Shown here: positions 1-64,000 of the stretch, in pieces
Position numbering within the stretch: position 1 is the stretch's first letter
How the letters are laid out: every line of letters starts with the position of its first letter
From: Zygnema cylindricum
Lineage: Eukaryota > Streptophyta > Zygnematophyceae > Zygnematales > Zygnemataceae
Assembly: GCA_037447655.1 (NCBI GenBank)
Contig: JBBHKE010001642.1
Coordinates: 80,576-144,575, forward strand
DNA: 64,000 nucleotides
Direction: 5' to 3'
Notes under the pieces: generated by a model
Told to the model about the DNA's origin: nothing
Databases searched by the model: none
The model's input: the letters and a program-made list of their open reading frames with translations, nothing else
Made by a program: the position numbers and the translations under genes

Positions 1-839
1 CTGAATAAGTGCCACCCTGGCACGCAAAGACTCTGACCGACTACACCCTTGTATAGCTTGGACTCCCCTGAGTCCGCAGCAAAAAGAATCACTGAATTTG
101 CTCACCCGAGCATTAAGTTATGGCTGGTCAAAGATGACCTTTATAGTTACAAGCTCTCTTAGAGAGAGGTACCTAAATATCACTAAGTCTTGGTCTGCCT
201 ACTCACGACTACCTACTACTAAACCCTAGTCCAATAGGAACACAATAAAGTACAAGAAGGTACAATGGGCGATGTACTTATTGTACGTCCATTGTACGAC
301 AAGGTCTACAAGGTGACACCTGTCAAATCGGAAGCCATGGTTCCTCCTCCCATCTTCTCCGGTATCAAATAATGTGGCGCCACGTGGCACCGCGTGACGC
401 TATCTCCGTATGCCGCCAAAAGCTCACTTCGCGTGGCGGCTATAATGCCGGCTGTCCGATCAAAACATATTTTACATGGTTCAGATTCGCGTACATGCAT
501 GAATTGCTCCTTTTGGTTAGTCTGCTGTTAAGTAGCTGTTGCGTTAATGTTTATATATCTTTGAAACCCGTCACGTGTATCGTTTCGGTAACGCCTTATT
601 GGATAAGGCTTACGTCTACATAGCAAACCATAGACCCAGGTTCAAATCCGGTTTAGAGCAGCATATCGGCCAACTATCAGTTTTCCTGCCTGTTTTTGCC
701 TGTTTCTTCTTTTTGACTATGGGGGCAGCCATGGCTATCTCTGTCTTCCAGTGACTACGACAAGTATGGATGACTTAGACAAGACCATATGACAAACACA
801 CAGAATAAATTCAGACCTAGAAAATACACAAATTTAACA
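1..839 (-). repeat. 3' LTR of family A element (partial)
   Basis: Nearly identical to 3066-3904 at a constant offset of 3065. In element orientation it begins TGTTAAATTTG at 839. The U3 part carries a TATA-like box (about 140-147), a CTCTCTTAGAGAG palindrome (154-166) and five GTAC cores within 241-310. Short ORFs inside it (306-500, 372-623) recur in the other LTR and look like chance frames. Confidence 0.9.
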
Positions 840-852
840 CTCCACTTATTTT
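840..852 (-). other. polypurine tract of family A element
   Basis: The minus strand reads AAATAAGTGGAG immediately before the 3' LTR start at 839, the expected place for plus-strand priming. The A' element has the matching tract AAATAAGGGGAG at 59204-59215. Confidence 0.7.
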
Positions 853-878
853 TTAGTCTTCTATTGCGCCAACTCCCA

Positions 879-2879
879 CTAAAATAAAAACAACAAAAAC
901 AAAATCCCTTTTTTTTTTTTCGTTCTTTTCGTATAATTAAACTTTAAGAATATACCCTCATATTTTAAAAGGTCTATTAGATGAGCTGAAATTAACATTC
1001 CATCTTGCTGATCACACATTTTATTTAGCATCTCACTTTTTATAAATCCGAGCAAAGATTTTATCCACCTCATCACTTTTCCATCCACACAAAATCCGAT
1101 TTCCCTCTTGCAATTCAAACAGCCAGCCACATCCTCAATCTGCAACACACACCGCGATGCTAACCCTTTTACAGGCGCACCTTCATAGATGGCATCACTC
1201 CCATTAGTGATGTCAAGTCCATTACCCCCCAAATTTTTCGAAAAAACAAGTATCCCCGCTAAGTTCCTCATAAGATCTACGTCTTCCGTACTCATATTTT
1301 TATCCTTGATACTCATCCCATTTTTTGAACTTTCCTCACTCTCTCCCAAGTAATTCTTTCCGCTATCACTTTCTATTTTTATTCCCAATAAATATTTCTC
1401 CTCCCCTAAACCTTTCATTAAATATTCCTCTTCTCCCCTATCTTTTAAAACCCCCTCTAGATTTACTTCTCCCCTTTCCTCGGAATCCGTTGAAGTCTCC
1501 CTTTGCGACCAGTTTTCTGTTTCCAAAATATCTATAAAACTATCCTCATTATTTTTACTTTTCCCTTTTTCAATTATAGATTCTAGATCTGACTTTCTCA
1601 TCTCTAAGTTATACTTTTTACACTCCTTGACATCTTCATCATTTCTAACTCCCTCAAGTACCTCCCTTCCCTTTACTTCCCTTATACCTCCAAAAGCACA
1701 TCGTTGCTTTCGTGTAATTTCTGTGTACTTCTCTCTCTTCTCCATTCTACCGATGTGAAGAAGCTCCAATATTTCTTCATCCTCTTTCTCCTCTTCCCCT
1801 TCTTCCTCCTCTTTCACATTCCAACTTCTAAGTTCTTCAAAGCAAGGACACTCCTCTATATAGTGACCCGGTTCTCTACAAAAGAAGCAAACACCCTTTT
1901 TCAAAGCTCCCCTTTCTTTTGCTCTCCCTCTCTTTCCACCAAAGTTCCGATAAGGTTTACCTTTGTCTTTCTTTCTCTCATCACGCTTCCGCTCGTCACC
2001 GCCGTTCCTCTCATCACGCTTCCGCCAATCACCACCAGCTGTAAAGGCAGTTACCCTCTCACTTCCCCTAAGAAGCTCCAAAGTGCTTTCCCTCACAAGA
2101 ATTATCCCCATGGTAAAGCTCCAAGTCCATGAGGAGCCATCCATTGCCTGCATACGATTAATGATGTTTTCGTACTCATCTGGGAGTTTCATGAGTAGTG
2201 TATTGATCTTTCTCTCCTCAGATTCTACATACCCCGCACTAGCAAGCTCAACATATAACGCAGCAATATCATTGCAAAACTCTATCATGTTACTGCCTTT
2301 ATAAACATAGGCCTCTATTTCTTGTTTTACTAACTGCTGCCTCTGAATAGTCTCACTCTTATAAATCTGCCTTAGTGTTTCCCATATTTCCGAAGACTTG
2401 GTAAGACTTAAAAGAGTGATAGCTATGGACTTAGACACATATCTAAGTATAAGATGTTTAGCTATAGTGTTTTTATACTCCCAAATTTTACTATCATTTA
2501 CTTCAGTTTTACTTATAACCCCTCTAAGTGAAGATGTGGCGGAGAGCATAGCTCCCCTCACCATAAGTGTCCCTTTATCCTTCTCCACTATATCCTTATC
2601 CACGGAAAGGTTTTTCCCTTCACCTTTTGATTCATCTGAACTCCGGTTGATATTCTGAGCAGCCTCAGATGATTCTCCATAGTAACCTCCTCCAAAGCCA
2701 GGTGGCGGACATCTCACTTGTCCCGAAACAATTCCCCATAAGTGCTTCTCGAAAAGCAATCCCTCCATAATAAACTCCCAATAAGTGAAGTCTGTTCCAT
2801 CGAACATAGGCACCCTAGATGGTGGGCCCATAACCTGAAATTCTATGGGCTCCATTGCCCACAGAATTCGCAGATCCAA
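879..2879 (-). CDS. gag: Gag protein of family A, ending in an RNase H-like remnant
   Basis: Uninterrupted ORF of 666 residues. The N-terminal half resembles copia UBN2-type Gag (conserved stretch around KLPDEYENIINRMQ). A basic RKRDE-rich stretch is followed by a CCHC zinc knuckle, CFFCREPGHYIEEC, at about residues 330-343. An acidic Glu-rich tail follows. The last about 80 residues contain VMRWIKSLLG and MCDQQ, which resemble the end of copia RNase H in family E (LMWVKSLLG...CDNQ). The first ATG (2879) lies inside the 5' LTR; an alternative ATG at 2831 lies in the primer-binding site. The length is large for a Gag alone because of the acidic and RNase H-like tails. Role: structural shell and RNA packaging, presumably replicated by pol supplied in trans. 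Confidence 0.85.
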   Translation of the reverse strand: MDLRILWAMEPIEFQVMGPPSRVPMFDGTDFTYWEFIMEGLLFEKHLWGIVSGQVRCPPPGFGGGYYGESSEAAQNINRSSDESKGEGKNLSVDKDIVEKDKGTLMVRGAMLSATSSLRGVISKTEVNDSKIWEYKNTIAKHLILRYVSKSIAITLLSLTKSSEIWETLRQIYKSETIQRQQLVKQEIEAYVYKGSNMIEFCNDIAALYVELASAGYVESEERKINTLLMKLPDEYENIINRMQAMDGSSWTWSFTMGIILVRESTLELLRGSERVTAFTAGGDWRKRDERNGGDERKRDERKKDKGKPYRNFGGKRGRAKERGALKKGVCFFCREPGHYIEECPCFEELRSWNVKEEEEGEEEKEDEEILELLHIGRMEKREKYTEITRKQRCAFGGIREVKGREVLEGVRNDEDVKECKKYNLEMRKSDLESIIEKGKSKNNEDSFIDILETENWSQRETSTDSEERGEVNLEGVLKDRGEEEYLMKGLGEEKYLLGIKIESDSGKNYLGESEESSKNGMSIKDKNMSTEDVDLMRNLAGILVFSKNLGGNGLDITNGSDAIYEGAPVKGLASRCVLQIEDVAGCLNCKREIGFCVDGKVMRWIKSLLGFIKSEMLNKMCDQQDGMLISAHLIDLLKYEGIFLKFNYTKRTKKKKGILFLLFLF
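2821..2835 (-). other. primer-binding site: initiator tRNA-Met anticodon arm
   Basis: The minus strand reads GGTTATGGGCCCACC directly after the LTR end (CA at 2837-2836). This is complementary to the anticodon arm of plant initiator tRNA-Met (GGTGGGCCCATAACC, from memory), not to a tRNA 3' end. Drosophila copia uses the same half-tRNA priming. The ATG inside it (2831-2829) is in frame with gag. Confidence 0.8.
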
Positions 2880-3904
2880 AAGAAGCTAATCTAGATAGTG
2901 CTGACTCCAAGTTGATATAAACCCAAATAAATGATCCCTTGACAATAAGAACCCCAATATACCTTCACCCCTGTGAAAAGAAGACCTTCTGTGTGGTCAG
3001 TTCCACCACAAAATGCAAAGCTTCAATATGTGTTTTGGACAATATTCCCCACTTTGACTTTCCCACTGAATAAGTGCCACCCTGGCACGCAAAGACTCTG
3101 ACCGACTACACCCTTGTGTAGCTTGGACTCCCCTGAGTCCGCAGCAAAAAGAATCACTGAATTTGCTCACCCGAGCATTAAGTTATGGCTGGTCAAAGAT
3201 GACCTTTATAGTTACAAGCTCTCTTAGAGAGAGGTACCTAAATATCACTAAGTCTTGGTCTGCCTACTCACGACTACCTACTACTAAACCCTAGTCCAAT
3301 AGGAACACTATAAAGTACAAGAAGGTACAATGGGCGATGTACTTATTGTACGTCCATTGTACGACAAGGTCTACAAGGTGACACCTGTCAAATCGGAAGC
3401 CATGGTTCCTCCTCCCATCTTCTCCGGTATCAAATAATGTGGCGCCACGTGGCACCGCGTGACGCTATCTCCGTATGCCGCCAAAAGCTCACTTCGCGTG
3501 GCGGCTATAATGCCGGCTGTCCGATCAAAACATATTTTACATGGTTCAGATTCGCGTACATGCATGAATTGCTCCTTTTGGTTAGTCTGCTGTTAAGTAG
3601 CTGTTGCGTTAATGTTTATATATCTTTGAAACCCGTCACGTGTATCGTTTCGGTAACGCCTTATTGGATAAGGCTTACGTCTACATAGCAAACCATAGAC
3701 CCAAGTTCAAATCCGGTTTAGAGCAGCATATCGGCCAACTATCAGTTTTCCTGCCTGTTTTTGCCTGTTTCTTCTTTTTGACTATGAGGGCAGCCATGGC
3801 TATCTCTGTCTTCCAGTGACTACGACAAGTATGGATGACTTAGACAAGACCATATGACAAACACACAGAATAAATTCAGACCTAGAAAATACACAAATTT
3901 AACA
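2836..3904 (-). repeat. 5' LTR of family A element
   Basis: 1069 bp, TG...CA in element orientation. Matches 1-839. TATA-like box near 3206-3211 and palindrome CTCTCTTAGAGAG at 3219-3231. The flank beyond 3904 begins TCAAC. Confidence 0.88.
3219..3231 (-). promoter_or_regulatory. LTR core-promoter palindrome next to TATA-like box
   Basis: CTCTCTTAGAGAG lies a few bases upstream (in element orientation) of ACTATAAAGG. The same arrangement occurs in LTRs A' (56930-56957) and E (53822-53848), suggesting a conserved U3 promoter module. Confidence 0.45.
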
Positions 3905-4193
3905 TCAACATCATCAATGTGCATCGGGTGGCAGGGAGGTAAATCTCGCAAGCCTCAACCATTGTTCACGACTGTGCTTTGTCAAATAATGGTTCATGCT
4001 TCAGATCGTTGCAAGCTAACAAAGATATGCTGGTAGTAAAAGGTTGATATGAGAGTCGAGGGAGGGTTGCGAGGTCTTGGGGCCTGAAACAACCGTCTAG
4101 TATAATCACAAATGAATTTGTGGGACGACGAGTCTTAGGTCCCAAATATCTCCAAAGAAAAGGTATGAAGTTGTTGGCTAGGTCGCGATAAGC
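3905..4193. other. flank of family A element, no feature recognised
   Basis: Unique-looking sequence after the 5' LTR. No open frame with recognisable similarity and no RNA-like signal was seen. Confidence 0.5.
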
Positions 4194-4553
4194 CTAATCG
4201 CGTTCTTTGGAGGTCCCTCCATCCCAAGCCATAACACGAATATGTAATGCCGCACCCGTTGAAACATGGGATCCCATCAAGGAGGTCGAAAATACATTCC
4301 CAAGTGTTCTCACTTTGCCTTGCAAAAACATGAGATCCACGCGAGGGCCGCGCTCTCCTCGAGATTGAGAATGTGGCGGGATGATATGGGACACCTCACA
4401 CTTTATTGTGTACCCGGATTCACTACCCAGCGAAGCGATTGCATCTCGAACTGTATCACGTGTCGCTGTAGGTTCCCCACCATGTGAATAATAGAGCAAA
4501 TGGACGCCCTGCTCATTTATAAATTGGCCAGAAACACAACGAGGCTTACCCAA
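4194..4553 (-). CDS. unrecognised ORF (119 aa)
   Basis: Open minus-strand frame of mixed, non-repetitive composition that I cannot assign to a family. Another open minus frame (4573-4776, 67 aa) lies just upstream and could be an earlier exon or a frame-shifted continuation. Internal features are a Ser/Gly/Arg-rich middle and no membrane segment or signal peptide. The surrounding DNA is AT-rich, whereas this 0.6-kb patch is more GC-balanced, which suggests former coding sequence or transposon cargo. A chance ORF cannot be excluded. Confidence 0.25.
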   Translation of the reverse strand: MGKPRCVSGQFINEQGVHLLYYSHGGEPTATRDTVRDAIASLGSESGYTIKCEVSHIIPPHSQSRGERGPRVDLMFLQGKVRTLGNVFSTSLMGSHVSTGAALHIRVMAWDGGTSKERD

Positions 4554-4765
4554 AACGGAGGGGTGTGGTAAGCTATGACGTAAACGGATTGCATAGAAAA
4601 TTGTTGAGAAGATAAACGGAGTGAGTTAAAAATTGGAGTATTGACTTGCTAAGCCCCATTTCTTGGTCCAGAACAAGAGCGCCGTCGAGCTCGTGCGTCA
4701 TCCGTAGGTAGCGCCTCAAGTAGGTTCTTGAATCAGCGGCGACTACCTTATCGTAGGAGTGACAA

Positions 4766-6124
4766 GTGCACCGCAAATCACTATTAGCGTATATAACGTT
4801 AATTCGGTTCCCTTATATTTTGACGCAAATTCTCAAATAGAATTAATAATTGTATTTTTTTCTTCATGCCTTTTAGGGTTCTGCTCCAATTAGCGTTAAT
4901 AACGAAATTACATTACGATTTAAATAGTGATGGTGTACGGTAGTGTTAGACCGTACAAAAATGTACCTTTTTAAGTCAAAAATTACAAAAAGTGATTTAA
5001 CATAACCGCGCACGAATGTGAATGTGCGCTCTAAAAAGGGGATAAAATCGGGTTGTCAAAAATCACGTTTGCACATATTCGGCCGACAACCTAGTGGTCG
5101 ACCGTGTGAGCGTACGATTTGTGTACGATTTGTCAGATTCCATATTTTTACATTTACTATTGTAGTGTAATCATATTTATAGCGTTTTTTTTTTTTTTCA
5201 AAAGCCAAATTAGTAGTGTTGTGTATTGGTAAGGATTTGTCGATAACCGATATGGGCCTTTTTCGAATAGGCGATAATTGATATATCGGTACGATATATC
5301 GTTATTGGTGTTATCGCCGAAAAATACTCGATATTTATCGGTTATTATCGGCGGTAACACCGATATCGATAACTATCAGCGATATATGTACGGACCGTAC
5401 AGATAAATGTACGGCCAGTACACTCAACTGTACGTGTTATTCCTCGGACGTGCCGCAGACCCCCTTCCCCCCGATTGCGGTAAAAGATCGCGATATTTAC
5501 TTCATTATTTATAATTTAAGGGGGTTTTACTTGTGTACCCCTTATAAAATGTCCTTTTGACTGTTATTTTTTTATAAATGGCAGTTAATGGCGACAGTCT
5601 CATAGATTTGTTTGTTTGCTTTGTTCGGCTGTTCGTCTGGTTTTCGAAAAAGTTTGATTTTACAAATTTACAATGTAATTTTTTTTTTGTTTCGGTACTA
5701 TAATTTTAGAACTATAAACAATTATTTTAAAATTTTCAACGTTTATATGCCGCGCTATCCGTAATAAATTTCAGTTGAACATCGTACGGAACAAATTCTT
5801 ACACGTGGCATACCACGCTATATAAAGTAAATAATATAATATAGTATATTATAAAGTACTATTTTATGCATACTATATTTTTTTAAGTGTCGCCGATATG
5901 GAATTTGTTGGTCTCGGACCGATATATTTGGACCTCTGACCGTTCGATAACCGATAACTATGGATGCACTAACTAACTACTGATGCACAACACTACAAAT
6001 TAGAGTTAGTAAAAATTTGAGTAATGTTTTTTTTGAAATTTTGAAATTCCCGATTAGCGTTAATAACACTTTTTTTTTTTTTACGCTATTTATTTCTTGA
6101 CGCTAATAGCGATTCGCTGTGTAC
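4766..6124. mobile_element. non-autonomous TIR DNA transposon (outer element)
   Basis: The ends 4766-4789 and 6101-6124 are inverted repeats matching at 20 of 24 positions; both include CTATTAGCG, read inward. The motif TTAGCGTTAATAAC recurs internally near each end (about 4895 and 6055). The interior is AT-rich and non-coding. No convincing target duplication was found. It encloses the hAT-type MITE at 5214-5995; without that insert the element would be about 570 bp. Confidence 0.45.
5214..5995. mobile_element. hAT-type MITE with 8-bp target duplication
   Basis: Starts TAGTGTTGTG and ends CACAACACTA (perfect 10-bp terminal inverted repeats). Both sides are flanked by the same 8 bp, CAAATTAG, at 5206-5213 and 5996-6003. 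Eight-base duplications and TAG-starting ends fit the hAT superfamily. Subterminal regions hold repeated CGATAACCGATA-type motifs and many CGATAT palindromes. No transposase frame exists, so it is non-autonomous (782 bp). Confidence 0.8.
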
Positions 6125-7437
6125 TGACCGAGGAACGGCGTTAACCATCGAACTCTTAGGTGCCTTTAGATGACGTCAGTGAGACATTTTCCAATGGAAT
6201 ACCTCGACTAGAAAACAAAACTCTAATGACGCGGACAAGTACAGGAATCATTTGGTACGGACAAGGTGTCTAAATAAGGCAACAACAACAAGGGAGGAAG
6301 GACCCGAAAACAATAAGGGAAAGTTTGCGGATACGAAAAGATTTAGTACCCACACGAAAACGCACCTAATTAAACCACATGTGCGTTGATACGAAAAATG
6401 TACAAGCTCCAAATGGCCGCAAACGGCCGCCAATAAACGGCTACACTCTTTTCACCTCATAAAACGTGACGTCACCTTTGTCTACCGTGACTTAAGTGCT
6501 TTAGAAGGCCGTAAAATACGTATTTTACCACATTTTAACGTACATTAAAGGTATTTATATTTATGAGGACTCTAATTGGATCATAGCAACTCAGTTTGCT
6601 AACGCCCAAAGGAGCGGTTGAGTTTCACGCGATTTTTCCGAACTTGCGGGGGGTTTATCAGCCAACCAGCGTCGAATTTCGCACGTGTAGAAGTACACAC
6701 ACTCCCAGGGAACCCGAAGGAAGGTGAGAGAATGCTCTCGCGATAAAAATATGGATATCTAATAATAAAAGGATATAGACGGCCCAGATTCCTTATAAAA
6801 ATTGCCCGGAATACATCGTCATATTCTACCCGGTTTGTTTTCGTACGGACGATCGTCCTATACGCCGTCAATATTTAGCCGCTTTTTAATGACGGAACTG
6901 TCCGACGGCCGTCCCCCCAATAAATCGTTCGTACAAACAACTCTTTGTACAGAAATATCTCCGTACAAAATGTCATTTGTACACAATGTCCTTGGTACAG
7001 GAAATCCTTCGTACAAAATATCCTACTTCCTGAAAGAAAAAGTACGCAGAGTCTGGAATTTCGTATCAGCGTCAAATTTGTTTCGCGTGCGCAATAAAAT
7101 CCGACGATGGCATATACTCAAAAGTTATCGAGAAAATCCAATTTGTGTCAGCTACATTACAAGTACAGTACAGTACTGTACTGTTGCATGTGACAGCGAG
7201 GCAGATCTGATTGAAAAGTACAGTACTGTACAGCACTACAGCACCACTTTCAGAACCAGCTCTCGTGTCATATATTTGTACGGCATTTTGTCAAATCGTA
7301 ATAAATACCTTTTGCCACGTGTTACGGAGTAATGCTTGTCATGTCCCGTAGGATCTAAATTTCGTTTTGTCGCTCCCTGTCAGAGATTTGTACGGCCTTT
7401 TATCAATTCAGAATTAGTATAACGGTTACCTTTTCAC
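6125..7437. other. non-coding GTAC-rich stretch
   Basis: No supported gene. From about 6920 to 7280 the tetranucleotide GTAC occurs about 15 times, including the palindromic cluster AGTACAGTACTGTACT (about 7167-7182) and a second at about 7218-7230. The open frame 6802-7332 (176 aa) overlaps this repeat-like composition and has no recognisable domain. Confidence 0.5.
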
Positions 7438-7616
7438 TTCTCTCTCTTTTCTCTCACCTCTCCTCTCTCTTTTTTCTCCTATTCTCTCCTCACTATTCTC
7501 TCCTCTCTCTCTTTCCTCTCCTCTCCCTCTTTTCTCTCTTCACTTTTCTCTCCTCTCTCTTATCTCTCCTCTCTGTCTTTTCTCTCCTCTCTCTTTTCTC
7601 TCCTTTCTCTCTCTTC
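7438..7616 (+). repeat. CT-rich tract upstream of the wall-protein gene
   Basis: Imperfect CTCTCT/TCTCC tandem repeat of about 180 bp, followed by TATATATTTA near 7625. It may be part of the promoter or 5' leader of the gene starting at 8396; that is inference. Confidence 0.6.
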
Positions 7617-8395
7617 GTCGCCACTATATATTTACACCGTTATTTTTTTTCCAGCTGAGCAAATAATTGTTTTTTTTCCACTAAACAGCAACTACACATC
7701 ACAAATTTCGAAAGAATATTAAGATACACAGAAATAAATGGTCATTTAAACAGCGACGAACACTAATTGTGGTATGCCTTCCTCTTCTCTCTCACTTTTT
7801 CTTTTCTTTTTCTTTATACAAAGTTTTTGTATCGAATCTTTATGTTTTGAAATATTGGAATCTGCTTGAACGGAAAAATTCAAAGAGAGAAGAGAGAAGG
7901 AGAGGGAGGTCGAGTGAAAACATTATCATTATAAAATATAGAACATATAGAGGAAGGAAAAGGGGGAATGAGGGATTATGAAGCATGTAACTTAGGAAAT
8001 GCATTTGGGAGAAGGGAGAGAGGGTATAGTGTGGGAGAAGGGGAAGAGGGGAGAGTGTGGGAGGAGGAGAGTGGATAAGGGGAGAAGGGAACACCTCACC
8101 TCAGTGGATGTGTTTCCTTGCTTGTCTTAATATCTATTGTATTTTATCTTGTATTTTTTTTTATTATTTTCTATGTATTTTTCCGGGAGAGTTTTTCTTT
8201 CTTCAATTAAATACACTCGCAAAAAGAATGCATGGTGGGTTTATCTTTGATTCCTGCTTCATTCTATAAATTAAATTAAAAAGAAATACTCGTTTTATTT
8301 TAAACACAGTTTTGAAAATTTCTGAGGGTCCAATTCTTTGGTGTGTGTGATATTTCCCTTTTCTTTGAAGGTGACATCTGAAACGACAACCCACG

Positions 8396-8516
8396 ATGGA
8401 AGAAAAAAAGAGTCTTTTGCTCAATAGGATCAGAGGAAATCAAGTTCCGAATCGGATTCTGATCGTTTTGTTTATTTTTTCGTTTGTTTTGACTTTCCAG
8501 TCGGTCCAAGGTCAAG
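8396..8516 (+). other. exon 1: signal peptide
   Basis: Encodes about 40 residues: charged start (MEEKK), Arg/Asn linker, hydrophobic stretch of about 13 residues and a likely cleavage region near QSVQGQ. The donor CAAG|GTAC leaves phase 1, and joining to the acceptor at 11609 keeps the frame into CWLSPNST. Confidence 0.7.
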
Positions 8517-11500
8517 GTACAAACAAAGACATCCTTTTTTTTTTCTTTTTTTATTAATTAATTATTTTTTGGGTTTTTTTTAGGGTAACACACCCCATTC
8601 GCTTTTTAGGAATATCCATGACTGTTGACAAACCTAGTTTTAGGTTTTTATAATTTATCATTAATGTCTCTCTAACGTACTTTAATTCTGTAATCTTTTG
8701 TTGATTCTCTTAAATGTAATTTTACAGCAATGTTTCATGTACTGCTTCACTATCTTAACACCATTTTCTGTACATTTTAATCTCCTGTTACATACCATTT
8801 AATTAATTTACTTACAATACTAAGTAGCAAACAATTACAATACAATTACTTCTTTAAGTATCAAGCAGTAAACAAATTGGCAATAGAAATTTGTAACAAG
8901 ATATTTTAATTCTGGACTTGTAACATTTGTACACTTCGGTATCTTGTTACTCACGTTCACAATTTTCCCCCTATCTCCGCTTTTTCTCTGACCCCTCTCT
9001 CCATGTACCCACTCTCTCTGCCCGATTTCTCTCCGCCTGATTTCTCTCTGTCTACCCCCTCTTTCTCTGCCACCTCTTCGTCTTGCCAATCTCCTTGCCC
9101 TCTCACTTTCTCTGACTCCCCTACTCTCTCCTCCCTCAATCTCCCCCCTTTTCTTTCCCATCCTCTCTCTTCCCACCTCTCTCCCCCCCCCTTCTCTCTC
9201 CCCCCTCTCTCTCTCTCCCTCTCTTTCTCGCTCTCTCTTCTCCTCTCTTCCTCCTTGTCTCTGTCATACACTTCATATTACGTTGTATATATGTTACCGG
9301 TGTCATTAGATTAAGATGATGAGTCATCAGTCATCTCTCTCTCTCTCTCTCCCACTCTCTCCCTCTCTCTCTCTCTCCCCCTCTCTCTCTCTTGTACACT
9401 ATATTATGTTGTACACTCATGTTACGCTGAGTCATAAATCTTGTTAGTCGCGTAACCTATTTATAGATTATTGTTATAAAAAGAATTTGTTATATTGTAT
9501 GTAGTTTATTTTTAGGTTTAAAGATTGTTTTCTCTCTCTCTCTCCCCCTCTTTTTCTCTCTCCCCCTCTTTCTGTCTTTCCCTTTCCCTCTCTCCGTCTC
9601 TTTCTCCCCGACTCTCTCTCCCCCTCCCTTTCTCTCCCCCTCGCATTCTCTCTCTCTCCCCCTTTATTTCTCTCCCTCTCTTTCTCTCCCCCAATCTCTC
9701 TTTCCCCCTCTCTCGCTCCCCCCCTCTCTCTCCCCCTCTCACTCTCTCCCTCTCTCTCTCCATCTATCTCGTATTCTCTCCCTTTCTCTCTCTACCTCTT
9801 TCTCCCTAACTCTCTCTCTACCTCTCTCTCTCTCCCTATCTCTCTCTACCTCTATCCTCTCTCTCTACCTCTCTCTTTCTCTCTCTCTCCCACCCCCCCT
9901 CTCTCTCCCCCTTTTCAACTCTCTCCCTCTCCCCCTCTCTCTCCCCCTATTCCACTCTCTCCCTCTCCCCCTCTCTCTCCCTCTCCTCCTCTCACCCCCT
10001 CTCCACCCCTCTCCCTCTCTCCCTCGCCCTCTCTCCCTCTCTCTTTCTCTCTCTCTCCCCCCCTATCCCTCCCCCCCTCCCCCTCTCTCTGTCTTCCCCC
10101 TCCTCTCTCTCTCCCCCCCTCCTTACCTCTTCCTCCTCTCTCTCTCTCTCTCTTTTCCCTCTCTCTTTCTCTGCCCCTCTCACCCCCTCTCACCACCTCT
10201 CTTTCTCTCTCTTTCTATTTGTCTCTCTCTTTCTCTCTATCGCCCTCTCTATCTCTCTCTCTCTCTCTCACCACCTCTCTCTCCCCCTCTCTCTCTCCCC
10301 CTCACTCTCTCCCCCTCGCTTCCTCTCTCTCTCTCTCCCTCTCTCTTTCTCTCCCTCTCTCTTTCTCTCCCTCTATCTCTCTCTCCCCCTCTCTCTCTCC
10401 CCCTCACACTCTCTCCCTCTCTCTCTCACCCTCTCTTCGCATTCCCTCTCTTTCTCTCCCTCTCTCTCAACCTCTCTCTCAACCTCTCTCTGCCTCTCTC
10501 CTCTCTCCCACTGCCCCTCTTTCTCTCTCTCTTACACTCTCTCCCTCTCCCCCACTCTCCCTCTCCCACTCACCCACTCTCCACCCTTATCCCCCTCTCT
10601 CCCTCTCTCCCTCTCTCCCCTCTCTTTCTCCTCACTCTCTCTCTATCTCTCTATCTCTCTCTATCTTTCTCTCTCTCTCTCTTACTCTCCCTCCCCCCCT
10701 CCCCCTCTTTCTCTCTCTCCCCCCTCCCCTTGTAACTCTCTTCCCTCCTCAGCCACTCTCCCTCCTCTCTCTCCGTGTCTTTCTCTCTCTCACCCACTAT
10801 TTCTCTCTCTCCCACTCTTCCCTCTCCATCTCTCCCTCTTTTCACTTTCCCCTCTCTCTCGCTTTTTCTCTCTCTCTCTATCTCTCTCTCTATTTTCCCT
10901 TTCTCTCCCTCTCCCCTACTCACCCCCTCTCTCCCCCTCTCTCTCTCTCTTTCTCTCTCTCTCTCTACCTCTCCCCCTCTCTCCCTCTCTTCCACTCTCT
11001 CCCTCTCCCCCTCTCTCTCCTCTCCCCCTCACCCCCTCTCCACCCTTCTCTCCCTCTCTCCATCTCTCCTTCTATCCCTCTCTACCCTCTCTCTCTCTCT
11101 CCCTCTCTCCCCTCTCTCTCTCTTTCTCTCTCCCTCTTCCTCCCCCCCTCCCCCTCTCTATCTCCCCCCTCCGCCACTCACTCTCCCCCACACTCCCCCT
11201 CTCCCTCCTCTCTCTCTTCGCGTGTTTCTCTCTCTCTCACCCCCTCTTTCTCTCCCCCTCTCTCTCTCTCCTTTTCCCACCTCTCTAACTTTCTTTCTCG
11301 CTTTCTCTCTCTTTCTCTCTCTCTCTATCACTCTCTCTCTTTTCCCTCTCTCTCCCTCTCCCCCTCTCACCCCCTTTCGCCCTCACTCGCCCTCACTTTC
11401 TCTCTCGTTCTCTCTCTCTGTCTCTCTCACTCTCTCTATCTCTCTCTCTCTCTTTTTCTCTCTCTCCCACTCTCTCTAGATTTCTCTCACTCTCTCTCTC

Positions 11501-14500
11501 TCTATCTCTCTCTCTCTTTTTCCCTCTCTCTTCCTATACGCCTCTCACCCCCTCTCACCCCCTCTCACCCCCCCTCTCTCTCGCTTGTTTTTTGCGTGCC
11601 TCCATCAGATTGCTGGTTGTCTCCCAACAGTACTTCCCCACCAGGCTACTTCATTTATAACTACGCCTTTGTTGGATCTGCCGAAAATGGCTGGTTTGTT
11701 GAATCAACTGCACAATGTTACTACAGATGTTTCGGATCATACGGTTTCCTGTTGACATTAATAAAAGAACGCTTGGCCTGCTTTTGTTACTATAACCAAA
11801 TTACCTACGGCGACGAAGAGAGAATATCGGGTGAAGATATATCATATGTTACTCTTTGTCCTAATATGCTTTCTCCTCCTCCACTAGTCGCTCCTCCTCC
11901 TCCTTGTTGGGTCCAACCTAACAGTACAATTACCAACTTTTACCAATATCCATACTTTTTTCCTAATGCTTTTGATGATGCTTATGGGTACAGTATAAGC
12001 ACAACAGGCCTTCTTGGATGTGTTCGACAATGTGAACGAGTTGGGTTTGGATTTTTTATTCAAGTTGAGATTTCTTCTTTCAAGCCCTATTGTTTTTGTT
12101 ATGTCCGAGAAGTAGATTATGACTCTGCCATGTTTTTTGATGTCCCAACCACGTCCTATGTTAGTTCATGTCCTCCAATCGATTATGGCCCATCTCCCAC
12201 TCCACCTTTCCCGCCTTGCAGCTTCCCGACTAACAGTTCAAATCCCCAAGGATTCTATCTTTACAATTACGGATTTAACTCGTACGATTATGATTGGTTT
12301 GCTCCAATTTCAACTGCCGTGGATTGCATGAAATCATGTTTGTTTCCATTCGGGTTTATGACGTATGGACCAAATTGTTACTGTTACACAAGAAAGGTTG
12401 ACTTTTCTAACGTATTTCACTCACCGTATGCTTACTCATATGTGCCTTATTGTCCTAATGAGATTTCCTTACCTCTAAGTCCTCCCCCTCTAAGTCCTCC
12501 TCCCAGCTCGCCTCCGTCTCCTCCTCCAAGGCCGCCTCCCTCTCCTCCTCCAAGCCCTCCCCCCTTTCCTCCTCCGAGCCCACCTCCCTCTCCTCCTCCA
12601 AGCCCACCTCCCTCTCCTCCGAGCCCACCTCCATCTCCTCCAAGCCCACCTCCCTCTCCTCCTCCAAGCCCACCTCCCTCTCCTCCTCCGAGACCACCTC
12701 CCTCTCCTCCTCCAAGCCCACCTCCCTCTCCTCCTCCAATCCCGCCTCCCTCTCCTCCAAGCCAACCTCCCTCTCCTCCTCCAAGCCCACCTCCCTCTCC
12801 TCCTCCGAGCCCACCTCCCTCTCCTCCTCGCAGGCCACCTCCCTCTCCTCCAAGCCCACCTCCCTCTCCTCCCCCAAGGCCGCCTCCCTCTCCTCCAAAC
12901 TCTCCTCCCTTTCCTCCTCCTCGCAGGCCACCTCCCTCTCCTCCTCGCAGGCCACCTCCCTCTCCTCCTCGCAGGCCACCTCCCTCTCCTCCTCCAAGCC
13001 CGCCTCCCTCTCCTCCTCCAAGCCCGCCTCCCTCTCCTCCAAGGCCTCCTCCCTTTCCTCCTCCGAGCCCTCCCCCATTTCCTCCTCTGAGCCCACCTCC
13101 CTCTCCTCCTCCAAGCCCACCTCCCTCTCCTCCTCCGAGTCCACCTCCGTCTCCTCCTCCAAGCCCGCCTCGCTCTCCTCCTCTAAGCCCACCTCCCTAT
13201 CCTCCTCCGAGACCACCTCCCTCTCCTCCTCCAAGGCCGCCTCCCTCTCCTCCTCCAAGCCCTCCTCCCTTTCCTCCTCCGAGCCCACCTTCCTCTCCTC
13301 CTCCAAGCCCACCTCCCTCTCCTCCTCCGAGCCCACCTCCCACTCCTCCTCAAAGCCCACCTCCCTCTCCTCCTCCGAGCCCACCTCCATCTCCTCCTCT
13401 AAGCCCACCTTCCTCTCCTCCAAGCCCACCTCCCTCTCCTCCCCCAAGGTCGCCTCCCTCTCCTCCAAACTCTCCTCCCTTTCCTCCTCCGAGCCCACCT
13501 CTCTCTCCTCCTCGCAGGCCACCTCCCTCTCCTCCTCGCAAGCCACCTCCCTCTCCTCCTCGCAGGCCACCTCCCTCTCCTCCTCACAAGCCACCTCCCT
13601 CTCCTCCTCGCAGGCCACCTCCCTCTCCTCCTCCAAGCCCGCCTCCCTATCCTCCAAGCCCACCTCCCACTCCTCCTCCGAGCCTACCTCCATCTCCTCT
13701 TCTCAGCCCACCTCCATCTCCTCCTCTAAGGCCGCCTCCCTCTCTTCCAAGCCCACCTCCATCTCCTCCCCCAAGGTCGCCTCCCTCTCCTCCAAACTCT
13801 CCACCCTTTCCTCCTCCGAGCCCACCTCTCTCTCCTCCTCGCAGGCCACCTCCCTCTCCTCCTCGCAGGCCACCTCCCTCTCCTCCTCGCAAGCCACCTC
13901 CCTCTCCTCCTCGCAGGCCACCTCCCTCCCCTCCTCCAAGCCCGCCTCCCTCTCCTCCTCCAAGCCCGCCTCCCTCCCCTCCTCCTAGCCCTCCTCCCTC
14001 TCCTCCTCCGAGCCCACCTCCCTCTCCTCCTCCGAGCCCACCTCCCTCTCCTCCTCCAAGCCCACCTCCCTCTCCTCCAAGCCCACCTCCCTCTCCTCCT
14101 CCAAACCCCCCTAGACCACCCCCCCTTTCAAAGTCTACCCCCTCTCCAATGCCGGCCTTCCCTAGAAGCCCCCCTCCCCGAAGTCAAGGTATGTCATAAA
14201 CACACCACATTCGTTTCTTTGGAATTTTATGACTGTTGACGAATCTAGTGCTAAATCTTTGGAATTTGTCATTTGATGTCTCTTTAATGTACTTCAACTC
14301 TAGAATCTATTATTGATTGTCTATTAAATGTAATATTATAGCAATGCTTAATGTATGTCTGTTAGACTATCTTTTCACCATTTTCTGTACAATATTGACT
14401 GTTTCACGTAACTTACCATTTAATTTTATTTGCAATACTAAGTAGCAAACTTTTTCAATTGATGTACTATTTTATGTTGTAACTAGTAGACTAAGTGGTA

Positions 14501-15836
14501 GTAGAAATTCGTAACCAGATAACAACATTTGAATACTTACAATTTTACTCACAATTTTCCCCTATCTCCCCTTTCTCTCTGACCCTCTCTCCCTTCCACC
14601 ACTCTCTCTGCCCTCTCACTTTCTGCCGATCTCTATTTGCCCTCTCTCTATCTCACCGCTTTTTTTCTGACCTGTACCTCTCTCCACACTCTCTATCTAC
14701 CACCTCACTGCCATTTCCCCCTTTGCCCCTCTCCCTACCTCCTCTCTTTCTCTAACCGCCCTATCTCTCTCCTCTCCCCCCCTCTCTCTCTCTCTCTCTT
14801 TTTGTCTCTCCCCTTTTCTCTCTCTCTCTCTCTCTCCCTCTCTCTCTCTCTCTCGCTTGTTTTTTGCGTGCCATCAGATTGCTGGTTGTCTCCCAACAGT
14901 ACTTCCCCACCAGGCTACTTCGTTTATAACTACGCCTTTGTTGGATCTGCCGAAAATGGCTGGTTTGTTGAATCAACTGCACAATGTTACTACAGATGTT
15001 TCGGATCATACGGTTTCCTGTTGACATTAATAAAAGAACGCTTGGCCTGCTTTTGTTACTATAACCAAATTACCTACGGCGACGAAGAGAGAATATCGGG
15101 TGAAGATATATCATATGTTACTCTTTGTCCTAATATGCTTTCTCCTCCTCCTCCACTAGTCGCTCCTCCTCCTCCTTGTTGGGTCCAACCTAACAGTACA
15201 ATTACCAACTTTTACCAATATCCATACTTTTTTCCTAATGCTTTTGATGATGCTTATGGGTACAGTATAAGCACAACAGGCCTTCCTGGATGTGTTCGAC
15301 AATGTGAACGAGTTGGGTTTGGATTTTTTATTCAAGTTGAGATTTCTTCTTTCAAGCCCTATTGTTTTTGTTATGTCCGAGAAGTAGATTATGACTCTGC
15401 CATGTTTTTTGATGTCCCAACCACGTCCTATGTTAGTTCATGTCCTCCAATCGATTATGGCCCATCTCCCACTCCACCTTTCCCGCCTTGTAGCATCCCA
15501 ACTAACAGTTCAAATCCCCAAGGATTCTATCTTTACAATTACGGATTTAACTCGTACGATTATGAATGGTTTGCTCCAATTTCAACTGCCATGGATTGCA
15601 TGAAATCATGTTTGTTTCCATTCGGGTTCATGACGTATGGACCAAATTGTTACTGTTACACAAGAAAGGTTGACTTTTCTAACATATTTCACTCACCGTA
15701 TGCTTACTCATATGTGCCATATTGTCCTAATGAGATTTCCTTACCTCTAAGTCCTCCCCCTCTAAGTCCTCCAAACTCCCTTAGGCCATCCACCCTTTCA
15801 AAGCCTACCCCCTCTCCGAGGCCGCCCGCCCCTTGA
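8396..15836 (+). CDS. secreted hydroxyproline-rich glycoprotein with WSC-like modules (three-exon model)
   Basis: Proposed join 8396-8516, 11609-14188, 14878-15836, about 1,220 residues. Exon 1 gives a start codon, a short basic N-terminus and a hydrophobic core (LIVLFIFSFVLTF), a classic signal peptide. Both introns are GT-AG and phase 1: exon 1 ends CAAG|GTAC, exon 2 ends CAAG|GTATGT, and both acceptors read CATCAG|ATTGCTGG, each time rebuilding Asp-Cys-Trp. Exon 2 has three cysteine modules and a long SPPP/RRPPP region; exon 3 repeats the three modules with a short proline tail and ends TGA. Expected location is cell wall or extracellular matrix; SPPP motifs are prolyl-hydroxylation/arabinosylation targets, and WSC-like modules are often carbohydrate-binding. 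Exon 3 could instead belong to a separate, truncated tandem copy. No transcript evidence is available. Confidence 0.7.
8517..11608 (+). other. intron 1, mostly CT microsatellite
   Basis: 3.1-kb intron. The first about 400 bp are ordinary AT-rich DNA and resemble the start of intron 2 (shared motif around CATGACTGTTGAC). From about 8960 onward it is CT-rich, with a nearly pure tract from about 9525 to the acceptor. The acceptor context TGTTTTTTGCGTGCCTCCATCAG directly follows the tract. Confidence 0.6.
9525..11575 (+). repeat. 2-kb homopyrimidine (CTCTCTCCCC)n tract
   Basis: Almost pure C/T on the plus strand with CTCT runs broken by CCCC or TTTC blocks and imperfect longer units. Open frames on both strands here, including the first about 460 codons of the frame 10219-14199, reflect the absence of stop codons in such repeats rather than coding. 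Capable in principle of triplex formation. Confidence 0.9.
11609..14188 (+). other. exon 2: three cysteine modules plus SPPP domain
   Basis: Modules lie at about 11611-11868, 11905-12174 and 12217-12456. Each has about 85 residues with the order CW (CS in the third), an NST/NSS glycosylation site, C-x3-C, GF, CFCY or CYCY and a final CP, giving six cysteines. The proline domain runs from about 12475 to 14120. It ends with the donor CAAG|GTATGT; reading through the intron would add only a few residues to a TAA at 14197. Confidence 0.75.
12481..14120 (+). repeat. proline-rich coding minisatellite (SPPP / RRPPP)
   Basis: Units of about 24 bp encode PPSPPPSP variants. Clusters of basic variants (RRPPP, RKPPP, HKPPP) occur at about 12925-12980, 13515-13625 and 13845-13925. 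A larger block beginning CCCCCAAGGTCGCC recurs at about 13440 and 13768, a higher-order period near 328 bp. The antisense frame 12455-13693 (412 aa, EEEREVG repeats) is a shadow of this periodicity. Confidence 0.9.
14189..14877 (+). other. intron 2, ending in a CT tract
   Basis: GT-AG, phase 1, 689 bp. Its 5' part is homologous to that of intron 1, and the last about 300 bp (14560-14855) are again CT repeat before the acceptor. The duplicated intron architecture supports exon duplication within one gene. Confidence 0.65.
14878..15836 (+). other. exon 3: near-identical copy of the cysteine modules
   Basis: Modules at about 14880-15139, 15176-15445 and 15488-15728 differ from exon 2 by only a handful of substitutions (for example YFI/YFV, LLG/LPG, SFP/SIP, YDW/YEW, AVD/AMD). 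The proline tail is short, and its end (LSKPTPSPRP) matches the end of the exon 2 proline domain (LSKSTPSPMP), so the long repeat was gained or lost between copies. Sequence beyond the TGA still looks proline-coding (CCTCCTCC runs to about 15935), suggesting a shortened tail. Confidence 0.7.
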
Positions 15837-16650
15837 AGGCCTCCTCCCCGAAAGCTCTCACCCTGAAAGCCCCCACCTGGAAAAATCCTCTGAAAGTCTC
15901 CTCCTCCTAAACGTCGTAGCCCTCCTCCTCCGTGTCACCTTTAAATCTTTTCCCAATAGGCTTTAGTTGTTTTTTACGTTTTTTTTTTGTTGAGGGTGGT
16001 GGGAGAGGAGAGTGAAGATAGAGCAAGGAGTGGTGCAAGAGAGGGAGAGATCAGGGTTGAAGAATAGAAAGTGCCCCACTTAAAATAAATCTTATATACA
16101 ATACTGTATAGGCCAAGTTAGTTGCCATTTTTCTAACAAGCGATTGGGAGAGGAATAGAGAGAGGAGGAGATAGAGATGGGATGGGAAAGGCACCTTGTT
16201 TCTTTTCATGTTTTGACTTTTTCTACCTTTTGTTGTTCCCTTTCGTCTTCTTTGTCTACAATAGTATGATTGTTTCATTTTGTCGCTTTTTTGTTGTCTT
16301 GTCAGGTTTTGTTGTTTGTCCTTTTTCTTTTGCTTGTTTTTGTATGATACTTTACATTATTGTAGAAATTTAACACAAATTGGATTTTCGGAAAATACGA
16401 CGCCTTTTGGTGATTGTTGTGTTGGCATGTACCAGTTTTTCTTGGATTTAAGTAACATAGAAGGGCCTGAAAACAAAAATTCCATAATGCATACTTGGAT
16501 CATAGACACCTTCGCTGGATTAGATCACCACTTTGGGGCTGGGATTATTTGGGCATTTGCTGGTCAAAAGGCCTCTTTTTGAAATAAGCTATGTGAGTGA
16601 CGATCCTTATCACTTCTCTAGTTCCTTGAAATTATACTCAAGAAATAGGT
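15837..16650 (+). other. 3' flank of the wall-protein gene
   Basis: Decayed proline-coding sequence to about 15935, then mixed sequence. AATAAA at about 16085 is a possible polyadenylation signal. Around 16490-16530 a frame reads HTWIIDT, reminiscent of a copia protease start, but the following residues do not fit; no gene is claimed. Confidence 0.35.
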
Positions 16651-16659
16651 GTCTACAAA

Positions 16660-17825
16660 AGTGGAAGTTCAGGCTACAATTCTTCTGGTTCTTCTCCTTT
16701 TTTTACTTCTCTTCTTCTCTTTCTCTCTCGTTCTACTTCTCTTTCTCCTCCTCAATTTCCTCCTCTGTCTACTCTTTCTCATCTGTTTTCCTCCTCTTTT
16801 TCCTCTTTTTGCTCCTCTTTCTCCTCTTCTTTCTTCTCCTTGTACTCCTCTTTTGTCTCCACTTTCTTCTCCTATTTCTCCTCCTCTTTCTTCCACCTTT
16901 CACTCTTTCTCTTCCTCTTTCTACTCCTCTTTCCGCCTCTTTCTATTCTTTCTCCTCTTTCTCCACTTTTTTCTTCTCCCTTTTCTCCTCTTTCTTCTCC
17001 TCTTTCCGCTTTTTTGTTTCCTCCTCTTTTTTCCACTTTTTCTTCCACTCTTATCTTCTATATTTTTCCCTTCTTTCTCCTTGTTTTCCTCTTTTCCTCT
17101 TGGTTCTCTCCTCTATTGCCTACTTTTCCTCCTCCATCTCCTCCTCTCTCTCCTTCTCTTTTTTCTTCTCTTTCTCCTTCTCTTTTTCATCTTCCTCCTT
17201 TTTCACCTCCTCTTTCTCCTTTTTCTCCTCCTCTACTCCTCTTTCGCTTCATCTTTTGCCTTCCTTTTGTTCTTTTGTCTCATCTCTTTCTTCTGTTTTA
17301 TTTTCTCTCGTCTATTGCTTCTCATTTTTCTCACTTTCTTCTCGCCCTTTCCTCTTTTTCGTCTATATCTTCTGTTTTCTCTTTCTCTCTCTCTCTGTCT
17401 CTTCTCCTTCTTCTCGCCTTAGAACTTCTCTTTTCTATGTTCTCTTGCATTTCCTCTCTTTTCACTTTCCTCTCTTCCCTCTCTCGTCTCTCTCCTCTTT
17501 CTTCTCTCTCTTTCTTGTCTTTCTTCTCATTCTTCTCTTTTCCTCTCATTCTCATTTTCCTTCTCACTTTTCTTTTCCATTCTTTTCCTTCTCTGTCCTT
17601 CTCTTTCTTCTATTCTTTCTTCTTTCCTTTTTCTCTTTCTCCTCTCTCTTTCTTATCGTTCTTTTTTCCCTTTCTTCTCTTTCCTCTCTTTCTTTTGTTT
17701 CTTCTTTTTATCTTTCGTTTCTTAGTTTTCATTTTCTTTCTTCTTGCTTTTTCTTCATTCCTTTCTTTGCTTTCATTCTTTCCTTCCTCCTTTTCTCTCT
17801 TCGTTTTTGCATTCGTAATTTTTTT
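16660..17825 (+). repeat. 1.2-kb polypyrimidine tract
   Basis: T-rich pyrimidine sequence (TTCTCC, TTTCTC units) with few purines on the plus strand. The long frames across it (for example 16533-17831) encode only Ser/Phe/Leu and are artefacts of composition. It differs from the intron tract in being T- rather than C-rich. Confidence 0.85.
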
Positions 17826-19205
17826 GTTTGACTAATAACGCGGAAATTTTGGATTGGCCAAAATCGTGACCTGCTCCATGCTATTCGTCACATCATTTTG
17901 CCAAACGAGTTGCTATTGATCCACAAATTGGCCTAGTGGTCCCCAACCCTTACTCTCACCCGGATGTGGCTTGGTATAGCAACAAACAAATCCACAAAAA
18001 AATCATGTTGGAGGGCCTCATTGACATGAATAGTAGGTTGCCATATTTTACATTTGTCAAAACTTTGAATGCAACAAAAACATCTACCAAACATAGAATG
18101 TTATCACTCTTTAATGTGTGTCGTAATTCTGCATTTTGGCTTATGGTAGAAGTGAATTTTGTTTACAAAAAGATAAATAAAGTCGACAGAACATGATAGG
18201 ATTGCACTCACACAGAGTGGGCAGCAAATTGCGCACATATAAACGGAAATTCACAAACTTCCACCATAACAATAGCTTTGGCGAAGGACACATACATTAA
18301 GTTGAAGCTCGTCCTCTCACTCACACTTGTTCACATTTCTTTTTTCACAACATTCACCACACATCTTAAAATCTTACTTTCCATGAGAATGTACAAATAA
18401 CAAAACGTTCTCCACTAACACAAAAGAGAGACACATCGAAGCACAAAAGAAAAAAAACACGGTTGCACACATTCAGCCAAACATTTCTGAAACTGAAACT
18501 AAATGTACGCTGGACCGCGTGCATGGTACCGCGTAACACTCGCTAAATCATGTTGAACGAATGTATGGTCCAGAAGCATCATGCGGACGCTAATACGTTG
18601 CGTACACGGTGATTTACAATGTTAAATCCTAACATTTCCCTTATTGTGGTAATCCTTACACCCCAACACAACAAGCCTAATGTCAGTCTCCCTCCAACAA
18701 AGACATCATACTTACCTGACTTGATAAACATTTTTGTTGGTTCCTTAATGGTAGGTACCATAAAAAAACTCTTTACTAATCTGAAGTTTCCACACAAAAT
18801 GCCACACAACCTTAACGTTGTTCGTCCTTTTGTTAAAGAAACGATCTTAATCAGTGCATAGAATTTATGGCGCCTAGGTATATTCTCATACATCCCACAT
18901 TGATACTCAACTAGCCTAACATTTCCTTCACCCAAACTAAGAAGCCCCAGGATAGCAAGCCGCCATGTAGCAAGCCGCCATGTATGCAACCTCCGTAGAA
19001 CTGAATCCCCTTATCACCCAACTCCATTATCAAACATAGCCTAGAAGTCAACAAATCAGCTACTCCATCAAAAACAATCGTATAGCATTGAGGTAGACTT
19101 TTCAACATCAAGGACTTCGCCCTAGTTGACATCACAATCGCAATAACACTCCAACGCTCCACACAAATTAAAACACGGACCCAATACCATATTCATTTAA
19201 GTATC
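17826..19205. other. unassigned stretch
   Basis: A plus frame at 17936-18196 (86 aa) has mixed composition but no recognisable motif. Minus frames at 18579-19162 sit just downstream of a decayed copia RT (19210-19880, minus) and may be remnants of its 3' end. Nothing firm is supported. Confidence 0.35.
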
Positions 19206-19209
19206 ACCG

Positions 19210-19880
19210 TATTCATTCCACAATTTTTATATGAATCTTTTTCAAATCTTGGCAATACCTCTTCAAAATTGAAACTACAATAAACATGTCTTGTGTGGCC
19301 TCGACCCTTGGTACATGTGGCAGCCGATTGCCTCTTTGTACATGGCGTCTAGTGTCTCCCGGTTCGCAGACTTGTTGTACTAAACTCTTAGGATGGAAGG
19401 CATGAAAAGTGGTTTCCATTCGTCTTTACCAATTGGGCCAAAACCTCCTTAAACTACTATTATTGACTAAATATCTCTAACCATTTTAGTCAAGAAAGAG
19501 TATTGTACTTTACCCGTGTCCATCACTTTGAAATGCACGCTCAAATACATCTTTAACTCATTAATCCTCTCTAAACTATCGAAAGACATAGGAAAGTTAT
19601 TCACATAAATAAAAAAGAAAATTTTATCGTCACCTTCGCCTTTCACATAAACTCCCGAATCCAAAGTTATCCTGGAAAAAAAAAGTTGTAAAAGGCATAC
19701 AACGATTTCTATAACCGCCACACCATATCGCACTTTGTTGTCATTCCCTCTACAACTTTCACATACACATCCTCCTCAAGGTCATCATTAAAAAAGTTAT
19801 CTTAACATCCATTTAGTGGATCTTTTCTTTATCTAGTTTTGAGGTCTCTTGTGCCAGTGTTGACGATTTCTCGAGACATC
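19210..19880 (-). pseudogene. decayed Ty1/copia reverse transcriptase fragment
   Basis: Minus-strand pieces in several frames match copia RT in order: MDVKITFLN-like text near 19.8 kb, DSGVYVKGEGDD followed by FFFIYVNNF (the catalytic YVDD box, both Asp replaced by Asn), VMDTGKVQY, then MFIVVSILKRYCQD near 19.27 kb from the region preceding RNase H. Multiple stops and frameshifts separate the pieces. No LTRs recognised nearby. Old, inactive. Confidence 0.7.
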
Positions 19881-19884
19881 TCAA

Positions 19885-20526
19885 AACTACGGAAATTGTT
19901 ATTAGTGTTAATAACACTTATTTTGTCAAGAATATTTTTACCCAAAATCATAACTTAGTGTTATTAACATTAAGATTGGATTACAACTAATATATAATGT
20001 TTATATTTAGTGCCACACATTTTATTTTATGTTTGTCGATCTTAGTGCTATGTACGACGGCTTGTTTTCGCACATAACGTCTACATGACACCTCATTTCT
20101 ACAACCTTAAGTGTGTTATACATGTGTATTAAATTTAAGTAGTTGTTTTCGCCAAATATAAGGCCAACGTTATTTTGAAAATGTCGCCGAAGTGTGAACA
20201 CTGACCCCGCGTAGAAAAAAATCCTGGTTTCGAACATTTCCATCGTAAGTTAAAGTTAAATGTAACGTTGATTGTAAATTTACATCACGAAAACGACAAC
20301 AATCAACGTTCAATTAAGACTAAAATGTATACAACACGTAAATGCTGAATTTCAATCGCTCGGCTTCTACAATTGTCCGGTCATCATTATTGGTTGTAAT
20401 ATTTTGGACAAAGGCCCATCACGTAGTACCTCTGAACAAGTTGTCGTTTACTTGTTCTAATTCGCGTGGTACCACGTCAGTTAAGATCGTACATTAAAAA
20501 TAGTCAAAGATTATACAAACAAAAAG
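19885..20526. other. unassigned AT-rich stretch
   Basis: No recognisable gene or repeat. The minus frame 20022-20243 has no identifiable motif. Confidence 0.4.
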
Positions 20527-20722
20527 AGACGGGAATGCGAGAGAGAGACATGATTACGAAAGTGAAAGACATGAATATGAGGGAGCGAGACAAGATTACG
20601 GGAAAGGAAAACAATATTACAAAAAAGAGAGACAAGATTATAGGAGTGAGAGACTGGATTACGAGATAGAGAGAGAGGATTACAAGAGAAAGAGATAGGA
20701 TTACAAGGGAGAGAGTATTGGA
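20527..20722 (+). repeat. degenerate purine-rich minisatellite
   Basis: About eight imperfect units around GAGAGACAAGATTACG separated by a few bases. It creates matching repetitive frames on both strands (20466-20669 and 20504-20740), which are not genes. Confidence 0.7.
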
Positions 20723-21194
20723 ATTCGACAACTTCGACATTCCACTCTACTATTGAACCACTATGTTCAGTTAGTTTTCCTTTGATGGTGATTAAGCCTT
20801 AGAACACTAAGTCTTAGGTATACTACTTTAAATAGTGTTTATATATATGTTTTACCTTCCTTGTACATGTTATTTTAGCATAAAAAGATTCCCACTATCT
20901 TTTGGAATCTTTCGAACTAGTTCGACCTCCACTTCTAGATGTACCTAAATTAGTTCTATCTCAACTTATTGGATGTACCTAGATTAATTGTACCTCCACT
21001 TTTGTATAGTGCGTCTTACATGTTTTGAGTTCACCTATAAAACTCAAACGTCTCACTTTCTTTTATCATTCAATTAAATCATTGAACTTAAGTTCGCGAC
21101 AGTCTCATTTGTCCTAGCTGTCTTTTTTCTTTTTGTCCCTTTTATGTACTTTATACCCTTTCCTGTTCCTTTGCTTTGAATCTTTATCTTTCTT

Positions 21195-22240
21195 ATGGCC
21201 TCTAATTTATTAGGTTTTGGGCCCACGACTTTGGCCGTGTCAAACTCAGTTCATAAATTTAAATGACAAGATTTTTACAACTATAATTTTTTAATCCAAC
21301 ATTTATTTATCTTTGAGAAACTGTGGGGCCACGTTATAGGAGATGTCATAATTCCAATTTTGCCAGCTAAGGATGATGATGATTCAGCGGCCGTTAGCTT
21401 CCAATCATTGCGTGGAGAGAAAAAGGCCCCGTCGCCTTGTCTTGACTTATCTTGTCGTTGGATGGAACAATTGCAAATCTCGTACGAAGCGCCACAACCG
21501 CTAACGAAGCGTAGCAACTTTTATGCGCCGCGTATGAAACCGATACATGGCCGCATCGCTTAGATTTTCGACGAGAATTATCCTCCTTGAAAAGGATAAG
21601 TCTTGAGGATATGCTGTCTTTTATACAAAAAGTAGAATCATATGTTGGTCGTTTAAAGTGTGTTAATTATCCTTTAACTCGTGGAGATCTCATCAGCGTG
21701 ATTTTGGCAGGATTGCCGCCCCGTTTTGAGTCTTTTGTTCGTACAGTTGACAAAAAATTATTCGAATGTCACCTTACTTGATTTAACCAATCAGCAAATA
21801 AAAAAACATGTGACACCATCTAACGCCACAGTCCTAACTATCTTTGTTGCAAAAAAATATTTTATAGGTGCTACTGGATCTTCTATTTTTTGCAGATATT
21901 GCAAAGAGAAAGATCATCTCATCGACGCGTGTCTAGTTCTCACCCGCAAATGTGAACGTGCGTTAGGCTGCGGGGGCGACGGTCAAGACAAAAACAACGC
22001 CCTAAATCCAAGAGCGCCGCCCAATCCGGCTGTCGCGTACAATTCTTTCGGACACGCGACTCCAACATTTATGACTGTTTTGTACAGTCCTTACAGTCCT
22101 CCTCCTCATTGGTACAACATGCCACCTCATTTTCAATTTGCGCCAACTGTACCTCCACCGCTTCTTCAATTTGACGCAACAAATCAAGACGCGCCTTCTA
22201 TCAACCACACCAATTCCGTACCTGCTCCCATCCCTCCTAT
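21195..22240 (+). pseudogene. copia gag remnant
   Basis: Starts at an ATG at 21195 with a short leader (GFGPTTLAV) and, after frame changes, FYNYNFLIQHLFIFEKLWGH and a UBN2-like part (GRLKCVNYPLTRGDLISV) at about 21640-21710. A zinc knuckle at about 21893-21940 reads CRYCKEKDHLIDAC (CCHC). A proline-rich linker follows. At least three frame breaks. Confidence 0.65.
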
Positions 22241-22620
22241 AGATTATGGATACGCATTCAATCCATCAAATAATAATTATGATTGGTTTATAATTTGTAG
22301 TGCTTCGCATGACATGTCATTTACAAAATCCATTATGGCAAATCTTGTAATGTTTTCTGTCCATTTACGCTTTTTAGTTGGAAATAATTCTGTCCTAACA
22401 TCAAATATGGTTGGACAATGGCCATAAATCTGAAGAGCTCCGAACCACTCATCTTTGAGAACGTTTATTACGTTCCCCAACTCAAAAAAAATCTCATCTC
22501 CGTGGGTACAAGGCTACGAAATGGTAGTTTCAGAGTCATTTCGGAAAACGAAGTCCAATTTTTTTCGTGAAACCACATTTCCCTTAGAAAGGGGATTACA
22601 TGTGGTAATCTATATGTTTT
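22241..22620 (+). pseudogene. copia protease-region remnant
   Basis: The frame reads NNYDWFIICSASHDMS where copia proteases have W-x-(I/V)-D-S-G-A-S; the catalytic Asp-Ser-Gly is replaced by Ile-Cys-Ser, so it is inactive. After a frame change LIFENVYYVPQLKKNLISVG matches the conserved end of the copia protease region. Confidence 0.65.
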
Positions 22621-22629
22621 AAAATATTT

Positions 22630-23800
22630 TAGAGATCTAGCAAATTCAAATGTAGCAAATTCCTCTCCTTTCTTTTCTTGTTTTCACAAATGGCATTTAC
22701 GATGTAACCATCTAAATAGACAAAGTTTAGCATCCCTTAGTAAAGGCCTTGTTTTAGGCTTAGATTCATTTGATGCAAAAAATCTTAATTTTTTCCATAG
22801 ATGTATTATTTGCAAAATGCCTTGATTACCTTTTCTAAAAAGCTTTTATGAATCAAAGTCTCCTATTGATTTAATTTCTAGCGATGTATGTGTACCCATG
22901 AGGGTACCAAGTTTGAGTGGTTTTGTGCATTTCATTACTTTTATTGATGATTACTCACGATTTACTCACGTATATCTCATGAAAAACAAGTCTAAAGCTT
23001 TTACTCATTTCCAAACCTTTAAATTCCTTGTCGAAAAGCAATCCTCCTCTCGGATAAAAATGTTAAGAACTGATAATGGGGGGAGAAATATATGTCGCAT
23101 GAATTCTCGGAATTTTTAACATCATGTGGCATAATCCATGAGTTGTGTGCCCCACATACTCCTCAACAAAATGGGGCTGCCGAAAGACTTAGCCGAACCT
23201 ATGCCGATATGGCTCGGTCAATGATGCAATTTGCCTCCTTACCTCAATCTTTTTGGGTCGAAGCTTTACTAACGGCTTGTTATGTCCGAAATAGGTCGCC
23301 CACATTGGCTCTCAAAAACAAAACTCCCTTTGAGGCATGGCATAAAAAGAAACCAAATGTTTCTCTCTTTTGCATTTTTGGAAGTGAAGCTTACAACAAA
23401 AACCTTAAAAATAACGATGGGAATTGGGGTGCAAAGGCCACAAAAGGAATATTTGTGGGTTACGCCCCCTATTCCAAGGCGTATTGTATATATTGCCTTA
23501 AAACGCATGGTATTATAATTTCGCGTGATGTCATTTTTGATGAGGACCCACTTTTTCGTCACCTCGTACCAAATCTCCATGTCACACCGTTGATTTTCCA
23601 ACAATCCAACGCACACATTATTTTCCTCCTAACAATCCAACAGACACATTCACAGAATCAGACAACTTGGTTTTTCACAGAATCACACAATTTGGTTTTT
23701 TGTAGATTTTGCCAGATTGGAAAATTCTGCCGCGGAATCTGCACCTATTTCACAGACGCAAATCATTACGACCAATAGAAAAGGTGCCTCGTCATATGAT
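22630..23800 (+). pseudogene. copia integrase remnant
   Basis: A GAG-pre-integrase zinc motif (HKWHLRCNHL...CIICKMP) lies at about 22685-22825. The core keeps ITFIDDYSRFTHVYLMK, the second catalytic Asp in LRTDNGG (about 23075) and the Glu in QQNGAAERLSRT (about 23190), then SFWVEAL and GCxxF-type text (CIFGSEAY). A frameshift at about 23090 splits the core into 22898-23119 and 23092-23778. Confidence 0.75.
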
Positions 23801-24680
23801 CTTCAGTCCGCAGCAACAAATCTTGACCAAATCAACCTTGGTGTGCCGGCCTACCATATGGGAAGTACGTCCCAAGATCAAAATTTACGTGCGATAAACG
23901 AATTCAATTGTCGACATTAATACGGGAGGACACCCTACGGCCATCATCGAGTTGTGTTCAAACAAATCTGGCGAATTCCTTAGCGCAATCCTTCGCGCCA
24001 ACTTTGGCAAATCATCTTGCACAATCCTCCACGACAAATCTTTTGATTGCTGTTCTTACTCAGCAAACTGTACGTCGCAGTTCTTGACATGTACGTCCTA
24101 CTTAGAAGGTGACCCAAAATCTTGCTCACGCCAATCTTGTTGATGTCACAGATCCACGACTCACATTAAAATTTACACTCTAGTCCGATACAGACAAGTG
24201 GCATTTAACGGCCAATGAAGAATATCAAGCATTAATGATGAATCAAAATTGGATTCTTTATGAGCTGCCACCTAACTGACGAGCAATCCGTTCACAGTGT
24301 GTTTATAAAGTTGCAGATGGATTTGTTGAACGATACAAGGTGCGCCTTGTTGCGAAAGAATATTCGTAGACCGAAGGAGTTAATAACAACGAGACTTTTG
24401 CGCTTGTTCCGAAATTTGAATCTATTCGTACAATTTTGTCTTTGGCGGCGATCCACGATTGGGAACTTCAGCAACTCGACGTAAATACTACTTTTTTGCA
24501 CGAGAATCTTGAAGAAGATATATACTTGGAGCAGGCTCTTGGATACGTTTTAGGTGGACAATAATCTTTGGTCTTTCGCTTGAATAAATCTATTTATGGT
24601 TTTAAACAGGCGCCACGTGTGTGGCACAAAACGCTTGTGCTTTATTATAAGATGGTTTTAAAGAAGTTAGCGCAGATCTT
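23801..24680 (+). pseudogene. copia reverse transcriptase remnant (N-terminal part)
   Basis: From about 24185: NEEYQALMMNQNWILYELP, VYKVADGFVERYKVRLVAKEYS, ETFALVPKFESIRTILSLAA, QQLDVNTTFLHENLEEDIYLEQ and SIYGFKQAPRVWH, the ordered copia RT blocks up to about 24630. In-frame stops replace at least four residues. The YVDD box and everything beyond are lost at the LTR junction. 23801-24150 is decayed linker. Confidence 0.75.
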
Positions 24681-24686
24681 GGTATT

Positions 24687-25385
24687 TGTTGTTCTACAAC
24701 CACCATTGCAGGAGGAGGACCAGCAGTAGTAGTGGAAGTAGACATTTAAAAACAGCAAAAGCTATCAAAACACCTACTCAATAGCCAACTTTGATTCAAC
24801 ACAAAATATGACTCAAAAGGCCAATAAGCCTAAAATTTGTCACAATTATACACAATTCATTAAACTGACAATTCCCAATATTGCAGCCCAAATGACATAG
24901 TAAACCATAAGATATGATGTCTAGAAGTTTGCCAAAAACTGCCCTTAAAAAATCATATTCCCAAAACTGGATGCTACAAAATTGGATAAGTCCTAAACTA
25001 TATACTCACAATGAGTATCTACTGGTCACACTAATTCGGGTAACCGTACTACAAGACCATCCTGACTTACGACAAAGTATCCAACCTGTATTTTACTGTA
25101 CCTTGTGTATCTCCAAAACCAAATTATTATTTTCAAAGACCTTATTAATAAAACACTAATTTTTATTACACTAAACTACAAAAAAATGTTTCCCAAATAT
25201 TCTCAGATAGCGAACCGTACATAAAATGTTCCACGTGCTTAGTCAGCGAAAGTCGCTAAAGTACAACCGATTGTGGTAGTGTAGTACGAAGCACCTGAGT
25301 GCTTCGTCACTTGTGGTCCCACGTGAATCACGCTTGTATTCCCAGGTGAATCCCGTTCGTTGGCGCAAATGTAATCAACGATCAT
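24687..25385 (-). repeat. LTR fragment (family D), distal part
   Basis: In minus orientation it ends with a short ORF (ATG at 24745) running to GAACAACA at the LTR edge and encoding MSTSTTTAGPPPAMVVVEQQ. This mirrors LTR C (34438-35280), whose end encodes MTTAASSSSSLPAVVSEQQ. The LTR is interrupted at 25381-25385 by the family B array and appears to resume at 33637. Confidence 0.5.
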
Positions 25386-26494
25386 TGTTGTCCATAGCCT
25401 ATTTTAGCCATGGATTACTCTCGGATGAACCACAAACTACCCCTCAAACAGCTGTTTTTCAGACAGCACAGATTACTCCACAATAAACAAAATCCTCGAA
25501 AACTGCACCAATAAGCAGTATACAATAGACACTGTAAGCTCCCAAAGTAAGAGATAAATCCACCAAGGAATCTAGAAGATATAAGCTCCAAAGTTTCCCA
25601 AAAATAGCTGACAGCTTCACAAACTAACCACTTAGACTGCTCACAGAATCTTACAAAGATATTGGAATACAATGAAACTTAACACATATATAGATTCTAT
25701 ATCATAAAATAACTCCACAATATTTCACATGAAAGCACCAAACAGAGTGATCACACCAACAGGTCAAAGATGCAGAAAACAGTTTGTCATTGCTTTGATA
25801 AACTTGATTGCGATACTCAAAATATTATAAGTCCTACAAGTTATACTCAGAGATTTCACTACTGAATGTACGGAGGCATACCAGCCGTACAGTATCTACC
25901 ATCTACCTAAACTATTGTAAGTATACCCGAATAGTTCAAGGTATATCAGACTGAACAGATCTACACTAATAAACTAATTAGCCAAAAGACAAACCAATGT
26001 TGTTCAGGATATTTACACCAACATCTCCGCAATCTTTGTACGTCAAGAACCAAGCTACCCACTAAGCTACCATCGTGTAATCATCATTACTCAGAATCTA
26101 TACTAGTCATATTATCCGCAGCTGCGTTGTCCGTACGGATCATATCAAAATAACCGCAGCTGCGTTGTCTTGTCTGCGTTGCAGCTGCTCCGTACCGGCG
26201 GCGCATATTTATCCAAAATAACCGTAGTTGTGTTGTCGTGTCTGCGTCGCAGCAGCGCCGTACCGGCGGCGCCTATTTCAACATTCCGTTTATTTCACAT
26301 CGGATCGCTTCGCGATTCGCCGTCCATTTGTCACTGCTTCTTCACACCACTCAATGAGTCTTTTACGTCACTTTAATTATATCAATACTTTCGCTCCCCC
26401 AATCCGTGAATATATTCAAACCTCCATATTAAATCCAATTAGCAGTTACGCACGAACTGTCTCTTACGCACGAAACTGACTTTTCAAAACAACA
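25386..26494 (-). repeat. LTR 1 of family B array (3' LTR of unit 1)
   Basis: 1109 bp, TG...CA on the minus strand (TGTTGTTTTG at 26494). Its 3' segment carries an ATG-initiated frame that continues through the LTR end in the other two copies. Contains CGCAGCTGCGTTG repeats and GTACGG motifs. Confidence 0.88.
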
Positions 26495-26502
26495 CTCCCC
26501 CG
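26495..26502 (-). other. polypurine tract, unit 1
   Basis: Minus strand CGGGGGAG abuts the 3' LTR start at 26494. A second, similar sequence (TTTGGGGGAG followed by TGTTGAATTTG) lies at about 26725-26745, possibly a duplicated LTR-edge relic. Confidence 0.55.
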
Positions 26503-27203
26503 AAAATTTAGTTTCGTGCACCCAGAAAAATATGCAGCGTGTAATGCTATTTTGCTACGCTGCGCTAGTTTGACATCGCAGCGCAGTATGAATACAAAGT
26601 GCAGCTTGTACTGCTATGCTGCGATGCTGCGCTAATTCGACATCGCAACCCTAGCTGCTGCTCTTTTTCACCCTTAACTTCCTCCTCACAGCCTCATCTA
26701 CTAAGACTAAAGCTTTCAAATTCAACACTCCCCCAAAGCTTTAGACTCAGTAGTCCATTTTGTATGCAAATATTTCTACTCTAATGGATACACAAAAAAA
26801 AAAAGAATGAAAAAATATTTAAATATTCAAAATTCTCTATCAACCTCCACTATTCATCATACAAATTTTTTAGCAAAAACAACACATCACCACTGCTTTG
26901 CCGACGTCGCCATTGCTCCTGCTGCCTTCTGCCAATTCCCTTTCGCCTATTTGAAAACTGCCACCTTGCAAAAAGTGTCATGTTATAGCTCCCTTACGCC
27001 ATAAATGCCAAACCGTCCTTTCACTATTGCCATAACACCTCTCCAGTAAATCCGAATTTCCACTCGCCTTCGTCACTTAGCCATGTTACCAAATTTGCTG
27101 AAAATCTATCACCTACACACTTTTATCAAACAATTGCTGCACATTCTCTCCTGTTAGATACTTCCACGCCATCCACTTCTCTAGATGTATGTTACTGACG
27201 CTA
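26503..27203 (-). other. non-coding 3' part of family B unit 1
   Basis: Holds degenerate repeats of a GCTACGCTGCGCTAATTCGACATCGCAG-like unit (about 26525-26650) and AT-rich sequence. No gene seen. Confidence 0.5.
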
Positions 27204-28111
27204 CTACACCAAATTCTCATGAAATTTCTTGTAAATTCGTTCAAGTCTCCCCATTTTCCCGTTACACATTCTCTCAAATATTTCCGGTTGCGTTCTTCGG
27301 TGTGATCGATTTTTTAACATGCTTCTTCTCCAACTGTTTTTCCCCAATCTGTCTCTCTTTCTTGGTTTCTTATGACTATCTGATCTGTTCATAGTTTTTC
27401 TATGGTTTCCCTTCCCATTACCTCTATAAAGTGTAGTTTTTCTTACTAATTTTTGGTATTTTTCCATAAATATGCCACTTCTCTTAAGTGTATGTATATT
27501 CAATATATTTTCAGTCTGACCCTCTTTTCAGTTAGCTGCTCTTTCCTCTTCCTACAATTATTTCTTATTTTCCATATTCCTCCAGATTTATGACCTTTTC
27601 CGCTCTCATGAACTTTCTTCTTTAGCCTTATTTTCTTAATAGTTTTTACCTGTATTTTGCTGAGTTGAATAGTTTTTAAACCCACAGTATTTTCCACTTC
27701 TGATGTTAATTCCCCATTTTGTGTAAATTCACTCTTTTCTATCTCATCATCTTCTCTTTCCCTTTCTCGAAGTTTTGTTTTCATTTCAGTGTTCCCAATT
27801 TCTAAAGAATGTTCTTCAACTGATTTTAAGTTTACTTCTTTAACTCCCCTTACTTCATGAATCTCTTCTCCTTGTACGTCATGCTCACACGCGAATTTAT
27901 CACAAGGAGTTACACAAACCGAGTCTTTTTCACTTTTTTGTTTCTCCTCACCAATTTTTGCGACAATAATCTTTCCAGTTTCTTCCACTTCCATGTGCCA
28001 TTCACTTTCTTCGGCTTCTCTTATTGTAGTTGCCTTTTCTTTTAGTAAGTGTGTGTCACTCACCAATCTGTCATAAGTAATATTGACAGTAACCGGATCC
28101 TTTTCTGTCAC
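27204..28111 (-). pseudogene. charged C-terminal extension of family B Gag, unit 1
   Basis: Frame 28111-27500 (203 aa) is rich in Glu/Lys with a coiled-coil look; frame 27503-27204 continues it with Arg/Lys-rich text. In unit 2 the equivalent region joins gag without a stop (CVVRNEEKEV), whereas here the Arg codon is TAG (CVV-stop-NEEKEV). The ancestral protein was therefore one long Gag with a charged tail, comparable to the acidic tail of family A Gag. No similarity to known enzymes was recognised. Confidence 0.5.
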
Positions 28112-28126
28112 CTCTTTCTCCTCATT

Positions 28127-29016
28127 CTAAACAACACAAAAGGTCGGTAAATAAATAAATTTGTCAACACATGGTGTATGCCTTTTGTCATCTGTCGAGT
28201 CTTGTCTCTCACTTACAAAAGCACTTGATTCCCTTCTTGTTGAGGGTCGGACAAGGTTGTTGTCCCATCCATCTCTCAAATTCCCTGAAACACATGCATT
28301 TCTATATGATGGACATACCCTGAAGGAATGTCCTAAATCATTACAGTAAAAACAATTCTTAGGTCGATCTCCGAACTCACTATTTCCTTTAATTTTCTGA
28401 AACTGAGACTTTGATTCCATTATATTCCTCTTACTTGATAAAACCTTTCTATTAGCCTCTTCATCTAGAACAACACGTCTTGCTACAGTTAAGCTCAAAT
28501 CCTTTTTATCAATTAAAGTCAATCGATCTAATGCACTCTTATATTCTTTAGGTAGAATTCTCATTAACAGTATAGCTTGTTGAGCATCTGTAAAGTTTCC
28601 TCCTGCCAAATCATTTTCTGCAAATAATACTTGTAAGTCAATACAGTGTTTCTCCATACTACCTCCTACATACTTGTGTTCAACTATTTTGGTATCACTG
28701 CTAAGCCAATGATATAAAGAAGTCTTTGCATACATACATTCTAAGCACTTCCATAATTTAGCTGCCTTTTTAAAACTTAGATATGACATTACAAAATCCT
28801 CAGTCAAGGAATTCTGATAACCCTTAGACACTGATGATTTTTCCTTATCCATCCATTTGATGTTTCGGCCAAGGTACCGTCCACCACATCCATTAGATCC
28901 ATCATCTTGAAGTAGCTCTCGAGCGCACACTTCCAGTAATGATATTTTGATCCATCAAATATGGGTAGCCATGGGTGTGGGCCCATAACCTGTTGTCCAT
29001 AGCCTATTTTAGCCAT
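28127..29016 (-). pseudogene. gag: family B Gag, unit 1 (one frameshift)
   Basis: The N-terminal frame (29016-28804) begins at an ATG inside the LTR, reads across the LTR end and primer site (GYGQQVMGPHPWLPIFDG) and is shifted near 28.85 kb into frame 28930-28127. The UBN2-type core includes LWKCLECMYAKTSLYHW and LLMRILPKEYKSALDRL, followed by an intact CCHC knuckle, CFYCNDLGHSFRVC, near 28.31-28.35 kb. Gag would form the particle and package RNA; pol must come from elsewhere. Confidence 0.75.
28976..28990 (-). other. primer-binding site, family B unit 1
   Basis: Minus strand GGTTATGGGCCCACA directly after the LTR end AACA; 14 of 15 bases complementary to the initiator tRNA-Met anticodon arm. 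The ATG inside is in frame with gag. Confidence 0.78.
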
Positions 29017-30062
29017 GGATTACTCTCGGATGAACCACAAACTACCCCTCAAACAGCTGTTTTTCAGACAGCACAGATTACTCCACAATAAACAAAATCC
29101 TCGAAAACTGCACCAATAAGCAGTATACAATAGACACTGTAAGCTCCCAAAGTAAGAGATAAATCCACCAAGGAATCTAGAAGATATAAGCTCCAGAGTT
29201 TCCCAAAAATAGCTGACAGCTTCACAAACTAACCACTTAGACTGCTCACAGAATCTTACAAAGATATTAGAATACAATGAAACTTAACACATATATAGAT
29301 TCTATATCATAAAATAACTCCACAATATTTCACATGAAAGCCCCAAACAGAGTGATCACACCAACAGGTCAAAGATTCAAAAAACAGTTTGTCGTTGCTT
29401 TGATAAACTTGATTGCGATACTCAAAATATTCTAAGTCCTACAAGTTATACTCAGGAATTTCACTACTGAATGTACGGAGGCAAACTCTGCCATAGCTTT
29501 GATAAACTTGACAGCGATACATAAAATAATCTAAGTCCTGCAAGTTATACTCAGAGTACGGAGGCATACCAGCTGTACTGTATCTACTCTAATAAAATAA
29601 TTAGTCAAAAGGAGAAACCTCTGTTGTACAGAATATTGACACCGCACTCTTCGTATGTAAAAAACCAAGCTACCGCTAAGCAACTACTAAGCTACCACTA
29701 CCGTTTAATCATCACTACTTGAAATCTATCCTATTCATATTATTCGCAGCTGCGCTAGCTGCGCTATCTGTATAGATCATAAAAATAGCCGCAACTGAGT
29801 TGACTTAACTGCGTCGCAACTCCGCCGTACCGGCGACGCCTATTTCAGTATTTCGTTTATTTCACATCGGATCGCTTCGCGATCCGCCGTCCATTTGTCA
29901 CAGCTTGTTTACACCACTTAATGGGTTTTTTACATCACTTTAATTATATCAATACGTTTGCTCCCCCAATCGGTGAATCTGTTCAAACCTCCAAATTAAA
30001 TTCAATTAGCAGTTACACACGGAGTGTCTCGTACGCACGAAACTAACTTTTCAAAAACAACA
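28991..30062 (-). repeat. LTR 2 of family B array (shared middle LTR)
   Basis: 1072 bp. The left half closely matches LTR 3 (shared variants GCCCCAAAC, AAAGATTCAAAAAAC). The right half (about 29480-30062) diverges from both others and contains a local duplication (CTTTGATAAACTTGA...GCGATAC twice). Confidence 0.88.
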
Positions 30063-31232
30063 CTCCCCCAAAAATTTAGTTTTGTGCACCAAAATAAAAT
30101 ACGCAACGTGTAATGCTATGTTACTACGTTGCGGTAGTTTGACATCGTAGCGCAGTATGAATACAAAGTGCAGCGTGTAATGCTATGCTGCTACGCTGCG
30201 CTAATTCGACATCGTAGGGCAGTAGCGTGTACTGCTATGTTGCCATGCTGCGCTAATTCGAGATCGCAGTCCTAGCTGCTGCTCTTTTACCCCCTTATCT
30301 TCCTCCTCACATCATTATCTAATGAGACTAAAGCTTTCAAATTCAACACTCCCCTAAAGCTTTAGACTCATTAGTCTATTATGTATGCAGATATTTCTAC
30401 TCTAATGGATAAACAAACAAAAGAAGGAAATATATTTAAATATGCAAAAAAAAAAATTAACCTCCACTATTCACATACAAGAATTTTAGCAAAAACAACA
30501 CATCACCACTGCTTTGCCGACGTCGCCATTGCTCTTGCTGCCTTTTGCCAATTCCCATTCGCCTTTTTGAAACCTGCCAACTTGTATAAAATGTGTTGTA
30601 ATAGCTCCCCTTACGCCGTAAATGCCAAAATGTCCCTTCACTATTGCAATAACACCTCTCTAGTTAATCTACATTTCCACGCGTCTTCGTCACTGAGCCA
30701 TGCTATCAAATTTGCCGAAAATCTATCACCTACACACTTTTATCAAACAGTTGCTGCACATTCTCTCGTGTTAGATACTTCCACGCCATCCAATTCTTTA
30801 GTTGTATGTTACTACACCGAATTCTCGTGAAATTTCTTGTAAATTAGTTCAAGTCTTCCCATTTTCTTGTTACACATTCTCTCACTGTTTGCGGTTGCGT
30901 TCTTCGGTGTGATCGATTTTGTAACGTGCTTCTTCTCCAACTGTTTTTCCGCAATCTATCTCTCTTTCTTGGTTTCTTATGACTGTCTGATCTGTTCATA
31001 GTTTTTCCATGGTTTCCCTTCCCATTACCTCTATAAATTGTAGTTTTTCTTACTAATATTTGGTCTTTTTCCATAGATATGCCACTTCTCTTAAGTGTAT
31101 GTATATTCATTATATTCAGTCTGACCCTCTTTTCAATTAGTTGCTCTTTCCTCTTCCTACGATTCTTTCTTATTTTCCATATTCCTCCAGGTTTATGACC
31201 TTTTCCATTTTCATGAATTTTTTCCTTTAGCC
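30063..31232 (-). other. 3' non-coding part of family B unit 2
   Basis: The purine tract (minus TGGGGGAG, 30063-30070) abuts LTR 2. The remainder parallels 26503-27500 of unit 1, including the TGCGCTAATTCG repeats and the basic frame at 31110-30844. No independent gene. Confidence 0.5.
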
Positions 31233-31643
31233 TTATTTTCTTAACAGTTTTAATCCGTATTTCCCTGAGTTGAATAGTTTTAAACCCACAGTATTTTCCA
31301 CTTTTGATGTTAATTCCCCATTTTGTGTAAATTCATTCTTTTCTGTTTCATCATCTTCTCTTTCCCTTTCTCGAAGTTCTGTTTTCATCTCTGTGTTCTC
31401 TATTTCTAACAATTGTTTTTCAACCAATTTTAAGTTTACTTCTTTAACTCCCCTTACTTCATGAATATCTTCTCCTTGTACGTCTTGCTCACACGCCTGC
31501 TTATCACAAGGAGTTACACAAACCGAGTCTTTTTCACTCTCTTCTGCTTCGCTTATTCTAGTTGCCTCTTCCTTTAGTAAGTGTGTGTCACTCACCAATC
31601 TGTCATAGGTAATATTGACAGTAACCGGATACTTTTTTGTCAC
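31233..31643 (-). pseudogene. charged Gag extension, unit 2
   Basis: 136-aa frame homologous to 28111-27500 in unit 1 but with an internal deletion and an early frame change. Upstream sequence (CVVRNEEKEV) is open into the gag frame. Confidence 0.5.
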
Positions 31644-32548
31644 CTCTTTCTCCTCATTCCGAACAACACAAAAGGTCGGTAAATAAATAAATTTGTCAAC
31701 ACCCAGTGTATGCCTTTTGTCATCTATCGAGTCGTGTCTCTTAGTTACGAAAGCACATGATTCCCTTCTTGTTAAGGTTCGGACAAGGTTGTTATCCCAT
31801 CCATCTCTGAAATTCCATGAAACACATTCACTTTTATATGATGGAAATACCCTGAAGGAATGTCCTAAATCATTACAGTTAAAACAGTTCTTAGGTCGAT
31901 CTCCGAACTCACTATTTCCTTTAATTTCCTAAAACTCAGACTTTGATTCCTTTATACTTTTCTTACTTGATAGAACCTTTCTATTAGCTTCTTCATCTAG
32001 AACAACTCGTCTAGCTACAATTAAACTCCAATCCCTTTTATCAATTAAAGTCAATCGATCTAATGCACTCTTATATTCTTTAGGTAGACTTCTCATTAAC
32101 AAGATAGCTTGTTGAGCATCTGTAAAGTTTCCCCTTGCCAAATCATTTTCTGCAAATAATACTTGTAAGTGAATACAGTGTTTCTCCATACTACCTCCTA
32201 CATACTTGTGTTCAATTATTTTGGTAACACTGCTAAGCCAATGATATAAAGAAGTCTTTGCATACATACATTCTAAGCACTTCCATAATTCAACTGCATT
32301 TTTAAAACTTAGGTATGACATTAGCAAATCCGCACTCAAGGAGTTCTGATAACCCTTAGACACTCATGATTTTTCCTTATCCATCCATTTGATGTTTCGG
32401 CCAAGGTACCGTCCACCACATCCATTAGATCCATCATCTCGAAGTAGCTCTCGAGCGCACACTTCCAATAGTGATATTTTGATCCATCAAATATGGGTAG
32501 CCATGGGTGTGGGCCCATAACCTGTTGTCCATAGCCTATTTTAGCCAT
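31644..32548 (-). pseudogene. gag: family B Gag, unit 2 (broken)
   Basis: Frames 32548-32336 and 32363-31929 cover the same N-terminal and UBN2 segments as unit 1, with a frameshift at the same approximate place and a stop after KESKSEF. The zinc knuckle reads CFNCNDLGHSFRVF: the last coordinating Cys has become Phe. Homologous to unit 1 with scattered substitutions throughout. Confidence 0.72.
32508..32522 (-). other. primer-binding site, family B unit 2
   Basis: Same GGTTATGGGCCCACA as unit 1, immediately after the LTR 3 end. Confidence 0.78.
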
Positions 32549-33631
32549 GGATTACTCTCGGATGAACCACAAACTACCCCTCAAACAGCTGTTTTTCAGA
32601 CAGCACAGATTACTCCACAATAAACAAAATCCTCGAAAACTGCACCAATAAGCAGTATACAATAGACACTGTAAGCTCCCAAAGTAAGAGATAAATCCAC
32701 CAAGGAATCTAGAAGATATAAGCTCCAGAGTTTCCCAAAAATAGCTGACAGCTTCACAAACTAACCACTTAGACTGCTCACAGAATCTTACAAAGATATT
32801 AGAATACAATGAAACTTAACACATATATAGATTCTATATCATAAAATAACTCCACAATATTTCACATGAAAGCCCCAAACAGAGTGATCACACCAACAGG
32901 TCAAAGATTCAAAAAACAGTTTGTCGTTGCTTTGATAAACTTGATTGCGATACTCAAAATATTCTAAGTCCTACAAGTTATACTCAGGAATTTCACTACT
33001 GAATGTACGGAGGCAAACCAGCCGTACGGTATCTACCATCTACCTAAACTATTGTAAGTATACCCGAATAGTTTAAGGTATATCAGACTGAACAGATCTA
33101 CACTAATAAACTAATTAGCCAAAAGACAAACCAATGTTGTTCAGGATATTTACACCGACATCTCCGCAATCTTTGTACGTCAACAACCAAGCTACCCACT
33201 AAGCTACCATCGTGCAATCATCATTACTCAGAATCTATACTAGTCATATTATCCGCAGCTGCGTTCTCTGTACGGATCATATCAAAATAACCGCAGTTGC
33301 GTTGTCTTGTCTGCGTCGGAGCTGCTCCGTACCGGCAGCGCATATTTATCCAAAATAATCACAACTGCGTTGTTGTGTCTACGTCACAGCTGCGCTGTAC
33401 CGTTGGCGCCTATTTCAACATTCCGTTTATTTCACATCGGATCGCTTCGCGATCCACCGTCCATTTGTCACTGCTTGTTCACACCACTCAATGAGTCTTT
33501 TACGTCACTTTAATTATATCAATACGTTCGCTCCCCCAATCCGTGAATCTATTCAAACCTCTATATTAAATCCAATTAGCAGTTACGCACGAACTGTCTC
33601 TTACGCACGAAATTGACTTTTCAAAACAACA
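32523..33631 (-). repeat. LTR 3 of family B array (5' LTR of unit 2)
   Basis: 1109 bp. A mosaic: the left half matches LTR 2, while the right half (from about 33020) matches LTR 1. Followed by the duplication ATCAT at 33632-33636. Confidence 0.88.
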
Positions 33632-33636
33632 ATCAT

Positions 33637-33885
33637 AACGTCGAACCGTACCATGTATTTCCGAAATAACCGATTCAGATTCCGTTCGTCCGATCTGTTG
33701 AATCTTATCGTTTCCTGCGTGACGCAGGTAACTAAATGTCGGCGCCACTCCGTAAAACATGCATATGTTTCTCATGCAGACGCGTGTCCTTGTAAAAGTA
33801 CAATACACTGTATTTGTACTTTTGCTACTATAATACCAATTAAGGTAAGTACAGCTGCAGATAACTTAGAAAATATTCTAAGTTA
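33637..33885 (-). repeat. LTR fragment (family D), proximal part
   Basis: Sequence between the array and a copia RNase H end, with GTAC motifs. Because the array inserted with ATCAT duplicated, this was once continuous with 24687-25385. The outer limit is uncertain. Confidence 0.4.
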
Positions 33886-34437
33886 TTTTAGTCTCCTATT
33901 TTAGCCTTAGGACCTATTTGCATATACCTAAGTTCTTGTAAAATGAATTTGACCCATAAGAGCTATTTGAGGGCGGAAACTGCTACCATATATTCAGACT
34001 CCATTGTGGATTAAGTTGTTACCTTCTGTAATTTGCTACTCCAACAGCAAGTTCCATCTCTAATCTTCAGCACAATGCCGGTTGTAATTTTTCGGCTTGG
34101 CATGTCTCCATAGCTAGAATCGCTCCACGTCTGTATTTTCACTTCTTCTCCTTCGAGTACAAGCTTAAGATTTCGAGTACCTGCATGATGTCTCATTACC
34201 CTTTTTGCTACTTCCTAGTTTGTTTTTTTAGGATTCTGTAGACTTTTACTCAAGACTCCCACAGCTGCTGCAATGTCGGGTCTTGTACAATTCATAAAAT
34301 ATAAAGGACTTCCGACTACCTCTCTATATGGCTTTGAAGCCATAAACTCTTCCTTCCCTATCTGTACACTCACAAACCATTATGCCTGAGTCTGAATCAA
34401 TTCCTTCCAATTTTTGCCTGAATTCCATAGGAGTTAC
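33886..34437 (-). pseudogene. copia RNase H remnant (element F)
   Basis: The minus strand reads TPMEFRQKLEGIDSD, RHHAGTRNLKLVLEG, TWSDSSYGDMPSRKITTG, CCWSSKLQKVTT, STMESEYM and LLWVKFILQELRYM, the ordered copia RNase H blocks, with stops between them. It is continuous with the RT at 35281-35893 once LTR C is removed. Confidence 0.75.
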
Positions 34438-35280
34438 TGTTGTTCTGAGACAACTGCTGGCAGTGAAGATGAAGAAGATGCAGCAGTAGTCATCGTAGAA
34501 CAAATCAAAAGAGGAAGCTTCCACAAATACCGATGGCTGAACAACAACTTTGACAGACTATAACTTTCTGAAAAATGATCCAATGGTCCTGAAAATTTAC
34601 CACAGTGTAAAAAACATAAAGACAAACATACACACAAAATTTCAATGAATTCTGCTTACAAATATTTGAGATATGCAGAAATGAAATTACATAAAACTGA
34701 GTGTACAGTTTTCATATCATTTGTTCCTAATGAATCAAATTCACTAAGTCCTACTTCTATACACCGAAACTACAATAAGCTGTACGGAGGCATTCCAGCC
34801 GTACATATAATATTTTAACACAACAAATACTGTGAGTATACCTGTGTACTGAAGGTATGTCATAAACCACATTCACAACACTAAACAACTAATTCACTAC
34901 AGACAAAATTCTATTTTACCAAATATTTACACCGAAATTCAGACAACGTAAAGTGATAGTGATCTAGTCACGCCTCGTCAATATTTGTTGGCGGCGGCTG
35001 TCAGCCGTCCGATTAGAGGATTTGGCACCGTAGAACTGAGTTCACGAAGTCCTGTGGTTCCGCCGAATTTCCGTACGTCCACGAAGGACATACTCACGCA
35101 TTTCTCTCAAGTGACGACGCGTGTCCCAAGTGTGAATGAACCGTGAACTCCCAACTTCACTGTCACACTAATTTTGGTAACCACTGAACCAAACTCAACC
35201 AAAAATAGCTTAAGTCTTGAATAGCTCTCTCTCCCTCACAGCTGACACATAGAGAGGACTAAAGCTTTCTAAAAACAACA
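34438..35280 (-). repeat. solo LTR C inserted in a copia RT
   Basis: 843 bp, TGTTGTTTTT...GAACAACA on the minus strand. It splits the RT/RNase H of element F. Flanks show GTATT and GTAAC (minus), a weak remnant of a 5-bp duplication. The LTR end carries an ATG (34493) frame encoding a Ser/Ala-rich peptide ending SEQQ, likely the Gag start of its family. A related plus-strand copy begins at 63668. Confidence 0.75.
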
Positions 35281-35893
35281 AATACAGATCCCTTTACATC
35301 TTTCATATCAAATTTTTCCAGCATATTACCTATTGCTTCTTTCTGAGTCAACATAATCAGTCTTTTGTTTCTGTCCCTTTCTACCTGTATTCCTAAGATA
35401 TACTTGGCCTCTCCGAGGTAATTCATCTCAAACCTAGGGCTTAAAGTCGCTTTAATGCGTTTTATTTCATCCATTGACTTGCTTATTAATAATAAGTCAT
35501 CCACATATACAGCAATGTATAGTATCACATCCTCACCTTGTAAGACATATACAGAATGATCTGAGCTAATTCTCTAAAAACCTAGACCAATCAAAAACTC
35601 ATCTTACTTCAAATTCCACTAACGCGAGGCTTGTTCTAGGCCATACAAAGATTTTATAAATTTACACACTAATTCTTCCTTTCCCTTTTCAACATACATT
35701 TCAGGTTGCTTCATATAAATCGTTTCTTCTAATTCTCCATACAAGAGGCCGTTTTAGCATCCATTTGATGTATTTCCATATTCTCTATAGCCGTTAGATT
35801 TAGCAAAATTTTGACAGTGGGAAATTTGACAACTGGGGAGAATGTTTCTACAAAGTCAATGCCTGTGAAGCTCGTGTGTGTTTTCGGCACACC
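35281..35893 (-). pseudogene. copia reverse transcriptase remnant (element F)
   Basis: Frame 35528-35259 contains the catalytic box YVDDLLLISKS followed by GEAKYILGIQVERDR and LTQKEAIGNMLEKF, closely similar to family E. Upstream sequence to about 35893 encodes decayed TFSPVVKFPTVKILLN, MEIHQMDAKT and SLYGLEQA blocks. N-terminal pol domains are lost at the junction with the gypsy LTR. Confidence 0.78.
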
Positions 35894-35929
35894 TTTATTT
35901 ACCCAAGATCTTCGGGACCTTTTCTACCT

Positions 35930-37047
35930 GTACGGACATCAGCATACGGTGGAGGAGGTACACGGAACTGGAACAAATCAAGGGATTTCTTGAACTGAAC
36001 AGAACGCACTTTATTTTGCGCCTAACGGAGGCCGAAAAGCCAAGTTATTCCGCTTCAAAGATCTCAGTTATGTTACATGCAGCCAGTTGCCACTTGACCT
36101 TTTGGGGGTCACATTGTGGAACGCCACGTAACTCTTCGGATAGTCATTCAGATTTGGCTGTCTTATGTCAGTAGGAATTAAGCTCAGGTTCAACTGACAT
36201 TTTGTCCATTAATTAGATCAAGTCAAAATCTGGCGTTTAGGCGTCATTTTCAGTACTTTCTCTTATTGAAGTGGAACAAACTTTGACTTTCAGTCAGAAA
36301 TCTAGCCATGATTGGAAGCACAACTTTTTGCCTTAAGTGTAGTACAGCTTAATTTGTCTTTTGTCAGTTCGATAGCATTTGCTTCCCGCTGATTGGTTCC
36401 TTGGATTGCTTTGACTTTTTGGATCGGAAGTGGACAAACTTGGTTGTATAAGGCGCTTAGAGCGGAAGGAGACAGGTTGCTTTTCAGTACTGTCTCCTGT
36501 GAAAAACCTCAGAGAAATTCCAAACAAACCTTCTTTTGGAGAATCTTTGTTGTGCTTGATTGCTTGACTCTATTGCCATCTTGGTTTGGATTTTTCTTGT
36601 TTGGAGATCGTAGTTCGGGCGGGTAGTTGGCACTATCAATCCTTTTGGGCGATCTTGACTTTTTGCTATTGAAACCGAGAAGAGTCCAGTCGATTTCGAT
36701 CTGCGGAAACCGAGTGGTGAAGGTGAATCGTACTGGTCTTCGGTGCCACAAGGAGATATTTCATCTTCCCTTGGTGTCATCTTGGCTTTTTAGGGTATGT
36801 GAGCTTGCTTTGCCATAATTCTTCATTCTATCTTTTATTCCATTTTCTGGGGCAAGGTGATATTGTTAAATCTGAAACAGCCAATCATTTCTATTTTTAT
36901 TATTTTTGCGTGGAAGTTCATTTGTCCTCCGCCGGTAGTTATCTTTGGATTTTGCTGTGTTCCCTCCGGAACCGGTTTCTTGCATCTTGGGTACTAAAAC
37001 AGTGGGTTCTAAGGGTACAAAAGTTAGACTTCCAATGGATCAGCACA
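35930..37047 (+). repeat. 5' LTR of gypsy G1 (5' end missing or diverged)
   Basis: Aligns in order with the 3' LTR of G2 (about 62160-63060): shared ACGCACTTTA, GCGGAAGGAGACAGGTTGCTTTT and GGGGCAAGGTGATATTGTT landmarks. It ends CAGCACA at 37047, followed by GTACTGAAAAGCAAC, a sequence also following the LTR relic at 38733. The first about 300 bp of the LTR are not recognisable. Confidence 0.7.
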
Positions 37048-37178
37048 GTACTGAAAAGCAACACCCTGTCTACTTAAATTAGAGGAGATAGGAGCTTTGA
37101 CTCAGGAATCTCTCTTAGTGGAAGGGGGTTAGATTTTATCAATTTATATTACTCCCTCTTTCTAGTGGTTACCATCCG

Positions 37179-38685
37179 ATGGGAGGAGGAAAGGCTCACG
37201 ATAGGGGAACCTCCAGCCTTACGCTTAAGGAGAGAGGTAGGCAAGAGGGGTCTGCCCCTGGGGGGGGGTTCTCCCACGCCTGAGGAAGTAGTCCTAGGAG
37301 CTCCCATGTTTGAATCTCCACCCAAAGGATAGGCCGAGTTAAACGTTCCTCCGACTCCTCTTGTCTTCACCCGTGAAGAGTTCCCTTCTCTAGTCAAAGT
37401 GGCCCGGGCCGAAGCCGAAGAGAAAAGGAAAATGTCTCCCACTTCGCAACAGGATCGGTTGGCCCATAGAGAGCCAGTCCGCGGGCATCTGCCGGAGGTT
37501 GGATTCCATACCCGATCCAAGATTCCCAGGGCCGAGATTCTAATAGACCCGGGGGTGTTAGACGATCCCCGTCATCCTGGTTGTAAGGAACTTCTTGCTC
37601 TACATGATCTCCATGAGCTGAAGGTGAAAAAGAAGTTGGTTCAACGAGTGCCCCGAGCCGATTGAGCTCGGGTGGTTAGACCCGTGGGAGGAGTGGTGGA
37701 AATTTTGAGCATTTCCTCTGAAAGTAGCTCATCACCATCTGAACAGAGTCTACCTCGGAGAGCCCCGAAATTCTGTGCGCCGCAATCTTTCTTTTAGGAC
37801 TCATTTACCAACAGGCTAGCATGAGGATGTACCACCTCTCGATCTCGTTCCGGAGAAGGGAGCAGCTAGAAGGACTTTCGAGATCCTTGGAAGGGGAAGC
37901 GGATCGACCACCGAGATAGTAAAGGTAGATTTGCTACTATTTCCAAGGAGAAACCATTCCCTGCACTCGCTCCCGCCTCGAGTGGAGGGCTTACCTCAGC
38001 AGTCCCAAAAGGTTCACCTCGTGTGGAGCTTCGGCAATCCAAACCAACCGATTTCGAGGTTCTAGTTGTAGACCGGGGGAGATCCTTTCCCAAGGATCCC
38101 ACAGATCGCCCTTACGGGGGGCTATGGCGACCCAAACCTACCGATCCGGAGGCGCCTGGTTTAGAGGTGGGAGATCTAACTAGGGTTTTGAGTAGAGCTC
38201 AGGATTTGGTAAAGAAGTTGAGATCTCAAGGTGGGGCTACAACGGGGGCCGGACCTGTCGAAATAGATTGGGAGGCTTTAGAGGAAGAAAGGAAGAAAGT
38301 ATGGGAACAAGAACTGCGGCTGATAAGGGACGCACGGCTTAGGTCCGGAGGACTTTTTAGGGAGCAGGTCTCTACTTCTCCAATACTTAATCCTTACATC
38401 CTGGAGCCAACAAGGGAAGCCGTTCTAGTTCCCAAGTCTCACCCTAAGAAGACTCCATCAGGGAATCCACAAGAACTTCCTCTTCGGCGGGGAGGGGGAG
38501 GAACAATAGGACCTAATGAAAAGGGTTTGGGTGCAGATCTACCTTCAGAGTTCGCTTTTATCTCTCGGGAGCATCCTACCTTTGTATCTGTGGAGATCTC
38601 CACTGCCTTGGAGGCTTTGGTGGAATTACAGCCAGACGAAAGGATCCACATCCGGACGACCCTCCGTCCCTCCCCATTCTTTTGA
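37179..38685 (+). pseudogene. gypsy Gag N-terminal region, first copy
   Basis: Begins MGGG like the second copy at 38831. It contains HTRSKIPRAEILIDPG, ELLALHDLHELKVKK and LVQRVPRAD, followed by a TGA where the second copy has Arg. Frame 38023-38685 continues with PTDPEAPGLEVGDL and IDWEALEEERKKVWEQEL. It parallels 38831-40300 throughout, so this is a duplicated gag N-terminus. The region is not a recognised domain; LALHxxHELKVKK is a good family marker. Confidence 0.6.
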
Positions 38686-38733
38686 GAGTGGTCTGGAGCG
38701 TAGCACTTAGTGAGCTTTCGGCAGAAAAGCACA
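38651..38733 (+). repeat. relic of gypsy LTR 3' end between gag copies
   Basis: From the shared string CGGACGACCCTCCGT to GAAAAGCACA, this matches the last about 80 bp of the LTR (63130-63210). The gag frame thus runs straight into an LTR end, a recombination or template-switch junction at a 15-bp shared sequence. Confidence 0.65.
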
Positions 38734-38830
38734 GTACTGAAAAAGCAACTGTCCCCTTTGTTTTAAAGGGATAGCTGTTTAGGGTGTTGGACTTTATCAG
38801 AGAGATCTAGCTCATCTGCTCCTGTAAGTC

Positions 38831-40018
38831 ATGGGCGGAGGAGAAGCTCAGGATAGGGATCCTTCTGGTGTCGGTCCGAAAGAACAGGAGAGACAAGAAG
38901 CGGTTGCACAAGAGGAAGAGTCACAGGTGCCTGAGGAAGCAGTCCGTTTCACCTCAGCTTTGAACATTGAACAGTTTTTTAAGGGAATGATGCCCGAGCC
39001 GGTTGTGGTTGAGACTCCTTTAAGGCAGACAGAGAGGCAACCCTCACCTCCACCTCCTCCGGTCTTTTCCCCTAAAAACTTTCCGACGTTTTCCGAGGCC
39101 GCTAGGGCTAGGGCTACGGAGCAGGTAGAACGACAGACTTTTGCTCCCCGATCTCGTAGGAAGGGTTTGGCTCATAAGGAAGCGGTCCCAGGGCATCCTT
39201 CCGAGGTGGTACATTACACGAGATCCAAGGCTTCGATAGTGGAGACATACATGGACCCGAAACTGTTGTCAGATCTTAACAGACCTGGTCGTAAGGAGAT
39301 TCTAGCCCTTCACAATATCCATGAGTTGAAGGTTAAGAAGGAGCTGGTGCAGCGGGTTGCCAGAAGCGACCGAGCTCGGATTATACGACCAGTGGGAGGA
39401 GTATTGGAGATCTTGAGTAGCTCTTCCGAGAGTGGCTCTCCCATCTCAGCCCGAAAGCAACCGAAGATGCCGTCTACTACCCGACAACAGTCCACCGTAT
39501 CTCAAGAAGCTGCCACCAGTAGACCTTCTAGGGGCAGAGCAACTTCTCGGGGCCGGACCAGGGAGGGGAGTAGCAAGCGGAAGTTACCCGAGCCTCAGAG
39601 AGATTTCCGGTTCAACCATCGGGACAGCAAAGGTCGATTTGCTCCCCTAGTCAAAAAAGAGCCGTTCTTTCCTTCTGCCTCAATTTCCCCAAGTTCTATG
39701 TCTCCTTCCGAACCAGTTGTCCGACCATCCGAAGGACTATGGCATTCAAGACCTACAGACCCCGAAGTACCGAGTTTGGGGATTGCAGATCTCTCGGGTG
39801 TGGTGAGCAGCACCCAGAAATTGGTTGAGGTCCTGCGATCGCAGGATAAAGCTACGGCGGGGGTTGGACCCGTTGCAATAGATTGGGATGCTCTTGAAGA
39901 GGAAAGGAAGAGAGCATTGGAACAAGAGTTGATCCTGATACGGGAAGCTAGACGGAGAGCAAGGGGAATCCTTAGTGGACAGGTAGCTCCTCCTCGTAGA
40001 ACAGGTCCCACGACGTAA
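38831..40018 (+). CDS. gypsy Gag N-terminal ORF, second copy
   Basis: 395-residue intact frame starting MGGGEAQDRDPSG. Low-complexity acidic and proline-rich stretches (PSPPPPPVFSP) surround a conserved segment (HYTRSKASIVETYMDPKL, ILALHNIHELKVKKEL, RIIRPVGGVLEILSSSSES), then basic RGRATSRGRTREGSSKRK and a C-terminal charged helix (IDWDALEEERKRALEQEL). No known enzyme. It precedes the capsid/zinc-knuckle part and is out of frame with it, so it is the decayed front part of one Gag-Pol. Function beyond particle assembly is unknown. Confidence 0.6.
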   Translation: MGGGEAQDRDPSGVGPKEQERQEAVAQEEESQVPEEAVRFTSALNIEQFFKGMMPEPVVVETPLRQTERQPSPPPPPVFSPKNFPTFSEAARARATEQVERQTFAPRSRRKGLAHKEAVPGHPSEVVHYTRSKASIVETYMDPKLLSDLNRPGRKEILALHNIHELKVKKELVQRVARSDRARIIRPVGGVLEILSSSSESGSPISARKQPKMPSTTRQQSTVSQEAATSRPSRGRATSRGRTREGSSKRKLPEPQRDFRFNHRDSKGRFAPLVKKEPFFPSASISPSSMSPSEPVVRPSEGLWHSRPTDPEVPSLGIADLSGVVSSTQKLVEVLRSQDKATAGVGPVAIDWDALEEERKRALEQELILIREARRRARGILSGQVAPPRRTGPTT

Positions 40019-40021
40019 GTA

Positions 40022-41854
40022 CAACCTCTCGATCAGGCAACTCCTCGTGTCACGCTAAATCCCAGGACTTCACCAGCACCGAGACCAAAATCTCCTCTTC
40101 AGCGGGAAGGGGAGGAAACAACAGGGCCTAACAAAGAGAGGTTGGGTGCAGATTTACCGAGTAAACCGGTAGCCGCGGCTACTACTCTCCTTACAGTTGT
40201 CTCGGTTGCGGGATCTTCGACCGTAGAGGCAGTGGTGAAGCTACAACCCGACCGGAGACAACACATTTCCCTCGGACTGACCACTCCTCCTCCATCATCT
40301 ATTCACTCCTCTTCCCCTTCGCCATCCATCTCTCCCGCGGGAACAGTCCGTGGGTCACCAGGCCCACTTCGCCTACCCCCCAAACTCGACGTCTACTCGC
40401 CTCCTCACAGACGGTCGCCATCCTCTAGTTCCGCAACTCCTCCTCCCGAAGATTCCTAGAGACGACCTAGGAAGCAGACTCCTTTCAGGAAACAATCACC
40501 TTCTTCTCAAGCTTCCAGTCATCCCCCTCTCCACCGCCATCTATTCCCCAAGGACCTCGTCCTCGTCTTCACATACCATCGGAAGAGGAAGTTCTCCGGA
40601 AAGCACGCGCTTCTCTTCGATATAGGGGGGCAGACGACTATCCCACTTTTTCAAGAGCCAGACCTTCCTCATTGGGGGGGGGGGACCACTGCTCGAACAA
40701 CCGCCCTTCCTATTGGAGGAGGGACCGGTTCAAACCTCGAGGTAGCAGATCCGGGAGCAATCTCACCGGCTCAATTTGTCAGCCCAACCGGACAGGCATC
40801 ACCAAGGTTCCCCAATCTTACCGAAGAAGAAAGAAGAATGGGAGACATACGGATCCTCACCGGGGACAACTCCAGAATTGCTTTTTCTGATTTTGAACTG
40901 CTGTGGAAATCCTTCACGCAGTTTGAAATCAACAAATACAGGGGGGGGGGCATCCCAGCAGACTTTGAAACCACTCTGTTCCCAATGATGGTCAATTATC
41001 TAGCCGAAGGAGCTTTGGCCGACTATAAAGAGCGTCAGCCTTTGTTGATGGCTCCAATCATCAAAATATCGGATCCGGTTCTGGACGCCGAGACTCTTCA
41101 GGCAGAGGTCGACCAAGCTGTTGTCGCCGTAGCTCCTCTTACCCCCACTTTCACCATGGACATGAAACTGCAGGCCTAGGGCAGGGCCTAAGTCAACCAC
41201 TTGCAAGCTGTACAGACCGCTGAGGCAGCCACCCGGATGGTCGCCAACCCGAATCCCTGCAGCACTCTTCTGGACGCATGGAGATTCCTTTACACAGAAA
41301 GGAACGAAACTGCAATTAAGGAGTTTACAGACTTCCGTTGTTTGGAGAATGAAACACCTCAGACGCTGTTCAATCGCCTCTCTAGCCCCTGCCAGAAGAC
41401 CAAATTGTCCACCATTGATACCCCGGCTATGGCAACTAAGTATTATGTCGCTGTTCGAAATTCGTTCGGGCCAACAGGATAGGCAGCTCTCGACAATTGG
41501 AGTGCTAGTCAGGCCATTCACGATCGGAATCCCACGGCTCTGGAAATCTCATTGGCCACCATGAAGTTGGATGATCATTTTGTGCACAGCGAAGTAAACG
41601 AAAAGGCTGTTACCGCGAAATCGAGAGCCAACTTTGCAGGTTTCGCCGGGGAATCATCTCTCAGCCAAGAGGAACAAACCGAACTTCAAGCTTTGCGGAA
41701 GCTTAAGGGGAAACAAGAGTCTGACAGAAAACCCGAACCTGCAAAGGGCGCGGACGAAAGAGTTTACCTTTACAATTGCCTGAACTGCAACCAAACCGGT
41801 CACGGGTGGAAACGATGTCCAAGCAGAACTCACTATCAAGCAAAAGGAGTTTGA
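40022..41854 (+). pseudogene. gypsy Gag capsid and first zinc knuckle
   Basis: A proline/serine linker (40142-40625) is followed by capsid-like text: RILTGDNSRIAFSDFELLWK at about 40850, LLDAWRFLYTERNETAIKEF near 41265, and ETPQTLFNRLSSP near 41350. The nucleocapsid has the CCHC knuckle CLNCNQTGHGWKRC (41777-41818). Several stops (TAG near 41178, near 41480; TGA near 41852) interrupt it. Retrotransposon Gag packages element RNA. Confidence 0.7.
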
Positions 41855-42077
41855 GAAAGAACGTGCAGAACGTACCCGAAAGCAGCAGGAACGCAAACAA
41901 GGAGGAAGAGAAGGAGGAGACCGCACGCCAGTCAACAAGGACACTTATAAACCTACCCCACGGTTTGAAACCGCTAAGATGTCTCAATCCTAGTTGAGAC
42001 AAATTAGACTTCCTAAATTTGATGATGCTCAGATCTCAAACGAGCTAAGGGGAAAGTATACTACTGAGGGGTCAAAA

Positions 42078-42119
42078 TGTGAGGCCTGTGGGTTCATGGG
42101 CCATAAAGAAGGACAATGT
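42078..42119 (+). pseudogene. second Gag zinc knuckle
   Basis: CEACGFMGHKEGQC (C-x2-C-x4-H-x4-C) about 260 bp after the first knuckle, in decayed frame. Two knuckles are unusual for plant-type gypsy Gag, which commonly has one. Confidence 0.7.
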
Positions 42120-42156
42120 TTCCGAAAAAATTGAGTCCCAAAGGAGATGATGCAAT

Positions 42157-42963
42157 ATGCCCGTTAATCCCCTTCCGTTACAACTTTTGTATCCTTGGGG
42201 ACGTCGATCTACAAATGAACTAGGACCCAGCAGACTGACTCCGGAACATATCATTCAGCAGCAGAGCACTCAATTGACCGTCTTGGTAGCAGAGCTGGCT
42301 TCTCTCCGCCTGCGATCACCTGCCCGCGCACATCATTCTCTTACGCCTACTCAAAAACTGCAAAAACAGAAACAAGAATTGTTACAAAGGCTAGCGGAGC
42401 TCGAGCAGCAGACTATGGTGGGTGACGATGATGATGAACTAATGGGTTGGGATTTGGAGCCGCCGAAGGCTTATCATGCCCGGACATTTCTGTCCGCGGC
42501 CTGGAACGTGGGTTTAGGGGACAGTCACAGGCAACTTCGCTCTACAACGTCCTCCCAGAGAAAGGACAAACAGCCAATGGAACAAAAGGACCACAGACGC
42601 AAAGCCACGGGTCCCTTATCCTTTACACCGCGAGCAGTCCTTCTAAACAATGACATTGGGCTGGGCCTGAAACCGACTCATCCGCCTCCCCCGGCTCCAA
42701 AGAAACTTCCTCCCGGTTTCGAAAATTACAAGAAAACACAGCTAGAACAAAATACTGTAACTACGGAAACAGATCAGGAATGGTTCGAAAGATACTTGGC
42801 CGAGAGAAAACCCACGGATCCGCCAGTGACACCTCCGACAGCAAATTCTGACGTAGGAAGTGAGGAAGAAGGGGTGGGGGACAGGAGAAATGGGAGGACG
42901 AGGACTTACCAATATCATCGCCCAAAGCTCACCCTTCTTCCTCCAAACCGGCAGTCATGCTAG
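42157..42963 (+). CDS. gypsy Gag-protease linker ORF
   Basis: 268-residue open frame between the second zinc knuckle and protease. It is rich in Gln, Leu and charged residues with a predicted coiled coil (LQKQKQELLQRLAELEQQ near 42355-42410) and a proline-rich middle (PPPPAPKKLPPGFENYKK). No recognised domain. It probably belongs to the same polyprotein, shifted in frame. Confidence 0.45.
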   Translation: MPVNPLPLQLLYPWGRRSTNELGPSRLTPEHIIQQQSTQLTVLVAELASLRLRSPARAHHSLTPTQKLQKQKQELLQRLAELEQQTMVGDDDDELMGWDLEPPKAYHARTFLSAAWNVGLGDSHRQLRSTTSSQRKDKQPMEQKDHRRKATGPLSFTPRAVLLNNDIGLGLKPTHPPPPAPKKLPPGFENYKKTQLEQNTVTTETDQEWFERYLAERKPTDPPVTPPTANSDVGSEEEGVGDRRNGRTRTYQYHRPKLTLLPPNRQSC

Positions 42964-43088
42964 TACGGCACTTGATGCCCTACGCACTGACGCACGTCAA
43001 GACGCTAACTTCCTCCCACAATCTGCCCGAAGAAACCCTCATTTAGGCACTGGGGGAAAAGATTCACACCAGGAGAAAAAAGGTCGAG

Positions 43089-43601
43089 TTGGCAGAACCA
43101 CCCAATACAGTCTTCATGTCGGCGGAACCAAAAACTTATATGGCGGATAGAGATTATAAGGCCCTGTCAGTGGCACTTATTCTAAACAGAACGGGAAATT
43201 TTAAACTTAATGGATACGGCGCGTACCAGGATGCAGTCGTGGATATAGGAGCTCTCCCTAATCTCATCACCACCTTCGCATTACAACAAATGCCCGAGGA
43301 TCTCCGTCCGGAAATAAGCCCCAGTGACATATGCCTGAGCACGGTCAGTAATGGGAGCCAACCAGTATATGGTATCATAAAATCCATGGAAATCGAATTT
43401 GCGGATGACGCAGGTCACCACGTTCAAATACAGCTCCCCTTCCTACTGGTGGAAGGTAAACAATTCGAAATTTTGCTCGAAATGGCAACGTGGACAAGAT
43501 TGAACATGGAATTGAGCGTATGGAAGGAACAAATAAAACTCTCAGACCCGGAGGATCCAAAGGGCACCAAAGTGGTGGTCCCCTTGGATTTATGGAACTG
43601 A
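43089..43601 (+). pseudogene. gypsy aspartic protease
   Basis: Frame with the retropepsin flap order: AVVDIGALPNLIT (catalytic Asp in D-x-G-A at about 43242), then YGIIKSMEIEFADDAGHHV, LPFLLVEGKQFEILLEMATW and the family tail KVVVPLDLWN. It cleaves the Gag-Pol polyprotein. Length is typical. Flanked upstream by the linker ORF and downstream, after about 280 bp, by the methyltransferase. The same segment recurs in G2 (55059-55426). Confidence 0.7.
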
Positions 43602-43880
43602 GGAAAAACAGCTGTTCCGGTTTCTCGATGTTATCCCGTATACTCTACCTCAACACCTTCGGAGCTGTTCGACTACTCCATCAATATTGCCAATTCCATC
43701 TAGCAATTCCCTATTTCCAAGCGGTGGGAAAAGGAGTACCAAAACCGAATAAGACAGATGACCACACTTCGGCGGGAAGTGGACAGGAGCTTTGCTGCAA
43801 TATTATCCGGAACAACAAAGGTTCCACGGTCAGAACTTCCAACAGCTCCTAACAAAGGGAAAGAATTCAATCGACAGGTG

Positions 43881-44880
43881 GTGTCACTGGAGGTCCCGCC
43901 CTCAGGACTCAGGATTTTATCACTATTCTCCGGAATTAGCTCTGATCTGGAGGCCGTCCTAAAAGTTGGATACCAAGTATAAGCGTACTCAGCAGTCGAG
44001 ATTGATCAGGACGCCCGTGCAGTCAGTGAGTACCGACTGCAACAGCTGCACCAACTTTACCCGCAGTAACTCCCGGTGTACGCCATGTCTAACTCTCACC
44101 GCACGCTTCCCCAAAATGTGGACAATATCACCAATTCACAATTGGAATAGCTTGGAAGGGTGGATCTGGTAATCGCTGGATGGCCGTGCCAGGGGTATTC
44201 GTTAGCAGGACAGGGCAGGGGACACCAAGATGTCCGCAGCAGAACATTCTTCCAGATGGCGCGACTAATAACAAAGATACAGGAACGCCAGGACACGCCA
44301 GTGCGGTACGTCTTGGAAAATGTTCACCCCAGAGATGATAAAAGAAAGCAGGTGGTCAACAGCTGGAACGAAGTGACCAAGGTTCTGGGGACTCCAATAG
44401 TTTTTGACGCAGCTCAGGTCGGATCAAGAGCCTACCGAGTACAGGCTTATTGGACCAACTTGGCTCCTCTTAACATCCTCCAAAAGATGTTGAAAACCCC
44501 GGTTCTGGATCCCAACATAACAGTTCAACATATTCTCAGACTAGGGCGCATGGCCACTCCAGTGACCAAAGCTGACAAAGCACCCTTTTTCTGTTGCAAT
44601 AAACCCGGATATCCACGGAAGGCCCTACCAACCTTGGTATCTTTTCCTAATAGCCATGCTTACCGGAGAGGCGCACCCGGGTTGATATTTGACAGTACAG
44701 CAAATACTTGGACGGCACTAAGCATTGAGGAACGAGAAAAAGCAATGGGATTTCGAGAAGCAACCACAGCAGCACCCGGGGTCTCAGCCTCTAGAGGTGC
44801 AGCTTCATCGGGCAAAGTATGGATTTGAATGCAATTTCTTGGGTGCTGCGACATTCTTTGGCATTCTCTAGCCTACAGTC
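43881..44880 (+). pseudogene. C5-cytosine DNA methyltransferase domain of gypsy polyprotein (G1)
   Basis: Motif I: LRILSLFSGISSDLEAVL (about 43908), followed by YSAVEIDQDARAV. Motif IV: VDLVIAGWPCQGYSLAGQ with the catalytic Pro-Cys (about 44160-44215). Motif VI: RYVLENVHP (about 44304). Motif VIII: VGSRAYRVQAYWTN (about 44417). Near the end, EEREKAMGF and, after a frameshift, FECNFLGAATFFGIL resemble motifs IX-X. Size (about 330 aa) fits a bare catalytic domain without UBA, BAH or PWWP parts. Three in-frame stops (43980, about 44068, about 44151) and a late shift inactivate it. It lies between protease and RT, so it was part of the polyprotein. GWPCQGYS differs from the usual DNMT1/CMT and DRM motif IV wording. 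Confidence 0.9.
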
Positions 44881-45210
44881 TCCAACGTCACGGGGAGCAT
44901 ACCTTCAAGCTCCACAGTTGTTGGCCATGCAAGCTACTCTGAGCTTGAGGGGGTGAGAGAGGAAAGAAAAAGAAACTTCACACAATTTCATTCAGATAGC
45001 ACACTAAAACAAGGAGTTTCCTCAATGGGGGGGAGAGGGCTCATATCACGGCAACTCAAGGGAAGTTGTCAGCAGCAGCGTTTTTACAACCAAGAAAGGG
45101 ACGAACCCACAGGTAGAGCCGAAATTCGACATCTCCCTATGGGGTAGGTCAGCGGAAGCATTAGCGGCAGTGGAACCCGGAAGATGGAATAGACCCTAGG
45201 GGATTAGCTA
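44881..45210 (+). other. decayed linker between methyltransferase and RT
   Basis: No domain recognised; scattered coding-like text in several frames (for example EGPALQDI near 45230). Confidence 0.4.
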
Positions 45211-45216
45211 GACCCA

Positions 45217-45996
45217 TTGCAGAAGGCCCAGCTCTCCAAGATATTAGAGGAGAACGGTCAAGTGTTTGCCTGGTCTGATACAGTTGTAGGAATCTATAAG
45301 GTGACCCCTTTTCCGATAGACCTGATCGACAAGACTGCAAGTATTTGGCAGAAACAATGTCCTCTCAGTTTCAAGGAGAAAGAGTTCATTACCACAAAGG
45401 TGCAAACTTTAGTGGACGGAGGGCTGGTGTAGGAGAGTATAAGGCTACATGGGTTTGCCTTACCCACCGTGCTCTCGCCAAAGAAAGACTCCTCCGAAAA
45501 AACGGTAGATTTTTGGATGTGTGGGGACTACTGGATGACCAACGTGGCAACTGTCTCTGACCGTTATCTTATGCCTACCGCGGAAGAGATCATTGACTCT
45601 CTTGCTAGGGACACCATCAACTCCACGTTTGATATGAAAAATGGATTTCAGCAGATTGCAATGGAGCTGAAACATCGGGAGAGGACCGCTTTTTGGGTAG
45701 GATCTAGGTTGTATGAATGGCTATACATGTTCTTTGGCCTCAAAAATGCACCTGCCAAATTCCAACAGGCCATAGACAAGGCTCTTCGGGGAATTGACTT
45801 CGCCGGATGTGATCATCTTCTCCAAAACATTTGAGGAACACTAGGAACATATACAGATTGTTCTCCGGGCGCTCCAAAGAGCGGACTTGAAGTGTCACCT
45901 GGAGAAGGGCATCTTTGGGGTGCAGAAAATCATTTATTTGGGTCATGAGGTGACTCCTAAGACACTAGGCCTCCACATGGTTAAGGTAGCAGCCCT
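45217..45996 (+). pseudogene. gypsy reverse transcriptase (G1)
   Basis: Ordered RT text: FAWSDTVVGIYKVTPFPIDL, PTVLSPKKDSSEKTVDFWMCGDY, VSDRYLMPTAEEIIDSL, TFDMKNGFQQIAME, RTAFWVGSRLYEWLYM, FFGLKNAPAKFQQAID, then VIIFSKTFEEH and LEKGIFGVQKIIYLGHEVT in another frame. The catalytic YxDD box expected at about 45805 is deleted: the frame goes from IDFAG directly to DVIIFS. A TAG replaces a residue near 45430. The domain is interrupted at 46012 by a copia LTR. Confidence 0.85.
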
Positions 45997-46011
45997 TGAC
46001 GCTCTTCCTCA

Positions 46012-47081
46012 TGAAACTCTGAGACCTCCATAAGTCCTCAGAGTGGACAGCTTCAAAGAAGCCTCTAAGATAATCCTGACCCCTTTATGTTTTAGCAAAA
46101 ACAACTGCCACCTTGGCAGACAAAAACTCTGATCACCTGCACCCATGTGAAGGCAAGACTTCCTTGAGTCGATAGCAAAAAGAATCTCTGAATTTGCTCC
46201 CTTGAGTAGTAAGTTATAGAGGGTCAAAGTTGACCTTTTGTACAAAAGCTCTCTGGGAGAGAGGGTCCTATCTTCTAATTTTTTTAAGTCTTATCTCTCT
46301 CACAGACTCTATCGAGGGTCCTATCTTCTGATTTTTCTAAGTCTTATCTCTCTCACAGACTCTATCTCTTGATGTACGGAACCAATCAGATTACAGTTCC
46401 GTACGCAAAAGTACAACTGCCGGTGTACTTTATGTAAAAAAACTGTACGACATGGCCTAAATGTCCACACGTGGTACGTCTGGATTCGCTCCTTTAATCC
46501 TGGGAGATGTCGCTCTCCAATGTAACATCGCCACGTGTCATCTGATGTGGCGATGCCCACAAACCGCCGAATTCTTCTTCCGCAATCTCGGCGCTAATTC
46601 CGACCGTCCGATTAAACTCGCATTTGATTGTAGCCGTAATAAATACATGCGCGGTATTGATTTCTTATCCGTACCGCAATTCGTACTTTTACACTACCAG
46701 ATCTATGTATCCCGTTAACAATTATAGTTAAATGATTTATCCTACGAATTTATGTTTAATTAATTATTTTACTATATAATACGTAAGACTACTTCTAGAC
46801 TTAACGGCTAAGGCTACCGGCTATCTACTGTTTGTCGGCCGGCAGGTACCAGGATCAAAGCCTGTGGCCGGCACATACCTTTTAGTAAATAATCCCCTAA
46901 CTAATATAAATTTCTCGTAAACCTCAGGATAGCCTAGGTAGCCATGGCTATAGTTTCCTCTCAATTTTCTCAGTGACTGCGACAAGTTTGAGAGTTGGAG
47001 AAAGAAGTTAGAGGTAGACTGCCTCGCCTTCTCTATTTCTATTCATACCTAGAAAATACTTTAAAACCATTAATATCTACC
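46012..47081 (-). repeat. solo LTR of family E inserted in gypsy pol
   Basis: 1070 bp, homologous to 48971-50026 and 53599-54654. Flanked by CCTCA (46007-46011) and CCTCC (47082-47086), a 5-bp duplication with one mismatch; removing it rejoins the RT-RNase H connection (DALP/PPQDISALCTFLGL). Contains an extra local duplication of about 50 bp (46268-46370). Confidence 0.88.
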
Positions 47082-47720
47082 CCTCCCCCGCAGGACATTT
47101 CTGCTCTTTGTACTTTCCTAGGCCTTGCAAACTATTACCGTAGGTTTATTCCTGAATTTAGTAGCCACGCTCAGCCATTGAATCTATTATTGAGAAAAGA
47201 CCAGGAATGGTAGTGGAAGGAAGAACAGCAGATTGCTTTCCAATTCTTGAAAGATTCCCTTAAGCAGAGTCCTGTGGTCCAGATGCCCGATCACCAGCGG
47301 CCTTTTCTCCTTTATACAGATTGGAGGCGGTTCGGATTGGGAGCAGTTTTAGCGCATTTGGATGATGCAAAGGCTAAGTATGTAGTGGCCTACGCAAGTC
47401 GGAGTAATAATAGAGCTGAGGGGAATTACAGCAGTTACCATGGGGAATTACTCGCTGCGGTGTCGGCCATAAATTATTTCCGGCCTTCCCTTTATGGAGT
47501 ACACTTCACTCTTATCACGGATCACCAGCCCCTCAAATGGATCATGGAGAGCAGTAAGTTGACTGGCAAGCTGGACAGATGGGTTCTCATTTTGCAAGAA
47601 TATGATTTCAGCATCATCCATTGGGCTAGGGAGATTCATGGGAATACGGATGGACTCAGCAGGAATCTAGACCATTCCACTAGGGACTCTACCAAGGAGC
47701 TGCACGACGAAGACCCGGAG
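47082..47720 (+). pseudogene. gypsy RNase H (G1)
   Basis: Reads LGLANYYRRFIPEFSSHAQPL, PFLLYTDWRRFGLGAVLAH, YHGELLAAVSAINYF, TLITDHQPLKWIM and GNTDGLSRN. The four acidic residues of the DEDD set (YTD, GEL, TDH, TDG) are all kept. One TAG near 47212 interrupts the N-terminal part. It removes RNA from the RNA-DNA hybrid during replication. Confidence 0.85.
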
Positions 47721-48060
47721 CTCAGCCAGGGACTTATCCGGGCTTCCTATGCCTTTATTTGGCTGCCTCGGGCCGAAGGAGAATTGTCAACTATTGCTGC
47801 AGATGTAAAGGGGCAGGCCCCAATTGGAGCCGGCCGCAAAGATATTTGGAATGATGCCAATTCCCTCCAGTTTATCCAGAAGGGTTCTCCTCTTCCTCAC
47901 CTTGCTGGAATTCATTTGTCCCGTGATCATAACTGAATGGCGGCGTACGAATGGGACAAAGGCATTCTTCTTTGGAAATGGGCCGATGGGACGAGGAAAG
48001 TGTGTTGTTCTTTGGTCTAAAATAGACCGCAGAAGCAACCCAAACTATTATGCAAGAAGC
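47721..48060 (+). pseudogene. start of gypsy integrase (G1, truncated)
   Basis: Contains AAYEWDKGILLWKWADGTRKV at about 47941-48002, matching G2 (60415-60476). The G1 copy ends shortly after, so its zinc finger and catalytic core are missing. Confidence 0.65.
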
Positions 48061-48970
48061 TAAGCAAAGCTAGGCCAATGAACCATTATTTGAAATGCAT
48101 CCTCCATATGCGTACACAAACGCAACAAACAACATTTAGGGTTCCATGGAATAATCAACATAAATAAACCCTATGACAACATCTAAGGTTTGATGGAATA
48201 ATCGACATAAACAAACCCTAGGACAAATGCATAAACAATACATATCAAACATATATAAAATAACATAAATAAATAATTACAAACAAATGCATCACACATA
48301 AACAAAAGTATAATCAAAGTGTAATCAAATAATCATTATATCATTCAAAGTGCATGACCTAATCGAAAACCCTAAAATACTACATATTTGGTCCCTACTT
48401 TTTTAACAAGCATTGATGATACATTCCTAACAAAACTTATTCCTATATATACACTTGTGAGCTGTCAATGAATCCCTACATGTCAAAATAACCAACGTAA
48501 CTAGTATTACATCATGAGAACCTATTACGACAAATAATCCTAACTGTAAGTGTACACCTGAGAGTCAACCAATCATAAGAGTACACTTGTCAGCAAGTAC
48601 AACACTACACACACACAAATTAAACTGTCGAAACCCTAAATGATCACCTAAATAAAAAATGTCATAATCAATACTAAATTAATTATAGACATAAGACAAA
48701 ACAATGTTGTTTCAAATATTTACACCGACGCGTCCGCAAAATACGCGTCATAAGCGACTACTCGCTTAGTCACTTGCAGATAAATCCACGTAGTGAACCG
48801 ACATCGTATATGTACGGTCCACTAGATAATGCGTCATAAAAAAAATGTGATCTCTTAAAAATATCGGCGGACGCCGTCCGCCCTCCACGGGTACCATGAC
48901 GGAATTGCCGAAATCAAACCGTACGATCCAAATCGTGTTCGTATGAAACCACGTACTTCGCCGTAAATCT
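48061..48970. other. AT-rich stretch, possibly LTR-derived
   Basis: No gene. 48.1-48.7 kb has repeated CCCTA/AACAAAC-rich text; 48.7-48.97 kb (ATATTTACACCGACGCGTCCGC) resembles part of family B LTR. Possibly an old LTR fragment of unknown limits. Confidence 0.35.
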
Positions 48971-50026
48971 TGAAACTCTAAGACCTCCATAAGTCCTCAG
49001 AGTGGACAGCTTCCAAAAAACCTTTAAGATAACTCTGACCCCTTTGTGTTTCAACAAAAAAAACTGCCACCCTAGCAGATAAAAACTCAGATCAACTGCA
49101 CCCCTGTGAAGGCAAGACTCCCTTAAGTCGATAGCAAAAGGAATCTCTGAATTTGCTCCCCTGAGCAGGAAGTTATAGAGGGTCAAAGTTGACCTTTTGT
49201 ACAGAAGCTCTCTGGGAGAGAGGGTCCTATCTCCTAATTTTTCTAAGTCCTATCTCTCTCACAGACTCTATCAACTGATGTACGAAACCAATCAGATTAC
49301 AGTTCAATATGCAAAAGTACATCTGCCGGTGTACATTATATACGGACATTGTACGACATGGCCTAAATGTCGACACATGTCATATCCGGATTCGGTGCCA
49401 TAATCTCCGAAGATACCACGATCCAATGTAATGTTGCCACGTGTCATCCGATGTGGTGATGGCCATAAACCGCCAAAATCTTCTTCCGCGATCTCGGCGC
49501 TAATGCCGACCGTCCAATTAAATTCGAATTTAATCGTAGCCGTAATAAATACATGCGCGGTATTCGTATCACTAAAGAAATAAATGCGCGGCATTGATTT
49601 CTTGTCCGTACCTTAATCCATACTTATACATTACCGCATCTATGTATCCCGTAAACAATTACAGTTAAATGATTTATCCTACGTATTCATGTTTAAATAA
49701 ATATCTAACCATATAGTACGTAACATTAGTTCTAGATTTAACAGCTAAGGCTATCGGCTACTGAATGGCTGCCAGCCGGTAGGTACCAGCATCAAATCCT
49801 GTGGCCGGCACATACCTTTTAGTAAATAAAACCCCTAACTAATATAAAATTCCCGTAAACCTCTCGATAGCTTTGGTAGCCATGGCTCTAGCTCCCTCTC
49901 CAATTTCTCAGTGACTGCGACAAGTTTGAGAGTTGGAGAGAGAAGTTAGAGGTAGACTGCCTCGGCTTCTTTCTATATTTCTATTTAGACCTAGAAATTT
50001 TTAAAAATGTACCATTAATTTCTACA
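48971..50026 (-). repeat. 3' LTR of family E element
   Basis: 1056 bp, TGTAGAAATTAATGG... to TTTCA on the minus strand. Shares TATTTTCTAGGTCTG, a GAGGCAGTCTACCTCTAACTT block and AGAGCCATGGCTACC blocks with LTRs A'/A. Contains the GCCGGC-stemmed hairpin at about 49780-49815. Confidence 0.9.
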
Positions 50027-50040
50027 CTCCCCTTATTTTC
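50027..50040 (-). other. polypurine tract of family E
   Basis: Minus strand AAAATAAGGGGAG abuts the LTR start at 50026; identical to the tract of the A' element. Confidence 0.7.
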
Positions 50041-51560
50041 TAGTCAATCTGTAATTTCAGACCGCACTTCTCCCTGCAGAAAATTAGCTTAGGGGAAGGC
50101 ACACGTTTGGTCATCATATCTGCTACCATCTCACTATCTGGTCTGTACTCTAAACCGATTATTTTGTTTTCTACTTTCTCTCTAACAAAGCTGAGTCTGA
50201 TGTCCATGTGTTTGGCTTTAAAATGATGTTTAGGATTGGCAGAAATAGCGATTGCTGCCTGATTATCACAAAATATTTTCTGCACATCACTCTTAAGGTG
50301 ACCAAGCTCACCAAGCAAAGACTTCACCCACATCAATTCTTTTACAGCAGAGCAAGAGGCCATATACTCAGCCTCTATGGTGGACGCTACTCCAACAGCA
50401 AGCCCCATCACCCACATATAATACATATCCAGAAGTGCATCTCCTCATCGAAGCATCACCATAACTGGCATCACTCCAAGTAGTGATGTCAGTAAACTCC
50501 CCACCCAAATGCAACCATAGATCCCTAGTTCCTATCAAATATCTAAGGACTCTTGTAGGTGCTTCCCAATCCCTCTTATTGTAAGCATTTATACTTCTAC
50601 TCAACACTCCTACAGCTGCAGCTAAATCCTGCCGGTTACAATTCATAAAATAGATTAGACTTCCCACTACTTGCCTGTAAGGAATAGTCTGCATGAACTT
50701 CCGTTCTTTAGGAGATAATTCCTCGTCTAAGACTATGACTCCTTCTTCCTCACTCACCTCACTTCCCTTCTTCAACTCCATTGGAGTTGTACAAATATTA
50801 GCTTTATCCATTTGAAATTTTTCAAGCATGTTCCCTATTGCTTCCTTTTGAGTCAATCTTATAATTTTTCTTTTTCGGTCTCTCTCTACTTGAATTCCCA
50901 AATTTAATTTTTTTCTTCCCCCATATCCTTCATTTCAAATCTCCCCTTAAGATCGGTTTTCAGTTTATTAATTTATTCCATTGATTTACTTAAAACAAGC
51001 AAATCATCAACATAAATTGCAATAAATATAAAACCTTCCTCATCTTCGAAAACATAGATTGAGTGATCTGAGCTGATCCGAATTTATCCGAGACCGGTAA
51101 GAAACTCATCAAGATTCTTAACCCACTGTCGAGGCGCCTGTTTCAAACCATAAAGAGATTTAATCAGCCGGCATACCTTACTCTCCTCTCCTTCCTCCAC
51201 AAACCCTTCTGGATGTCGCATGAAGATCTCCTTTCCAATTCTCCATGCAAAAAGGTTGTCTTGATGTCCATCTGGTGCACTTCCATGTCTTTCGTTGCTG
51301 CTAGGCTGAGAAGTATGCGGAGGGAGGGAAATCTGACCACCGGGGCAAAGGTTTCCTCGTAGTCAATTCCCTCCTTTTGTGTAAATCCCTTTGCCACTAA
51401 TCGGGCCTTGTAGCGCTCGATTGTGTTATCTCGGTTCAGTTTTAATTTGAAAACCCACTTACAACCGATTGGTTTTCAGTTAGGTGGACAATCCACCAGC
51501 TCCCAAGTATCGGCTGCCATGATTGAGGCCATCTCCTCTTTGATGGCTGTCTTCCACCGG
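50041..51560 (-). pseudogene. family E reverse transcriptase and RNase H
   Basis: RT blocks: [29 protein letters not shown] (about 51.43-51.35 kb), [51 protein letters not shown], then the intact catalytic YVDDLLVLSKS (about 51.0 kb). RNase H: YLIGTRDLWLHLGG, TTWSDASYGDASM, ASTIEAEYMASCSAVKELMW, CDNQAAIAISANPKHH and RLSFVREKVENKIIGLEY, ending at a stop just before the purine tract. Several stops and at least three frameshifts (for example near 50.4, 50.9 and 51.2 kb). Confidence 0.85.
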
Positions 51561-51800
51561 TTTCTTTCTGGACAAGTCATCGCCTCTCTATAAGTTTGAG
51601 GTTCATCTTGATGAGATAGTTTAGTTACCTTGTTATTAACGTTTTATTCTTGTAGTCTTTTGCTACTTCTCCTCCCCCCCCTCAAAATCTGAGGCTAGAA
51701 TAGATGGTTCTCGTGGATTCTTTCGAACAAACTCGGCTTCTCCCCTATCCCTTAACTCCGAATCAATTTCCACCACGTCTTCCGCTTCGGGTAGAGTTGT

Positions 51801-52690
51801 CTATTGAGTTTCCACAACCGAGTCCTTTTCGGTCTGATTTGTATCTGCAAGAATGTCATCTTCTCTAAAACCTGGATAGTTAGGAAGCTCAAAGTCATCG
51901 GAATTTTGTGACTCAAATCTGATTTTTACTGACTTTGTATATTTGAAAGGATCCACAGACTTTCCTTCATCCATAACTACTAGATGCTTTACTAAGATTA
52001 TATCTTCCCTTTTAAGATCATAAACTCTATATCCTTTAACATCCTCATCATATCTTAATAAGTATCCCGGTTTTCCTTTAGGATCTAGCTTCCAATTAGA
52101 CTGATCTGTATCTAGATTGAATACTTGACTGTCGAAAACCTTTAAGTGAGATATGTCTGGTTTCCGGCCTGTCCATCTCTCATAAGGTGTTTGATCTTTT
52201 ATAGCTGAAGTGAGAACTCTGTTTTTGAGGTAATTAGCACAGTTCATTGCTTCTTCCCAAAACCTTTTTCCTATCTTTTTATCTGACAACATACTTCTAA
52301 CACTATCACTTAGTGTTCTATTTAACCTTTCAGCTACCCTATTCTGTTCCGGGTTTTCTGGAACTGTCTTTTGGTGTTGAACCCCATCTTCCCTCAAAAA
52401 ATCCTCAAACTGGTTAGAAGTATACTTTCCACCATTGTCACTCCTTATTCTCTTGATTGGAGTTTCATGGATTTTTTCACTCCATGCTTTATGTTGTCTA
52501 AAACAATCCTGAGCTTCGGACTTGTTTTTCAAAAAATACACTCGGGAATACCGAGATCTATCATCAGTGATAGTCATCATAAATCTCTTCCCCCTCGGTG
52601 AGGGCACTTTAGCCGGTCCCCAAATATCTGTGTGTACTAGATCTAGAATTTTTTCTCCCTTATAGGTGGCTGTTTTAGGAAAGGGTAATC
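51801..52690 (-). pseudogene. family E integrase
   Basis: 268-residue open frame plus upstream residues. D,D-35-E core: VHTDIWGPAKVPSP (first Asp, about 52.64 kb), IKRIRSDNGGKY (second) and EQNRVAERLNRTLSD (Glu). Then RFWEEAMNCANYLKNR, PYERWTGRKPDISHL and KGYRVYDLKRE. All three catalytic acids are present. The GAG-pre-integrase Cys pair (CSGCAQCKTH) lies near 52.7 kb. Confidence 0.85.
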
Positions 52691-52800
52691 TGTGTGTTTT
52701 GCATTGTGCACATCCACTACAATCACTTATATTATCATTCTCACTGAACTTAATCCCTTCACCACTCCCATCTTTTTCATCTCTCTTAACTTATATAGAT

Positions 52801-53223
52801 TTACATGCCAAGCCTCTTATGCCAAATCATAATATCATGAACACCAGCATAATAAATTTCCTTCTTTTCATTACTTAAAACCAGCCTAAACATCCCATGG
52901 CTACCTTTCTCAGCAATGAAATAGACATCCTCCTCAAAACTAGCAGTAAAGACTCCTTCCCTAGTGCTAGTAAAAAAACCCTTATCATCTAATACAGATG
53001 TAGAGATGAGGTTTTTGTTCAGCTCCGGAATAAACAAGATATCGCAGAATATTACTATGGATGTCTTTCCTTCTACTAACACTTTCAAATCTACCAATCC
53101 TACAAGAGTAGTGGTGACTATCCTCCCATCCCCGTACTCTATCTCTACTGTGGGAATCTTTCTTATCTTAGTGAACAGGTGCCTATCCTTACACATGTGC
53201 ATCAAGGCACCTGAATCTACAAT
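52801..53223 (-). pseudogene. family E aspartic protease and GAG-pre-integrase
   Basis: Catalytic VDSGALMHMCKDRHLF at about 53.22-53.18 kb, preceded by an in-frame stop. FIPELNKNLISTSVLDDKG is the conserved end of the copia protease region, and DIMIWHKRLGM begins the GAG-pre-integrase His motif. Confidence 0.8.
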
Positions 53224-53370
53224 TCAGCCTGCTTCACCTTTCAATCCACCGTAAGCACATTTTTGCCTTCGTGGAATTTCAACCTCGTTTTTCGCCTCCA
53301 ACTCCCCATCTAAAAGGAGCTCATCGTCCTCGTCCTAGGATTCCGCCTCATCTATCTATGTCACAAGGGC

Positions 53371-53598
53371 CTATTTCTTTCCTCTTGGGGTACCACCAGT
53401 CTGCCCCTCCTTTAACGGAAGCGCGGTTAGCTTAGTGCACTTTGCCATATAGTGCCCAGGTTTCTTACAAAAATGACATAAACCTTTGGGAGCCCTTGGT
53501 CCGAACTCGTCGGTCTGATTTTTCTGCTCCCTCCCCCCATAGTTTCCGACCGGTGTCCGCGAATCCTTGTTCCTCCAGTCGGTGGCAGTTGTCAAGGC
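53371..53598 (-). pseudogene. C-terminal piece of family E gag
   Basis: Begins at the LTR junction with TTATDWRNKDSRTP, corresponding to AGGDWRKRDER of A' Gag, then CCHC knuckle CHFCKKPGHYMAKC. The similarity of this segment and of the LTRs links E to the A/A' Gag-only elements. Confidence 0.75.
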
Positions 53599-54654
53599 TG
53601 AAACTCTGAGACCTCCATAAGTCCTCAGAGTGGACAGCTTCCAAGAAGCCTCTAGGATAACTCTGACCCCTTTGTGTTTCAGCAAAAACAACTGCCACAC
53701 TGGCAAACAAAAACTCTGACCAATTGCACCCCTGTGAATGGAAGACTCCCCTAAGTCGATAGCAAAAAGAGTCTCTGAATTTTCTCCCATGAGCAGTAAG
53801 TTATGGAGGGTCAAAGTTGACCTTATATACAGAAACTCTCTGGGAGAGAGGGTTCTGTCTTCTAATTTTTCTAAGTCCTATCTCTCTGACAGACTCTATC
53901 TACTAATGTACGGAGCCAATCATATTATAGTTCCGTACACAAAATTACATCAGTCGGTGTACTTTCTGTACGGACACTGTACGACATGGCCTAAATGTTG
54001 ACACGTGGTATGTCCGGATTCGCTCCCTTTATCCTCGGAGATGCCGCGATCGAATGTCATTCCCCCACGTGTAATCCAATGTGGCGATGACCACAAACCG
54101 CCGAAATCTTCTTCCGCGATCTCGGCGTTAATTCTGGCCGTCCGATTAAATTCACATTTAATCGTAGCTGTAATAAATACATGCGCGGTATTTGTTTCAC
54201 TAAAGAAATAAATGCGCGGTATTGGTTTCTTATCTGTACCGAAATCCGTACTTTTACATTTACTGGATATATGTATCCCGTAAGCAGTTATAGTTAAATG
54301 AACTATTCTACGTATTAATATTTAAATAATTATCAAACCCAATAATACGTAACACTACTTCTAGAGTTAACGGCTTAGGCTAACGGCTACCGACAGTCTG
54401 CCGGCCGGTAGGTTCCAGGTTAAAATCCTGTCGCCTGCATATATCTTTTGGTAAATAAACCCCTAACTAAAATATATTTTCCCGTAAACATCTGTATAGC
54501 CTAGGTAGCCATGGCTCTAGCTCCTTATCCAATTTCTCAGTGACTGCGACAAGTTTGAGAAGTTGGGGAGAGAAGTTAGAGGTAGACTGCCTCGGCTTCT
54601 TTCTTATTTCTATTCAGACCTAGAAAATACTTTAAAAGACCATTAATTTCTACA
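53599..54654 (-). repeat. second LTR of family E
   Basis: 1056 bp, homologous to 48971-50026. TATA-like TATATAAGG (53822-53830, minus) next to palindrome CTCTCTGGGAGAG (53836-53848). It acts as 5' LTR for the element at left and 3' LTR for the fragment at right. Confidence 0.9.
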
Positions 54655-54967
54655 CTCCCCTTATTTTCTAGTCAATCTTTTATTTCAGACCACAGTTTTC
54701 CATGCAGAAAATTAGCTTAGGGAAAGGCACAGGTTTTGGTCATCATATCTGCTACCATCTCACTATCTGGTCGGTACTCTAAAACTGTTATTTTTGTTTT
54801 CTACTTTCTCTCTAACAAAGCTAAGTCTAATGGCCATGTGTTTAGCTTTAAAATGATGTTTAGGATTGGCAGAAATAGCGATTGCTGCCAAATTATCACA
54901 AAATATTTTCTGCACACCACTCTTAAGGTGACCAAGCTCACCAAGCAAAGACTTGACCCACATCATT
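54655..54967 (-). pseudogene. RNase H end of another family E copy
   Basis: After the purine tract (54655-54668) the minus strand encodes MWVKSLLGELGHLKSGVQK, CDNLAAIAISANPKHHFKAK and RLSFVREKVENK, homologous to 50041-50330. It is truncated at 54967 where gypsy G2 LTR sequence begins. Confidence 0.8.
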
Positions 54968-55058
54968 CTGTGTAGCTCTAGCAGAGGGGTACATTGTGGA
55001 ACGACACGCATCTTTTAAGATTGTCCCGTATATCTTGCTGTTAGCTGTCAGTAGGATG
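54968..55058 (+). repeat. gypsy LTR fragment joined to protease
   Basis: CTGTGTAGCTCTAGCAGAGG to GTCAGTAGGATGT matches 62251-62340 of the 3' LTR; the next base enters the protease frame. Internal deletion junction. Confidence 0.7.
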
Positions 55059-55426
55059 TAGGCACGGTCAGTAGTGGGAGCCAACCAGTATATGGTATCA
55101 TAAAAGCCATGGAAATCAAATTTGCGGATGACGCAGGCCAGCACGTTCAAATTGAGCTTCCCTTCTTAGTGGTGGAAGGTAAACAATTCGAAATTTTGCT
55201 GGGAATGGCAACGTGGACAAGATTGAACATGGAATTGAGCTTATGGAGGGAACAAATCACAATCTCAGATCGGGAGGATCCGGAGGGCACCAAAGTGGTG
55301 GTCCCCTTGGATTTATGGATTCGAGGAAAAACACTTGTTCCGGTGTCTAGATGCTATCCCGTATACTCTACCTCAACCCCTTCTGACCTTTTCGACTACT
55401 CCACCGATATCGCCAATTCCATCTAG
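55059..55426 (+). pseudogene. gypsy protease C-terminal part (G2)
   Basis: MEIKFADDAGQHVQIELPFL and VEGKQFEILLGMATWTRLN match G1 closely. The catalytic Asp is missing through the deletion. Continues as DLWIRGKTLVPVSRCYPVYS, showing the native sequence after the point where G1 has a stop. Confidence 0.7.
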
Positions 55427-55599
55427 CAATTCCCTATTTCCAAGCGGTGGGAAAGGGAGTACCAAAATCAATTACGACAGATGGCCACACTTCGGCGAAA
55501 AGTGGACAGGAAGCTTTGCTGTAATATCATCCGGAACAACAAAGGTTCCCTGGTCGGAACTTCCAACAGCTCCTAACAAAGGGGAAGACTTTAATTGAC

Positions 55600-56149
55600 A
55601 TGTGGTGTCACTGGAGGTCCCGCCCTCAGGACTCAGGATTTTATCACTATTTTCCGGCATTAGCTCTGATCTGGAGGCCGTCCTATGAGCTGGATACGAA
55701 GTAGAAGTGTACCCAGCAGTCCACATTGATCCGGACGCCCGTGTTGTCATTGAGTAACAACTGCAACAGCTGCACCAACTTTACCCACAACAACTCACAC
55801 TATACGCCATGTCTAACTCTCACCGCACGCTTCCCCAGAATGTGAACAATATCACCAATTACAATTTGGAAAAGCTTAGAAGGGTGGATCTGGTAATCGC
55901 TGGATGGCCGTGCCAGGGGTATTCGTTAGCAGGACAAGGCAGGGGACACCAAGATGTCCGCAGTAGAACATTCTTCCAATTGACATGACTAACAACAAAG
56001 ATACAGGAACACCATGACACGCCAGTGGGGTACATCTTGGAAAATGTTCACCCCATAGGTGATTAAGGAAAACAAGTGGTCAACAGATGGAACCAAGTGA
56101 CCAAGGTTTTTGGGACTTCAATAGTTTTTGATGCAGCTCAGGTCAGATC
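55600..56149 (+). pseudogene. C5-cytosine DNA methyltransferase fragment (G2)
   Basis: Motif I (ILSLFSGISSDLEAVL, near 55632), motif IV (VDLVIAGWPCQGYSLAGQ, about 55887-55937) and motif VI (YILENVHP, about 56031) are recognisable. Stops at about 55686, 55755, 55986 and 56063 differ in position from those in G1, so the two copies decayed independently. Interrupted at 56150 by the A' LTR within FDAAQV; the C-terminal half is absent after the insertion. Confidence 0.88.
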
Positions 56150-56340
56150 TGTTGATATTTGAGTATTTTCTAGGTCTGTATTAGGATAGAAAAAGAGCTG
56201 AGGCGGTCTGCCTCTAACTCCCCTTATCCAAGCCCCCACACTTGCTGTAGTCACTGAAGGCTGGAAAGGGAGATAGAGCCATGGCTACCTAAACTCTCTA
56301 GAGAAGATAGGAAGTGAATTAGGTAGATTTAACAAAATGT

Positions 56341-56387
56341 ACTTGACGGACCCAGGTATTGAACCTGGAACCTGCCGTCCGTCAAGT
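56341..56387 (+). other. conserved LTR hairpin, T-arm-like
   Basis: ACTTGACGGAC pairs with GTCCGTCAAGT; inside, CCAGG pairs with CCTGG around a 7-base loop, resembling an antisense tRNA T-arm (reverse strand GGTTCAATACC, B-box-like). Repeated at 59407-59453; an analogous GCCGGC-stemmed version occurs in LTR E. Confidence 0.6.
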
Positions 56388-56929
56388 CGGCGTAGCCGTT
56401 ACCTTTAACCGTTAAGTCTAGGACAAGTGTTACATTACATTAGGTTTCATTACAATATAAATTGTTACACGTAGATTAAATCGTTTAACGGGAAATAGAT
56501 TCTTAGTACATAGATACCGTTTCATATAGTACGGAGTACAGTACGGATACGAAATACATACCGCGCAGTTTGTTTGACGCCGGAAAGAATACCGCGCAAG
56601 TATTTATGACGGCCACGATTGAAATCCAAATTGATCAGACGGCCGCGAAGGATGCCGAGATCGCGGAGTACAATTTTGGCGGTTTGCGATCACCGCCACA
56701 TCGAGTGACACATGGCAAAACTACATTGGATTGCGGCAACTCCGAGGATTACGGAAATGAATCCGGATATGACACGTCTAAACATTTTGGCCATGTCGTA
56801 CAATGGCCGTACATAAAGTACACCGGCACATGTACTTTTCTGTACGACACAATGTTTTAATTGGTGCCGTACTTCAGTAGATAGAGTTTTAGAGGGAGAT
56901 AGGACTTAGAAAAATTGGAAGATAGGACC

Positions 56930-56957
56930 CTCTCTCTAAGAGAGCACCTTGTATAAA
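56930..56957 (+). promoter_or_regulatory. LTR core promoter of family A'
   Basis: CTCTCTCTAAGAGAG palindrome followed within about 6 bp by TATAAAT. The 3' LTR has the same at about 59996-60023. Confidence 0.55.
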
Positions 56958-57326
56958 TGCTAACTTTGGGCAGCCATAACTATCAATTTACTTGACCAGT
57001 TTTAGTGATTATTTTTGCTGCAAACTCAGGGGAGTCTAGGCTACAAAGGGGTGTAGTTGGTCAAACTTTTTGTCTGCCAAGGTGGCTTCATTTCTAAGGA
57101 AAAGTCAAAGTGGGTGAATGTATCCAAATCTCATATTCTAACTTTGCATTCTGTGGTGAAACTGAGCACACAGAAAGTGTTATTTCACAGGGGTGAATCT
57201 ATATTGGGGATGTGACTGTCAAGGGGTCAGTCAATTGGGTTTATATCAACTTGGAGTCGGCACTATCTAGATTAGCTTCTTTTGGATCTGCATACTCTGA
57301 GGGCCAATAGAGGTCTCAGAGTTTCA

Positions 57327-57341
57327 TGTTATGGGCCCACC
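57327..57341 (+). other. primer-binding site containing the gag start codon
   Basis: TGTTATGGGCCCACC directly follows the LTR CA end; 14 of 15 bases complementary to the initiator tRNA-Met anticodon arm. The ATG at 57331, the gag start, is the triplet facing the CAU anticodon. Confidence 0.8.
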
Positions 57342-58905
57342 ATCTAGGGTGCCTATGTTTGATGGAACATGCTTCACTTATTGGGCGTTTACAATGGAGG
57401 GATTGATTTTCGAGAAGCACTTATGGGGAATTGTTGCGGGACAAGTGAGATGTCCGCCACCTGGCTTTGGAGGAACTTACTATCGAGATTCATCTGAGGC
57501 TGCCCAAAATATCAACCGGAGTTCAGATGCAACGGAAGGTGAAGGGGAAAATCTTTTCGTGGATAGGGAAATAGAGGAGAAGGAAAAAGGGACACCTATG
57601 GTGAGGGGAGCTAGGCTCTCAGCTATGGTACCACAAGTAGGGATTAAAATTGAAGAAAATGACAGAAAAATATGGGAATACAAAAACACTATAGCAAAAC
57701 ATCTCATACTTAGATATGTGTCTAAGTCGATAACTATCACTCTTTTAAGTCTAACCAAGTCTTCAGAGATATGGGAAGCACTAATTCAGATTTATAAGAG
57801 TGAGACTATTCAGAGGCTGCAATTAGTAAAACAGGAAATAGAGGCCTACGTTTATAAAGGTGGTAGCATGATAGAGTTTTGCAATGATATTGCTGCGTTA
57901 TATGTTGAGCTTACTAGTGCGGGATATATAGAATCTGAGGAGAGTAAGATTTATACACTACTTATGAAACTCCCAGATGAGTACGAAAACATCATTTGTC
58001 GTATGCAGGCATTGGATGGCTCCTCATGGACTTGGAGCTTTACCATGGGGATAATTCTTGTAAGGGAAAGCACTTTGGAGCTTCGTAAGGGAAGGGACAG
58101 GTTCAATGCATTTTCAGCTGGTGGTGATTGGCGGAAGCGTGATGAGAGGAACGGCGGTGATGAGCGGAAGCGTGATGAGAGGAACGGTGGTGACGAGCGA
58201 AAGCGTGATGAGAGGAAGAAAGACAAAGGTAAACCTTATCGGAACTTTGGTGGAAAAAGAGGGAGAGGAAATGACACGGGAGCTTTGAAAAAATGGGTTT
58301 GCTTCTTTTGTAGGGAACCGGGTCATTATATGGAGGAATGCCCTTGTTTGGAAAAACTTAGAAGTTGGAATGTGGATGAGGAGGACGAAGAGGAAGAGGA
58401 GAAAGAGGATGAAGAAAAATTGGAGCATCTTCACATCGGTAGAATGGGGAAGAGAGAAAAGTACAGAGAAACTGCTCGAAGGCAACAGTGTGCTTTTGGA
58501 GGTATTAGGGAAGTAAAGAGAGAGGAGGTACTTGAGGATGACGAGGAGTGTAAAGTGTATGACTTAGAAATGAGAAAGTCAGATCTAGGATCCATAAGTG
58601 AAAACGGGAAAGATAAAATTAATGAGGATAATTTTATAGGTATTTTGGAACTAGAAAACTGGTCGAAAAGGGAGCATACGGATTTCGAGGAAAGGGGAGA
58701 AGTGAATCTAGAAGGGGTTTTTAAAGATAAGAGAGAAGAGGAATATTTAATGAAAGGTTTAGGGGAGGAGAAACACTTATTGGGAATAAATTTAGAAAGA
58801 GTGGATAGAAATCAATGGGAGAGAGTGAGGAAAGTTCAATTTTTGCGGGTAATGGGTTTGACATCACTAAAGAGAGTGATGGTATTTATGAAGGTGTGCC
58901 TGTAA
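57331..58905 (+). CDS. gag: Gag protein of family A'
   Basis: 524 residues, starting MGPPSRVPMFDG in the primer site. UBN2-like core (EIWEALIQIYKSETIQRLQL, LLMKLPDEYENIICRMQ), then three tandem KRDERNGGDER repeats, a basic GGKRGRG stretch and the CCHC knuckle CFFCREPGHYMEEC (residues 324-337), followed by an acidic Glu-rich tail. Homologous along its length to family A Gag (879-2879). A late frameshift ends this frame at 58905; the homologous C-terminus continues at 58956-59186. Confidence 0.85.
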   Translation: MGPPSRVPMFDGTCFTYWAFTMEGLIFEKHLWGIVAGQVRCPPPGFGGTYYRDSSEAAQNINRSSDATEGEGENLFVDREIEEKEKGTPMVRGARLSAMVPQVGIKIEENDRKIWEYKNTIAKHLILRYVSKSITITLLSLTKSSEIWEALIQIYKSETIQRLQLVKQEIEAYVYKGGSMIEFCNDIAALYVELTSAGYIESEESKIYTLLMKLPDEYENIICRMQALDGSSWTWSFTMGIILVRESTLELRKGRDRFNAFSAGGDWRKRDERNGGDERKRDERNGGDERKRDERKKDKGKPYRNFGGKRGRGNDTGALKKWVCFFCREPGHYMEECPCLEKLRSWNVDEEDEEEEEKEDEEKLEHLHIGRMGKREKYRETARRQQCAFGGIREVKREEVLEDDEECKVYDLEMRKSDLGSISENGKDKINEDNFIGILELENWSKREHTDFEERGEVNLEGVFKDKREEEYLMKGLGEEKHLLGINLERVDRNQWERVRKVQFLRVMGLTSLKRVMVFMKVCL

Positions 58906-59190
58906 AAGGGTTAGCATGTGGGTGTATGTTGTAGATTGGAGATGGGGCTGGCTGTTTGGATCGCAAGAGGGAAATCGGTTTGTGTGTGGATGAAAGAGTC
59001 ATGAAGTGGATAAAATCTTTTCTCGGATTTATAAAAAGTGGGATGTTAAATAAAATGTGTATTTCAGTTCATTTAATGCACTGTGTTAAATACTTAAGTT
59101 TTATGAAAGGAAAAGGAAAAAGAAAGAAAAAAAAAAAAGGGAAAAAAAGGGGAGGGGGTGTTTATTTACTTGTTTGTGGAAGTTGAAAGA
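58906..59190 (+). pseudogene. frame-shifted C-terminus of A' Gag (RNase H-like remnant)
   Basis: KREIGLCVDERVMKWIKSFLGFIKSGMLNKM matches the C-terminus of family A Gag and, more distantly, the RNase H end of family E (ELMWVKSLLGELGHLKS). A poly-A/lysine run follows at about 59108-59150. Confidence 0.55.
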
Positions 59191-59203
59191 AAAAAAGACT
59201 AGA

Positions 59204-59215
59204 AAATAAGGGGAG
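59204..59215 (+). other. polypurine tract of family A'
   Basis: AAATAAGGGGAG immediately precedes the 3' LTR start TG at 59216. Confidence 0.75.
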
Positions 59216-60393
59216 TGTTGATATTTGAGTATTTTCTATGTTTGTATTAGGATAGAAAAAGAGCTGAGGCGGTCTGCCTCTAACTCCCCTTATCCAAGCC
59301 CCCACACTTGCTGTAGTCACTGAAGGCTGGAAAGGGAGATAGAGCCATGGCTACCTAAACTCTCTAGAGAAGATAGGAAGTGAATTAGGTAGATTTAACA
59401 CAATGTACTTGACGGACCCAGGTATTGAACCTGGAACCTGCCGTCCGTCAAGTCGGCCTAGCCGTTACCTTTAACCGTTAAGTCTAGGACAAGTGTTACA
59501 TTACATTAGGTTTCATTACAATATAAATTGTTACACGTAGATTAAATCGTTTAACGGGAAATAGATTCTTAGTACATAGATACCGTTTCATATAGTACGG
59601 AGTACAGTACGGATACGAAATACATACCGCGCAGTTTGTTTGACGCCGGAAAGAATACCGCGCAAGTATTTATGACGGCCACGATTGAAATCCAAATTGA
59701 TCAGACGGCCGCGAAGGATGCCGAGATCGCGGAGTACAATTTTGGCGGTTTGCGATCACCGCCACATCGAGTGACACATGGCAAAACTACATTGGATTGC
59801 GGCAACTCCGAGGATTACGGAAATGAATCCGGATATGACACGTCTAAACATTTTGGCCATGTCGTACAATGGCCGTACATAAAGTACACCGGCACATGTA
59901 CTTTTCTGTACGACACAATGTTTTAATTGGTGCCGTACTTCAGTAGATAGAGTTTTAGAGGGAGATAGGACTTAGAAAAATTGGAAGATAGGACCCTCTC
60001 TCTAAGAGAGCACCTTGTATAAATGGCTAACTTTTGGCAACCATAACTATCAATTTACTTGACCATTTTCAGTGATTCTTTTTGCTGCGGACGCAGGGGA
60101 GTCCAAGCTACAAAGGGGTGTAGTCGGTCAGTGTTTTTGTTTGCCAGGGTGGCTGCATTTCTAAGTGAAAGTCAAAGTGGGTGAATATGTCCAAATCTCA
60201 TATTCTAACTTTGCATTCTGTGGTGAAACTGAGCACCAAGAAAGTGTTATTTCACAGGGGTGAATCTATATTGGGGTTTTGACTGTCAAGGGGTCAGTCA
60301 CTTGGGTTTATATTAACTTGGAGTCGGCACTATCTAGATTAGTTTCTTTTGGATCTGCATACTCTGAGGGCCAATGGAGGTCTCAGAGTTTGA
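59216..60393 (+). repeat. 3' LTR of family A'
   Basis: 1178 bp, nearly identical to 56150-57326; terminal CA has become GA. Hairpin 59407-59453, TATA about 60017-60023. Confidence 0.92.
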
Positions 60394-60404
60394 GGATCAA
60401 GAGC

Positions 60405-61500
60405 CCACAGAGGCGGCGTACGAATGGGACAGAGGCATTCTTCTTCCAAAATGGGCCGATGGGATGAGGAAAGTGGTTCCTCCTCCGGCAGATCGGGAAA
60501 CACTCATTGTTCGGCTTCACCAGCAATTTTAGCATTTCAGGCAAAAACGGTCAACCTCACTGGTCACAGGGTCGTACACGTGGCATGGGTTGCAGGCCCA
60601 AGTGAATCCTGTGGTGCAAACGTGTCCTTTTATGACCGAGTTAAAGCCGCTTTTGACAAAAAGTGTGGGACGGAACTTCACTCCCTCCACATCCGGAGGA
60701 TGTTTTACAGATGGTCACTAGACTTGCTAGGACCACTTCCCCCTAGTCGGAGGGGAAACGTTTTTGTCCTGGTCATGATTGAGCACTTCTCTAAATGGAT
60801 CAAATTGGTGGTACTTCCTCGGAAAGAGTCCAAAGCAATCGCGGACGCATTCTTGCTGAGAGTGTTGTCTCAATTCGGAGCGCCAGCTAAGGTGCTAACG
60901 GATCAGGGGTTCGAGTTCGCTGGTGAAATCTCTAACCTATTAAAGCAGTGCCTCATAGACCACCGGCTGACGAGCCGAGACCACCCCCAAGCCGAAGGCT
61001 TGGCCGAGAGGTGCGTACTGACAGTGAAGCGGTCAATACGGAAATATGCATTAGAAGAGGATTCGGGGGAATGTGACAGACAGGTGCCTTGGATTGCCAT
61101 TGGATACATGTTCAACCGGCAAGCAACTCTCCACTCCTACAGCCTTTATTTCATTCTCTTTGGTAGACATCCCATCTTACCTGGGGCTGCATCAGCTTAG
61201 GCGGTTGTACTTCCGGAGATGGACAACTGGGGGACTGTCGAAAAACTGATTGCCGACAGGGCCAAGGTATTTCACCGGGAAATACCTCTGGCTATGGAAA
61301 TTTACAAGCTGATCAAAATAGGGACCAGCTTTGGTATTCCCAACGCCGGAGCGGCAATTATGTTCCTCGGCAACGACGATTCATGCCTGGGGATTTTGTG
61401 TATCGCATGCAACAAAAGAATGATATTTTGGACATTTCGGCTGGACGAGAAATTTTGAAGGTAGTGAAGGTTTCAAACAAAGGGGTTCTTTCTTTGGAAG
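60405..61500 (+). pseudogene. gypsy integrase (G2)
   Basis: N-terminal part AAYEWDRGILLPKWADG, zinc-finger region RLHQQF-stop-HFRQKR...YTWHGLQAQVNPVVQTC (last Cys replaced), then in frame 60424-61200 the catalytic core: WSLDLLGPLPPSRRGNVFV (Asp), KVLTDQGFEFAGEI (Asp), HPQAEGLAERCVLTVKR (Glu), all three present. After a stop at 61198 the C-terminal part ends DILDISAGREILKVVKV...GVLSLEG, a GPY/F-like module. It inserts element cDNA into chromatin. Confidence 0.85.
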
Positions 61501-61599
61501 GGAAAGGATGGCCGCAAAAATAAAGAGAATCAGATCAATGTGGACCCTTACCACCTGCGAGGGTTAGAGGACGAACCAACTTTCCACCTCACTTACTTT

Positions 61600-61773
61600 G
61601 CAGACAAAACATCTTGTTCTTCTGCTTGCAATGTGTCTCCCGTACCCGACCTCTTGTTGGTGTGTGAACGTTGTCACTAAGGGTGGCATTACAGCTGCCT
61701 ACAGTTGAATTGGGAGCCCTGCTCTCAACCAACAAATCCGTGGTTCTGTGGGGACTGCGAATTTGGCGGATAA
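61600..61773 (+). pseudogene. PHD finger at the integrase C-terminus
   Basis: Reads CSSACNVSPV...LLLVCERCH-stop-GWHYSCLQL...NPWFCGDC, ending at TAA 61771. Spacing of C-x3-C, C-x2-C, H-x2-C and C-x2-C with GWH and the Trp two residues before the final pair fits the C4HC3 PHD zinc finger. PHD fingers read histone H3 tails in known proteins; here the likely role is steering integration, replacing the chromodomain of chromoviruses. One in-frame TAA (61678) interrupts this copy. It follows the integrase GPY/F-like module by about 45 residues and is the last coding segment before the LTR. Confidence 0.75.
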
Positions 61774-61813
61774 TTTATCTAAACCTCTTTGTTAGTCGGG
61801 ACTAAGAGGGGGG

Positions 61814-63210
61814 GGGATCTTGGGGGGATACAGAGTACATTTTCTTCTTTACTCCATTCCTCATTACACCTATGCATATCCGTGGGGAGGAAGGACAAAG
61901 AAGGGCATGGTCACGGGTCCGGGGAATTATCAGCATTTGGGGTGGATGGCAGGTCTCTCATGCACAACTCATAGGACATCTTACCTTAACCTCACAGTCA
62001 CCACGCACGCTCGACAGCTATCAAGCTCGTGTGCATCTCCGACACATTTGCACTCCCATAAGTTCTTGGGGCCTCGTTCCACCTTGTATGGACTCCAAGG
62101 TACGGAGAAGGGGGGGGGAACAACTCGTCGGATCAAAACTTTGTATTTTTTCCATGGAGCACAACGCACTTTAGTTCACCTTAAACGGAGGTCGGACTAC
62201 GGAGTTAGTCTAGTGCAAAGGTAGCGGCTCCATTACATGGCATCCGTTCTGTGTAGCTCTAACGGAGGGGTACATTGTTGAATAACACGCAGCCTTTAAG
62301 ATTTTCCCGTAGATGTTGTTGTTAGCTGTCAGTAGGATGTTAGTTTGGGTCCAACCGACTGCAGAGCATTTATGACACAGGGTCAAATTTAGGCGTTTAC
62401 GTCAATTCAGGACTTTGTTGCCCACTAGTGTACAATAGGATGATCTGTGGCTGTAATTCCAGCCGGAACCAGTCGCCTAACTTTTTGCTCTGAGTGTTGT
62501 ACAGTCTGTTTTGTCTTATGTCCGTGCGATATCAATTGGTGGCCACTAATTGGCTTTTGGAATTGCTTTGATTTTGGCACTTGCAGTAGGACAAACTTTG
62601 GTTGTATAAGGCACTTGGGGCCGAAGGAGACAGGTTGCTTTTTCAGTATTGTCTCCTGAGAAAACCCCCAGAGAATTAAATCAATTTTTTTGTTGGAGAA
62701 CGTTTGCATTTTGTTGTGGACTTTTTTGCCATCTTTGTTTTGGATTGTCTTTTGTGGAGACCGTAGCACGAGTGGGTAGTTAGCACAATCCTTGCTTTGG
62801 GCGGTTTGTACTTTCGCTGTTTAAAACTAAGAAGAATCTTGTCAAATCCGTACGGTGGAATCGGGAGGGGTGAGGGAGATTCTTACCTGTCTTCGGGGCC
62901 ATTAAGAGATTTTTCTTCTTCTAGGTTTGGTCATCGTTGCACTCCGTGGTATGTGAATTCGCTTCACCATTATCATTTATTTTTATATTTATTTCTATTC
63001 TCTGGGGCAAGGTGATATTGTTTAATCTGAGAGAGCCAATATCAGTTATTTCTATAAATCTGCGTGGGAGTTCTTTGCACACTTTTGTGGTCATCTTTCG
63101 TTTTTGTTAGGAATTCTTGCGGGGCGGATCGGACGACCCTCCGTTCAACCTTATTCTTTGGAGAGTGGTCGAGAGTGTATTACTTAGTGAGCTTCCGGAA
63201 GAAAAGCACA
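61814..63210 (+). repeat. 3' LTR of gypsy G2
   Basis: Follows the purine run CTAAGAGGGGGGGGG (about 61803-61813). It shares landmarks with 35930-37047 and ends GAAAAGCACA at 63210. About 1.4 kb. The exact first base is uncertain because the start does not read TG. Confidence 0.72.
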
Positions 63211-63430
63211 AATCTCAAGGGGGTACAGAGTACTTTTTCTTCTTTACTCCATTCCTCATTACACCTATGCATATCCCTGGGGGGAAAGGACAAAGAAGGG
63301 CATGGTCACGGGTCCGGGGAAACATCAACATTTGGGGTGGATGGCAGGTGTCTCATGCACACCTCATTGGACATCTTGCCTGAACCTCACGCTCACCAGG
63401 CATGCTCGGCAGGCACCTATACCTTCTTGT
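63211..63430 (+). repeat. second, partial gypsy LTR start abutting the LTR end
   Basis: TACAGAGTAC... to about 63420 repeats 61825-62035 (ATTCCTCATTACACCTATGC, GGGCATGGTCACGGGTCCGG). It starts right after the LTR end, an LTR-LTR tandem, and is truncated by an A-type LTR fragment. Confidence 0.7.
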
Positions 63431-63439
63431 ACCTTATAG

Positions 63440-63667
63440 TCTTATAATTGGTTAGGTACACTGGTAGTAGGGGGTCCAGAGAGGGAGTTTAGAGTTTAGA
63501 TTTTTTTGAGGCATCTCTCTCTGAGAGACCTTTTGTATTTATAGGCCATCTTTGGCCAGCCATAAATTAATGTTAAAGGGAGAAAATTCAGTGTTTTTTT
63601 CTTCGTTCGCCTCACGTGAGTCGAGTTTACATAGGAGTGAAGGTGGTCAAAATATATGCGTGCCAAG
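63440..63667 (+). repeat. family A-like LTR fragment
   Basis: CTCTCTCTGAGAGACC followed by TATTTATAGG and GGCCAGCCATAAATTAATG matches the U3/R part of LTRs A/A'. Cut at 63668 by LTR C. Confidence 0.6.
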
Positions 63668-63868
63668 TGTTGTTTTTGGAAAGCTTTAGTCCTCTCTATT
63701 TCTCGGTTGTGAGAGAGAGTTGTTTAGTACTTAGTTTTTTTCTTGGGTAAGTCAGGTTCAATATTTGCTAGAATTATTGTGACAGTGAAATTGGGAGTTC
63801 ACGGTTCAGTCACACTTGGAACACGCGTCATTTGCTGCGAGAAATGCTTGAGTATGTCCTCCGTGGAC
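63668..63868 (+). repeat. start of an LTR C copy
   Basis: TGTTGTTTTTGGAAAGCTTT... matches the reverse complement of 35080-35280 (shared GGGAGTTCACGGTTCA). Interrupted at 63869. Confidence 0.75.
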
Positions 63869-64000
63869 TGTTGATATTTGAGTATTTTCTAGGTCTTTAT
63901 TGAAAAAGAGCAAAGGCAGTCTGTCCCTGACTTCCTTCTCCAAGCCCCCACACTTGTTGTAGTCACTGAAGGCTTGATAGGGAGCTAGAGCCATGGCTGC
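63869..64000 (+). repeat. start of a family A' LTR (runs off the window)
   Basis: TGTTGATATTTGAGTATTTT and the AGAGCCATGGCTGC block match 56150-56290. An A' element or solo LTR probably continues beyond the window. Confidence 0.8.

What the first reader, a model, noticed from the sequence alone, without database searches (positions are those of the whole stretch)
35910..63430. Writer-plus-reader retrotransposon: methyltransferase and PHD finger in one gypsy family
G1 contributes Gag to integrase start with the DNMT; G2 shows DNMT and the integrase-PHD end in one insertion. Together they imply a single element that both selects chromatin (PHD) and marks DNA (DNMT). I do not know of a described element with both. 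Caveat: no single copy here has all domains.
Basis: inference. Interest (0 to 1): 0.9.

Follow-up and report, generated by a model that had tools for sequence, protein, structure and literature searches.

The report
Retrotransposon with DNA-methylating and histone-reading domains
A family of copy-and-paste elements carries both a domain that looks able to methylate DNA and a finger that looks able to read histones, so one mobile element may both choose and mark the chromatin it lands in.

Summary
The window has broken Ty3/gypsy copies. Copy B (38653-48002) runs Gag, protease, DNMT3-like methyltransferase, RT, RNase H and the integrase start. Pieces C (54966-56149) and D (60394-63210) are one copy split by a copia element with a 5-bp target duplication (4 of 5 bases kept): protease, DNMT, an internal deletion, integrase, PHD finger, LTR. 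B and D overlap at the integrase start (64 bp, 92%), and LTR pieces before B and C match the LTR behind D's PHD. So DNMT and PHD belong to one family.

No window copy is whole, but a fetched public contig (L029) carries Gag-PR-DNMT and RT-RH-IN-PHD in two open frames, and 11 of 52 database DNMT relatives carry DNMT, integrase and PHD in one protein. The DNMT is as conserved as the protease.

Gypsy elements with a DNMT are published (KnitGypsy-Dnmt3, 2018). My ten literature searches found no paper reporting a PHD finger with one. Function is inferred: the PHD resembles readers of the unmodified H3 tail, and the DNMT keeps its catalytic cysteine. I rate it a new variant of a known kind.

The parts
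36322..36922 (+). piece A: LTR-like stretch of a second, shorter 5' fragment before copy B
   Evidence: 73% to 62479-63076 over 612 columns
37576..38543 (+). piece A: gag-like stretches repeated in copy B
   Evidence: three matches of 70-80% to 39284-40158
38653..38733 (+). copy B: end of 5' LTR
   Evidence: 84% to 63130-63210, the end of the LTR behind the PHD
38828..41854 (+). copy B: Gag region with CCHC knuckle near its end (several frames, broken)
   Evidence: open frames and CCHC motif by eye; no Pfam match
43047..43601 (+). copy B: protease region (VDIGA motif by eye)
   Evidence: no Pfam match; 43339 onward is 90% to C
43887..44828 (+). copy B: DNMT3-like C5-cytosine methyltransferase, one frame with 3 internal stops
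   Evidence: PF00145 1.6e-10; 42% to L029 DNMT over 298 columns; motifs I, IV, VI, VIII, IX
45196..46018 (+). copy B: reverse transcriptase, first part
   Evidence: RVT_1 1.2e-9; 34-41% to L029 ORF2 28-308
46009..47088 (-). lone copia-type LTR inserted in copy B's RT
   Evidence: 79% to 48968-50032 and 53599-54660
47070..47936 (+). copy B: RT end and RNase H
   Evidence: RT_RNaseH 1.3e-30; 50% to L029 ORF2 301-610
47939..48002 (+). copy B: start of integrase, where the copy is cut off
   Evidence: 92% to 60412-60475
54966..55059 (+). copy C+D: LTR piece at the 5' side, joined to protease by a deletion
   Evidence: 88% to 62247-62340
55062..56149 (+). copy C+D: protease and first half of DNMT (to motif VIII)
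   Evidence: 90% to B 43339-44425; PF00145 9.1e-9 in 55758-55988
56150..60393 (+). copia element nested in copy C+D, with target duplication 56145-56149 / 60394-60398
   Evidence: LTRs 97.1% identical; flanks AGATC and GGATC, GGATC at the same place in B 44421-44425
60394..60405 (+). copy C+D: last 12 nt of DNMT kept on the far side of the copia element
   Evidence: 12 of 12 identical to B 44421-44432
60412..61197 (+). copy C+D: integrase N-terminal part and catalytic core
   Evidence: rve 1.5e-11; L029 ORF2 590-660 and 664-1034
61201..61614 (+). copy C+D: integrase C-terminal part
   Evidence: inside the single-frame match 60634-61758 to L029 ORF2 664-1034
61615..61758 (+). copy C+D: PHD finger, C4HC3 ligands complete, one in-frame stop
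   Evidence: PF00628 23.4 bits, E 6.2e-5; ligand pattern
61824..63210 (+). copy C+D: 3' LTR, after a G-rich purine tract
   Evidence: 61824-62017 is 91% to 63219-63412; its inner and end parts match A, B and C; purine tract by eye
63219..63412 (+). start of a second LTR in tandem
   Evidence: 91% to 61824-62017

Best explanation
It is one family of Ty3/gypsy-type LTR retrotransposon with the order LTR, Gag, protease, DNMT3-like methyltransferase, RT, RNase H, integrase, PHD finger, LTR (shown by joining evidence in the window and by intact relatives; about 0.95 likely). Inferred mechanism: the PHD finger at the integrase C-terminus binds the tail of histone H3, most likely unmodified at lysine 4, and tethers the integration complex to silent chromatin (about 0.6). 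The DNMT domain, made next to Gag and protease, travels in the particle and puts 5-methylcytosine on the element's own cDNA or fresh insertion (about 0.55). Both working in one cycle, reader on the integrase and writer in the particle, is about 0.35.
For: C and D are one copy: the copia between them has a target duplication, and 12 nt of DNMT continue beyond it. B runs DNMT-RT-RNase H-integrase start, and its integrase start is 92% identical to D's. LTR pieces before B (84%) and C (88%) match the LTR behind the PHD. L029 carries all domains in two open frames and is collinear with B, C and D. 11 of 52 DNMT relatives hold DNMT, integrase and PHD in one protein, and all 11 whose integrase C-terminus is present have the PHD. 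DNMT identity equals protease identity and exceeds Gag and spacers. The catalytic Cys is kept in the window, L029 and the 11. All 8 PHD ligands are kept in 12 of 12 DNMT-bearing rows. Closest solved PHDs: CHD4, PHF12, UHRF1, KMT2D, DPF2, KAT6A, PHF21A, KDM5; closest solved methyltransferase: DNMT3A/3B. That many of those PHDs read unmodified H3K4, and that the lysine-4-trimethyl readers' tryptophan two residues before the His is missing here, is recalled.
Against: No copy in the window is intact. B versus C shows no purifying selection (11 of 48 changed codons synonymous, 29% expected if neutral), so these two mostly record decay. Only 1 of the 11 polyproteins (P0196) passes Pfam's DNMT cut-off; the rest rely on similarity to L029's DNMT (E 8.8e-28 to 6.1e-58) and motifs. 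PHD scores of P0206 and P0207 are below cut-off. In 10 of the 11 the motif IV proline is Glu (ECQ or ECK), which could impair catalysis. 5 of 24 full-length IN-PHD rows lack one or two PHD ligands. The published KnitGypsy DNMT gave no activity in yeast, called inconclusive by its authors (section read). The window DNMT does not group firmly with L029's. Structure prediction failed.
Confidence: 0.6

Rival explanations
1. Two families: a DNMT gypsy without PHD and a PHD gypsy without DNMT, brought together by nesting or by a deletion that fused them.
For: No single window copy has all domains, and G2 has a deletion exactly between DNMT and integrase.
Against: The copia target duplication makes C and D one copy; B carries DNMT and a 92% identical integrase start; LTR pieces are shared at both ends. 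L029 and 11 polyproteins carry both.
Confidence: 0.03
2. Cargo: the DNMT or the PHD is a captured host domain with no role in the life cycle.
For: Dead copies in the window; no selection signal between B and C; some relatives lack PHD ligands.
Against: DNMT is as conserved as protease in two sets (0.82 vs 0.83; 0.60 vs 0.59) while the spacers beside it fall to 0.61-0.68 and 0.35-0.44. PHD identity (0.45) equals integrase (0.43-0.50) while the tail is 0.17. Motif cysteine kept.
Confidence: 0.12
3. The DNMT acts as a silencer of neighbours or of competing elements, or as a DNA- or RNA-binding domain, not on the element's own cDNA.
For: Pro to Glu in motif IV in 10 of 11 DNMT+PHD polyproteins suggests altered chemistry in part of the family.
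Against: Window and L029 keep the PCQ form and ENV motif. In L029 the DNMT is fused to Gag and protease, which favours a place in the particle.
Confidence: 0.25

Closest known systems
KnitGypsy-Dnmt3 of Klebsormidium nitens (de Mendoza et al. 2018, PMC5890265; passages and sections on results and discussion read)
   Same: LTR Ty3/gypsy element with a DNMT3-related domain under purifying selection
   Different: Its text places the DNMT in the Pol frame; in L029 it is in the Gag-protease frame. 'PHD' does not occur in its main text; figures and supplement were not seen, so a PHD there is not excluded. DIRS-like repeats are reported there; not shown here.
SymbioDIRS-Dnmt3 (same paper)
   Same: retroelement with DNMT3-type domain, active on CG in yeast
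   Different: DIRS element with tyrosine recombinase; ours has a DDE-type integrase
Chromoviruses and brown-algal gypsy elements with chromodomain or Tudor (PMC6317226 and PMC12477816, passages read)
   Same: chromatin reader fused behind the integrase
   Different: reader here is a PHD finger; no chromodomain matched; a DNMT is present
Ginger1-9_HM DNA transposon (PMC2836005, passages read)
   Same: gypsy-like integrase followed by a PHD
   Different: cut-and-paste DNA transposon with Ulp1 and no RT or DNMT reported in the passages seen
CR1-like LINEs with PHD (title only, in a reference list)
   Same: retroelement with a PHD
   Different: non-LTR element, no integrase

Membership tests
Ty3/gypsy LTR retrotransposon | order protease, RT, RNase H, DDE integrase | tested here: met
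Ty3/gypsy LTR retrotransposon | long terminal repeats at both ends | tested here: inconclusive
   matching LTR pieces lie 5' of gag/protease and 3' of PHD, but no window copy has two whole LTRs and L029 is a circular contig
DNMT-bearing gypsy (KnitGypsy-Dnmt3 type) | DNMT3-related domain in the coding region of a gypsy element | tested here: met
DNMT-bearing gypsy (KnitGypsy-Dnmt3 type) | sequence kinship with KnitGypsy-Dnmt3 itself | not testable with these tools
   no K. nitens protein among the named hits
Chromovirus | chromodomain at the integrase C-terminus | tested here: not met
   no chromodomain in L029 ORF2 or 11 polyproteins; a PHD is there instead
DIRS retroelement | tyrosine recombinase | tested here: not met
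   rve and H2C2 integrase domains found, none of the recombinase
PHD finger | C4HC3 zinc ligands | tested here: met
   window and 12 of 12 DNMT-bearing rows; 19 of 24 full-length rows in all
PHD reader of unmodified H3K4 | binding to the H3 tail | not testable with these tools
   sequence likeness only
C5-cytosine methyltransferase, DNMT3 branch | motifs I, IV with catalytic Cys, VI, VIII; nearest to DNMT3 | tested here: met
   window and L029 motifs; best solved relatives DNMT3A/3B

The most novel reading that the evidence does not exclude
A retroelement lineage has rebuilt a DNMT3-like reader-writer of its own: a PHD that reads unmodified H3 steers integrase to silent chromatin, and a DNMT3-like domain methylates the incoming cDNA so that it arrives already disguised as silenced host DNA. 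The pairing is old: it spans relatives in which the DNMT sits either before RT or directly before integrase, always with the PHD where the integrase end is seen.
Probability: 0.3. Interest if true: 0.88.

Novelty: new variant of a known kind. Interest (0 to 1): 0.72.

Why it matters
Retroelements with a chromatin reader and retroelements with a DNA methyltransferase were known apart. One element with both makes testable whether a transposon can choose its chromatin and set the epigenetic state of its own insertion. Marchantia polymorpha and Calypogeia fissa hold relatives of the DNMT or the integrase-PHD part, so the question may be open to a model plant.

Tried and rejected
Rejected: two families (see rivals). 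Rejected: loss of the catalytic motif in the DNMT-before-integrase group; my first pattern asked for PCQ, but the alignment shows the Cys kept and Pro replaced by Glu. Led nowhere: IMG/VR scans with the DNMT alignment gave 28 loci (28-46% in the best segment), which I did not examine further; with the IN-PHD and polyprotein alignments none. Rfam found nothing in the window. No primer-binding site was recognised by the patterns tried. The host was not identified.

Results against or limiting: B versus C has no purifying signal. In the DNMT tree (72 rows) the PR-DNMT rows are not one clade, win_B has a long branch and sits with P0197 (98/87); in the integrase tree (47 rows) the DNMT-before-integrase group has only 52/84 and win_D a long branch. 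The distance correlation of DNMT and integrase over 13 elements (r 0.85, 12 without a near-copy r 0.79) uses B for the DNMT and D for the integrase of the window, and its permutations ignore relatedness. The third protein search scored only 8000 candidates. Conservation sets used 9 and 8 of the 52 hits plus L029.
Full report
What is there. Self-comparison of the window splits the finding into four pieces of one kind of gypsy element. A (about 36322-38543) is a 5' fragment with LTR-like and gag-like stretches. B (38653-48002) starts with an LTR end and runs through Gag, protease, DNMT, RT (split by a lone copia-type LTR, 46009-47088), RNase H and 64 bp of integrase. C (54966-56149) has an LTR piece, protease and the first half of the DNMT. 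D (60394-63210) has integrase, PHD and LTR, followed by the start of a second LTR. Pfam supports DNMT, RT, RNase H, integrase and, just below its cut-off, the PHD. Gag and protease have no Pfam match and rest on motifs seen by eye and on collinearity with L029.

C and D are one copy. Between them lies a copia element with LTRs 97.1% identical. Its flanks read AGATC (56145-56149) and GGATC (60394-60398), and uninterrupted copy B reads GGATC at that very place (44421-44425), followed by seven more bases that D also has, 12 of 12 in all. So the copia jumped into a DNMT gene, and what follows it, integrase and PHD, belongs to the same copy. Right after those 12 bases D jumps to the integrase start: relative to B about 3.5 kb is missing, about 2.4 kb once B's own lone LTR is left out.

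B belongs with them. B and C are 90% identical over 1089 bp of protease and DNMT. B and D share the first 64 bp of integrase at 92%. The LTR end before B's Gag is 84% identical to the end of D's LTR, and C's LTR piece is 88% identical to the inside of it. A 73% match of A's LTR to D's shows that A is a more distant copy or subfamily.

Relatives outside the window. A scan of genome contigs with an IN-PHD alignment gave one locus of 31 pattern matches, L029, a 9285-bp contig filed under a cyanobacterial MAG. Its ends repeat 127 nt, as in a circular assembly. One frame (1162 residues on the contig, its start lying beyond the circle's join) holds CCHC knuckles by eye, a protease (20.5 bits, cut-off 24.3) and DNMT (45.9 bits); the next frame (1047 residues) holds RT, RNase H, H2C2, rve and PHD (39.9 bits). 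It is a eukaryotic-type element, so misbinning is the likely reason for its label (inference). L029 proteins align in order to B, C and D: DNMT to 43896-44786 and 55620-56150, RT to 45196-46018, RNase H to integrase start to 47070-48002, integrase to PHD to 60413-61758.

Protein searches. The window DNMT has 40 relatives at E 0.001 or better (best 45% identity). The window integrase has 170, of which 120 were listed and 13 of those carry both rve and PHD, two of them from the liverwort Calypogeia fissa. A search with L029's DNMT (8000 candidates scored) gave 52 proteins, among them nine from Marchantia polymorpha, one from Calypogeia and two from Closterium. Domain order: 11 of 52 hold DNMT, integrase, integrase C-terminus and PHD. 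In four (P0192, P0196, P0200, P0205) the order is RT-RH-DNMT-IN-PHD; five more start at or near the DNMT and go straight to integrase (P0195, P0201, P0204, P0208, P0210); in two the DNMT is before RT (P0206, P0207). The other 41 end before a full integrase, so they say nothing about the PHD. In the named liverworts DNMT and PHD were seen on separate database proteins, so one element there is not shown.

Constraint. Among L029 and 9 close relatives the DNMT is 0.82 identical, protease 0.83, Gag and spacers 0.61-0.68; with 8 wider relatives 0.60, 0.59 and 0.35-0.53. PHD identity over 25 rows is 0.45, integrase 0.43-0.50, the tail behind it 0.17; 19 of 24 full-length rows have all eight ligands, including 12 of 12 that also carry the DNMT. 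DNMT and integrase distances go together over 13 elements (r 0.85). B versus C shows no such constraint: 11 of 48 changed codons are synonymous against 29% expected, with 3 and 4 stops, none shared, as for copies decaying since insertion.

Mechanism. The closest solved relatives of L029's PHD are CHD4, PHF12, Cph2, UHRF1, KMT2D, DPF2, KAT6A, PHF21A and KDM5 (60 of 88 shown). From recall, many of these bind the H3 tail unmodified at lysine 4. The closest solved relatives of the DNMT are DNMT3A and 3B (1.7e-8), then HaeIII and HhaI. The catalytic Cys is kept in the window, L029 and all 11 polyproteins; 10 of the 11 have Glu for the motif IV proline. I infer that the PHD tethers the integration complex and that the DNMT methylates cDNA or the new insertion, as de Mendoza and colleagues proposed for DIRS elements (discussion read). 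A parallel, recalled, is DNMT3A itself, whose ADD domain is a PHD-like reader of unmodified H3K4.

What is known. KnitGypsy-Dnmt3 is a gypsy element with DNMT3 (PMC5890265, sections read); 'PHD' does not occur in its main text, but figures and supplement were not seen. Chromodomain and Tudor gypsy elements (PMC6317226, PMC12477816, passages) and a PHD in Ginger1 (PMC2836005, passages) are known. Ten searches of the held open-access library listed no paper that I recognised as reporting PHD and DNMT in one retroelement; most subscription papers are not held.

Limits. The host genome could not be searched (genome search did not complete), so copy number, intact copies in the host and transcription are unknown. 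No structure was predicted. L029 and the polyproteins are 34-42% identical to the window DNMT, so they are a related family, not the same one.

Noticed in passing
P0196, residues 1669-1724: A Tudor domain of PTM/DIR17 type (E 0.002, below cut-off) lies behind the PHD, a possible second reader in one relative.
   Followed up: no
P0025, P0189, P0192, P0194-P0196, P0200, P0201, P0204-P0206, P0208-P0210: The motif IV proline of the methyltransferase is Glu (ECQ or ECK) while the Cys stays, an unusual change for this enzyme class.
   Followed up: partly
L029 (CADCWO010000201.1) and P0196: Retroelement sequences filed under a cyanobacterial MAG and under a Minisyncoccia MAG, most likely misbinned.
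   Followed up: no
window 61824-62017 and 63219-63412: LTR starts in tandem behind the PHD; KnitGypsy-Dnmt3 is reported with DIRS-like repeats, so the terminal structure deserves a look.
   Followed up: partly
window 12450-13700: Long array of 24-base repeats, open on both strands, G+C about 60%.
   Followed up: no
window 25386-33646: Three direct copies of a unit about 3.6 kb apart, 85-99% alike in the parts listed.
   Followed up: no
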